Shown piece by piece: positions 1 to 64,000 of a DNA stretch of 64,000 bases (within the stretch, counting starts at the first letter, position 1; each line of letters opens with the position of its first letter). Source of the stretch: Odiellus spinosus (taxonomy: Eukaryota; Arthropoda; Arachnida; Opiliones; Phalangiidae); assembly GCA_963920705.1 (NCBI GenBank), contig OY987240.1, positions 930,001 through 994,000 on the forward strand, given 5' to 3'. The notes below the pieces were generated by a model. It worked only from the letters and a program-made list of their open reading frames with translations, did not search any database and was not told the DNA's origin. The position numbers were made by a program, and so were the translations under genes.

Positions 1-410
1 AATTTTTAAAATCTGAAATTTGACTATTTTGATATAGTATGATTTCTTGAATTGGTCATATTTTTCTTGTTTTTCAACGGATTTTTGAAAACTCTTATTA
101 TTTAGACTGTCCATTAATTGCTCTTTCGAATGACTTTGGTTTTGTCTAAATTGCCAAAACGTGACAAATATAAAATTGGTTAAAATTAAGCAAAAACGCT
201 TAAAATCCAAGATTATTGGATTCAAATGGAAACAAAACTTTTGATTTTAAAGCGATTTAGACAAAATTAAGACCACTCGAAAGACCAAATTTTGGTCTAT
301 CTAAAAAACAAGAGTTTTGGAAAATCCGTTGAAAAACCTGGAAAATATGGCCAATTCAAAAAACATCTAATATCAAAAAGCGAATTTTTAAAATCTGAAA
401 TTTGACTATT
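1..410. repeat. Satellite array, left flank (gamma-type monomer)
   Basis: One complete 382-bp monomer plus the first 28 bases of the next: the stretch at position 1 recurs at 383. The copy is gamma-like, with GATTTTAAAGCG and GACCAAATTTTGGTC. It also carries GATATAGTATG and GGTCATATTT, a combination seen again mainly at 47-60 kb and not in the monomers just right of the insert. Private variants such as GGAAACAAAAC at about 228 suggest an edge copy. The satellite stops at GACTATT (404-410), where the 5.6 kb insert begins. No gene is present. Confidence 0.95.
408..410. repeat. Candidate 3-bp target-site duplication, left copy (ATT)
   Basis: An intact monomer reads GACTATTTTGATATT at this point. 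The left flank ends in GACTATT and the right flank resumes as ATTTTGATATT at 5972. The overlap is exactly ATT, at 408-410 and 5972-5974. This fits a single clean insertion with a 3-bp duplication. Because the site is A/T only and the right-hand element also ends in AAT, chance microhomology is possible. Confidence 0.5.
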
Positions 411-411
411 A

Positions 412-435
412 AAAACAGGCCAGCTGGCCTGTTTT
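412..435. repeat. 24-bp perfect palindrome at the start of module A
   Basis: The left arm AAAACAGGCCAG (412-423) is followed directly by its reverse complement CTGGCCTGTTTT (424-435), with no spacer. It lies 2 bases inside the satellite junction and is repeated exactly at the start of module B. Terminal hairpins of this kind occur at ends of rolling-circle elements, but they can also be protein-binding dyads. Confidence 0.9.
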
Positions 436-524
436 ATTTATAGGTGTCTCAAAATTTCATTAGAAAAGTCTATGGAGATTTGTCTTATGAGGTGGAATTC
501 TTTGTCATATTGATAACTGAGATA

Positions 525-557
525 TTCTTCTTCTTCTTCTTCTTCTTCTTCTTCTTC
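525..557. repeat. TTC microsatellite (11 units)
   Basis: Eleven uninterrupted TTC triplets. Module B has the same tract, shorter (six units), at the matching place. In one plus-strand frame the tract encodes a run of phenylalanines, which produces a spurious 81-codon reading frame at 444-689. Confidence 0.95.
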
Positions 558-573
558 TCCCGACCGCGAGTCC

Positions 574-833
574 GTTTCATTGAGAGTTTGCATTCGAGAG
601 AGAAAAATATGTTAGGATCATGGGGGTACTCTATATTTTTCTATGTTTTTCTGATGAATACTTCGACTGAGATAACAAAAGCTTTATAGATAACGTTGAA
701 GCCCCGTGAAAGACGGCGTTTCATTCAGAGTTTGCATTCGAGAGAGAGAGAAATGTTGGGGTGTTCTATATTTTTTATACTTTTCTGATGTTGAATACTA
801 CGACTGAGATAACAAAAACTTTAGATAACGTTA
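574..833. repeat. Two tandem sub-repeats of about 144 bp in module A
   Basis: GTTTCATT(G/C)AGAGTTTGCATTC starts at 574 and again at 718. Each is followed by a GAGAGAGA tract, TCTATATTTTT, a GACTGAGATAACAAAA block and a GATAACGTT(G/A)AAG block. Copies differ by substitutions and small indels. The same pair occurs in module B, starting at 1845 and 1986 (141 bp apart), so the sub-repeat predates the A/B split. Confidence 0.75.
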
Positions 834-908
834 AAGCGAAAGACGGAATAAGGAAACTAATTTTTTAGTCAAAGCGAAAGACGGAATAAGGAAACTATTT
901 TTTTAGTC
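834..908. repeat. Two tandem 38-bp repeats
   Basis: AAAGCGAAAGACGGAATAAG begins at 834 and at 872, each followed by GAAACTA, a T run and TAGTC. The copies are almost identical. Module B has only one degraded equivalent near 2117, so this duplication is specific to module A. Confidence 0.85.
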
Positions 909-1174
909 TCTATATCTAAGAAACGCACGGAATGTTTTGTTGATAATGTTTTATTAACAAAATTAGAATGATGTACCGTAGGGTAGATAAACTAGGGTAT
1001 TTCACATTAGCCTCAATGATATATAGAGATGAGATTTCCAAAATGTCTTAGAAAAATGGACTCTGAGACAGATTTAATTAATTCATTAGTTTATAAAAAT
1101 CGGCGGTGGGACACCACTCCCCCAGTAGGCCACTCTTTGTTAGTGGGCCCGTTTTTTATCTTGCCTACTTTGGG

Positions 1175-1211
1175 TATAAAAGGCTAGGTATTCAGCGAAA
1201 CAATATCATTT
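1175..1211 (+). promoter_or_regulatory. Candidate RNA polymerase II core promoter (TATA plus initiator)
   Basis: TATAAAAG lies at 1175-1182 and TCATTT at 1206-1211. The latter fits the arthropod initiator consensus TCAKTY, with its A at 1208, 33 bases from the first T of the TATA box. A GGCCACT/AGTGGGCCC-rich segment sits about 35-50 bp upstream. No downstream promoter element is visible at the usual position. With the AATAAA at 1526 this would make a transcript of roughly 340 nt. Spacing and motifs are good, but use as a promoter is inferred. Confidence 0.45.
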
Positions 1212-1343
1212 GACTGCTTAATATCTCGACGTCAACTTGGAAGTATTGGTTAGTCATTACTTTGAATTCCAAGGTGGAAGGATAGCGTCTCATCTTCATT
1301 AACTAACTGGCGTGCCATGGAACACTCGACCATCACATTGTAA

Positions 1344-1511
1344 GCAGTATCTACTTATTATCTGCATAAGTCATTCTATGAAGAAACCTACCTGCTAGAA
1401 AACCGCGCTATGCGTCAAGACTTTGAGGAAGTGGGAACCCTGAGCAAGAACTTCTACATCGTCAGCCTGATCATTGCATACATGGAAATATTTATTTTAA
1501 CCATCGCGTGA
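1344..1511 (+). other. Short open frame with gene-like codon use (unrecognised)
   Basis: A plus-strand frame is open from 1344 to the TGA at 1509-1511; its first ATG is at 1410, giving 33 codons from there. A separate small ATG frame starts at 1317 in a good initiation context (GTGCCATGG). The stretch from about 1416 to 1484 is unlike its surroundings, with many C- or G-ending codons (ACC CTG AGC AAG AAC TTC TAC ATC GTC AGC CTG ATC), as in well-expressed insect genes. The predicted C-terminal part is hydrophobic (SLIIAYMEIFILTIA) and could be a membrane segment. I do not recognise the protein. It may be a captured exon fragment, a short peptide of the module, or chance. Confidence 0.3.
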
Positions 1512-1525
1512 ATTACGCTTGACTA

Positions 1526-1531
1526 AATAAA
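1526..1531 (+). terminator. Poly(A) signal AATAAA, module A
   Basis: AATAAA lies 15 bases after the TGA of the short open frame and about 320 bp downstream of the candidate start site. A GT/T-rich run (TTGTTATAGAGGTGTTTTTA) begins about 8 bases later, the usual place for a downstream element. The motif is common by chance in A+T-rich DNA, so the context carries most of the weight. Confidence 0.4.
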
Positions 1532-1693
1532 TCATATTTGTTATAGAGGTGTTTTTATTTCAATGTCACACATACTTGTTATTTTAAAACCTTTAACTAA
1601 GGGATACTGGTCTCTTGTTTACATTTTTAGGTTTTCGGCAATATGGGTATCTAATTTTAGGAATTCCTGAAAAACTGTTACCCACCTATATTA

Positions 1694-1717
1694 AAAACAG
1701 GCCAGCTGGCCTGTTTT
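1694..1717. repeat. 24-bp perfect palindrome at the start of module B
   Basis: Identical to the palindrome at 412-435, exactly 1,282 bp downstream. The preceding bases are ATT followed by AAAAAC in both copies, so the module start is defined to within a few bases. Perfect conservation contrasts with the diverged sequence that follows, hinting at functional constraint or recent exchange. Confidence 0.9.
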
Positions 1718-1810
1718 ATTTATAGGTGTCTCAAAATTTCATTAGAAAAGTCTAAGGAGATTTGTCTTATGAGGTGGAATCTTTTTTGTCAGATAACTGA
1801 GGTTTTCTCC

Positions 1811-1828
1811 TTCTTCTTCTTCTTCTTC
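1811..1828. repeat. TTC microsatellite (6 units)
   Basis: Six TTC triplets at the position matching the 11-unit tract of module A, followed by the shared GACCGCGAGTCCGTTTCA. Confidence 0.9.
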
Positions 1829-2535
1829 GTCCGACCGCGAGTCCGTTTCATTGAGTGTTTGCATTCGAGAGAGAAAAATTTGTTAGGCTCGTGGGGTACT
1901 CTATATTTTTCTATACGTTTCGGATGAATACTAAGACTGAGATTACAAAAGCTGTAGATAAGGTTGAAACACCGTGAAAGACGGCGTTTCATTGGGAGTT
2001 TGCATTAGAAAGAGAGAAATGTGTTAGATTTACAAGGGTGTTCTATTATATTTTATTATACTTTTATTATGTTGAATACTAAGACTGAATAACAGTAGCT
2101 TTGATTACGTTGGATAGGAAGACGGATAAAAAGATAACGTTGGTGTATGCAGTTGAATAAAAAACTTGTGTCTAATTAAATATAAATAATAAAGCAGAAC
2201 GCGAGAGATACAAACGATATATGTTTTGGTTTAAAAGATATAGGACGATGCCTAGAATTCTACGTATTGAGTCAAATGCAAAACAGTGTTTTTAACGTTT
2301 ATAGTGCGTATTGAATTTTTTTTATCAATGATTATAAGCCACAGGGTACATAAACTTGGGTATTATACAATAGCCCAAATGGTATATAACGCTGAGATTT
2401 TGAAATGTCTTAGAAAATGGACTCTGAGACAGACGTACAATAAATTGATTTAGTTATAAAAGTTGGCGGGAAATTTAAATGATGCTGCAGAATTTAAAGG
2501 AGTCTAGAAAGGATACGGATATAAGAACAAAATTG

Positions 2536-2694
2536 GACACACGCGCGATAGGACACAATATCGATGGGATATAATCTCGATGGGACGCAATTTCGACAGA
2601 ACATAATGTCGATGCAACACAATCTTGATAGACCGTAATCTTCATGTACATAATCTCAAGTGGAATCTTTATCGATAGTTCACAACCTCGAAAG
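2536..2694. repeat. 16-bp minisatellite, about ten units
   Basis: Units of 16 bp follow without gaps: GACACAATATCGATGG (2552), GATATAATCTCGATGG (2568), GACGCAATTTCGACAG (2584), AACATAATGTCGATGC (2600), AACACAATCTTGATAG (2616), ACCGTAATCTTCATGT (2632), ACATAATCTCAAGTGG (2648). Decayed units follow to 2694, one of them 15 bp. One further unit precedes at 2536. The rough consensus is GACATAATNTCGATGG. It is absent from module A, so it arose in or was inserted into B. Confidence 0.85.
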
Positions 2695-2720
2695 GACATT
2701 TTGTTTCCTTGCCCTTCTTG

Positions 2721-2837
2721 TAATATTTTAGGTAAGGTTACGTTAGTTAATCACTCGAACTATGTCATCCCTCCAACTAGTTAAACACTTGCTCTAACCC
2801 ATTCCTCTTATAATATTATAGGTAAGGTTACGTTAGT
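2721..2837. repeat. Pair of 27-bp direct repeats 90 bp apart
   Basis: TAATATTNTAGGTAAGGTTA followed by CGTTAGT occurs at 2721-2747 and 2811-2837 with one difference. The spacing region is not obviously repeated. The role is unknown; it is a private feature of module B. Confidence 0.75.
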
Positions 2838-2990
2838 AGAGTGCAACAGTCTCAGTCTGATTTAGTTGCAGTCGACGCGAAGTCAGCCCCTTTTGAGTAT
2901 TCGAACTTTCGGTACTATCATGTGTTCGACATAACGAACTTTCGGACTCGTCGTCCAATTCTTACAATGGGATGTAAATACGTTTTTCAG

Positions 2991-3013
2991 TTGGCCTATC
3001 GCCAGTAGGCCAA
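2991..3013. promoter_or_regulatory. Hairpin with an 8-bp perfect stem upstream of a TATA-like site
   Basis: TTGGCCTA (2991-2998), a 7-base loop, then TAGGCCAA (3006-3013). The loop-distal part CCAGTAGGCCA is shared with module A at about 1121, also upstream of its promoter. A TATA-like AGATAAAAG follows near 3050. A conserved dyad just upstream of both candidate promoters could be a regulator-binding site. This is inferred from position and conservation only. Confidence 0.4.
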
Positions 3014-3376
3014 ATCCGTTTTTTAAGGGAAGTCGACGTAGTTTTTCGAGAGATAAAAGTCATTTGCGCCTATGGATAGAACACATTCTCTCTCTGTCAT
3101 TCATGCGTTCAACATCGTGTAAAAAAAAAGTTGACGTCTCTAGCCTGCTGCAGAGGTGGAAGTTCCGTGGTGACGCCTAGAATGTCTTAGCCTTCAAGGA
3201 TTAGGATAGGCCAAGTAGAGGACAAGTAGTGGATAGATGCCTGGGGCCATCATCCTGTACATCTCTTGGACAGGAGAGTAAAGGAAGACTTACGTTTCTT
3301 TAGGAACAGTGCGGAGGACTTGGCATAGTTTTTTGCAAATATGTTCTTTAACGCGATGTTGTTTTTACGACTTCGT

Positions 3377-3433
3377 TTGCTTTTTTTTTGCAGGGCTCTT
3401 TGAATTTATGAGAATTATACTTGTAACAATAAA
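3377..3433 (+). terminator. Splice-acceptor-like tract and poly(A) signal, module B
   Basis: A pyrimidine run (GTTTGCTTTTTTTTTG) leads into CAG at 3391-3393, a good match to a 3' splice site. AATAAA follows at 3428-3433 with a T/G-rich stretch after it. Together they look like the last exon of a transcript, placed in module B much as the poly(A) signal is in module A. The ATG-to-stop frame over it (3309-3497, 62 codons) has no recognisable protein and is not called. Confidence 0.3.
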
Positions 3434-3907
3434 GTTTAATGTTTATTCTGGTCTCGATCGTCTCGTTAATTCTCGAGTAGATATTTTAGTATCTTAGTGG
3501 ATGTTCATGGTAATCACTTTTCGTTATCTTTAAGTTAGCAGATTAAAACAACGCTAGGAAGGTCACGTCAGGCTAGTATATTTTATCATTCGAATTAGCC
3601 AATATCCCTTTAGCTAGTAATCCCTTGGTATCACCCTTCTCTCTTATAATTGACGAGTTCGGAAATGAAGCGAATCTTCCAGAGCCATGGCGCGATTAAG
3701 GTATAACATCGTTATGCCGCTTTCGTCGTTCTTATTCTAAACTAAGCGTAGTGGATGAATACATGGATGGAAACAAAGAAAGAGTCATCATATTATATGT
3801 AACGGCAAATTCGGACTTTATTTATATTTTCTTATATAACCTTTAAAATCTTTGACTCCTACCCTTTAATTCGTAAATACTTTTATTTGTAAACGGCAGA
3901 GACTCCG

Positions 3908-3917
3908 CCCCCCCCCC
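3908..3917. repeat. Run of ten C
   Basis: Ten consecutive C bases in an otherwise A+T-rich stretch, after GCAGAGACTCCG. It is a homopolymer hotspot and a possible assembly or read-length error site. Confidence 0.9.
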
Positions 3918-3990
3918 AGAACAATTACAGTTGTAGGGTGTTTTTTCTTTTAGGTCTTCCGATACGCGTATCTAGCTAGCGCGAGGTCGG

Positions 3991-5045
3991 AGGTTAGAGT
4001 TGTAATGGTTCTTCTTGCACATGGACTTCCTTTTTTTTATAAATCGGTCCCATGTGTACTCAATTTTAAGAAAACTTTAAATTCCTTTTAGTTGCCATGC
4101 CCGCGTATGCCGCGTCATGGTACCAATTATATATTTTCCTACTTACTGGTATCCTGAGGTTGGACTGGAGACTTAAAAGCGAGAGGTCATAATTTTTAAA
4201 TTGAGTTTAAATATACGGAGTAAGAAAAAGGCTTGATCGCCATGTACAAAATAAAATCTAACCGGCAATCAGATGATTCGAAATTACGCGATGACGAGAC
4301 GTCAGCGACCAGTATTCTGTATACATTTCAATCTTTAATTGTGCGCGTCAGTCCACCATTATTTGTGCGCGTCGTGTAACGCGTCCTCACAGGAAAACGA
4401 GTGAGTTCAAAGCTATTTTAAAAGGGTACCAATTAATTAGGTCAAAACTATTAATCTAATAACCCATGAGGTGCACCATGGCAGACCAGTATTTATTAAG
4501 TGTTGTTAATAATTTTCATTAACCGGCAAATAAACTGAATGGTTTCATTTTAAATCTAAGTGAAAAATGAAAATTAAACGGTATAAACCATCAAAATGAA
4601 AACAACGGCTTAAGCGATGTTAATATTCATCTAAATCGAAAGCACTTCTGAATTAAACTGTGTGAAGTGAAATTTAAGAACTATAGTTTTATGCTGAGAG
4701 TATTGACGTGTTTGTTCTGCGGGAGCTCGAGGGAATATTTTTGAATATGGCAAAAACAAGAACTTAATCAATTTACTTTTAAAAAGATCGAATAACGTGC
4801 TGCGATCGAGATTAAAAAAGATGTCGCGTGCACCATAGGATATTTAATCTTAAACCACAGTTATAGGGCCCCATAATTTAGAACAACAATAACCGATTAT
4901 AAAGTTTGTACAATATAAAATAATCATATATATTAAATCATTTCAATTTAAACTTGTAAATTTGCAATTTTAATTCCTACCACTAAATTAAAAAAAATGG
5001 ATTAATTGATTTACAAGTGTTTAATTTTTCCAAAAGCAAACACAA
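3991..5045. other. A+T-rich stretch without recognisable genes
   Basis: I see no reading frame of useful length, no RNA gene and no terminal repeats here. Small points: TTGTGCGCGTC occurs twice (4339-4349 and 4363-4373, 24 bp apart) in a short CG-containing patch, and GGTACCAATTA occurs near 4119 and 4427. Base composition turns more A+T-rich towards the foldback element. It may be the tail of module B or the body of another decayed element. Confidence 0.5.
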
Positions 5046-5409
5046 ATTATACAAAAACGTTGTTTTGCTTCGCACTTCAAAAAAGTGCATTTATAGGTAA
5101 GAATTTCAAACCCGTGAAGGGACAGAAATTATAAATTCACAGTGAAAGAAATATGAAAGTCACAGTCTAAGAAATCATAAAGCTATAATTATTATACAAA
5201 AACGTTGTTTTGCTTCGTACTTCAAAAATGTGCATTTAAAGGTTAGAATTTCAAACCCGTGAAGGGACAGAAATTATAAATTCACAGTGAAAGAAATATG
5301 AAAGTCACAGTCTAAGAAATCATAAAGCTATAATTATAATAATTAATATGAATAAAAAATTTACAAAAAAATGACGTATAAATTCGGCCTATCGAAACTT
5401 TTAATTATG
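5046..5409 (+). repeat. Foldback left arm (two 145-bp repeats plus 74 bp)
   Basis: The two 145-bp units differ at four positions, all in a short span after GCTTCG (C/T, A/T, T/A, A/T). The outer unit also holds the small hairpin GCACTT-CAAAA-AAGTGC, which the inner unit has lost. Outer left equals outer right and inner left equals inner right. The tandem duplication therefore came before the formation or last homogenisation of the arms. Confidence 0.9.
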
Positions 5410-5609
5410 CAGAAATCATTCTGTTGTAGAATTCACTCTTGGTAAGGGTAACTAAAAGCCAACTATGCGTGGAAAGGTAGAATAGCATAATACCAAATAG
5501 TTCCTGCCCGCGTTTTTAAAATGTTTAGTTGTTAGGATGGATGGTTGCAGTTTTCAGTTAGTAAAAGGAAACATTCGCCTCTTTATAAAGTTTCTAATCA
5601 TTAAATCTA

Positions 5610-5973
5610 CATAAGTAAAAGTTTCGATAGGCCGAATTTATACGTCATTTTTTTGTAAATTTTTTATTCATATTAATTATTATAATTATAGCTTTATGAT
5701 TTCTTAGACTGTGACTTTCATATTTCTTTCACTGTGAATTTATAATTTCTGTCCCTTCACGGGTTTGAAATTCTAACCTTTAAATGCACATTTTTGAAGT
5801 ACGAAGCAAAACAACGTTTTTGTATAATAATTATAGCTTTATGATTTCTTAGACTGTGACTTTCATATTTCTTTCACTGTGAATTTATAATTTCTGTCCC
5901 TTCACGGGTTTGAAATTCTTACCTATAAATGCACTTTTTTGAAGTGCGAAGCAAAACAACGTTTTTGTATAAT
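5610..5973 (-). repeat. Foldback right arm
   Basis: Reverse complement of the left arm, with the outer unit at 5829-5973 and the inner unit at 5684-5828. The final GTATAAT runs straight into the satellite at ATTTTGATATT. If flanking bases are counted, the inverted symmetry extends to 5044-5975. Confidence 0.9.
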
Positions 5974-5974
5974 T
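5972..5974. repeat. Candidate 3-bp target-site duplication, right copy (ATT)
   Basis: Partner of ATT at 408-410. The satellite phase continues here exactly as expected for an uninterrupted monomer. The same bases overlap the foldback terminus, so ownership is ambiguous. Confidence 0.5.
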
Positions 5975-6445
5975 TTGATATTGTATGATTTCTTGAATTG
6001 GCCATATTTTTCTTGTTTTTCAACGGATTTTTGAAAACTCTTATTATTTAGACTGTCCATTAATTGCTCTTTCGAATGACTTTGGTTTTGTATAAATTGC
6101 CAAAACGTGACAAATATAAAATGGGTTGAAATGAAGCCAAAACGCTTAAAAATCAAACATTATTGGATTCAAATGGACACAAAACATTTGATTTTTAAGC
6201 GATTTAGACAAAATCAACACGTATCGAAAGAGCAAATATTGGTCTATCTAAAAAACAAGAGTTTTGGAAAATCCGTTGAAAAACATGGAAAATATAGCCA
6301 ATTCAAAAAACATCTAATATCAAAAAGCGAATTTTTAAAATCTGAAATTTGACTATTTTGATATTGTATGATTTCTTGAATTGGCCATATTTTTCTCTTT
6401 TTTCAACGGATTTTTGAAAACTCTTATTATTTAGACAGTCCATTA
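5972..6445. repeat. Satellite: first copies after the insert
   Basis: Slightly over one monomer. The copy at 6107 is alpha-type with private variants (ATGAAGCCAAAACG instead of ATGAAGCTAAAACG; TTTTGTATAAATTGCC just before it). The next has TTTTTCTCTTTTTTC near 6390. Edge-like divergence contrasts with the homogenised blocks further in. Confidence 0.8.
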
Positions 6446-6483
6446 ATTGCTCTTTCGAATGACTTTGGTTTTGTCTAAATTGC
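6199..6483. repeat. Representative intra-monomer inverted repeat (about 130-bp arms)
   Basis: The left arm runs from GCGATTTAGACAAAATC through CGAAAGAGC, AACAAGAGTTTTGG, AATCCGTTGAAAAAC, AATATAGCCAATTC to CTAATATCAAAA. The right arm is its imperfect reverse complement, from TTTTGATATTGTATG through GAATTGGCCATATTTTTC, GTTTTTCAACGGATT, GAGCTCTTTCGA-like blocks to GTCTAAATTGC. The spacer is about 27 bases around AATTTTTAAAATCTG. Compared as predicted peptides, the two arms share 25 of 36 residues in the best stretch (FRQNQ, SKEQ, NKSF, KSVEK). Almost every monomer in the array has the same layout. Confidence 0.85.
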
Positions 6484-9400
6484 CAAAACGTGACAAATAT
6501 AAAATGGGTTGAAATGAAGCTAAAACGCTTAAAAATCAAACATTATTGGATTCAAATGGACACAAAACATTTGATTTTTAAGCGATTTAGACAAAATCAA
6601 CACGTATCGAAAGAGCAAATATTGGTCTATCTAAAAAACAAGAGTTTTGGAAAATCCGTTGAAAAACATTGAAAATATAGCCAATTCAAAAAACATCTAA
6701 TATCAAAAAGCGAATTTTTAAAATCTGAAATTTGACTATTTTGATATTGTATGGTTTCATGAATTGGCCATTATTTCTTGTTTTTCAACGGATTTTTGAA
6801 AACTCTTATTATTTAGACTGTCCATTAATTGCTCTTTCGAATGACTTTGGTTTTGTCTAAATTGCCAAAACGTGACAAATATAAAATTGGTTAAAATTAA
6901 GAAAAAACGCTTAAAAATCCAAGATTATTGGATTCAAATGAACACAAAACTTTTGATTTTTAAGCGATTTAGACAAAATTAAGACCACTCGAAAGAGCAA
7001 ATATTGGTCTATCTAAAAAACAAGAGTTTTGGAAAATCCGTTGAAAAACATGGAAAATATGGGCAATTCAAAAAACATCTAATATCAAAAAGCGAATTTT
7101 TAAAATCTGAAATTTGACTATTTTGATATTCTATGATTTCTTGAATTGGCCATATTTTTCTTGTTTTTCAACGGATTTTTGAAAACTCTTATTATTTAGA
7201 CTGTCCATTAATTGCTCTTTCGAATGACTTTGGTTTTGTCTAAATTGCAAAATTATGACAAATATAAAATTGTTTAAAATTAAGCAAAAACGCTTAAAAA
7301 TCCAAGATTATTGGATTAAAATGGACACAAAACTTTTGATTTTTAAGCGATTTAGACAAAATTAAGACCACTCGAAAGAGCAAATATTGGTCTATCTGAA
7401 AATCAAGAGTTTTGGAAAATCCGTTGAAAAACATGGAAAATATGGACAATTCAAAAAACATCTAATATCAAAAAGCGAATTTTTAAAATCTGAAATTTGA
7501 CTATTTTGATATTGTATGATTTCTTGAATTGGCCATATTTTTCTTGTTTTTCAACGGATTTTTGAAAACTCTTATTATTTAGACTGTCCATTAATTGCTC
7601 TTTCGAATGGCTTTGATTTTGTCTAAATTGCCAAAACGTGACAAATATAAAATTGGTTAAAATTAAGAAAAAACGCTTAAAAATCCAAGATTATTGGATT
7701 CAAATGAACACAAAACTTTTGATTTTTAAGCGATTTAGACAAAATTAAGACCACTCGAAAGAGCAAATATTGGTCTATCTAAAAAACAAGAGTTTTGGAA
7801 AATCCCTTGAAAAACATGGAAAATATGGACAAAACAAAAAACATCTAATATCAAAAAGCGAATTTTTAAAATCTGAAATTTGACTATTTTGATATTGTAT
7901 GATTTATTGAATTGGCCATATTTTTCTTGTTTTTCAACGGATTTTTGAAAACTCTTATTATTTAGACTGTTCATTAATTTCTCTTTCGAATGACTTTGGT
8001 TTTGTCTAAATTGCCAAAACGTGACAAATATAAAATTGGTTAAAATTAAGCAAAAACGCTTAAAAATCCAAGATTATTGGATTCAAATGGACACAAAACT
8101 TTTGATTTTTAAGCGATTTATACAAAATTAAGACTACTCGAAAGAGCAAATATTGGTCTATCTAAAAAACAAGAGTTTTGGAAAATCCGTTGAAAAACCT
8201 GGAAAATATGGCCATTTCAAAAAAAAACCTAATATCAAAAAGCGAATTTTTAAAATCTGAAATTTGACTATTTTGATATTGTATGATTTCTTGAATTGGC
8301 CATATTTTTCTTGTTTTTCAACGGATTTTTGAAAACTCTTATTATTTAGACTGTCCATTAATTGCTCTTTCGAATGACTTTGGTTTTGTCTAAATTGCCA
8401 AAACGTGACAAATATAAAATGGGTTTAAAATGAAGCAAAAACGCTTAAAAATCCAAGATTATTGGATTCAAATGGACACAAAACTTTTGATTTTAAAGCG
8501 ATTTAGACAAAATTATGACTACTCGAAAGACCAAATTTTGGTCTATCTAAAAAACAAGAGATTTGGAAAATCCGTTGAAAAACATGGAAAATATGGCCAA
8601 TTCAAGAAACCATGCAATATCAAAATAGTCAAATTTCAGATTTTCAAAATTCGCTTTTTGATATTAGATGTTTTTTGAATTGTCCATATTTTCCATGTTT
8701 TTCAACGGATTTTCCAAAACTCTTGTTTTTTAGATAGACCAATATTTGCTCTTTCGAGTGGTCTTAATTTTGTCTAAATCGCTTAAAAATCAAAAGTTTT
8801 GTGTCCATTTGAATCCAATAATCTTGGATGTTTAAGCGTTTTTGCTTAATTTTAACCAATTTTATATTGGTCACAATTTTGCAATTTAGACAAAACCAAA
8901 ATCATTCGAAAGAGCAATTAATGGACAGTCTAAATAATAAGAGTTTTCAAAAATCCGTTGAAAAACAAGAAAAATATGGCCAATTCAAAAAACATCTAAT
9001 ATCAAAAAGCGAATTTTTAAAATCTGAAATTTGACTATTTTGATATTGTATGGTTTCTTGAATTGGCCATATTTTTCTTGTTTTTCAACGGATTTTTGAA
9101 AACTCTTATTATTTAGACTGTCCATTAATTGCTCTTTCGAATGACTTTGGTTTTGTCTAAATTGCAAAATTGTGACAATTATAAAATTGGTTAAAATTAA
9201 GCAAAAACACTTAAAAATCCAAGATTATTGGATTCAAATGGACACAAAACTTTTGATTTTTAAGCGATTTAGACAAACTTAAGATCACTCGAAAGAGCAA
9301 ATATTGGTCTATCTGAAAATCAAGAGTTTTGGAAAATCCGTTGAAAAACATGGAAAATATGGACAATTCAAAAAGCATCTAATATCAAAAACCGAATTTT

Positions 9401-12400
9401 TAAAATCTGAAATTTGACTATTTTGATATTGTATGATTTCTTGAATTGGCCATATTTTTCTTGTTTTTCAACGGATTTTTGAAAACTCTTGTTATTTAGA
9501 CTGTCCATTAATTGCTCTTTCGAATGACTTTGGTTTTGTCTAAATTGCAAAATTGTGACAAATATAAAATTGGTTAAAATAAAGCAAAAACACTTAAAAA
9601 TCCAAGATTATTGGATTCAAATGGACACTAAACTTTTGATTTTTAAGCGATTTAGACAAAATTAAGACCACTCGAAAGAGCAAATATTGGTCTATCTAAA
9701 AAACAAGAGTTTTGGAAAATCCGTTGAAAAACATTGAAAATATGGACAATTCAAAAAGCATCTAATATCAAAAAGCGAATTTTTAAAATCTGAAATTTGA
9801 CTATTTTGATATTGTATGATTTCTTGAATTGGCCATATTTTTCTTGTTTTTCAACGGATTTTTGAAAACTCTTATTATTTAGACTGTCCATTAATTGCTC
9901 TTTCGAATGACTTTGGTTTTGTCTAAATTGCCAAAACGTGACAAATATAAAATGGGTTGAAATGAAGCTAAAACGCTTAAAAATCAAACATTATTGGATT
10001 CAAATAGACACAAAACATTTGATTTTTAAGCGATTTAGACAAAATCAACACGTATCGAAAGAGCAAATATTGGTCTATCTAAAAAACAAGAGTTTTGGAA
10101 AATCCGTTGAAAAACATGGAAAATATAGCCAATTCAAAAAACATCTAATATCAAAAAGCGAATTTTTAAAATCTGAAATTTGACTATTTTGATATTGTAT
10201 GGTTTCTTGAATTGGCCATATTTTTCTTGTTTTTCAACGGATTTTTGAAAACTCTTATTATTTAGACTGTCCATTAATTGCTCTTTCGAATGACTTTGGT
10301 TTTGTCTAAATTGCAAAATTGTGACAAATATAAAATTGGTTAAAATTAAGCAAAAACGCTTAAAAATCCAAGATTATTGGATTCAAATGGACACAAAACT
10401 TTTGATTTTTAAGCGATTTAGACAAAATTAAGACCACTCGAAAGAGCAAATATTGGTCAATCAAAAAACAAGAGTTTTGGAAAATCCGTTGAAAAACCTG
10501 GAAAATATGGCCAATTCAAAAAACATCTAATATCAAAAAGCGAATTTTTAAAATCTGAAATTTGACTATTTTGATATTGTATGATTTCTTGAATTGGCCA
10601 TATTTTTCTTGTTTTTCAACGGATTTTTTAAAACTCTTATTATTTAGACTGTCCATTAATTGCTCTTTCGAATGACTTTGGTTTTGTCTAAATTGCCAAA
10701 ACGTGACAAATATAAAATTGGTTAAAATTAAGAAAAAACGCTTAAAAATCCAAGATTATTGGATTCAAATGAACACAAAACTTTTGATTTTTAAGCGATT
10801 TAGACAAAATTAAGACCACTCGAAAGAGCAAAAATTGGTCTATCTAAAAACAAGAGTTTTGGAAAATCCGTTGAAAAACATGGAAAATATGGACAATTCA
10901 AAAAACATCTAATATCAAAAAGCGAATTTTTAAAATCTGAAATTTGACTATTTTGATATTGTATAATTTCTTGAATTGGCCATATTTTTCTTGTTTTTCA
11001 ACGGATTTTTGAAAACTCTTATTATTTAGACTGTCCATTAATTGCTCTTTCGAATGACTTTGGTTTTGTCTAAATTGCCAAAACGTGACAAATATAAAAT
11101 TGGTTAAAATTAAGCAAAAACTCTTAAAAATCCAAGATTATTGGATTCAAATGGACACAAAACTTTTGATTTTAAAGCGATTTAGACAAAATTAAGACCA
11201 CTCGAAAGACCAAATTTTGGTCTATCTAAAAAACAAGAGTTTTGGAAAATCCGTTGAAAAACCTGGAAAATATGGCCAATTCAAAAAACATCTAATATCA
11301 AAAAGCGAATTTTTAAAATCTGAAATTTGACTATTTTGATATTGTATGATTTCTTGAATTAGCCATATTTTTCTTGTTTTTCAACGGATTTTTGAAAACT
11401 CTTATTATTTAGACTGTCCATTAATTGCTCTTTCGAATGACTTTGGTTTTGTCTAAATTGCCAAAACGTGACAAATATAAAATGGGTTGAAATGAAGCTA
11501 AAACGCTTAAAAATCAAACATTATTGGATTCAAATGGACACAAAACATTTGATTTTTAAGCGATTTAGACAAAATCAACACGTATCGAAAGAGCAAATAT
11601 TGGTCTATCTAAAAAACAAGAGTTTTGGAAAATCCGTTGAAAAACATTGAAAATATGGACAATTCAAAAAGCATCTAATATCAAAAAGCGAATTTTTAAA
11701 ATCTGAAATTTGACTATTTTGATATTGTATGATTTCTTGAATTGGCCATATTTTTCTTGTTTTTCAACGGATTTTTGAAAACTCTTATTATTTAGACTGT
11801 CCATTAATTGCTCTTTCGAATGACTTTGGTTTTGTCTAAATTGCCAAAACGTGACAAATATAAAATGGGTTGAAATGAAGCTAAAACGCTTAAAAATCAA
11901 ACATTATTGGATTCAAATAGACACAAAACATTTGATTTTTAAGCGATTTAGACAAAATCAACACGTATCGAAAGAGCAAATATTGGTCTATCTAAAAAAC
12001 AAGAGTTTTGGAAAATCCGTTGAAAAACATGGAAAATATAGCCAATTCAAAAAACATCTAATATCAAAAAGCGAATTTTTAAAATCTGAAATTTGACTAT
12101 TTTGATATTGTATGGTTTCTTGAATTGGCCATATTTTTCTTGTTTTTCAACGGATTTTTGAAAACTCTTATTATTTAGACTGTCCATTAATTGCTCTTTC
12201 GAATGACTTTGGTTTTGTCTAAATTGCAAAATTGTGACAAATATAAAATTGGTTAAAATTAAGCAAAAACGCTTAAAAATCCAAGATTATTGGATTCAAA
12301 TGGACACAAAACTTTTGATTTTTAAGCGATTTAGACAAAATTAAGACCACTCGAAAGAGCAAATATTGGTCAATCAAAAAACAAGAGTTTTGGAAAATCC

Positions 12401-13336
12401 GTTGAAAAACCTGGAAAATATGGCCAATTCAAAAAACATCTAATATCAAAAAGCGAATTTTTAAAATCTGAAATTTGACTATTTTGATATTGTATGATTT
12501 CTTGAATTGGCCATATTTTTCTTGTTTTTCAACGGATTTTTTAAAACTCTTATTATTTAGACTGTCCATTAATTGCTCTTTCGAATGACTTTGGTTTTGT
12601 CTAAATTGCCAAAACGTGACAAATATAAAATTGGTTAAAATTAAGAAAAAACGCTTAAAAATCCAAGATTATTGGATTCAAATGAACACAAAACTTTTGA
12701 TTTTTAAGCGATTTAGACAAAATTAAGACCACTCGAAAGAGCAAAAATTGGTCTATCTAAAAACAAGAGTTTTGGAAAATCCGTTGAAAAACATGGAAAA
12801 TATGGACAATTCAAAAAACATCTAATATCAAAAAGCGAATTTTTAAAATCTGAAATTTGACTATTTTGATATTGTATAATTTCTTGAATTGGCCATATTT
12901 TTCTTGTTTTTCAACGGATTTTTGAAAACTCTTATTATTTAGACTGTCCATTAATTGCTCTTTCGAATGACTTTGGTTTTGTCTAAATTGCCAAAACGTG
13001 ACAAATATAAAATTGGTTAAAATTAAGCAAAAACTCTTAAAAATCCAAGATTATTGGATTCAAATGGACACAAAACTTTTGATTTTAAAGCGATTTAGAC
13101 AAAATTAAGACCACTCGAAAGACCAAATTTTGGTCTATCTAAAAAACAAGAGTTTTGGAAAATCCGTTGAAAAACCTGGAAAATATGGCCAATTCAAAAA
13201 ACATCTAATATCAAAAAGCGAATTTTTAAAATCTGAAATTTGACTATTTTGATATTGTATGATTTCTTGAATTAGCCATATTTTTCTTGTTTTTCAACGG
13301 ATTTTTGAAAACTCTTATTATTTAGACTGTCCATTA
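6446..13336. repeat. Higher-order repeat, 18-mer of 6,891 bp, copy 1
   Basis: Diagnostic variants here reappear exactly 6,891 bp downstream: CATTGAAAATATAGCC (6667 and 13558), CATGAATTGGCCATTATTT (6757 and 13648) and the flipped monomer (8604 and 15495). Within it a 1,913-bp pentamer occurs twice (about 9.73-11.64 kb and 11.64-13.55 kb), shown by CATTGAAAATATGGAC with AAAAAGCATC at 9732 and 11645. So one round of pentamer duplication preceded or accompanied the larger one. Confidence 0.85.
8604..8987 (-). repeat. Single flipped satellite monomer (copy 1)
   Basis: About 384 bp, one monomer, is present in reverse orientation between normally oriented neighbours: AATATCAAAATAGTCAAATT, AGATAGACCAATATTTGC, CCAATAATCTTGG and AATTAATGGACAGTC all read as reverse complements of the array. 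Both switch points fall inside ATATGGCCAATTCAA, a stretch that each monomer carries in both orientations because of its dyad. Phase is kept on both sides. Recombination or template switching between the inverted half-units is the likely cause. Confidence 0.9.
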
Positions 13337-16300
13337 ATTGCTCTTTCGAATGACTTTGGTTTTGTCTAAATTGCCAAAACGTGACAAATATAAAATGGGT
13401 TGAAATGAAGCTAAAACGCTTAAAAATCAAACATTATTGGATTCAAATGGACACAAAACATTTGATTTTTAAGCGATTTAGACAAAATCAACACGTATCG
13501 AAAGAGCAAATATTGGTCTATCTAAAAAACAAGAGTTTTGGAAAATCCGTTGAAAAACATTGAAAATATAGCCAATTCAAAAAACATCTAATATCAAAAA
13601 GCGAATTTTTAAAATCTGAAATTTGACTATTTTGATATTGTATGGTTTCATGAATTGGCCATTATTTCTTGTTTTTCAACGGATTTTTGAAAACTCTTAT
13701 TATTTAGACTGTCCATTAATTGCTCTTTCGAATGACTTTGGTTTTGTCTAAATTGCCAAAACGTGACAAATATAAAATTGGTTAAAATTAAGAAAAAACG
13801 CTTAAAAATCCAAGATTATTGGATTCAAATGAACACAAAACTTTTGATTTTTAAGCGATTTAGACAAAATTAAGACCACTCGAAAGAGCAAATATTGGTC
13901 TATCTAAAAAACAAGAGTTTTGGAAAATCCGTTGAAAAACATGGAAAATATGGGCAATTCAAAAAACATCTAATATCAAAAAGCGAATTTTTAAAATCTG
14001 AAATTTGACTATTTTGATATTCTATGATTTCTTGAATTGGCCATATTTTTCTTGTTTTTCAACGGATTTTTGAAAACTCTTATTATTTAGACTGTCCATT
14101 AATTGCTCTTTCGAATGACTTTGGTTTTGTCTAAATTGCAAAATTATGACAAATATAAAATTGTTTAAAATTAAGCAAAAACGCTTAAAAATCCAAGATT
14201 ATTGGATTAAAATGGACACAAAACTTTTGATTTTTAAGCGATTTAGACAAAATTAAGACCACTCGAAAGAGCAAATATTGGTCTATCTGAAAATCAAGAG
14301 TTTTGGAAAATCCGTTGAAAAACATGGAAAATATGGACAATTCAAAAAACATCTAATATCAAAAAGCGAATTTTTAAAATCTGAAATTTGACTATTTTGA
14401 TATTGTATGATTTCTTGAATTGGCCATATTTTTCTTGTTTTTCAACGGATTTTTGAAAACTCTTATTATTTAGACTGTCCATTAATTGCTCTTTCGAATG
14501 GCTTTGATTTTGTCTAAATTGCCAAAACGTGACAAATATAAAATTGGTTAAAATTAAGAAAAAACGCTTAAAAATCCAAGATTATTGGATTCAAATGAAC
14601 ACAAAACTTTTGATTTTTAAGCGATTTAGACAAAATTAAGACCACTCGAAAGAGCAAATATTGGTCTATCTAAAAAACAAGAGTTTTGGAAAATCCCTTG
14701 AAAAACATGGAAAATATGGACAAAACAAAAAACATCTAATATCAAAAAGCGAATTTTTAAAATCTGAAATTTGACTATTTTGATATTGTATGATTTATTG
14801 AATTGGCCATATTTTTCTTGTTTTTCAACGGATTTTTGAAAACTCTTATTATTTAGACTGTTCATTAATTTCTCTTTCGAATGACTTTGGTTTTGTCTAA
14901 ATTGCCAAAACGTGACAAATATAAAATTGGTTAAAATTAAGCAAAAACGCTTAAAAATCCAAGATTATTGGATTCAAATGGACACAAAACTTTTGATTTT
15001 TAAGCGATTTATACAAAATTAAGACTACTCGAAAGAGCAAATATTGGTCTATCTAAAAAACAAGAGTTTTGGAAAATCCGTTGAAAAACCTGGAAAATAT
15101 GGCCATTTCAAAAAAAAACCTAATATCAAAAAGCGAATTTTTAAAATCTGAAATTTGACTATTTTGATATTGTATGATTTCTTGAATTGGCCATATTTTT
15201 CTTGTTTTTCAACGGATTTTTGAAAACTCTTATTATTTAGACTGTCCATTAATTGCTCTTTCGAATGACTTTGGTTTTGTCTAAATTGCCAAAACGTGAC
15301 AAATATAAAATGGGTTTAAAATGAAGCAAAAACGCTTAAAAATCCAAGATTATTGGATTCAAATGGACACAAAACTTTTGATTTTAAAGCGATTTAGACA
15401 AAATTATGACTACTCGAAAGACCAAATTTTGGTCTATCTAAAAAACAAGAGATTTGGAAAATCCGTTGAAAAACATGGAAAATATGGCCAATTCAAGAAA
15501 CCATGCAATATCAAAATAGTCAAATTTCAGATTTTCAAAATTCGCTTTTTGATATTAGATGTTTTTTGAATTGTCCATATTTTCCATGTTTTTCAACGGA
15601 TTTTCCAAAACTCTTGTTTTTTAGATAGACCAATATTTGCTCTTTCGAGTGGTCTTAATTTTGTCTAAATCGCTTAAAAATCAAAAGTTTTGTGTCCATT
15701 TGAATCCAATAATCTTGGATGTTTAAGCGTTTTTGCTTAATTTTAACCAATTTTATATTGGTCACAATTTTGCAATTTAGACAAAACCAAAATCATTCGA
15801 AAGAGCAATTAATGGACGGTCTAAATAATAAGAGTTTTCAAAAATCCGTTGAAAAACAAGAAAAATATGGCCAATTCAAAAAACATCTAATATCAAAAAG
15901 CGAATTTTTAAAATCTGAAATTTGACTATTTTGATATTGTATGGTTTCTTGAATTGGCCATATTTTTCTTGTTTTTCAACGGATTTTTGAAAACTCTTAT
16001 TATTTAGACTGTCCATTAATTGCTCTTTCGAATGACTTTGGTTTTGTCTAAATTGCAAAATTGTGACAATTATAAAATTGGTTAAAATTAAGCAAAAACA
16101 CTTAAAAATCCAAGATTATTGGATTCAAATGGACACAAAACTTTTGATTTTTAAGCGATTTAGACAAACTTAAGATCACTCGAAAGAGCAAATATTGGTC
16201 TATCTGAAAATCAAGAGTTTTGGAAAATCCGTTGAAAAACATGGAAAATATGGACAATTCAAAAAGCATCTAATATCAAAAACCGAATTTTTAAAATCTG

Positions 16301-18476
16301 AAATTTGACTATTTTGATATTGTATGATTTCTTGAATTGGCCATATTTTTCTTGATTTTCAACGGATTTTTGAAAACTCTTGTTATTTAGACTGTCCATT
16401 AATTGCTCTTTCGAATGACTTTGGTTTTGTCTAAATTGCAAAATTGTGACAAATATAAAATTGGTTAAAATAAAGCAAAAACACTTAAAAATCCAAGATT
16501 ATTGGATTCAAATGGACACTAAACTTTTGATTTTTAAGCGATTTAGACAAAATTAAGACCACTCGAAAGAGCAAATATTGGTCTATCTAAAAAACAAGAG
16601 TTTTGGAAAATCCGTTGAAAAACATTGAAAATATGGACAATTCAAAAAGCATCTAATATCAAAAAGCGAATTTTTAAAATCTGAAATTTGACTATTTTGA
16701 TATTGTATGATTTCTTGAATTGGCCATATTTTTCTTGTTTTTCAACGGATTTTTGAAAACTCTTATTATTTAGACTGTCCATTAATTGCTCTTTCGAATG
16801 ACTTTGGTTTTGTCTAAATTGCCAAAACGTGACAAATATAAAATGGGTTGAAATGAAGCTAAAACGCTTAAAAATCAAACATTATTGGATTCAAATAGAC
16901 ACAAAACATTTGATTTTTAAGCGATTTAGACAAAATCAACACGTATCGAAAGAGCAAATATTGGTCTATCTAAAAAACAAGAGTTTTGGAAAATCCGTTG
17001 AAAAACATGGAAAATATAGCCAATTCAAAAAACATCTAATATCAAAAAGCGAATTTTTAAAATCTGAAATTTGACTATTTTGATATTGTATGGTTTCTTG
17101 AATTGGCCATATTTTTCTTGTTTTTCAACGGATTTTTGAAAACTCTTATTATTTAGACTGTCCATTAATTGCTCTTTCGAATGACTTTGGTTTTGTCTAA
17201 ATTGCAAAATTGTGACAAATATAAAATTGGTTAAAATTAAGCAAAAACGCTTAAAAATCCAAGATTATTGGATTCAAATGGACACAAAACTTTTGATTTT
17301 TAAGCGATTTAGACAAAATTAAGACCACTCGAAAGAGCAAATATTGGTCAATCAAAAAACAAGAGTTTTGGAAAATCCGTTGAAAAACCTGGAAAATATG
17401 GCCAATTCAAAAAACATCTAATATCAAAAAGCGAATTTTTAAAATCTGAAATTTGACTATTTTGATATTGTATGATTTCTTGAATTGGCCATATTTTTCT
17501 TGTTTTTCAACGGATTTTTTAAAACTCTTATTATTTAGACTGTCCATTAATTGCTCTTTCGAATGACTTTGGTTTTGTCTAAATTGCCAAAACGTGACAA
17601 ATATAAAATTGGTTAAAATTAAGAAAAAACGCTTAAAAATCCAAGATTATTGGATTCAAATGAACACAAAACTTTTGATTTTTAAGCGATTTAGACAAAA
17701 TTAAGACCACTCGAAAGAGCAAAAATTGGTCTATCTAAAAACAAGAGTTTTGGAAAATCCGTTGAAAAACATGGAAAATATGGGCAATTCAAAAAACATC
17801 TAATATCAAAAAGCGAATTTTTAAAATCTGAAATTTGACTATTTTGATATTGTATAATTTCTTGAATTGGCCATATTTTTCTTGTTTTTCAACGGATTTT
17901 TGAAAACTCTTATTATTTAGACTGTCCATTAATTGCTCTTTCGAATGACTTTGGTTTTGTCTAAATTGCCAAAACGTGACAAATATAAAATTGGTTAAAA
18001 TTAAGCAAAAACTCTTAAAAATCCAAGATTATTGGATTCAAATGGACACAAAACTTTTGATTTTAAAGCGATTTAGACAAAATTAAGACCACTCGAAAGA
18101 CCAAATTTTGGTCTATCTAAAAAACAAGAGTTTTGGAAAATCCGTTGAAAAACCTGGAAAATATGGCCAATTCAAAAAACATCTAATATCAAAAAGCGAA
18201 TTTTTAAAATCTGAAATTTGACTATTTTGATATTGTATGATTTCTTGAATTAGCCATATTTTTCTTGTTTTTCAACGGATTTTTGAAAACTCTTATTATT
18301 TAGACTGTCCATTAATTGCTCTTTCGAATGACTTTGGTTTTGTCTAAATTGCCAAAACGTGACAAATATAAAATGGGTTGAAATGAAGCTAAAACGCTTA
18401 AAAATCAAACATTATTGGATTCAAATGGACACAAAACATTTGATTTTTAAGCGATTTAGACAAAATCAACACGTAT
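13337..18476. repeat. Higher-order repeat, 6,891-bp unit, partial copy 2
   Basis: About 5.1 kb repeats 6.45-11.59 kb with only a handful of differences noticed, e.g. GGACAGTC at 8926 against GGACGGTC at 15817, CTTGTTTTTC against CTTGATTTTC near 16354, and TATGGACAATTC against TATGGGCAATTC near 17781. The match ends near CACGTAT(C/G)GAAAGAG at about 18,477. Such similarity implies a very recent duplication. Confidence 0.85.
15495..15878 (-). repeat. Single flipped satellite monomer (copy 2)
   Basis: Same structure and switch points as the flipped monomer at 8604-8987, 6,891 bp downstream. One substitution (GGACGGTC) was noticed inside it. It was copied with the 18-mer rather than arising a second time. 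Confidence 0.9.
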
Positions 18477-21400
18477 GGAAAGAGCAAATATTGGTCTATC
18501 TAAAAAACAAGAGTTTTGGAAAATCCGTTGAAAAACATGGAAAATATAGCCAATTCAAAAAACATCTCATATCAAAAAGCGAATTTTTAAAATCTGAAAT
18601 TTGACTATTTTGATATTGTATGGTTTCTTGAATTGGCCATATTTTTCTTGTTTTTCAACGGATTTTTGAAAACTCTTATTATTTAGACTGTCCATTAATT
18701 GCTCTTTCGAATGGCTTTGGTTTTGTCTAAATTGCCAAAACGTGACAAATATAAAATTGGTTAAAATTAAGAAAAAACGCTTAAAAATCCAAGATTAGTG
18801 GATTCAAATGAACACAAAACTTTTGATTTTTAAGCGATTTAGACAAAATTAAGACCACTCGAAAGAGCAAATATTGGTCTATCTAAAAAACAAGAGTTTT
18901 GGAAAATCCGTTGAAAAACATGGAAAATATGGACAAAACAAAAAACATCTAATATCAAAAAGCGAATTTTTAAAATCTGAAATTTGACTATTTTGATATT
19001 GTATGATTTCTTGAATTGGCCATATTTTTCTTGTTTTTCAACGGATTTTTGAAAACTCTTATTATTTAGACTGTCCATTAATTGCTCTTTCGAATGACTT
19101 TGGTTTTGTCTAAATTGCCAAAACGTGACAAATATAAAATGGGTTGAAATGAAGCTAAAACGCTTAAAAATCAAACATTATTGGATTCAAATGGACACAA
19201 AACATTTGATTTTTAAGCGATTTAGACAAAATCAACACGTATGGAAAGAGCAAATATTGGTCTATCTAAAAAACAAGAGTTTTGGAAAATCCGTTGAAAA
19301 ACATGGAAAATATAGCCAATTCAAAAAACATCTCATATCAAAAATTGAATTTTTAAAATCTGAAATTTGACTATTTTGATATTGTATGGTTTCTTGAATT
19401 GGCCATATTTTTCTTGTTTTTCAACGGATTTTTGAAAACTCTTATTATTTAGACTGTCCATTAATTGCTCTTTCGAATGGCTTTGGTTTTGTCTAAATTG
19501 CCAAAACGTGACAAATATAAAATTGGTTAAAATTAAGAAAAAACGCTTAAAAATCCAAGATTATTGGATTCAAATGAACACAAAACTTTTGATTTTTAAG
19601 CGATTTAGACAAAATTAAGACCACTCGAAAGAGCAAATATTGGTCTATCTAAAAAACAAGAGTTTTGGAAAATCCGTTGAAAAACATGGAAAATATGGAC
19701 AAAACAAAAAACATCTAATATCAAAAAGCGAATTTTTAAAATCTGAAATTTGACTATTTTGATATTGTATGATTTCTTGAATTGGCCATATTTTTCTTGT
19801 TTTTCAACGGATTTTTGAAAACTCTTATTATTTAGACTGTCCATTAATTGCTCTTTCGAATGACTTTGGTTTTGTCTAAATTGCCAAAACGTGACAAATA
19901 TAAAATGGGTTGAAATGAAGCTAAAACGATTAAAAATCAAACATTATTGGATTCAAATAGACACAAAACATTTGATTTTTAAGCGATTTAGACAAAATCA
20001 ACACGTATCGAAAGAGCAAATATTGGTCTATCTAAAAAACAAGAGTTTTGGAAAATCCGTTGAAAAACATGGAAAATATAGCCAATTCAAAAAACATCTA
20101 ATATCAAAAAGCGAATTTTTAAAATCTGAAATTTGACTATTTTGATATTGTATGGTTTCTTGAATTGGCCATATTTTTCTTGTTTTTCAACGGATTTTTG
20201 AAAACTCTTATTATTTAGACTGTCCATTAATTGCTCTTTCGAATGACTTTGGTTTTGTCTAAATTGCAAAATTGTGACAAATATAAAATTGGTTAAAATT
20301 AAGCAAAAACGCTTAAAAATCCAAGATTATTGGATTCAAATGGACACAAAACTTTTGATTTTTAAGCGATTTAGACAAAATTAAGACCACTCGAAAGAGC
20401 AAATATTGGTCAATCAAAAAACAAGAGTTTTGGAAAATCCGTTGAAAAACCTGGAAAATATGGCCAATTCAAAAAACATCTAATATCAAAAAGCGAATTT
20501 TTAAAATCTGAAATTTGACTATTTTGATATTGTATGATTTCTTGAATTGGCCATATTTTTCTTGTTTTTCAACGGATTTTTTAAAACTCTTATTATTTAG
20601 ACTGTCCATTAATTGCTCTTTCGAATGACTTTGGTTTTGTCTAAATTGCCAAAACGTGACAAATATAAAATTGGTTAAAATTAAGAAAAAACGCTTAAAA
20701 ATCCAAGATTATTGGATTCAAATGAACACAAAACTTTTGATTTTTAAGCGATTTAGACAAAATTAAGACCACTCGAAAGAGCAAAAATTGGTCTATCTAA
20801 AAACAAGAGTTTTGGAAAATCCGTTGAAAAACATGGAAAATATGGACAATTCAAAAAACATCTAATATCAAAAAGCGAATTTTTAAAATCTGAAATTTGA
20901 CTATTTTGATATTGTATAATTTCTTGAATTGGCCATATTTTTCTTGTTTTTCAACGGATTTTTGAAAACTCTTATTATTTAGACTGTCCATTAATTGCTC
21001 TTTCGAATGACTTTGGTTTTGTCTAAATTGCCAAAACGTGACAAATATAAAATTGGTTAAAATTAAGCAAAAACGCTTAAAAATCCAAGATTATTGGATT
21101 CAAATGGACACAAAACTTTTGATTTTAAAGCGATTTAGACAAAATTAAGACCACTCGAAAGACCAAATTTTGGTCTATCTAAAAAACAAGAGTTTTGGAA
21201 AATCCGTTGAAAAACCTGGAAAATATGGCCAATTCAAAAAACATCTAATATCAAAAAGCGAATTTTTAAAATCTGAAATTTGACTATTTTGATATTGTAT
21301 GATTTCTTGAATTAGCCATATTTTTCTTGTTTTTCAACGGATTTTTGAAAACTCTTATTATTTAGACTGTCCATTAATTGCTCTTTCGAATGACTTTGGT

Positions 21401-24400
21401 TTTGTCTAAATTGCCAAAACGTGACAAATATAAAATGGGTTGAAATGAAGCTAAAACGCTTAAAAATCAAACATTATTGGATTCAAATGGACACAAAACA
21501 TTTGATTTTTAAGCGATTTAGACAAAATCAACACGTATGGAAAGAGCAAATATTGGTCTATCTAAAAAACAAGAGTTTTGGAAAATCCGTTGAAAAACAT
21601 GGAAAATATAGCCAATTCAAAAAACATCTCATATCAAAAAGCGAATTTTTAAAATCTGAAATTTGACTATTTTGATATTGTATGGTTTCTTGAATTGGCC
21701 ATATTTTTCTTGTTTTTCAACGGATTTTTGAAAACTCTTATTATTTAGACTGTCCATTAATTGCTCTTTCGAATGGCTTTGGTTTTGTCTAAATTGCCAA
21801 AACGTGACAAATATAAAATTGGTTAAAATTAAGAAAAAACGCTTAAAAATCCAAGATTATTGGATTCAAATGAACACAAAACTTTTGATTTTTAAGCGAT
21901 TTAGACAAAATTAAGACCACTCGAAAGACCAAATATTGGTCTATCTAAAAAACAAGAGTTTTGGAAAATCCGTTGAAAAACATGGAAAATATGGACAAAA
22001 CAAAAAACATCTAATATCAAAAAGCGAATTTTTAAAATCTGAAATTTGACTATTTTGATATTGTATGATTTCTTGAATTGGCCATATTTTTCTTGTTTTT
22101 CAGCGGATTTTTGAAAACTCTTATTATTTAGACTGTCCATTAATTGCTCTTTCGAATGACTTTGGTTTTGTCTAAATTGCCAAAACGTGACAAATATAAA
22201 ATGGGTTGAAATGAAGCTAAAACGCTTAAAAATCAAACATTATTGGATTCAAATAGACACAAAACATTTGATTTTTAAGCGATTTAGACAAAATCAACAC
22301 GTATCGAAAGAGCAAATATTGGTCTATCTAAAAAACAAGAGTTTTGGAAAATCCGTTGAAAAACATGGAAAATATAGCCAATTCAAAAAACATCTAATAT
22401 CAAAAAGCGAATTTTTGAAATCTGAAATTTGACTATTTTGATATTGTATGGTTTCTTGAATTGGCCATATTTTTCTTGTTTTTCAACGGATTTTTGAAAA
22501 CTCTTATTATTTAGACTGTCCATTAATTGCTCTTTCGAATGACTTTGGTTTTGTCTAAATTGCAAAATTGTGACAAATATAAAATTGGTTAAAATTAAGC
22601 AAAAACGCTTAAAAATCCAAGATTATTGGATTCAAATGGACACAAAACTTTTGATTTTTAAGCGATTTAGACAAAATTAAGACCACTCGAAAGAGCAAAT
22701 ATTGGTCAATCAAAAAACAAGAGTTTTGGAAAATCCGTTGAAAAACATGGAAAATATGGCCAATTCAAAAAACATCTAATATCAAAAAGCGAATTTTTAA
22801 AATCTGAAATTTGACTATTTTGATATTGTATGATTTCTTGAATTGGCCATATTTTTCTTGTTTTTCAACGGATTTTTGAAAACTCTTATTATTTAGACTG
22901 TCCATTAATTGCTCTTTCGAATGACTTTGGTTTTGTCTAAATTGCCAAAACGTGACAAATATAAAATTGGTTAAAATTAAGCAAAAACGCTTAAAAATCC
23001 AAGATTATTGGATTCAAATGGACACAAAACTTTTGATTTTAAAGCGATTTAGACAAAATTAAGACCACTCGAAAGACCAAATTTTGGTCTATCTAAAAAA
23101 CAAGAGTTTTGGAAAATCCGTTGAAAAACCTGGAAAATATGGCCAATTCAAAAAACATCTAATATCAAAAAGCGAATTTTTAAAATCTGAAATTTGACTA
23201 TTTTGATATTGTATGATTTCTTGAATTAGCCATATTTTTCTTGTTTTTCAACGGATTTTTGAAAACTCTTATTATTTAGACTGTCCATTAATTGCTCTTT
23301 CGAATGACTTTGGTTTTGTCTAAATTGCCAAAACGTGACAAATATAAAATGGGTTGAAATGAAGCTAAAACGCTTAAAAATCAAACATTATTGGATTCAA
23401 ATGGACACAAAACATTTGATTTTTAAGCGATTTAGACAAAATCAACACGTATGGAAAGAGCAAATATTGGTCTATCTAAAAAACAAGAGTTTTGGAAAAT
23501 CCGTTGAAAAACATGGAAAATATAGCCAATTCAAAAAACATCTCATATCAAAAAGCGAATTTTTAAAATCTGAAATTTGACTATTTTGATATTGTATGGT
23601 TTCTTGAATTGGCCATATTTTTCTTGTTTTTCAACGGATTTTTGAAAACTCTTATTATTTAGACTGTCCATTAATTGCTCTTTCGAATGGCTTTGGTTTT
23701 GTCTAAATTGCCAAAACGTGACAAATATAAAATTGGTTAAAATTAAGAAAAAACGCTTAAAAATCCAAGATTATTGGATTCAAATGAACACAAAACTTTT
23801 GATTTTTAAGCGATTTAGACAAAATTAAGACCACTCGAAAGACCAAATATTGGTCTATCTAAAAAACAAGAGTTTTGGAAAATCCGTTGAAAAACATGGA
23901 AAATATGGACAAAACAAAAAACATCTAATATCAAAAAGCGAATTTTTAAAATCTGAAATTTGACTATTTTGATATTGTATGATTTCTTGAATTGGCCATA
24001 TTTTTCTTGTTTTTCAGCGGATTTTTGAAAACTCTTATTATTTAGACTGTCCATTAATTGCTCTTTCGAATGACTTTGGTTTTGTCTAAATTGCCAAAAC
24101 GTGACAAATATAAAATGGGTTGAAATGAAGCTAAAACGCTTAAAAATCAAACATTATTGGATTCAAATAGACACAAAACATTTGATTTTTAAGCGATTTA
24201 GACAAAATCAACACGTATCGAAAGAGCAAATATTGGTCTATCTAAAAAACAAGAGTTTTGGAAAATCCGTTGAAAAACATGGAAAATATAGCCAATTCAA
24301 AAAACATCTAATATCAAAAAGCGAATTTTTGAAATCTGAAATTTGACTATTTTGATATTGTATGGTTTCTTGAATTGGCCATATTTTTCTTGTTTTTCAA

Positions 24401-25248
24401 CGGATTTTTGAAAACTCTTATTATTTAGACTGTCCATTAATTGCTCTTTCGAATGACTTTGGTTTTGTCTAAATTGCAAAATTGTGACAAATATAAAATT
24501 GGTTAAAATTAAGCAAAAACGCTTAAAAATCCAAGATTATTGGATTCAAATGGACACAAAACTTTTGATTTTTAAGCGATTTAGACAAAATTAAGACCAC
24601 TCGAAAGAGCAAATATTGGTCAATCAAAAAACAAGAGTTTTGGAAAATCCGTTGAAAAACATGGAAAATATGGCCAATTCAAAAAACATCTAATATCAAA
24701 AAGCGAATTTTTAAAATCTGAAATTTGACTATTTTGATATTGTATGATTTCTTGAATTGGCCATATTTTTCTTGTTTTTCAACGGATTTTTGAAAACTCT
24801 TATTATTTAGACTGTCCATTAATTGCTCTTTCGAATGACTTTGGTTTTGTCTAAATTGCCAAAACGTGACAAATATAAAATTGGTTAAAATTAAGCAAAA
24901 ACGCTTAAAAATCCAAGATTATTGGATTCAAATGGACACAAAACTTTTGATTTTAAAGCGATTTAGACAAAATTAAGACCACTCGAAAGACCAAATTTTG
25001 GTCTATCTAAAAAACAAGAGTTTTGGAAAATCCGTTGAAAAACCTGGAAAATATGGCCAATTCAAAAAACATCTAATATCAAAAAGCGAATTTTTAAAAT
25101 CTGAAATTTGACTATTTTGATATTGTATGATTTCTTGAATTAGCCATATTTTTCTTGTTTTTCAACGGATTTTTGAAAACTCTTATTATTTAGACTGTCC
25201 ATTAATTGCTCTTTCGAATGACTTTGGTTTTGTCTAAATTGCCAAAAC
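18477..25248. repeat. Satellite block: alpha/beta dimers then 1,914-bp pentamers
   Basis: Alpha monomers begin at 18359, 19125 and 19891, 766 bp apart, with beta monomers between them, so this part is dimeric. From about 21.4 kb a pentamer of 1,914 bp repeats: alpha starts at 21421, 23335 and 25249, the TTTTTCAGCGG variant at 22100 and 24014, and GAATTTTTGAAATC at 22411 and 24325. Alpha copies here carry CACGTATGGAAAG and CATCTCATATC. Beta copies carry GGACAAAACAAAAAAC, replacing ATTCAAAAAAC. Confidence 0.8.
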
Positions 25249-28200
25249 GTGACAAATATAAAATGGGTTGAAATGAAGCTAAAACGCTTAAAAATCAAAC
25301 ATTATTGGATTCAAATGGACACAAAACATTTGATTTTTAAGCGATTTAGACAAAATCAACACGTATGGAAAGAGCAAATATTGGTCTATCTAAAAAACAA
25401 GAGTTTTGGAAAATCCGTTGAAAAACATGGAAAATATAGCCAATTCAAAAAACATCTCATATCAAAAAGCGAATTTTTAAAATCTGAAATTTGACTATTT
25501 TGATATTGTATGGTTTCTTGAATTGGCCATATTTTTCTTGTTTTTCAACGGATTTTTGAAAACTCTTATTATTTAGACTGTCCATTAATTGCTCTTTCGA
25601 ATGGCTTTGGTTTTGTCTAAATTGCCAAAACGTGACAAATATAAAATTGGTTAAAATTAAGAAAAAACGCTTAAAAATCCAAGATTATTGGATTCAAATG
25701 AACACAAAACTTTTGATTTTTAAGCGATTTAGACAAAATTAAGACCACTCGAAAGAGCAAATATTGGTCTATCTAAAAAACAAGAGTTTTGGAAAATCCG
25801 TTGAAAAACATGGAAAATATGGACAAAACAAAAAACATCTAATATCAAAAAGCGAATTTTTAAAATCTGAAATTTGACTATTTTGATATTGTATGATTTC
25901 TTGAATTGGCCATATTTTTCTTGTTTTTCAACGGATTTTTGAAAACTCTTATTATTTAGACTGTCCATTAATTGCTCTTTCGAATGACTTTGGTTTTGTC
26001 TAAATTGCCAAAACGTGACAAATATAAAATTGGTTAAAATTAAGCAAAAACGCTTAAAAATCCAAGATTATTGGATTCAAATGGACACAAAACTTTTGAT
26101 TTTAAAGCGATTTAGACAAAATTAAGACCACTCGAAAGACCAAATTTTGGTCTATCTAAAAAACAAGAGTTTTGGAAAATCCGTTGAAAAACCTGGAAAA
26201 TAGGGCCAATTCAAAAAACATCTAATATCAAAAAGCGAATTTTTAAAATCTGAAATTTGACTATTTTGATATTGTATGATTTCTTGAATTAGCCATATTT
26301 TTCTTGTTTTTCAACGGATTTTTGAAAACTCTTATTATTTAGACTGTCCATTAATTGCTCTTTCGAATGACTTTGGTTTTGTCTAAATTGCCAAAACGTG
26401 ACAAATATAAAATGGGTTGAAATGAAGCTAAAACGCTTAAAAATCAAACATTATTGGATTCAAATGGACACAAAACATTTGATTTTTAAGCGATTTAGAC
26501 AAAATCAACACGTATGGAAAGAGCAAATATTGGTCTATCTAAAAAACAAGAGTTTTGGAAAATCCGTTGAAAAACATGGAAAATATAGCCAATTCAAAAA
26601 ACATCTCATATCAAAAAGCGAATTTTTAAAATCTGAAATTTGACTATTTTGATATTGTATGGTTTCTTGAATTGGCCATATTTTTCTTGTTTTTCAACGG
26701 ATTTTTGAAAACTCTTATTATTTAGACTGTCCATTAATTGCTCTTTCGAATGGCTTTGGTTTTGTCTAAATTGCCAAAACGTGACAAATATAAAATTGGT
26801 TAAAATTAAGAAAAAACGCTTAAAAATCCAAGATTATTGGATTCAAATGAACACAAAACTTTTGATTTTTAAGCGATTTAGACAAAATTAAGACCACTCG
26901 AAAGAGCAAATATTGGTCTATCTAAAAAACAAGAGTTTTGGAAAATCCGTTGAAAAACATGGAAAATATGGACAAAACAAAAAACATCTAATATCAAAAA
27001 GCGAATTTTTAAAATCTGAAATTTGACTATTTTGATATTGTATGATTTCTTGAATTGGCCATATTTTTCTTGTTTTTCAACGGATTTTTGAAAACTCTTA
27101 TTATTTAGACTGTCCATTAATTGCTCTTTCGAATGACTTTGGTTTTGTCTAAATTGCCAAAACGTGACAAATATAAAATGGGTTGAAATGAAGCTAAAAC
27201 GCTTAAAAATCAAACATTATTGGATTCAAATGGACACAAAACATTTGATTTTTAAGCGATTTAGACAAAATCAACACGTATCGAAAGAGCAAATATTGGT
27301 CTATCTAAAAAACAAGAGTTTTGGAAAATCCGTTGAAAAACCTGGAAAATATGGCCAATTCAAAAAACATCTAATATCAAAAAGCGAATTTTTAAAATCT
27401 GAAATTTGACTATTTTGATATTGTATGATTTCTTGAATTAGCCATATTTTTCTTGTTTTTCAACGGATTTTTGAAAACTCTTATTATATAGACTGTCCAT
27501 TAATTGCTCTTTCGAATGACTTTGGTTTTGTCTAAATTGCCAAAACGTGACAAATATAAAATGGGTTTAAATGAAGCTAAAACGCTTAAAAATCAAACAT
27601 TATTGGATTCAAATGGACACAAAACATTTGATTTTTAAGCGATTTAGACAAAATCAACACGTATGGAAAGAGCAAATATTGGTCTATCTAAAAAACAAGA
27701 GTTTTGGAAAATCCGTTGAAAAACATGGAAAATATAGCCAATTCAAAAAACATCTCATATCAAAAAGCGAATTTTTAAAATCTGAAATTTGACTATTTTG
27801 ATATTGTATGGTTTCTTGAATTGGCCATATTTTTCTTGTTTTTCAACGGATTTTTGAAAACTCTTATTATTTAGACTGTCCATTAATTGCTCTTTCGAAT
27901 GGCTTTGGTTTTGTCTAAATTGCCAAAACGTGACAAATATAAAATTGGTTAAAATTAAGAAAAAACGCTTAAAAATCCAAGATTATTGGATTCAAATGAA
28001 CACAAAACTTTTGATTTTTAAGCGATTTAGACAAAATTAAGACCACTCGAAAGAGCAAATATTGGTCTATCTAAAAAACAAGAGTTTTGGAAAATCCGTT
28101 GAAAAACATGGAAAATATGGACAAAACAAAAAACATCTAATATCAAAAAGCGAATTTTTAAAATCTGAAATTTGACTATTTTGATATTGTATGATTTCTT

Positions 28201-30990
28201 GAATTGGCCATATTTTTCTTGTTTTTCAACGGATTTTTGAAAACTCTTATTATTTAGACTGTCCATTAATTGCTCTTTCGAATGACTTTGGTTTTGTCTA
28301 AATTGCCAAAACGTGACAAATATAAAATGGGTTGAAATGAAGCTAAAACGCTTAAAAATCAAACATTATTGGATTCAAATGGACACAAAACATTTGATTT
28401 TTAAGCGATTTAGACAAAATCAACACGTATCGAAAGAGCAAATATTGGTCTATCTAAAAAACAAGAGTTTTGGAAAATCCGTTGAAAAACCTGGAAAATA
28501 TGGCCAATTCAAAAAACATCTAATATCAAAAAGCGAATTTTTAAAATCTGAAATTTGACTATTTTGATATTGTATGATTTCTTGAATTAGCCATATTTTT
28601 CTTGTTTTTCAACGGATTTTTGAAAACTCTTATTATATAGACTGTCCATTAATTGCTCTTTCGAATGACTTTGGTTTTGTCTAAATTGCCAAAACGTGAC
28701 AAATATAAAATGGGTTGAAATGAAGCTAAAACGCTTAAAAATCAAACATTATTGGATTCAAATGGACACAAAACATTTGATTTTTAAGCGATTTAGACAA
28801 AATCAACACGTATGGAAAGAGCAAATATTGGTCTATCTAAAAAACAAGAGTTTTGGAAAATCCGTTGAAAAACATGGAAAATATAGCCAATTCAAAAAAC
28901 ATCTCATATCAAAAAGCGAATTTTTAAAATCTGAAATTTGACTATTTTGATATTGTATGGTTTCTTGAATTGGCCATATTTTTCTTGTTTTTCAACGGAT
29001 TTTTGAAAACTCTTATTATTTAGACTGTCCATTAATTGCTCTTTCGAATGGCTTTGGTTTTGTCTAAATTGCCAAAACGTGACAAATATAAAATTGGTTA
29101 AAATTAAGAAAAAACGCTTAAAAATCCAAGATTATTGGATTCAAATGAACACAAAACTTTTGATTTTTAAGCGATTTAGACAAAATTAAGACCACTCGAA
29201 AGAGCAAATATTGGTCTATCTAAAAAACAAGAGTTTTGGAAAATCCGTTGAAAAACATGGAAAATATGGACAAAACAAAAAACATCTAATATCAAAAAGC
29301 GAATTTTTAAAATCTGAAATTTGACTATTTTGATATTGTATGATTTCTTGAATTGGCCATATTTTTCTTGTTTTTCAACGGATTTTTGAAAACTCTTATT
29401 ATTTAGACTGTCCATTAATTGCTCTTTCGAATGACTTTGGTTTTGTCTAAATTGCCAAAACGTGACAAATATAAAATGGGTTGAAATGAAGCTAAAACGC
29501 TTAAAAATCAAACATTATTGGATTCAAATGGACACAAAACATTTGATTTTTAAGCGATTTAGACAAAATCAACACGTATCGAAAGAGCAAATATTGGTCT
29601 ATCTAAAAAACAAGAGTTTTGGAAAATCCGTTGAAAAACCTGGAAAATATGGCCAATTCAAAAAACATCTAATATCAAAAAGCGAATTTTTAAAATCTGA
29701 AATTTGACTATTTTGATATTGTATGATTTCTTGAATTAGCCATATTTTTCTTGTTTTTCAACGGATTTTTGAAAACTCTTATTATATAGACTGTCCATTA
29801 ATTGCTCTTTCGAATGACTTTGGTTTTGTCTAAATTGCCAAAACGTGACAAATATAAAATGGGTTGAAATGAAGCTAAAACGCTTAAAAATCAAACATTA
29901 TTGGATTCAAATGGACACAAAACATTTGATTTTTAAGCGATTTAGACAAAATCAACACGTATGGAAAGAGCAAATATTGGTCTATCTAAAAAACAAGAGT
30001 TTTGGAAAATCCGTTGAAAAACATGGAAAATATAGCCAATTCAAAAAACATCTCATATCAAAAAGCGAATTTTTAAAATCTGAAATTTGACTATTTTGAT
30101 ATTGTATGGTTTCTTGAATTGGCCATATTTTTCTTGTTTTTCAACGGATTTTTGAAAACTCTTATTATTTAGACTGTCCATTAATTGCTCTTTCGAATGG
30201 CTTTGGTTTTGTCTAAATTGCCAAAACGTGACAAATATAAAATTGGTTAAAATTAAGAAAAAACGCTTAAAAATCCAAGATTATTGGATTCAAATGAACA
30301 CAAAACTTTTGATTTTTAAGCGATTTAGACAAAATTAAGACCACTCGAAAGAGCAAATATTGGTCTATCTAAAAAACAAGAGTTTTGGAAAATCCGTTGA
30401 AAAACATGGAAAATATGGACAAAACAAAAAACATCTAATATCAAAAAGCGAATTTTTAAAATCTGAAATTTGACTATTTTGATATTGTATGATTTCTTGA
30501 ATTGGCCATATTTTTCTTGTTTTTCAACGGATTTTTGAAAACTCTTATTATTTAGACTGTCCATTAATTGCTCTTTCGAATGACTTTGGTTTTGTCTAAA
30601 TTGCCAAAACGTGACAAATATAAAATGGGTTGAAATGAAGCTAAAACGCTTAAAAATCAAACATTATTGGATTCAAATGGACACAAAACATTTGATTTTT
30701 AAGCGATTTAGACAAAATCAACACGTATCGAAAGAGCAAATATTGTTCTATCTAAAAAACAAGAGTTTTGGAAAATCCGTTGAAAAACATGGAAAATATA
30801 GCCAATTCAAAAAACATCTAATATCAAAAAGCGAATTTTTAAAATCTGAAATTTGACTTTTTGATATTGTATGGTTTCTTGAATTGGCCATATTTTTCTT
30901 GTTTTTCAACGGATTTTTGAAAACTCTTATTATTTAGACTGTCCATTAATTGCTCTTTCGAATGACTTTGGTTTTGTCTAAATTGCCAAA
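25249..30990. repeat. Higher-order repeat, trimer of 1,149 bp, about five copies
   Basis: Alpha copies with CACGTATGGAAAG start at 25249, 26398, 27547, 28696 and 29845, each 1,149 bp apart. Beta copies with GGACAAAACAAAAAAC follow the same spacing. TATTATATAGACTG recurs at about 27483, 28632 and 29781. The third monomer of the first copy is gamma-like rather than alpha, and the last copy's third monomer also differs, so the most uniform core is about 26.4-30.6 kb. This is the most regular part of the window. Confidence 0.85.
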
Positions 30991-33103
30991 ACGTGACAAA
31001 TATAAAATGGGTTTAAAATGAAGCAAAAACGCTTAAAAATCCAAGATTATTGGATTCAAATGGACACAAAACTTTTGATTTTAAAGCGATTTAGACAAAA
31101 TTAAGACTACTCGAAAGACCAAATTTTGGTCTATCTAAAAAACAAGAGTTTTGGAAAATCCGTTGAAAAACATGGAAAATATGGCCAATTCAAAAAACAT
31201 CTAATATCAAAAAGCGAATTTTTAAAATCTGAAATTTGACTATTTTGATATTATATGATTTCTTGAATTGGCCATATTTTTCTTGTTTTTCAACGGATTT
31301 TTGAAAACTCTTATTATTTAGACTGTCCATTAATTGCTCTTTCGAATGGCTTTGGTTTTGTCTAAATTGACAAAACGTGACAAATGTAAAATTGGTTAAA
31401 ATTAAGAAAAAACGCTTAAAAATCCAAGATTATTGGATTCAAATGAACACAAAACTTTTGATTTTTAAGCGATTTAGACAAAATTAAGACCACTCGAAAG
31501 AGCAAATATTGGTCTATCTAAAAAACAAGAGTTTTGGAAAATCCATTGAAAAACATGGAAAATATGGACAATTCAAAAAACATCTAATATCAAAAAGCGA
31601 ATTTTTAAAATCTGAAATTTGACTATTTTGATATTATATGATTTCTTTAATTGGCCATATTTTTCTTGTTTTTCAACGGATTTTTGAAAACTCTTATTAT
31701 TTAGACTGTCCATTAATTGCTCTTTCGAATGACTTTGGTTTTGTCTAAATTGCCAAAACGTGACAAATATAAAATGGGTTGAAATGAAGCTAAAACGCTT
31801 AAAAATCAAACATTATTGGATTCAAATAGACTCAAAACATTTGATTTTTAAGCGATTTAGACAAAATCAACACGTATCGAAAGAGCAAATATTGGTCTAT
31901 CTAAAAAACAAGAGTTTTGGAAAATCCGTTGAAAAACATGGAAAATATAGCCAATTCAAAAAACATCTAATATCAAAAAGCGAATTTTTAAAATCTGAAA
32001 TTTGACTATTTTGATATTGTATGGTTTCTTGAATTGGCCATATTTTTCTTGTTTTTCAACGGATTTTTGAAAACTCTTATTATTTAGACTGTCCATTAAT
32101 TGCTCTTTCGAATGACTTTGGTTTTGTCTAAATTGCCAAAACGTGACAAATATAAAATTGGTTAAAATTAAGAAAAAACACTTAAAAATCCAAGATTATT
32201 GGATTCAAATGAACACAAAACTTTTGATTTTTAAGCGATTTAGACAAAATTAAGACCACTCGAAAGAGAAATATTGGTCTATCTAAAAAACCAGAGTTTT
32301 GGAAAATCCGTTGAAAAACCTGGAAAATATGGCCAATTCAAAAAACATCTAATATCAAAAAGCGAATTTTTAAAATCTGAAATTTGACTATTTTGATATT
32401 GTATGATTTCTTGAATTGGCCATATTTTTCTTGTTTTTCAACGGATTTTTGAAAACTTTTATTATTTAGACTGTCCATTAATTGCTCTTTCGAATGACTT
32501 TGGTTTTGTCTAAATTGCCAAAACGTGACAAATATAAAATTGGTTAAAATTAAGAAAAAACGCTTAAAAATCCAAGATTATTGGATTCAAATGAACACAA
32601 AACTTTTGATTTTTAAGCGATTTAGACAAAATTAAGACCACTCGAAAGAGCAAATATTGGTCTATCTAAAAAACAAGAGTTTTGGAAAATCCGTTGAAAA
32701 ACATGGAAAATATGGGCAATTCAAAAAACATCTAATATCAAAAAGCGAATTTTTAAAATCTGAAATTTGACTAATTTGATATTATATGATTTCTTGAATT
32801 GGCCATATTTTTCTTGTTTTTCAACGGATTTTTGAAAACTCTTATTATTTAGACTGTCCATTAATTGCTCTTTCGAATGACTTTGGTTTTGTCTAAATTT
32901 CCAAAACGTGACAAATATAAAATTGGTTAAAATTAAGAAAAAACGCTTAAAAATCCAAGATTATTGGATTCAAATGAACACAAAACTTTTGATTTTTAAG
33001 CGATTTAGACAAAATTAAGACCACTCGAAAGAGCAAATATTGGTCTATCTAAAAAACAAGAGTTTTGGAAAATCCGTTGAAAAACATGGAAAATATGGAC
33101 AAT
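30991..33103. repeat. Satellite block: mixed monomers without clear higher order
   Basis: Alpha, beta and gamma monomers in irregular order with private changes (e.g. AATCCATTGAAAAAC near 31542, AAAGAGAAATATTGG near 32264, GACTAATTTG near 32769). I could not find a repeating multi-monomer unit. It looks like a boundary between two amplification domains. Confidence 0.65.
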
Positions 33104-36100
33104 TCAAAAAACATCTAATATCAAAAAGCGAATTTTTAAAATCTGAAATTTGACTATTTTGATATTGTATAATATCTTGAATTGGCCATATTTTTCTTGT
33201 TTTTCAACGGATTTTTGAAAACTCTTATTATTTAGACTCTCCATTAATTGCTCTTTCGAATGACTTTTGTTTTGTCTAAATTGCCAAAACGTGACAAATA
33301 TAAAATGGGTTGAAATGAAGCTAAAACGCTTAAAAATCAAACATTATTGGATTCAAATGGACTCAAAACATTTGATTTTTAAGCGATTTAGACAAAATCA
33401 ACACGTATCGAAAGAGCAAATATTGGTCTATCTAAAAAACAAGAGTTTTGGAAAATCCGTTGAAAAACATGGAAAATATAGCCAATTCAAAAAACATCTA
33501 ATATCAAAAAGCGAATTTTTAAAATCTGAAATTTGACTATTTTGATATTGTATGGTTTCTTGAATTGGCCATATTTTTCTTGTTTTTCAACGGATTTTTG
33601 AAAACTCTTATTATTTAGACTGTCCATTAATTGCTCTTTCGAATGACTTTGGTTTTGTCTAAATTGCCAAAACGTGACAAATATAAAATTGGTTAAAATT
33701 AAGAAAAAACGCTTAAAAATCCAAGATTATTGGATTCAAATGAACACAAAACTTTTGATTTTTAAGCGATTTAGACAAAATTAAGACCACTCGAAAGAGC
33801 AAATATTGGTCTATCTAAAAAACAAGAGTTTTGGAAAATCCGTTGAAAAACATGGAAAATATGGACAATTCAAAAAACATCTAATATCAAAAAGCGAATT
33901 TTTAAAATCTGAAATTTGACTATTTTGATATTGTATAATATCTTGAATTGGCCATATTTTTCTTGTTTTTCAACGGATTTTTGAAAACTCTTATTATTTA
34001 GACTCTCCATTAATTGCTCTTTCGAATGACTTTTGTTTTGTCTAAATTGCCAAAACGTGACAAATATAAAATGGGTTGAAATGAAGCTAAAACGCTTAAA
34101 AATCAAACATTATTGGATTCAAATGGACTCAAAACATTTGATTTTTAAGCGATTTAGACAAAATCAACACGTATCGAAAGAGCAAATATTGGTCTATCTA
34201 AAAAACAAGAGTTTTGGAAAATCCGTTGAAAAACATGGAAAATATAGCCAATTCAAAAAACATCTAATATCAAAAAGCGAATTTTTAAAATCTGAAATTT
34301 GACTATTTTGATATTGTATGGTTTCTTGAATTGGCCATATTTTTCTTGTTTTTCAACGGATTTTTGAAAACTCTTATTATTTAGACTGTCCATTAATTGC
34401 TCTTTCGAATGACTTTGGTTTTGTCTAAATTGCCAAAACGTGACAAATATAAAATTGGTTAAAATTAAGAAAAAACGCTTAAAAATCCAAGATTATTGGA
34501 TTCAAATGAACACAAAACTTTTGATTTTTAAGCGATTTAGACAAAATTAAGACCACTCGAAAGAGCAAATATTGGTCTATCTAAAAAACAAGAGTTTTGG
34601 AAAATCCGTTGAAAAACATGGAAAATATGGACAATTCAAAAACATCTAATATAAAAAAGCGAATTTTTAAAATCTGAAATTTGACTATTTTGATATTGTA
34701 TGGTTTCTTGAATTGGCCATATTTCTCTTGTTTTTCAACGGATTTTTGAAAACTCTTATTATTTAGACTGTCCATTAATTGCTCTTTCGAATGGCTTTGG
34801 TTTTGTCTAAATTGACAAAACGTGACAAATATAAAATTGGTTAAAATTAAGAAAAAACGCTTAAAAATCCAAGATTATTGGATTCAAATGGACACAAAAC
34901 TTTTGATTTTAAAGCGATTTAGACAAAATTAAGACCACTTGAAAGACCAAATTTTGGTCTATCTAAAAAACAAGAATTTTGGAAAATTCGTTGAAAAACA
35001 TGGAAAATATAGCCAATTCAAAAAACATCTAATATCAAAAAGCGAATTTTTAAAATCTGAAATTTGTCTATTTTGATACTGTATGGTTTCTTGAATTGGC
35101 CAAATTTTCTTGTTTTTCAACGGATTTTTGAAAACTCTTATTATTTAGACTGTCCATTAATTGCTCTTTCGAATGGCTTTGGTTTTGTCTAAATTGCCAA
35201 AACGTGACAAATATAAAATTGGTTAAAATTAAGAAAAAACGCTTAAAAATCCAAGATTATTGGATTCAAATGAACACAAAACTTTTGATTTTTAAGCGAT
35301 TTAGACAAAATTAAGACCACTCGAAAGAGCAAATATTGGTCTATCTAAAAAACAAGAGTTTTGGAAAATCCGTTGAAAAACATGGAAAATATGGACAATT
35401 CAAAAAACATCTAATATCAAAAAGCGAATTTTTAAAATCTGAAATTTGACTATTTTGATATTGTATAATATCTTGAATTGGCCATATTTTTCTTGTTTTT
35501 CAACGGATTTTTGAAAACTCTTATTATTTAGACTCTCCATTAATTGCTCTTTCGAATGACTTTGGTTTTGTCTAAATTGCCAAAACGTGACAAATATAAA
35601 ATGGGTTGAAATGAAGCTAAAACGCTTAAAAATCAAACATTATTGGATTCAAATGGACTCAAAACATTTGATTTTTAAGCGATTTAGACAAAATCAACAC
35701 GTATCGAAAGAGCAAATATTGGTCTATCTAAAAAACAAGAGTTTTGGAAAATCCGTTGAAAAACATGGAAAATATAGCCAATTCAAAAAACATCTAATAT
35801 CCAAAAGCGAATTTTTAAAATCTGAAATTTGACTATTTTGATATTGTATGGTTTCTTGAATTGGCCATATTTTTCTTGTTTTTCAACGGATTTTTGAAAA
35901 CTTTTATTATTTAGACTGTCCATTAATTGCTCTTTCGAATGACTTTGGTTTTGTCTAAATTGCCAAAACGTGACAAATATAAAATTGGTTAAAATTAAGA
36001 AAAAACGCTTAAAAATCCAAGATTATTGGATTCAAATGAACACAAAACTTTTGATTTTTAAGCGATTTAGACAAAATTAAGACCACTCGAAAGAGCAAAT

Positions 36101-38500
36101 ATTGGTCTATCTAAAAAACAAGAGTTTTGGAAAATCCGTTGAAAAACATGGAAAATATGGACAATTCAAAAAACATCTAATATCAAAAAGCGAATTTTTA
36201 AAATCTGAAATTTGACTATTTTGATATTGTATAATATCTTGAATTGGCCATATTTTTCTTGTTTTTCAACGGATTTTTGAAAACTCTTATTATTTAGACT
36301 CTCCATTAATTGCTCTTTCGAATGACTTTTGTTTTGTCTAAATTGCCAAAACGTGACAAATATAAAATGGGTTGAAATGAAGCTAAAACGCTTAAAAATC
36401 AAACATTATTGGATTCAAATGGACTCAAAACATTTGATTTTTAAGCGATTTAGACAAAATCAACACGTATCGAAAGAGCAAATATTGGTCTATCTAAAAA
36501 ACAAGAGTTTTGGAAAATCCGTTGAAAAACATGGAAAATATAGCCAATTCAAAAAACATCTAATATCAAAAAGCGAATTTTTAAAATCTGAAATTTGACT
36601 ATTTTGATATTGTATGGTTTCTTGAATTGGCCATATTTTTCTTGTTTTTCAACGGATTTTTGAAAACTCTTATTATTTAGACTGTCCATTAATTGCTCTT
36701 TCGAATGACTTTGGTTTTGTCTAAATTGCCAAAACGTGACAAATATAAAATTGGTTAAAATTAAGAAAAAACGCTTAAAAATCCAAGATTATTGGATTCA
36801 AATGAACACAAAACTTTTGATTTTTAAGCGATTTAGACAAAATTAAGACCACTCGAAAGAGCAAATATTGGTCTATCTAAAAAACAAGAGTTTTGGAAAA
36901 TCCGTTGAAAAACATGGAAAATATGGACAATTCAAAAACATCTAATATCAAAAAGCGAATTTTTAAAATCTGAAATTTGACTATTTTGATATTGTATGGT
37001 TTCTTGAATTGGCCATATTTCTCTTGTTTTTCAACGGATTTTTGAAAACTCTTATTATTTAGACTGTCCATTAATTGCTCTTTCGAATGGCTTTGGTTTT
37101 GTCTAAATTGACAAAACGTGACAAATATAAAATTGGTTAAAATTAAGAAAAAACGCTTAAAAATCCAAGATTATTGGATTCAAATGGACACAAAACTTTT
37201 GATTTTAAAGCGATTTAGACAAAATTAAGACCACTCGAAAGACCAAATTTTGGTCTATCTAAAAAACAAGAATTTTGGAAAATTCGTTGAAAAACATGGA
37301 AAATATAGCCAATTCAAAAAACATCTAATATCAAAAAGCGAATTTTTAAAATCTGAAATTTGTCTATTTTGATACTGTATGGTTTCTTGAATTGGCCAAA
37401 TTTTCTTGTTTTTCAACGGATTTTTGAAAACTCTTATTATTTAGACTGTCCATTAATTGCTCTTTCGAATGGCTTTGGTTTTGTCTAAATTGCCAAAACG
37501 TGACAAATATAAAATTGGTTAAAATTAAGAAAAAACGCTTAAAAATCCAAGATTATTGGATTCAAATGAACACAAAACTTTTGATTTTTAAGCGATTTAG
37601 ACAAAATTAAGACCACTCGAAAGAGCAAATATTGGTCTATCTAAAAAACAAGAGTTTTGGAAAATCCGTTGAAAAACATGGAAAATATGGACAATTCAAA
37701 AAACATCTAATATCAAAAAGCGAATTTTTAAAATCTGAAATTTGACTATTTTGATATTGTATAATATCTTGAATTGGCCATATTTTTCTTGTTTTTCAAC
37801 GGATTTTTGAAAACTCTTATTATTTAGACTCTCCATTAATTGCTCTTTCGAATGACTTTGGTTTTGTCTAAATTGCCAAAACGTGACAAATATAAAATGG
37901 GTTGAAATGAAGCTAAAACGCTTAAAAATCAAACATTATTGGATTCAAATGGACTCAAAACATTTGATTTTTAAGCGATTTAGACAAAATCAACACGTAT
38001 CGAAAGAGCAAATATTGGTCTATCTAAAAAACAAGAGTTTTGGAAAATCCGTTGAAAAACATGGAAAATATAGCCAATTCAAAAAACATCTAATATCCAA
38101 AAGCGAATTTTTAAAATCTGAAATTTGACTATTTTGATATTGTATGGTTTCTTGAATTGGCCATATTTTTCTTGTTTTTCAACGGATTTTTGAAAACTTT
38201 TATTATTTAGACTGTCCATTAATTGCTCTTTCGAATGACTTTGGTTTTGTCTAAATTGCCAAAACGTGACAAATATAAAATTGGTTAAAATTAAGAAAAA
38301 ACGCTTAAAAATCCAAGATTATTGGATTCAAATGAACACAAAACTTTTGATTTTTAAGCGATTTAGACAAAATTAAGACCACTCGAAAGAGCAAATATTG
38401 GTCTATCTAAAAAACAAGAGTTTTGGAAAATCCGTTGAAAAACATGGAAAATATGGACAATTCAAAAAACATCTAATATCAAAAAGCGAATTTTTAAAAT
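33104..38500. repeat. Higher-order repeat, hexamer of 2,296 bp, about 2.3 copies
   Basis: Minus-strand markers start at 33104, 35400 and 37696 (2,296 apart) and at 33870 and 36166. Shared variants are GTATAATATCTTG, GACTCTCCATTAAT and ATGGACTCAAAAC. The TGATACTGTATGG plus GGCCAAATTTTC monomer occurs at about 35076 and 37374. A local dimer (33104 to 33870, 766 bp) lies inside the first copy. The third copy breaks off near 38.5 kb. Confidence 0.8.
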
Positions 38501-41500
38501 CTGAAATTTGACTATTTTGATATTATATGATTTCTTGAATTGGCCATATTTTTCTTGTTTTTCAACGGATTTTTGAAAACTCTTATTATTTAGACTGTCC
38601 ATTAATTGCTCTTTCGAATGACTTTGGTTTTGTCTAAATTTCCAAAACGTGACAAATATAAAATTGGTTAAAATTAAGAAAAAACGCTTAAAAATCCAAG
38701 ATTATTGGATTAAAATGAACACAAAACTTTTGATTTTTAAGCGATTTAGACAAAATTAAGACCACTCGAAAGAGCAAATATTGGTCTATCTAAAAAACAA
38801 GAGTTTTGGAAAATCCGTTGAAAAACATGGAAAATATGGACAATTCAAAAAACATCTAATATCAAAAAGCGAATTTTTAAAATCTGAAATTTGACTATTT
38901 TGATATTGTATAATATCTTGAATTGGCCATATTTTTCTTGTTTTTCAACGGATTTTTGAAAACTCTTATTATTTAGACTCTCCATTAATTGCTCTTTCGA
39001 ATGACTTTTGTTTTGTCTAAATTGCCAAAACGTGACAAATATAAAATGGGTTGAAATGAAGCTAAAACGCTTAAAAATCAAACATTATTGGATTCAAATG
39101 GACTCAAAACATTTGATTTTTAAGCGATTTAGACAAAATCAACACGTATCGAAAGAGCAAATATTGGTCTATCTAAAAAACAAGAGTTTTGGAAAATCCG
39201 TTGAAAAACATGGAAAATATAGCCAATTCAAAAAACATCTAATATCAAAAAGCGAATTTTTAAAATCTGAAATTTGACTATTTTGATATTGTATGGTTTC
39301 TTGAATTGGCCATATTTTTCTTGTTTTTCAACGGATTTTTGAAAACTCTTATTATTTAGACTGTCCATTAATTGCTCTTTCGAATGACTTTGGTTTTGTC
39401 TAAATTGCCAAAACGTGACAAATATAAAATTGGTTAAAATTAAGAAAAAACGCTTAAAAATCCAAGATTATTGGATTCAAATGAACACAAAACTTTTGAT
39501 GTTTAAGCGATTTAGACAAAATTAAGACCACTCGAAAGAGCAAATATTGGTCTATCTAAAAAACAAGAGATTTGGAAAATCCGTTGAAAAACATGGAAAA
39601 TATGGACAATTCAAAAAACATCTAATATCAAAAAGCGAATTTTTAAAATCTGAAATTTGACTATTTTGATATTGTATAATTTCTTGAATTGGCCATATTT
39701 TTCTTGTTTTTCAACGGATTTTTGAAAACTCTTATTATTTAGACTGTCCATTAATTGCTCTTTCGAATGACTTTGGTTTTGTCTAAATTGCCAAAACGTG
39801 ACAAATATAAAATGGGTTGAAATGAAGCTAAAACGCTTAAAAATCAAACATTATTGGATTCAAATGGACACAAAACATTTGATTTTTAAGCGATTTAGAC
39901 AAAATCAACACGTATCGAAAGAGCAAATTTAGGTCTATCTAAAAAACAAGAGTTTTGGAAAATCCGTTGAAAAACATGGAAAATATAGCCAATTCAAAAA
40001 ACATCTTATATCAAAAAGCGAATTTTTAAAATCTGAAATTTGACTATTTTGATATTGTATGATTTCTTGAATTGGCCATATTTTTCTTGTTTTTCAACGG
40101 ATTTTTGAAAACTCTTATTATTTAGACTGTCCATTAATTGCTCTTTCGAATGACTTTGGTTTTGTCTATATTGCCAAAACGTGACAAATATAAAATGGGT
40201 TGAAATTAAGCAAAACACTTAAAAATCCAAGATTATTGGATTCAAATGGACACAAAACTTTTGATTTTTAAGCGATTTAGACAAAATTAAGAGCACTCGA
40301 AAGAGCAAATATTGGTCTATCTAAAAAACAAGAGTTTTGGAAAATCCGTTGAAAAACATGGAAAATATAGCCAATTCAAAAAACATCTAATATCAAAAAG
40401 CGAATTTTTAAAATCTGAAATTTGACTATTTTGATATTATATGATTTCTTGAATTGGCCATATTTTTCTTGTTTTTCAACGGATTTTTGAAAACTCTTAT
40501 TATTTAGACTGTCCATTAATTGCTCTTTCGAATGACTTTGGTTTTGTCTAAATTTCCAAAACGTGACAAATATAAAATTGGTTAAAATTAAGAAAAAACG
40601 CTTAAAAATCCAAGATTATTGGTTTCAAATGAACACAAAACTTTTGATTTTTAAGCGATTTAGACAAAATTAAGACCACTCGAAAGAGCAAATATTGGTC
40701 TATCTAAAAAACAAGAGTTTTGGAAAATCCGTTGAAAAACATGGAAAATATGGACAATTCAAAAAACATCTAATATCAAAAAGCGAATTTTTAAAAACTG
40801 AAATTTGACTATTTTGATATTGTATAATTTCTTGAATTGGCCATATTTTTCTTGTTTTTCAACGGATTTTTGAAAACTCTTATTATTTAGACTGTCCATT
40901 AATTGCTCTTTCGAATGACTTTGGTTTTGTCTAAATTGCCAAAACGTGACAAATATAAAATGGGTTGAAATGAAGCTAAAACGCTTAAAAATCAAACATT
41001 ATTGGATTCAAATGGACACAAAACATTTGATTTTTAAGCGATTTAGACAAAATCAACACGAATGGAAAGAGCAAATATTGGTCTATCTAAAAAACAAGAG
41101 TTTCGGAAAATCCGTTGAAAAACATGGAAAATATAGCCAATTCAAAAAACATCTAATATCAAAAAGCGAATTTTTAAAATCTGAAATTTGACTATTTTGA
41201 TATAGTATGATTTCTTGAATTGGCCATATTTTTCTTGTTTTTCAGCGGATTTTTGAAAACTCTTATTATTTAGACTGTCCATTAATTGCTCTTTCGAATG
41301 ACTTTGGTTTTGTCTAAGTTGCCAAAACGTGACAAATATAAAATTGGTTAAAATTAAGAAAAAACGCTTAAAAATCCAAGATTATTGGATTCAAATGAAC
41401 ACAAAACTTTTGATTTTTAAGCGATTTAGACAAAATTAAGACCACTCGAAAGAGCAAATTTTGGTCTATCTAAAAAACAAGAGTTTTGGAAAATCCGTTG

Positions 41501-44500
41501 AAAAACATGGAAAATATGGACAATTCAAAAAACATCTAATATCAAAAAGCGAATTTTTAAAATCTGAAATTTGACTATTTTGATATTGTATAATTTCTTG
41601 AATTGGCCATATTTTTCTTGTTTTTCAACGGATTTTTGAAAACTCTTATTATTTAGACTGTCCATTAATTGCTCTTTCGAATGACTTTGGTTTTGTCTAA
41701 ATTTCCAAAACGTGACAAATATAAAATTGGTTAAAATTAAGAAAAAACGCTTAAAAATCCAAGATTATTGGTTTCAAATGAACACAAAACTTTTGATTTT
41801 TAAGCGATTTAGACAAAATTAAGACCACTCGAAAGAGCAAATATTGGTCTATCTAAAAAACAAGAGTTTTGGAAAATCCGTTGAAAAACATGGAAAATAT
41901 GGACAATTCAAAAAACATCTAATATCAAAAAGCGAATTTTTAAAATCTGAAATTTGACTATTTTGATATTGTATAATTTCTTGAATTGGCCATATTTCTC
42001 TTGTTTTTCAACGGATTTTTGAAAACTCTTATTATTTAGACTGTCCATTAATTGCTCTTTCGAATGGCTTTGGTTTTGTCTAAATTGACAAAACGTGACA
42101 AATATAAAATTGGTTAAAATTAAGAAAAAACGCTTAAAAATCCAAGATTATTGGATTCAAATGAACACAAAACTTTTGATTTTTAAGCGATTTAGACAAA
42201 ATTAAGACCACTCGAAAGAGCAAATATTGGTCTATCTAAAAAACAAGAGTTTTGGAAAATCCGTTGAAAAACATGGAAAATATGGACAATTCAAAAAACA
42301 TCTAATATCAAAAAGCGAATTTTTAAAATCTGAAATTTGACTATTTTGATATTATATGATTTCTTGAATTGGCCATATTTTTCTTGTTTTTCAACGGATT
42401 TTTGAAAACTCTTATTATTTAGACTGTCCATTAATTGCTCTTTCGAATGACTTTGGTTTTGTCTAAATTTCCAAAACGTGACAAATATAAAATTGGTTAA
42501 TATTAAGAAAAAACGCTTAAAAATCCAAGATTATTGGTTTCAAATGAACACAAAACTTTTGATTTTTAAGCGATTTAGACAAAATTAAGACCACTCGAAA
42601 GAGCAAATATTGGTCTATCTAAAAAACAAGAGTTTTGGAAAATCCGTTGAAAAACATGGAAAATATGGACAATTCAAAAAACATCTAATATCAAAAAGCG
42701 AATTTTTAAAAACTGAAATTTGACTATTTTGATATTGTATAATTTCTTGAATTGGCCATATTTTTCTTGTTTTTCAACGGATTTTTGAAAACTCTTATTA
42801 TTTAGACTGTCCATTAATTGCTCTTTCGAATGACTTTGGTTTTGTCTAAATTGCCAAAACGTGACAAATATAAAATGGGTTGAAATGAAGCTAAAACGCT
42901 TAAAAATCAAACATTATTGGATTCAAATGGACACAAAACATTTGATTTTTAAGCGATTTAGACAAAATCAACACGAATGGAAAGAGCAAATATTGGTCTA
43001 TCTAAAAAACAAGAGTTTTGGAAAATCCGTTGAAAAACATGGAAAATATAGCCAATTCAAAAAACATCTAATATCAAAAAGCGAATTTTTAAAATCTGAA
43101 ATTTGACTATTTTGATATAGTATGATTTCTTGAATTGGCCATATTTTTCTTGTTTTTCAGCGGATTTTTGAAAACTCTTATTATTTAGACTGTCCATTAA
43201 TTGCTCTTTCGAATGACTTTGGTTTTGTCTAAGTTGCCAAAACGTGACAAATATAAAATTGGTTAAAATTAAGAAAAAACGCTTAAAAATCCAAGATTAT
43301 TGGATTCAAATGAACACAAAACTTTTGATTTTTAAGCGATTTAGACAAAATTAAGACCACTCGAAAGAGCAAATATTGGTCTATCTAAAAAACAAGAGTT
43401 TTGGAAAATCCGTTGAAAAACATGGAAAATATGGACAATTCAAAAAACATCTAATATCAAAAAGCGAATTTTTAAAATCTGAAATTTGACTATTTTGATA
43501 TTGTAGAATTTCTTGAATTGGCCATATTTTTCTTGTTTTTCAACGGATTTTTGAAAACTCTTATTATTTAGACTGTCCATTAATTGCTCTTTCGAATGAC
43601 TTTGGTTTTGTCTAAATTGCCAAAACGTGACAAATATAAAATGGGTTGAAATGAAGCTAAAACGCTTAAAAATCAAACATTATTGGATTCAAATAGACTC
43701 AAAACATTTGATTTTTAAGCGATTTAGACAAAATCAACACGTATCGAAAGAGCAAATATTGGTCTATCTAAAAAACAAGAGTTTTGGAAAATCCGTTGAA
43801 AAACATGGAAAATATGGACAATTCAAAAAACATCTAATATCAAAAAGCGAATTTTTAAAATCTGAAATTTGACTATTTTGATATTATATGATTTCTTGAA
43901 TTGGCCATATTTTTCTTGTTTTTCAACGGATTTTTGAAAACTCTTATTATTTAGACTGTCCATTAATTGCTCTTTCGAATGACTTTGGTTTTGTCTAAAT
44001 TTCCAAAACGTGACAAATATAAAATTGGTTAAAATTAAGAAAAAACGCTTAAAAATCCAAGATTATTGGTTTCAAATGAACACAAAACTTTTGATTTTTA
44101 AGCGATTTAGACAAAATTAAGACCACTCGAAAGAGCAAATATTGGTCTATCTAAAAAACAAGAGTTTTGGAAAATCCGTTGAAAAACATGGAAAATATGG
44201 ACAATTCAAAAAACATCTAATATCAAAAAGCGAATTTTTAAAAACTGAAATTTGACTATTTTGATATTGTATAATTTCTTGAATTGGCCATATTTTTCTT
44301 GTTTTTCAACGGATTTTTGAAAACTCTTATTATTTAGACTGTCCATTAATTGCTCTTTCGAATGACTTTGGTTTTGTCTAAATTGCCAAAACGTGACAAA
44401 TATAAAATGGGTTGAAATGAAGCTAAAACGCTTAAAAATCAAACATTATTGGATTCAAATGGACACAAAAAATTTGATTTTTAAGCGATTTAGACAAAAT

Positions 44501-46200
44501 CAACACGAATGGAAAGAGCAAATATTGGTCTATCTAAAAAACAAGAGTTTTGGAAAATCCGTTGAAAAACATGGAAAATATAGCCAATTCAAAAAACATC
44601 TAATATCAAAAAGCGAATTTTTAAAATCTGAAATTTGACTATTTTGATATAGTATGATTTCTTGAATTGGCCATATTTTTCTTGTTTTTCAGCGGATTTT
44701 TGAAAACTCTTATTATTTAGACTCCATTAATTGCTCTTTCGAATGACTTTGGTTTTGTCTAAGTTGCCAAAACATGACAAATATAAAATTGGTTAAAATT
44801 AAGAAAAAACGCTTAAAAATCCAAGATTATTGGATTCAAATGAACACAAAACTTTTGATTTTTAAGCGATTTAGACAAAATTAAGACCACTCGAAAGAGC
44901 AAATATTGGTCTATCTAAAAAACAAGAGTTTTGGAAAATCCGTTGAAAAACATGGAAAATATGGACAATTCAAAAAACATCTAATATCAAAAAGCGAATT
45001 TTTAAAATCTGAAATTTGACTATTTTGATATTGTATAATTTCTTGAATTGGCCATATTTTTCTTGTTTTTCAACGGATTTTTGAAAACTCTTATTATTTA
45101 GACTGTCCATTAATTGCTCTTTCGAATGACTTTGGTTTTGTCTAAATTGCCAAAACGTGACAAATATAAAATGGGTTGAAATGAAGCTAAAACGCTTAAA
45201 AATCAAACATTATTGGATTCAAATAGACTCAAAACATTTGATTTTTAAGCGATTTAGACAAAATCAACACGTATCGAAAGAGCAAATATTGGTCTATCTA
45301 AAAAACAAGAGTTTTGGAAAATCCGTTGAAAAACATGGAAAATATAGCCAATTCAAAAAACATCTAATATCAAAAAGCGAATTTTTAAAATCTGAAATTT
45401 GACTATTTTGATATTGTATGGTTTCTTGAATTGGCCATATTTTTCTTGTTTTTCAACGGATTTTTGAAAACTCTTATTATTTAGACTGTCCATTAATTGC
45501 TCTTTCGAATGACTTTGGTTTTGTCTAAATTGCCAAAACGTGACAAATATAAAATTGGTTAAAATTAAGAAAAAACGCTTAAAAATCCAAGATTATTGGA
45601 TTCAAATGAACACAAAACTTTTGATTTTTAAGCGATTTAGACAAAATTAAGACCACTCGAAAGAGCAAATATTGGTCTATCTAAAAAACAAGAGTATTGG
45701 AAAATCCGTTGAAAAACATGGAAAATATGGACAATTCAAAAAACATCTAATATCAAAAAGCGAATTTTTAAAATCTGAAATTTGACTATTTTGATATTAT
45801 ATGATTTCTTGAATTGGCCATATTTTTCTTGTTTTTCAACGGATTTTTGAAAACTCTTATTATTTAGACTGTCCATTAATTGCTCTTTCGAATGACTTTG
45901 GTTTTGTCTAAATTTCCAAAACGTGACAAATATAAAATTGGTTAAAATTAAGAAAAAACGCTTAAAAATCCAAGATTATTGGATTCAAATGAACACAAAA
46001 CTTTTGATTTTTAAGCGATTTAGACAAAATTAAGACCACTCGAAAGAGCAAATATTGGTCTATCTAAAAAACAAGAGTTTTGGAAAATCCGTTGAAAAAC
46101 ATGGAAAATATGGACAATTCAAAAAACATCTAATATCAAAAAGCGAATTTTTAAAAACTGAAATTTGACTATTTTGATATTGTATGGTTTCTTGAATTGG
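38501..46200. repeat. Satellite block: dimeric and pentameric alpha/beta copies
   Basis: Alpha copies with CACGAATGGAAAG lie at 40946, 42861 and 44393 (1,915 and 1,532 bp apart). Alternation of alpha and beta at 766 bp is clear from 42.7 to 45.4 kb. Shared variants are TTTTTAAAAACTG, TATTGGTTTCAAATG, TGATATAGTATG with TTTTTCAGCGG, and GTCTAAGTTGCC. Small deletions occur, such as GACTCCATTAAT near 44720. The last alpha copy before a long gap is at 45157. Confidence 0.7.
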
Positions 46201-49200
46201 CCATATTTCTCTTGTTTTTCAACGGATTTTTGAAAACTCTTATTATTTAGACTGTCCATTAATTGCTCTTTCGAATGGCTTTGGTTTTGTCTAAATTGAC
46301 AAAACGTGACAAATATAAAATTGGTTAAAATTAAGAAAAAATTCTTAAAAATCCAAGATTATTGGATTCAAATGGACACAAAAAATTTGATTTTAAAGCG
46401 ATTTAGACAAAATTAAGACCACTCGAAAGACCAAATTTTGGTCTATCTAAAAAACAAGAGTTTTGGAAAATTCGTTGAAAAACATGGAAAATATAGCCAA
46501 TTCAAAAAACATCTAATATCAAAAAGCGAATTTTTAAAATCTGAAATTTGTCTATTTTGATACTGTATGGTTTCTTGAATTGGCCAAATTTTCTTGTTTT
46601 TCAACGGATTTTTGAAAACTCTTATTATTTAGACTGTCCATTAATTGCTCTTTCGAATGGCTTTGGTTTTGTCTAAATTGCCAAAACGTGACAAATATAA
46701 AATTGGTTAAAATTAAGCAAAAACGCTTAAAAATCCAAGATTATTGGATTCAAATGGACACAAAACTTTTGATTTTTAAGCGATTTAGACAAAATTAAGA
46801 CCACTCGAAAGAGCAAATATTGGTCTATCTAAAAAACAAGAGTTTTGGAAAATCCGTTGAAAAACCTGGAAAATACGGCCAATTCAAAAAACATCTAATA
46901 TCAAAAAGCGAATTTTTAAAATCTGAAATTTGACTATTTTGATATTGTATGATTTCTTGAATTGGCCATATTTTTCTTGTTTTTCAACGGATTTTTGAAA
47001 ACTCTTATTATTTAGACTGTCCATTAATTGCTCTTTCGAATGACTTTGGTTTTGTCTAAATTGCCAAAACGTGACAAATATAAAATTGGTTAAAATTAAG
47101 CCAAAATGCTTAAAAATCCAAGATTATTGGATTCAAATGGACACAAAACTTTTGATTTTAAAGCGATTTAGACAAAATTAAGACCACTCGAAAGACCAAA
47201 TTTTGGTCTATCTAAAAAACAAGAGTTTTGGAAAATCCGTTGAAAAACATGGAAAATATGGCCAATTCAAAAAACATCTAATATCAAAAAGCGAATTTTT
47301 AAAATCTGAAATTTGACTATTTTGATATAGTATGATTTCTTGAATTGGTCATATTTTTCTTGTTTTTCAACGGATTTTTGAAAACTCTTATTATTTAGAC
47401 TGCCCATTAATTGCTCTTTCGAATGAATTTGGTTTTGTCTAAATTGCCAAAACGTGACAAATATAAAATTGGTTAAACGTAAGCAAAAACGCTTAAAAAT
47501 CCAAGATTATTGGATTCAAATGGACACAAAACTTTTGATTTTAAAGCGATTTAGACAAAATTAAGACCACTCGAAAGACCAAATTTTGGTCTATCTAAAA
47601 AACAAGAGTTTAGGAAAATCCGTTGAAAAACATGGAAAATATGGCCAATTCAAAAAACATCTAATATCAAAAAGCGAATTTTTAAAATCTGAAATTTGTC
47701 TATTTTGATATAGTATGATTTCTTGAATTGGTCATATTTTTCTTGTTTTTCAACGGATTTTTGAAAACTCTTATTATTTAGACTGTCCATTAATTGCTCT
47801 TTCGAATGACTTTGGTTTTGTCTAAATTGCCAAAACGTGACAAATATAAAATTGGTTAAAATTAAGCAAAAACGCTTAAAAATCCAAGATTATTGGATTC
47901 AAATGGACACAAAACTTTTGATTTTTAAGCGATTTAGACAAAATTAAGACCACTCGAAAGAGCAAATATTGGTCTATCTAAAAAACAAGAGTTTTGGAAA
48001 ATCCGTTGAAAAACCTGGAAAATACGGCCGATTCAAAAAACATCTAATATCAAAAAGCGAATTTTTAAAATCTGAAATTTGACTATTTTGATATTGTATG
48101 ATTTCTTGAATTGGCCATATTTTTCTTGTTTTTCAACGGATTTTTGAAAACTCTTATTATTTAGACTGTCCATTAATTGCTCTTTCGAATGACTTTGGTT
48201 TTGTCTAAATTGCCAAAACGTGACAAATATAAAATTGGTTAAAATTAAGCCAAAACGCTTAAAAATCCAAGATTATTGGATTCAAATGGACACAAAACTT
48301 TTGATTTTAAAGCGATTTAGACAAAAGTAAGACCACTCGAAAGACCAAATTTTGGTCTATCTAAAAAACAAGAGTTTTGGAAAATCCGTTGAAAAACATG
48401 GAAAATATGGCCAATTCAAAAAACATCTAATATCAAAAAGCGAATTTTTAAAATCTGAAATTTGACTATTTTGATATAGTATGATTTCTTGAATTGGTCA
48501 TATTTTTCTTGTTTTTCAACGGATTTTTGAAAACTCTTATTATTTAGACTGCCCATTAATTGCTCTTTCGAATGACTTTGGTTTTGTCTAAATTGCCAAA
48601 ACGTGACAAATATAAAATTGGTTAAACGTAAGCAAAAACGCTTAAAAATCCAAGATTATTGGATTCAAATGGACATAAAACTTTTGATTTTAAAGCGATT
48701 TAGACAAAATTAAGACCACTCGAAAGACCAAATTTTGGTCTATCTAAAAAACAAGAGTTTTGGAAAATTCGTTGAAAAACATGGAAAATATAGCCAATTC
48801 AAAAAACATCTAATATCAAAAAGCGAATTTTTAAAATCTGAAATTTGTCTATTTTGATACTGTATGGTTTCTTGAATTGGCCAAATTTTCTTGTTTTTCA
48901 ACGGATTTTTGAAAACTCTTATTATTTAGACTGTCCATTAATTGCTCTTTCGAATGGCTTTGGTTTTGTCTAAATTGCCAAAACGTGACAAATATAAAAT
49001 TGGTTAAAATTAAGCAAAAACGCTTAAAAATCCAAGATTATTGGATTCAAATGGACACAAAACTTTTGATTTTTAAGCGATTTAGACAAAATTAAGACCA
49101 CTCGAAAGAGCAAATATTGGTCTATCTAAAAAACAAGAGTTTTGGAAAATCCGTTGAAAAACCTGGAAAATACGGCTGATTCAAAAAACATCTAATATCA

Positions 49201-52200
49201 AAAAGCGAATTTTTAAAATCTGAAATTTGACTATTTTGATATTGTATGATTTCTTGAATTGGCCATATTTTTCTTGTTTTTCAACGGATTTTTGAAAACT
49301 CTTATTATTTAGACTGTCCATTAATTGCTCTTTCGAATGACTTTGGTTTTGTCTAAATTGCCAAAACGTGACAAATATAAAATTGGTTAAAATTAAGCCA
49401 AAACGCTTAAAAATCCAAGATTATTGGATTCAAATGGACACAAAACTTTTGATTTTAAAGCGATTTAGACAAAATTAAGACCACTCGAAAGACCAAATTT
49501 TGGTCTATCTAAAAAACAAGAGTTTTGGAAAATCCGTTGAAAAACATGGAAAATATGGCCAATTCAAAAAACATCTAATATCAAAAAGCGAATTTTTAAA
49601 ATCTGAAATTTGACTATTTTGATATAGTATGATTTCTTGAATTGGTCATATTTTTCTTGTTTTTCAACGGATTTTTGAAAACTCTTATTATTTAGACTGC
49701 CCATTAATTGCTCTTTCGAATGAATTTGGTTTTGTCTAAATTGCCAAAACGTGACAAATATAAAATTGGTTAAACGTAAGCAAAAACGCTTAAAAATCCA
49801 AGATTATTGGATTCAAATGGACACAAAACTTTTGATTTTAAAGCGATTTAGACAAAATTAAGACCACTCGAAAGACCAAATTTTGGTCTATCTAAAAAAC
49901 AAGAGTTTAGGAAAATCCGTTGAAAAACATGGAAAATATGGCCAATTCAAAAAACATCTAATATCAAAAAGCGAATTTTTAAAATCTGAAATTTGTCTAT
50001 TTTGATATAGTATGATTTCTTGAATTGGTCATATTTTTCTTGTTTTTCAACGGATTTTTGAAAACTCTTATTATTTAGACTGTCCATTAATTGCTCTTTC
50101 GAATGACTTTGGTTTTGTCTAAATTGCCAAAACGTGACAAATATAAAATTGGTTAAAATTAAGCAAAAACGCTTAAAAATCCAAGATTATTGGATTCAAA
50201 TGGACACAAAACTTTTGATTTTTAAGCGATTTAGACAAAATTAAGACCACTCGAAAGAGCAAATATTGGTCTATCTAAAAAACAAGAGTTTTGGAAAATC
50301 CGTTGAAAAACCTGGAAAATACGGCCGATTCAAAAAACATCTAATATCAAAAAGCGAATTTTTAAAATCTGAAATTTGACTATTTTGATATTGTATGATT
50401 TCTTGAATTGGCCATATTTTTCTTGTTTTTCAACGGATTTTTGAAAACTCTTATTATTTAGACTGTCCATTAATTGCTCTTTCGAATGACTTTGGTTTTG
50501 TCTAAATTGCCAAAACGTGACAAATATAAAATTGGTTAAAATTAAGCCAAAACGCTTAAAAATCCAAGATTATTGGATTCAAATGGACACAAAACTTTTG
50601 ATTTTAAAGCGATTTAGACAAAAGTAAGACCACTCGAAAGACCAAATTTTGGTCTATCTAAAAAACAAGAGTTTTGGAAAATCCGTTGAAAAACATGGAA
50701 AATATGGCCAATTCAAAAAACATCTAATATCAAAAAGCGAATTTTTAAAATCTGAAATTTGACTATTTTGATATAGTATGATTTCTTGAATTGGTCATAT
50801 TTTTCTTGTTTTTCAACGGATTTTTGAAAACTCTTATTATTTAGACTGCCCATTAATTGCTCTTTCGAATGACTTTGGTTTTGTCTAAATTGCCAAAACG
50901 TGACAAATATAAAATTGGTTAAACGTAAGCAAAAACGCTTAAAAATCCAAGATTATTGGATTCAAATGGACATAAAACTTTTGATTTTAAAGCGATTTAG
51001 ACAAAATTAAGACCACTCGAAAGACCAAATTTTGGTCTATCTAAAAAACAAGAGTTTTGGAAAATTCGTTGAAAAACATGGAAAATATAGCCAATTCAAA
51101 AAACATCTAATATCAAAAAGCGAATTTTTAAAATCTGAAATTTGTCTATTTTGATACTGTATGGTTTCTTGAATTGGCCAAATTTTCTTGTTTTTCAACG
51201 GATTTTTGAAAACTCTTATTATTTAGACTGTCCATTAATTGCTCTTTCGAATGGCTTTGGTTTTGTCTAAATTGCCAAAACGTGACAAATATAAAATTGG
51301 TTAAAATTAAGCAAAAACGCTTAAAAATCCAAGATTATTGGATTCAAATGGACACAAAACTTTTGATTTTTAAGCGATTTAGACAAAATTAAGACCACTC
51401 GAAAGAGCAAATATTGGTCTATCTAAAAAACAAGAGTTTTGGAAAATCCGTTGAAAAACCTGGAAAATACGGCTGATTCAAAAAACATCTAATATCAAAA
51501 AGCGAATTTTTAAAATCTGAAATTTGACTATTTTGATATTGTATGATTTCTTGAATTGGCCATATTTTTCTTGTTTTTCAACGGATTTTTGAAAACTCTT
51601 ATTATTTAGACTGTCCATTAATTGCTCTTTCGAATGACTTTGGTTTTGTCTAAATTGCCAAAACGTGACAAATATAAAATTGGTTAAAATTAAGCCAAAA
51701 CGCTTAAAAATCCAAGATTATTGGATTCAAATGGACACAAAACTTTTGATTTTAAAGCGATTTAGACAAAATTAAGACCACTCGAAAGACCAAATTTTGG
51801 TCTATCTAAAAAACAAGAGTTTTGGAAAATTCGTTGAAAAACATGGAAAATATAGCCAATTCAAAAAACATCTAATATCAAAAAGCGAATTTTTAAAATC
51901 TGAAATTTGTCTATTTTGATACTGTATGGTTTCTTGAATTGGCCAAATTTTCTTGTTTTTCAACGGATTTTTGAAAACTCTTATTATTTAGACTGTCCAT
52001 TAATTGCTCTTTCGAATGGCTTTGGTTTTGTCTAAATTGCCAAAACGTGACAAATATAAAATTGGTTAAAATTAAGCAAAAACGCTTAAAAATCCAAGAT
52101 TATTGGATTCAAATGGACACAAAACTTTTGATTTTTAAGCGATTTAGACAAAATTAAGACCACTCGAAAGAGCAAATATTGGTCTATCTAAAAAACAAGA

Positions 52201-54900
52201 GTTTTGGAAAATCCGTTGAAAAACCTGGAAAATACGGCCAATTCAAAAAACATCTAATATCAAAAAGCGAATTTTTAAAATCTGAAATTTGACTATTTTG
52301 ATATTGTATGATTTCTTGAATTGGCCATATTTTTCTTGTTTTTCAACGGATTTTTGAAAACTCTTATTATTTAGACTGTCCATTAATTGCTCTTTCGAAT
52401 GACTTTGGTTTTGTCTAAATTGCCAAAACGTGACAAATATAAAATTGGTTAAAATTAAGCCAAAACGCTTAAAAATCCAAGATTATTGGATTCAAATGGA
52501 CACAAAACTTTTGATTTTAAAGCGATTTAGACAAAATTAAGACCACTCGAAAGACCAAATTTTGGTCTAACTAAAAAACAAGAGTTTTGGAAAATCCGTT
52601 GAAAAACATGGAAAATATGGCCAATTCAAAAAACATCTAATATCAAAAAGCGAATTTTTAAAATCTGAAATTTGACTATTTTGATATAGTATGATTTCTT
52701 GAATTGGTCATATTTTTCTTGTTTTTCAACGGATTTTTGAAAACTCTTATTATTTAGACTGCCCATTAATTGCTCTTTCGAATGACTTTGGTTTTGTCTA
52801 AATTGCCAAAACGTGACAAATATAAAATTGGTTAAACGTAAGCAAAAACGCTTAAAAATCCAAGATTATTGGATTCAAATGGACACAAAACTTTTGATTT
52901 TAAAGCGATTTAGACAAAATTAAGACCACTCGAAAGACCAAATTTTGGTCTATCTAAAAAACAAGAGTTTTGGAAAATTCGTTGAAAAACATGGAAAATA
53001 TAGCCAATTCAAAAAACATCTAATATCAAAAAGCGAATTTTTAAAATCTGAAATTTGTCTATTTTGATACTGTATGGTTTCTTGAATTGGCCAAATTTTC
53101 TTGTTTTTCAACGGATTTTTGAAAACTCTTATTATTTAGACTGTCCATTAATTGCTCTTTCGAATGGCTTTGGTTTTGTCTAAATTGCCAAAACGTGACA
53201 AATATAAAATTGGTTAAAATTAAGCAAAAACGCTTAAAAATCCAAGATTATTGGATTCAAATGGACACAAAACTTTTGATTTTAAAGCGATTTAGACAAA
53301 ATTAAGACCACTCGAAAGACCAAATTTTGGTCTATCTAAAAAACAAGAGTTTTGGAAAATCCGTTGAAAAACCTGGAAAATATGGCCAATTCAAAAAACA
53401 TCTAATATCAAAAAGCGAATTTTTAAAATCTGAAATTTGACTATTTTGATATTGTATGATTTCTTGAATTGGCCATATTTTTCTTGTTTTTCAACGGATT
53501 TTTGAAAACTCTTATTATTTAGACTGCCCATTAATTGCTCTTTCGAATGACTTTGGTTTTGTCTAAATTGCCAAAACGTGACAAATATAAAATTGGTTAA
53601 ACGTAAGCAAAAACGCTTAAAAATCCAAGATTATTGGATTCAAATGGACACAAAACTTTTGATTTTAAAGCGATTTAGACAAAATTAAGACCACTCGAAA
53701 GACCAAATTTTGGTCTATCTAAAAAACAAGAGTTTTGGAAAATTCGTTGAAAAACATGGAAAATATAGCCAATTCAAAAAACATCTAATATCAAAAAGCA
53801 AATTTTTAAAATCTGAAATTTGTCTATTTTGATACTGTATGGTTTCTTGAATTGGCCAAATTTTCTTGTTTTTCAACGGATTTTTGAAAACTCTTATTAT
53901 TTAGACTGTCCATTAATTGCTCTTTCGAATGGCTTTGGTTTTGTCTAAATTGCCAAAACGTGACAAATATAAAATTGGTTAAAATTAAGCAAAAACGCTT
54001 AAAAATCCAAGATTATTGGATTCAAATGGACACAAAACTTGATTTTAAAGCGATTTAGACAAAATTAAGACCACTCGAAAGACCAAATTTTGGTCTATCT
54101 AAAAAACAAGAGTTTTGGAAAATCCGTTGAAAAACCTGGAAAATATGGCCAATTCAAAAAACATCTAATATCAAAAAGCGAATTTTTAAAATCTGAAATT
54201 TGACTATTTTGATATTGTATGATTTCTTGAATTGGCCATATTTTTCTTGTTTTTCAACGGATTTTTGAAAACTCTTATTATTTAGACTGTCCATTAATTG
54301 CTCTTTCGAATGACTTTGGTTTTGTCTAAATTGCCAAAACGTGACAAATATAAAATTGGTTAAAATTAAGCAAAAACGCTTAAAAATCCAAGATTATTGG
54401 ATTCAAATGGACACAAAACTTTTGATTTTAAAGCGATTTAGACAAAATTAAGACCACTCGAAAGACCAAATTTTGGTCTATCTAAAAAGAAAGAGTTTTG
54501 GAAAATCCGTTGAAAAACCTGGAAAATATGGCCAATTCAAAAAACATCTAATATCAAAAAGCGAATTTTTAAAATCTGAAATTTGACTATTTTGATATTG
54601 TATGATTTCTTGAATTGGCCATATTTTTCTTGTTTTTCAACGGATTTTTGAAAACTCTTATTATTTAGACTGTCCATTAATTGCTCTTTCGAATGACTTT
54701 GGTTTTGTCTAAATTGCCAAAACGTGACAAATATAAAATTGGTTAAAATTAAGCCAAAACGCTTAAAAATCCAAGATTATTGGATTCAAATGGACACAAA
54801 ACTTTTGATTTTAAAGCGATTTAGACAAAATTAAGACCACTCGAAAGACCAAATTTTGGTCTATCTAAAAAACAAGAGTTTTGGAAAATCCGTTGAAAAA
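46201..54900. repeat. Gamma-only satellite block with a 2,297-bp hexamer
   Basis: No alpha monomer occurs here. TGATACTGTATGG with GGCCAAATTTTC recurs at 46563, 48860 and 51157 (2,297 each), then at 51922, 53070 and 53835 (765, 1,148, 765). Other markers with 2,297 spacing are ACGGCCGATTC (48024, 50321), ACGGCTGATTC (49172, 51469), GAATGAATTTGG and GAGTTTAGGAAAATCC. The sub-variant GGTTAAACGTAAGC with GACTGCCCATTAAT appears for the first time. About two full hexamers are followed by shorter rearranged pieces. Confidence 0.8.
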
Positions 54901-56430
54901 CATGGAAAATATGGCCAATTCAAAAAACATCTAATATCAAAAAGCGAATTTTTAAAATCTGAAATTTGACTATTTTGATATAGTATGATTTCTTGAATTG
55001 GTCATATTTTTCTTGTTTTTCAACGGATTTTTGAAAACTCTTATTATTTAGACTGCCCATTAATTGCTCTTTCGAATGACTTTGGTTTTGTCTAAATTGC
55101 CAAAACGTGACAAATATAAAATGGGTTGAAATGAAGCTAAAACGCTTAAAAATCAAACATTATTGGACTCAAATGGACACAAAACATTTGATTTTTAAGC
55201 GATTTAGACAAAATCAACACGTATCGAAAGAGCAAATATTGGTCTATCTAAAAAACAAGAGTTTTGGAAAATCCGTTGAAAAACATGGAAAATATGGCCA
55301 ATTCAAAAAACATCTAATATCAAAAAGCGAATTTTTAAAATCTGAAATTTGACTATTTTGATATAGTATGATTTCTTGAATTGGTCATATTTTTCTTGTT
55401 TTTCAACGGATTTTTGAAAACTCTTATTATTTAGACTGTCCATTAATTGCTCTTTCGAATGACTTTGGTTTTGTCTAAATTGCCAAAACGTGACAAATAT
55501 AAAATTGGTTAAAATTAAGCAAAAACGCTTAAAAATCCAAGATTATTGGATTCAAATGGACACAAAACTTTTGATTTTAAAGCGATTTAGACAAAATTAA
55601 GACCACTCGAAAGACCAAATTTTGGTCTATCTAAAAAACAAGAGTTTTGGAAAATCCGTTGAAAAACATGGAAAATATAGCCAATTCAAAAAACATCTCA
55701 TATCAAATAGCGAATTTTTAAAATCTGAAATTTGACTATTTTGATATTGTATGGTTTCTTGATTTAGCCATATTTCTCTTGTTTTTCAACGGATTTTTGA
55801 AAACTCTTATTATTTAGACTGTCCATTAATTGCTCTTTCGAATGGCTTTTTTTTGTCTAAATTGCCAAAACGTGACAAATATAAAATTGGTTAAAATTAA
55901 GAAAAAACGCTTAAAAATCCAAGATTATTGGATTCAAATGAACACAAAACATTTGATTTTTAAGCGATTTAGACAAAATCAACACGTATCGAAAGAGCAA
56001 ATATTGGTCTATCTAAAAAACAAGAGTTTTGGAAAATCCGTTGAAAAACATGGAAAATATGCCAATTCAAAAAACATCTAATATCAAAAAGCGAATTTTT
56101 AAAATCTGAAATTTGACTATTTTGATATTGTATGGTTTCTTGAATTGGCCATATTTTTCTTGTTTTTCAACGGATTTTTTTGAAATCTCTTATTATTTAG
56201 ACTGTCCATTAATTGCTCTTTCGAATGACTTTGGTTTTGTCTAAATTGCCAAAACGTGACAAATATAAAATTGGTTAAAATTATGAAAAAACGCTTAAAA
56301 ATCCAAGATTATTGGATTCAAATGGACACAAAACTTTTGATTTTTAAGCGATTTAGACAAAATTAAGACCACTCGAAAGAGCAAATATTGGTCTATCTAA
56401 AAAACAAGAGTTTTGGAAAATCCGTTGAAA
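54901..56430. repeat. Satellite block: return of alpha copies
   Basis: An alpha copy with GACTGCCCATTAAT upstream (55107) combines a gamma-domain left part with an alpha right part and looks recombinant. At about 55.9 kb another hybrid joins a beta start (AAGAAAAAACG, ATGAACACAAAAC) to alpha AATCAACACGTATCG. The hybrids mark exchange between subfamilies. Confidence 0.65.
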
Positions 56431-59400
56431 AACCTGGAAAATATGGCCATTTCAAAAAACATCTAATATCAAAAAGCGAATTTTTAAAATCTGAAATTTG
56501 ACTATTTTGATATTGTATGATTTCTTGAATTGGACATATTTTTCTTGGTTTTCAACGGATTTTTGAAAACTCTTATTATTTAGACTGTCCATTAATTGCT
56601 CTTTAGAATGACTTTGGTTTTGTCTAAATTGCCAAAACATGACAAATATAAAATGGGTTGAAATGAAGCTAAAACGCTTAAAAATCAAACATTATTGGAT
56701 TCAAATGGACACAAAACATTTGATTTTTAAGCGATTTAGACAAAATCAACACGTATGGAAAGAGCAAATATTGGTCTATCTAAAAAACAAGAGTTTTGGA
56801 AAATCCGTTGAAAAACATGGAAAATATAGCCAATTCAAAAAACATCTCATATCAAAAAGCGAATTTTTAAAATCTGAAATTTGACTATTTTAATATTGTA
56901 TGGTTTCTTGAATTGGCCATATTTCTCTTGTTTTTCAACGGATTTTTGAAAACTCTTATTATTTAGACTGTCCATTAATTGCTCTTTCGAATGGCTTTGG
57001 TTTTGTCTAAATTGACAAAACGTGACAAATATAAAATTGGTTAAAATTAAGAAAAAACGCTTAAAAATCCAAGATTATTGGATTCAAATGAACACAAAAC
57101 TTTTGATTTTTAAGCGATTTAGACAAAATTAAGACCACTCGAAAGAGCTAATATTGGTCTATCTAAAAAACAAGAGTTTTGGAAAATCCGTTGAAAAACA
57201 TGGAAAATATGGACAATTCAAAAAACATCTAATATCAAAAAGCGAATTTTTAAAATCTGAAATTTGACTATTTTGATATTGTATAATTTCTTGAATTGGC
57301 CATATTTTTCTTGTTTTTCAACGGATTTTTGAAAACTCTTATTATTTAGACTGTCCATTAATTGCTCTTTCGAATGACTTTGGTTTTGTCTAAATTGCCA
57401 AAACGTGACAAATATAAAATTGGTTAAAATTAAGCCAAAACGCTTAAAAATCTAAGATTATTGGATTCAAATGGACACAAAACTTTTGATTTTAAAGCGA
57501 TTTAGACAAAATTAAGACCACTCGAAAGACCAAATTTTGGTCTATCTAAAAAACAAGAGTTTTGGAAAATCCGTTGAAAAACATGGAAAATATGGCCAAT
57601 TCAAAAAACATCTAATATCAAAAAGCGAATTTTTAAAATCTGAAATTTGACTATTTTGATATAGTATGATTTCTTGAATTGGTCATATTTTTCTTGTTTT
57701 TCAACGGATTTTTGAAAACTCTTATTATTTAGACTGCCCATTAATTGCTCTTTCGAATGACTTTGGTTTTGTCTAAATTGCCAAAACGTGACAAATATAA
57801 AATTGGTTAAACGTAAGCAAAAACGCTTAAAAATCCAAGATTATTGGATTCAAATGGACACAAAACTTTTGATTTTAAAGCGATTTAGACAAAATTAAGA
57901 CCACTCGAAAGACCAAATTTTGGTCTATCTAAAAAACAAGAGTTTAGGAAAATCCGTTGAAAAACATGAAAATATGGCCAATTCAAAAAACATCTAATAT
58001 CAAAAAGCGAATTTTTAAAATCTGAAATTTGACTATTTTGATATAGTATGATTTCTTGAATTGGTCATATTTTTCTTGTTTTTCAACGGATTTTTGAAAA
58101 CTCTTATTATTTAGACTGTCCATTAATTGCTCTTTCGAATGACTTTGGTTTTGTCTAAATTGCCAAAACGTGACAAATATAAAATTGGTTAAAATTAAGC
58201 AAAAACGCTTAAAAATCCAAGATTATTGGATTCAAATGGACACAAAACTTTTGATTTTTAAGCGATTTAGACAAAATTAAGACCACTCGAAAGAGCAAAT
58301 ATTGGTCTATCTAAAAAACAAGAGTTTTGGAAAATCCGTTGAAAAACCTGGAAAATACGGCCGATTCAAAAAACATCTAATATCAAAAAGCGAATTTTTA
58401 AAATCTGAAATTTGACTATTTTGATATTGTATGATTTCTTGAATTGGCCATATTTTTCTTGTTTTTCAACGGATTTTTGAAAACTCTTATTATTTAGACT
58501 GTCCATTAATTGCTCTTTCGAATGACTTTGGTTTTGTCTAAATTGCCAAAACGTGACAAATATAAAATTGGTTAAAATTAAGCCAAAACGCTTAAAAATC
58601 CAAGATTATTGGATTCAAATGGACACAAAACTTTTGATTTTAAAGCGATTTAGACAAAAGTAAGACCACTCGAAAGACCAAATTTTGGTCTATCTAAAAA
58701 ACAAGAGTTTTGGAAAATCCGTTGAAAAACATGGAAAATATGGCCAATTCAAAAAACATCTAATATCAAAAAGCGAATTTTTAAAATCTGAAATTTGACT
58801 ATTTTGATATAGTATGATTTCTTGAATTGGTCATATTTTTCTTGTTTTTCAACGGATTTTTGAAAACTCTTATTATTTAGACTGCCCATTAATTGCTCTT
58901 TCGAATGACTTTGGTTTTGTCTAAATTGCCAAAACGTGACAAATATAATATTGGTTAAACGTAAGCAAAAACGCTTAAAAATCCAAGATTATTGGATTCA
59001 AATGGACACAAAACTTTTGATTTTAAAGCGATTTAGACAAAATTAAGACCACTCGAAAGACCAAATTTTGGTCTATCTAAAAAACAAGAGTTTTGGAAAA
59101 TCCGTTGAAAAACCTGGAAAATATGGCCATTTCAAAAAACATCTAATATCAAAAAGCGAATTTTTAAAATCTGAAATTTGACTATTTTGATATTGTATGA
59201 TTTCTTGAATTGGACATATTTTTCTTGGTTTTCAACGGATTTTTGAAAACTCTTATTATTTAGACTGTCCATTAATTGCTCTTTAGAATGACTTTGGTTT
59301 TGTCTAAATTGCCAAAACATGACAAATATAAAATGGGTTGAAATGAAGCTAAAACGCTTAAAAATCAAACATTATTGGATTCAAATGGACACAAAACATT

Positions 59401-60400
59401 TGATTTTTAAGCGATTTAGACAAAATCAACACGTATGGAAAGAGCAAATATTGGTCTATCTAAAAAACAAGAGTTTTGGAAAATCCGTTGAAAAACATGG
59501 AAAATATAGCCAATTCAAAAAACATCTCATATCAAAAAGCGAATTTTTAAAATCTGAAATTTGACTATTTTAATATTGTATGGTTTCTTGAATTGGCCAT
59601 ATTTCTCTTGTTTTTCAACGGATTTTTGAAAACTCTTATTATTTAGACTGTCCATTAATTGCTCTTTCGAATGGCTTTGGTTTTGTCTAAATTGACAAAA
59701 CGTGACAAATATAAAATTGGTTAAAATTAAGAAAAAACGCTTAAAAATCCAAGATTATTGGATTCAAATGAACACAAAACTTTTGATTTTTAAGCGATTT
59801 AGACAAAATTAAGACCACTCGAAAGAGCTAATATTGGTCTATCTAAAAAACAAGAGTTTTGGAAAATCCGTTGAAAAACATGGAAAATATGGACAATTCA
59901 AAAAACATCTAATATCAAAAAGCGAATTTTTAAAATCTGAAATTTGACTATTTTGATATTGTATAATTTCTTGAATTGGCCATATTTTTCTTGTTTTTCA
60001 ACGGATTTTTGAAAACTCTTATTATTTAGACTGTCCATTAATTGCTCTTTCGAATGACTTTGGTTTTGTCTAAATTGCCAAAACGTGACAAATATAAAAT
60101 TGGTTAAAATTAAGCCAAAACGCTTAAAAATCTAAGATTATTGGATTCAAATGGACACAAAACTTTTGATTTTAAAGCGATTTAGACAAAATTAAGACCA
60201 CTCGAAAGACCAAATTTTGGTCTATCTAAAAAACAAGAGTTTTGGAAAATCCGTTGAAAAACATGGAAAATATGGCCAATTCAAAAAACATCTAATATCA
60301 AAAAGCGAATTTTTAAAATCTGAAATTTGACTATTTTGATATAGTATGATTTCTTGAATTGGTCATATTTTTCTTGTTTTTCAACGGATTTTTGAAAACT
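56431..60400. repeat. Higher-order repeat, heptamer of 2,680 bp, about 1.5 copies
   Basis: Markers repeat at 2,680 bp: TTTCTTGGTTTTCAACGG (56542 and 59222), CTCTTTAGAATGAC, CCAAAACATGACAAAT (56630 and 59310), AAGAGCTAATATTGG (57143 and 59823) and AAAATCTAAGATT (57446 and 60126). The stretch at 57.8-58.9 kb also shares GAGTTTAGGAAAATCC, ACGGCCGATTC and AAAAGTAAGACC with the hexamers at 47-50 kb, so this block borrowed from that one. Confidence 0.8.
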
Positions 60401-63400
60401 CTTATTATTTAGACTGTCCATTAATTGCTCTTTCGAATGGCTTTGGTTTTGTCTAAATTGCCAAAACGTGACAAATATAAAATTGGTTAAAATTAAGCAA
60501 AAACCCTTAAAAATCCAAGATTATTGGATTCAAATGGACACAAAACTTTTGATTTTAAAGCGATTTAGACAAAATTAAGAACACTCGAAAGACCAAATTT
60601 TGGTCTATCTAAAAAACAAGAGTTTTGGAAAATCCGTTGAAAAACCTGGAAAATATGGCCAATTCAAAAAACATCTAATATCAAAAAGCGAATTTTTAAA
60701 ATCTGAAATTTGACTATTTTGATATTGTATGATTTCTTGAATTGGCCATATTTTTCTTGTTTTTCAACGGATTTTTGAAAACTCTTATTATTTAGACTGT
60801 CCATTAATTGCTCTTTCGAATGACTTTGGTTTTGTCTAAATTGCCAAAACGTGACAAATATAAAATTGGTTAAAATTAAGCAAAAACGCTTAAAAATCCA
60901 AGATTATTGGATTCAAATGGACACAAAACTTTTGATTTTAAAGCGATTTAGACAAAATTAAGACCACTCGAAAGACCAAATTTTGGTCTATCTAAAAAAC
61001 AAGAGTTTTGGAAAATCCGTTAAAAAACCTGGAAAATATGGCCAATTCAAAAAACATCTAATATCAAAAAGCGAATTTTTAAAATCTGAAATTTGACTAT
61101 TTTGATATTGTATGATTTCTTGAATTGGCCATATTTTTCTTGTTTTTCAACGGATTTTTGAAAACTCTTATTATTTAGACTGCCCATTAATTGCTCTTTC
61201 GAATGACTTTGGTTTTGTCTAAATTGCCAAAACGTGACAAATATAAAATTGGTTAAACGTAAGCAAAAACGCTTAAAAATCCAAGATTATTGGATTCAAA
61301 TGGACACAAAACTTTTGATTTTAAAGCGATATAGACAAAATTAAGACCACTCGAAAGACCAAATTTTGGTCTATCTAAAAAACAAGAGTTTTGGAAAATT
61401 CGTTGAAAAACATGGAAAATATAGCCAATTCAAAAAACATCTAATATCAAAAAGCGAATTTTTAAAATCTGAAATTTGTCTATTTTGATACTGTATGGTT
61501 TCTTGAATTGGCCAAATTTTCTTGTTTTTCAACGGATTTTTGAAAACTCTTATTATTTAGACTGTCCATTAATTGCTCTTTCGAATGGCTTTGGTTTTGT
61601 CTAAATTGCCAAAACGTGACAAATATAAAATTGGTTAAAATTAAGCAAAAACGCTTAAAAATCCAAGATTATTGGATTCAAATGGACACAAAACTTTTGA
61701 TTTTAAAGCGATTTAGACAAAATTAAGACCACTCGAAAGACCAAATTTTGGTCTATCTAAAAAACAAGAGTTTTGGAAAATCCGTTGAAAAACCTGGAAA
61801 ATATGGCCAATTCAAAAAACATCTAATATCAAAAAGCGAATTTTTAAAATCTGAAATTTGACTATTTTGATATTGTATGATTTCTTGAATTGGCCATATT
61901 TTTCTTGTTTTTCAACGGATTTTTGAAAACTCTTATTATTTAGACTGTCCATTAATTGCTCTTTCGAATGACTTTGGTTTTGTCTAAATTGCCAAAACGT
62001 GACAAATATAAAATTGGTTAAAATTAAGCAAAAACGCTTAAAAATCCAAGATTATTGGATTCAAATGGACACAAAACTTTTGATTTTAAAGCGATTTAGA
62101 CAAAATTAAGACCACTCGAAAGACCAAATTTTGGTCTATCTAAAAAACAAGAGTTTTGGAAAATCCGTTAAAAAACCTGGAAAATATGGCCAATTCAAAA
62201 AACATCTAATATCAAAAAGCGAATTTTTAAAATCTGAAATTTGACTATTTTGATATTGTATGATTTCTTGAATTGGCCATATTTTTCTTGTTTTTCAACG
62301 GATTTTTGAAAACTCTTATTATTTAGACTGTCCATTAATTGCTCTTTCGAATGACTTTGGTTTTGTCTAAATTGCCAAAACGTGACAAATATAAAATTGG
62401 TTAAAATTAAGCAAAAACGCTTAAAAATCCAAGATTATTGGATTCAAATGGACACAAAACTTTTGATTTTAAAGCGATTTAGACAAAATTAAGACCACTC
62501 GAAAGACCAAATTTTGGTCTATCTAAAAAACAAGAGTTTTGGAAAATCCGTTGAAAAACCTGGAAAATATGGCCATTTCAAAAAACATCTAATATCAAAA
62601 AGCGAATTTTTAAAATCTGAAATTTGACTATTTTGATATTGTATGATTTCTTGAATTGGCCATATTTTTCTTGTTTTTCAACGGATTTTTGAAAACTCTT
62701 ATTATTTAGACTGCCCATTAATTGCTCTTTCGTATGACTTTGGTTTTGTCTAAATTGCCAAAACGTGACAAATATAAAATTGGTTAAACGTAAGCAAAAA
62801 CGCTTAAAAATCCAAGATTATTGGATTCAAATGGACACAAAACTTTTGATTTTAAAGCGATTTAGACAAAATTAAGACCACTCGAAAGACCAAATTTTGG
62901 TCTATCTAAAAAACAAGAGTTTTGGAAAATCCGTTAAAAAACCTGGAAAATATGGCCAATTCAAAAAACATCTAATATCAAAAAGCGAATTTTTAAAATC
63001 TGAAATTTGACTATTTTGATATTGTATGATTTCTTGAATTGGCCATATTTTTCTTGTTTTTCAACGGATTTTTGAAAACTTATTATTTAGACTGCCCATT
63101 AATTGCTCTTTCGAATGACTTTGGTTTTGTCTAAATTGCCAAAACGTGACAAATATAAAATTGGTTAAACGTAAGCAAAAACGCTTAAAAATCCAAGATT
63201 ATTGGATTCAAATGGACACAAAACTTTTGATTTTAAAGCGATTTAGACAAAATTAAGACCACTCGAAAGACCAAATTTTGGTCTATCTAAAAAACAAGAG
63301 TTTTGGAAAATTCGTTGAAAAACATGGAAAATATAGCCAATTCAAAAAACATCTAATATCAAAAAGCGAATTTTTAAAATCTGAAATTTGTCTATTTTGA

Positions 63401-64000
63401 TACTGTATGGTTTCTTGAATTGGCCAAATTTTCTTGTTTTTCAACGGATTTTTGAAAACTCTTATTATTTAGACTGTCCATTAATTGCTCTTTCGAATGG
63501 CTTTGGTTTTGTCTAAATTGCCAAAACGTGACAAATATAAAATTGGTTAAAATTAAGCAAAAACGCTTAAAAATCCAAGATTATTGGATTCAAATGGACA
63601 CAAAACTTTTGATTTTAAAGCGATTTAGACAAAATTAAGACCACTCGAAAGACCAAATTTTGGTCTATCTAAAAAACAAGAGTTTTGGAAAATCCGTTGA
63701 AAAACCTGGAAAATATGGCCAATTCAAAAAACATCTAATATCAAAAAGCGAATTTTTAAAATCTGAAATTTGACTATTTTGATATTGTATGATTTCTTGA
63801 ATTGGCCATATTTTTCTTGTTTTTCAACGGATTTTTGAAAACTCTTATTATTTAGACTGTCCATTAATTGCTCTTTCGAATGACTTTGGTTTTGTCTAAA
63901 TTGCCAAAACGTGACAAATATAAAATTGGTTAAAATTAAGCAAAAACGCTTAAAAATCCAAGATTATTGGATTCAAATGGACACAAAACTTTTGATTTTA
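60401..64000. repeat. Gamma-rich satellite block to the window end
   Basis: Gamma monomers with frequent GACTGCCCATTAAT and GGTTAAACGTAAGC. CCGTTAAAAAACCTGG occurs near 61016, 62165 and 62933. The TGATACTGTATGG monomer is at 61491 and 63403, about 1,912 bp apart, consistent with a pentamer. A CT deletion (GAAAACTTATT) lies near 63078. The array is cut by the window edge. Confidence 0.75.

Follow-up and report, generated by a model that had tools for sequence, protein, structure and literature searches.

The palindromic form of many insect (peri)centromeric satellites, and the giant inverted domains of some arrays, raise the question of their cause, for which a structural role in the centromere is one proposal. 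The same question is raised by a stretch of 64,000 nucleotides from the opilionid Odiellus spinosus (contig OY987240.1, positions 930,001 to 994,000; hereafter the window), most of which is occupied by a palindromic satellite with a 383-bp unit.

Extent and orientation of the satellite

TRF reported a repeat of period 383 with 151.6 copies and 94% matches at positions 5972-63999, and 151 full 383-bp monomers could be cut from the window, with a mean pairwise identity of 0.951. The first-pass annotation of this DNA began the array at 5972, which proved too late: a monomer already lies at 26-407, separated from the rest by an insert.

1..407, plus strand: end of one monomer (1-25) and a full monomer (26-407; blastn match to the consensus at 97.9% in 383 columns)
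408..5971, unstranded: non-satellite insert within the array
~5044-5975: foldback-like element forming the right part of the insert; its 370-bp inverted ends consist of two 145-bp repeats and are 99.5% identical
5972..64000, plus strand: satellite array of 151 full monomers (5972-63775) and a partial one

The annotation had also counted about 150 units in a row; the number holds, but a core scan showed that two units of the window are inverted relative to the rest of the array. Counted by their spacer, the copies in the genome total ~76,000 units, corresponding to ~29 Mb or 6.6%, and the repeat is tandem, abundant and non-coding, as palindromic satellite DNA is. Contig samples from 20 kb to 1.055 Mb consisted of satellite, except for ~6 kb in one sample. 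The samples of contig C18 carried it on the minus strand from 20 to 430 kb and on the plus strand from 435 to 1,055 kb. Such sub-arrays of opposite orientation (macro-dyads) were found in these samples and at two further loci, L060 and L066, and 22 strand changes occur among the 64 matches with two mismatches listed on contig C6. A candidate diverged subfamily (L009, 72%) turned out to be the same satellite read on the opposite strand. No exact match to the spacer was found in bacterial and viral sequence collections. The genome also holds 10,296 matches to TTAGG repeats, overlapping ones counted.

The palindrome within the unit

Aligned with its own reverse complement, the doubled consensus scores 314, whereas 500 dinucleotide shuffles given the same treatment averaged 27 (sd 9) and none came near the real score (maximum 71). 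This half-to-half alignment upholds the earlier view of the monomer as an imperfect palindrome whose arms are alike beyond chance. Of 136 aligned arm pairs in a consensus built from 583 array monomers, 115 are complementary (84.6%), and in individual monomers the proportion ranges from 0.76 to 0.86 (mean 0.82). A single monomer is also predicted to fold far more stably than 100 shuffles, none of which did as well, both as single-stranded DNA (-83.6 kcal/mol vs -34.8 +/- 4.3) and as RNA (-136.8 kcal/mol vs -60.1 +/- 5.1, z -15), in line with the hairpins that the annotation had expected. The parts of the unit, in the full monomer that immediately follows the insert, are listed below.

5972..6097, plus strand: left arm, form A (consensus 1-126; arm alignment)
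6098..6142, plus strand: 45-bp segment found in one arm only (consensus 127-171)
6143..6154, plus strand: 12-mer CGCTTAAAAATC, inner end of the left arm
6190..6201, plus strand: 12-mer GATTTTTAAGCG, inner end of the right arm
6199..6326, plus strand: right arm, form B (consensus 228-355)
6327..6354, plus strand: non-palindromic spacer, core S (consensus 356-383)

The arms do flank a short spacer, of 28 bp. The perfect 12-bp inverted pair noted before is present too, both 12-mers being exact in 353 of the 583 monomers, but it is not a separate structure: the same stem resumes past the 45-bp segment. The halves are therefore ~169 bp and 169+45 bp. An ancestor of ~190 bp had been proposed; that size does not fit these halves, while the inverted duplication itself is supported by a single colinear stem with a one-sided 45-bp interruption. 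The unit can thus be described as alternating asymmetric cores, S (the spacer) and L (the centre), linked by ~127-bp arms with 85% identity in inverted orientation. The reported sharing of 25 of 36 predicted residues between the strands was roughly correct, a count by eye in the frames giving 27 of 42. Because the arm differences are spread evenly over codon positions (8/7/6), which gives a coding basis no support, we read this shared peptide as a by-product of the palindrome.

Proposed selection for pairing and centromeric role

In line with the first-pass annotation, the palindrome could be maintained for cruciforms or hairpins that function in centromeric chromatin; the strand switches described below would then be a side effect. 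The strong predicted fold agrees with this idea, and a 2026 paper on Tribolium madens, in the text available, suggests a related function for satellites of this kind (PMC13081366). The C18 array covers ~1 Mb close to an end of the contig, and C6 opens with satellite. Variability is lower at matched than at mismatched arm positions (0.018 vs 0.034, permutation p 0.02), which lends weak support to constraint, and the least variable parts of the unit are the spacer (mean minor-allele frequency 0.0074 at 355-383, 583 monomers) and some arm segments. Against it, pairing-restoring variants at mismatched arm pairs number 13 of 38 where 14.5 are expected, so that these 38 variants show no excess of compensatory changes. 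The best CENP-B-box-like match covers 7 of 9 positions, a value that 93 of 300 shuffles reach or exceed, and we rejected the repeat as a CENP-B-box satellite. On contigs C1-C4, all exact arm matches among those listed sit in transposons and none in a satellite array, which implies that some large contigs lack an assembled array. We therefore consider a centromeric explanation of the palindrome unlikely. Arm-to-arm conversion was not seen either: none of 1,219 arms between same-strand cores carries a tract of at least three sites from the other arm. As far as sequence can speak to it, the evidence does not favour selection for base pairing.

Strand switches within the arms

The two inverted units of the window are bounded by the following features.

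8486..8626, unstranded: chimeric arm, plus-to-minus switch (diagnostic string A.BABBBB..., form A at columns 11 and 20)
8627..8881, minus strand: cores of the inverted unit (S, L and the 45-bp segment, all on the minus strand; core scan)
8882..9007, unstranded: chimeric arm, minus-to-plus switch (diagnostic string BBBB, then AAAA...), with its breakpoint in the 18-bp tract TTGAATTGGCCATATTTT; exact junction-pattern match
15377..15517, unstranded: chimeric arm, copy of 8486-8626
15518..15772, minus strand: cores of a second inverted unit, which duplicates the first at a distance of 6,891 bp (18 units)
15773..15898, unstranded: chimeric arm, copy of 8882-9007 (diagnostic string and junction-pattern match)

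Both flips belong to one duplication that is 99.95% identical. The strand change lies inside the arm, which begins as one form and ends as the other, and core spacing is kept (170-174 or 209-213 bp in seven flips; usually 168-172 and 211-215). All eight arms at inter-unit flips, four of them in the window, combine sequence of the left arm with sequence of the right. These flips were read at three places only: the window; L066, picked because the listed matches showed opposite strands close together; and L060 (C6:1-600), which supplied the eighth arm and had been chosen for being the start of a contig, not on account of flips. By a test that demands a tract of at least three diagnostic sites of each arm form, six of the eight qualify as chimeric and none of 1,219 ordinary arms does. 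The remaining two are copies of one window junction, and their form A at columns 11 and 20 occurs in 0 of 606 ordinary B arms. The switch point lies between diagnostic columns 20-39 in six arms and 41-60 in two, and the breakpoints fall in the two longest tracts of A/B identity, 18 bp each. Since the window flips represent one duplicated event and different loci share junction forms, the number of distinct switch junctions that can be defended is only about three.

Genome-wide, at no more than one mismatch, we found 3,311 matches to the minus-to-plus chimera (C6:591,702 is an exact match to this junction pattern) and 245 to a plus-to-minus chimera; reversed control junction patterns had none. 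Within the fetched loci the minus-to-plus pattern matches flip arms only, and the orientation on both sides of this 3,311-copy junction was checked there for four distinct matches. The counts are imbalanced although both senses of change must alternate along a contig. The plus-to-minus pattern missed all four sampled plus-to-minus junctions, so either it undercounts or some minus-to-plus copies lie in unflipped units. Strand changes other than arm crossovers occur once in each of four transposon loci, where 41 bp separate the cores, and once on C18, at an inserted Penelope-like stretch; the 17 ten-kb C18 samples with satellite contain no arm flip.

The flips and chimeric arms might instead be assembly artefacts, in which repeat collapse joined plus and minus arrays at the longest shared tract. 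Breakpoints that coincide with the longest identity tracts are what a mis-join would leave, and exact junction copies do recur. However, these tracts measure only 18 bp, and long-read overlaps are far longer. Moreover, the window flip is one unit long inside a contiguous array and is present in both copies of the near-identical duplication, and the 100 listed of the 245 plus-to-minus matches are spread over 52 clusters on 11 contigs, all of which makes artefacts very unlikely.

A model for strand switching

We favour, with a probability of roughly 0.7, a joint explanation in which an inverted-duplication satellite switches strand through the homology of its arms and was captured by a foldback transposon. 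A sequence of ~169 bp would have been duplicated in inverted orientation to give the 383-bp unit, one arm then gaining a 45-bp insertion or the other losing 45 bp. The arms may supply the homology by which copies of opposite orientation undergo template switching or crossover. One such event could flip a core or a block, and amplification of the array would then multiply the junctions, so that a tandem array whose units all point one way would become a mosaic of inverted sub-arrays. Because the cores within the window flip are even in number, a single intramolecular inversion cannot give it, and a template switch or two events are needed. Judging from the junctions, the palindrome appears to permit neighbouring units to switch strand without a seam. 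Its broader form, that micro-dyads make macro-dyads because own-arm homology allows switching at any unit and amplification spreads the junctions, we hold to be an even bet.

Satellite within a foldback-type transposon

Fourteen dispersed foldback-type transposons contain the satellite, and the carrier element holds a rearranged piece of it in these 14 copies. A head-to-head satellite junction occurs once in each of them and, in the full listing, nowhere else. The carrier ends are 1,751-bp inverted repeats (99.3% identical) with 149-bp repeats present 5.3 times, that is, the long terminal inverted repeats with internal tandem repeats of foldback/Mutator-type elements. Nine-bp target duplications were sought by eye in five elements: three are perfect (C1, C5 and the C7 relative), the C16 element has one mismatch and the C4 element has none. 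Their size lies within the 8-10 bp given for Tetris of Drosophila virilis in the available part of PMC4079207. The 10.7-kb relative on C7 has ends 96-97% identical and open frames, and lacks the satellite. Its 597-aa open frame had no Pfam match, and a genome search with PF10551 placed none of its 72 listed matches at C7:12.54-12.55 Mb, so that a MULE transposase domain is not available as proof of superfamily.

A single capture event probably put the satellite into the element, which may be a route for seeding it elsewhere. The reverse, that the satellite arose from the foldback transposon, has a precedent in Tetris, which gave rise to the TIR-220 arrays of D. virilis (PMC4079207, as far as the text available goes). 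The element does contain tandem satellite units, and these expand inside it, since the inner lengths of copies differ by 383 and 890 bp. Nevertheless, the 14 elements have that one internal junction in common, the satellite is cut mid-unit at the element junctions, and the near relative with open frames does without it. The family also looks young, compared pairs being 99.8% and 99.97% identical and two further copies 98.9-99.5% in their longest matching pieces, whereas the ~76,000 satellite copies are diverged. Of 12 differences between elements and arrays, 3 are array-ancestral, 1 is element-ancestral and 8 are not polarisable. We regard a transposon origin as highly improbable. A MITE origin with solo copies gained no support from the exact C1-C4 arm matches among those listed, which lie only in transposons. 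We give equally little credence to the palindrome mattering as RNA, with transcripts of either strand forming long duplexes that feed heterochromatin small RNAs: the fold of one unit is strong, but the window has no match to a known RNA family in Rfam at the gathering threshold.

Comparison with known systems and significance

Palindromic satellites and array-scale inversions are already known in Tribolium, and the text available of PMC13081366 states that array symmetries of the macro-dyad type are documented only there. The TmSat2 monomer of the insect T. madens is also a long imperfect palindrome, and the TmSat1/TmSat2 macro-dyads resemble ours in changing orientation; the sequences at which they do so recur in thousands of near-identical copies (PMC13081366, same text), as may those of the present satellite. 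In TmSat1, however, the inversion sites are described there as containing diverged subunits of unexplained origin (PMC13081366), whereas here the junctions look like switches between left and right arm, down to single flipped units. Template switching at inverted repeats in yeast likewise involves imperfect arms and inverts the spacer by an arm switch; as far as the accessible text of PMC8604942 goes, those are short repeats in coding DNA whose arms are homogenised, unlike this satellite, where homogenisation was seen in 0 of 1,219 arms. Satellites of Palorus, Diadromus, Eupelmus, Trichogramma and Chironomus also contain inverted or palindromic repeats within units, of other sequence and size, and the portion available of PMC8122249 does not mention strand-switch junctions in them.

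Tetris, too, is of the foldback type: its inverted ends are long, it contains tandem repeats, and it is linked to satellite arrays. In the available part of PMC4079207 its array-forming repeat belongs to the element ends and no autonomous copy is reported, whereas the present element has its own 149-bp end repeat plus the satellite, and a relative with open frames. In the literature as far as accessible, searches by sequence, size and wording found no description of the 383-bp satellite, those on dyads, monomer orientation and strand switches found none of arm-chimera junctions in any satellite, and those on satellite capture by a transposon found only Tetris. Neither the strand switching nor the satellite-carrying transposon figured in the first-pass annotation, a reading of sequence only.

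Relative to the known Tribolium palindromes and inversions, the arm-chimera junctions and the satellite-loaded element look new. At single-base resolution the strand switches read as transitions from arm to arm, which offers a mechanistic and testable alternative to a centromere role, and the satellite-loaded transposon provides a tangible means by which a satellite could reach new chromosomes. If our reading is true, a palindromic satellite would be an orientation-neutral array, and macro-dyads of the Tribolium type would follow from the structure of the unit and not from selection for centromere architecture.

Palindromic structure of the satellite

Aligned with its own reverse complement, the consensus of the 383-bp Odiellus spinosus satellite scores 314, whereas 500 shuffles average 27 and never exceed 71, and the predicted folding energies of the monomer lie far below those of shuffles. 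Half-to-half alignment and predicted folding thus both uphold the first-pass annotation, which had described an imperfect palindrome beyond chance. From 650 extracted monomers we removed 46 from loci repeating others, then 16 from transposons, the two inverted units of the window, and three of low coverage; the remaining 583 array monomers come from contig C18, save those of two C139 loci. Their consensus has 136 arm pairs, 115 of them complementary. A 45-bp segment (consensus 127-171) is present in the left arm only; beyond it the stem resumes with a 12-bp pair (both 12-mers exact in 353/583 array monomers), leaving a loop of ~35 nt. The 12-bp pair, earlier regarded as separate, is therefore part of the same stem, and because the 45-bp segment is one-sided, the ancestor of each half comes to ~169 bp instead of the ~190 bp first proposed.

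Extent and abundance

The following features were annotated:

Window 26-407: full satellite monomer
Window 408-5971: insert, with palindromic left start AACAGGCCAGCTGGCCTGTT
Window 5972-63999: 383-bp tandem repeat, 151.6 copies
Window 8627-8881, minus strand: cores of inverted unit 1 (core scan)
Window 15518-15772, minus strand: cores of inverted unit 2 (core scan)

The satellite does not start at 5972, as previously placed, since a full monomer also precedes the insert. At the right of this insert (~5044-5975) lies a foldback-like element with two 145-bp repeats per inverted end.

The window covers C18:930,001-994,000. Samples of this contig taken at 20-430 kb contain minus-strand satellite, and those at 435-1,055 kb contain plus-strand satellite. 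One sampled locus (C18:840,001-850,000) contains a 763-bp two-unit higher-order repeat, then ~6 kb of non-satellite sequence. Tandem ~264-bp units, 5S rDNA-like by eye, were seen at C18 1,065-1,090 kb (including C18:1,080,001-1,090,000), starting at most 10 kb past the last satellite sample. C18 itself begins (C18:1-600) with the short tandem repeat ATTTGAAAAACACG, and C1 (C1:1-450) with TCAGG and TTAGG repeats mixed together, some in each orientation; the assembly (443 Mb, 286 contigs) has 10,296 matches to TTAGG-type repeats, overlaps included. Across the assembly, a spacer 30-mer with at most three mismatches has 36,969 forward and 39,144 reverse matches, and therefore the satellite amounts to ~76,000 units, ~29 Mb or 6.6% of the assembly. 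Ten TGA codons in COI on contig C286 fit TGA being read as Trp, which together with the TTAGG-type repeats makes an insect or other arthropod the probable source, and several COI-like pieces with TGA codons at C17 1.11-4.39 Mb are probable nuclear copies of mitochondrial DNA.

Strand flips between neighboring cores

Orientation was followed with two asymmetric cores joined by the arms, S (355-383) at the spacer and L (183-215) at the unit center, scanned in the window, 21 array loci and four transposon loci, and later in 18 more short loci of C18 and C6. The two inverted units of the window are copies within the same duplication (lag 6,891 bp, 99.95% identity over 6.5-10.5 kb) and thus represent one event. 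Three orientation changes between adjacent cores were found in L066 (C6:591,401-593,300), a locus picked since opposite-strand satellite matches stood close together there, and one in L060 (C6:1-600), fetched solely as a contig start. No arm flip was found in 17 satellite-bearing ten-kb C18 samples; on C6, 22 strand changes occur among the 64 matches listed (68 kb to 2.28 Mb).

The scanned loci hold five more strand changes that differ in kind from arm flips. Each of the four transposon loci has one, a head-to-head junction whose cores lie 41 bp apart; at the fifth, L059 (C18:430,451-435,000), a Penelope-like stretch separates minus and plus arrays. This stretch (152-2316 of the locus), recognized by eye, has reverse-transcriptase and GIY-YIG-like peptides and is preceded by a tRNA-like sequence.

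Chimeric arms at the flips

Each arm joining neighboring S and L cores was typed as A (left) or B (right) at 21 diagnostic columns. Of the 1,219 arms flanked by cores on the same strand (1,184 from arrays and 35 from transposons), none carries a tract of at least three sites typical of the opposite form, and six of the eight flip arms carry tracts of both forms (at least three sites each). The remaining two, copies of one window junction, read A.BABBBB..., with A at columns 11 and 20, a combination seen in 0/606 ordinary B arms. The switch falls at columns 20-39 in six flip arms and 41-60 in two, and these are the longest A/B identity tracts, 18 bp each (together 38/126 columns). Core spacing at seven flips is 170-174 or 209-213 bp vs the usual 168-172 and 211-215. 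Because the switches lie in identity tracts and core spacing is kept, the breakpoints are homologous and within the arms. The junctions come in three forms, one running - to + and two running + to -; the first of these and one of the other two recur in more than one locus, so that they represent about three distinct switches rather than eight.

Genome-wide, with at most one mismatch, the - to + chimera pattern occurs at 3,311 places, a + to - pattern at 245, and reversed control patterns at none. In the fetched loci the - to + pattern marks four distinct arms, each at a flip (L001 and L002 duplicate window sequence, and their matches are not extra). The + to - pattern matches none of the four + to - junctions sampled, making 245 an undercount. 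Along a contig, changes of one sense have to alternate with changes of the other, so the 13-fold imbalance means either that + to - junctions are mostly of other forms or that some - to + copies lie in unflipped units. The 100 listed of the 245 + to - matches group into 52 clusters, separated by over 20 kb and spread across 11 contigs; spacings are often close to a multiple of 383 bp, which points to local amplification of junctions.

We infer a strand-switch mechanism acting through arm homology. A crossover between an A-form and a B-form arm in inverted orientation would invert an odd number of cores. The block seen in L066 (S+ L+ S+) agrees with that, though its ends switch in different tracts. 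The window block (S- L-) has an even number, which would take two events, or else a template switch onto a copy on the minus strand followed by a return. In yeast, template switching between the arms of inverted repeats is known to occur with inversion of the spacer (PMC8604942).

A satellite-carrying transposon

On C1-C4, every exact satellite match listed outside arrays belongs to a dispersed element. Two complete copies of this transposon are:

C1:33,019,596-33,024,457: complete element, perfect 9-bp target duplication
C5:18,267,822-18,272,675: complete element, perfect 9-bp target duplication

These are 99.8% identical, with 1,751-bp ends at 99.3% and 149-bp subterminal repeats; two more copies (C3, C5) share 99.97% identity across 3,900 bp compared. 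By eye, target duplications in five elements are perfect in three, single-mismatch in one (C16) and absent in one (C4). Exact copies of the 36-base terminus stand at 27 places, which make up 13 pairs and one single; six further places match it with 1-2 mismatches. Inner lengths range over 1.7-6.2 kb, with steps of, for example, 383 and 890 bp. The element's own repeat meets the satellite mid-unit, a junction exact 27 times among the matches listed, and the head-to-head satellite junction has 14 copies genome-wide, one per element (13 exact, one with one mismatch).

A 10.7-kb foldback-type relative (C7:12,543,801-12,554,542) has ends 96-97% identical and no satellite. It possesses stop-to-stop open frames of 597, 398, and 223 aa and may be autonomous. 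Pfam gave nothing above cut-off and no transposase match for the three frames: none for the 597-aa frame, one weak match for the 223-aa frame, and for the 398-aa frame ubiquitin hydrolase (22.9 of 23.9 bits, below cut-off) plus one weaker match. The shared satellite junctions, together with the satellite-free relative, point to a single event in which a non-autonomous derivative captured satellite. The few polarized element/array differences comprise three array-ancestral and one element-ancestral, with eight without polarity.

Likely constraint on parts of the monomer

Across the 583 monomers, matched arm positions have a mean minor-allele frequency of 0.0178 and mismatched ones of 0.034 (permutation p 0.02); the value is 0.032 for loop plus insert and 0.0074 for the spacer. 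In a 29-bp window scan of variability, the spacer start ranks 32 of 383, and the least variable windows start near consensus 38-42 and 346-352. Pairing-restoring variants at mismatched arm pairs number 13/38 vs 14.5 expected, CENP-B box matches in the monomer are not above chance (7 of 9 reached by 93/300 shuffles), and arm differences show no codon bias by codon position. From these tests, constraint on some monomer segments is likely, while the variant tests give no demonstration of selection specifically for base pairing.

Relation to known satellites

Palindromic satellites are on record in several insects (PMC8122249). Tribolium madens has palindromic TmSat2 units, and also arrays whose halves are inverted and whose inversion sites are conserved; the authors state that array symmetries of this type are documented solely in Tribolium (PMC13081366). 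Tetris likewise ties a foldback element to a satellite but in the reverse direction from the capture proposed here (PMC4079207). Our literature search results included no satellite whose inversion junctions are arm chimeras.
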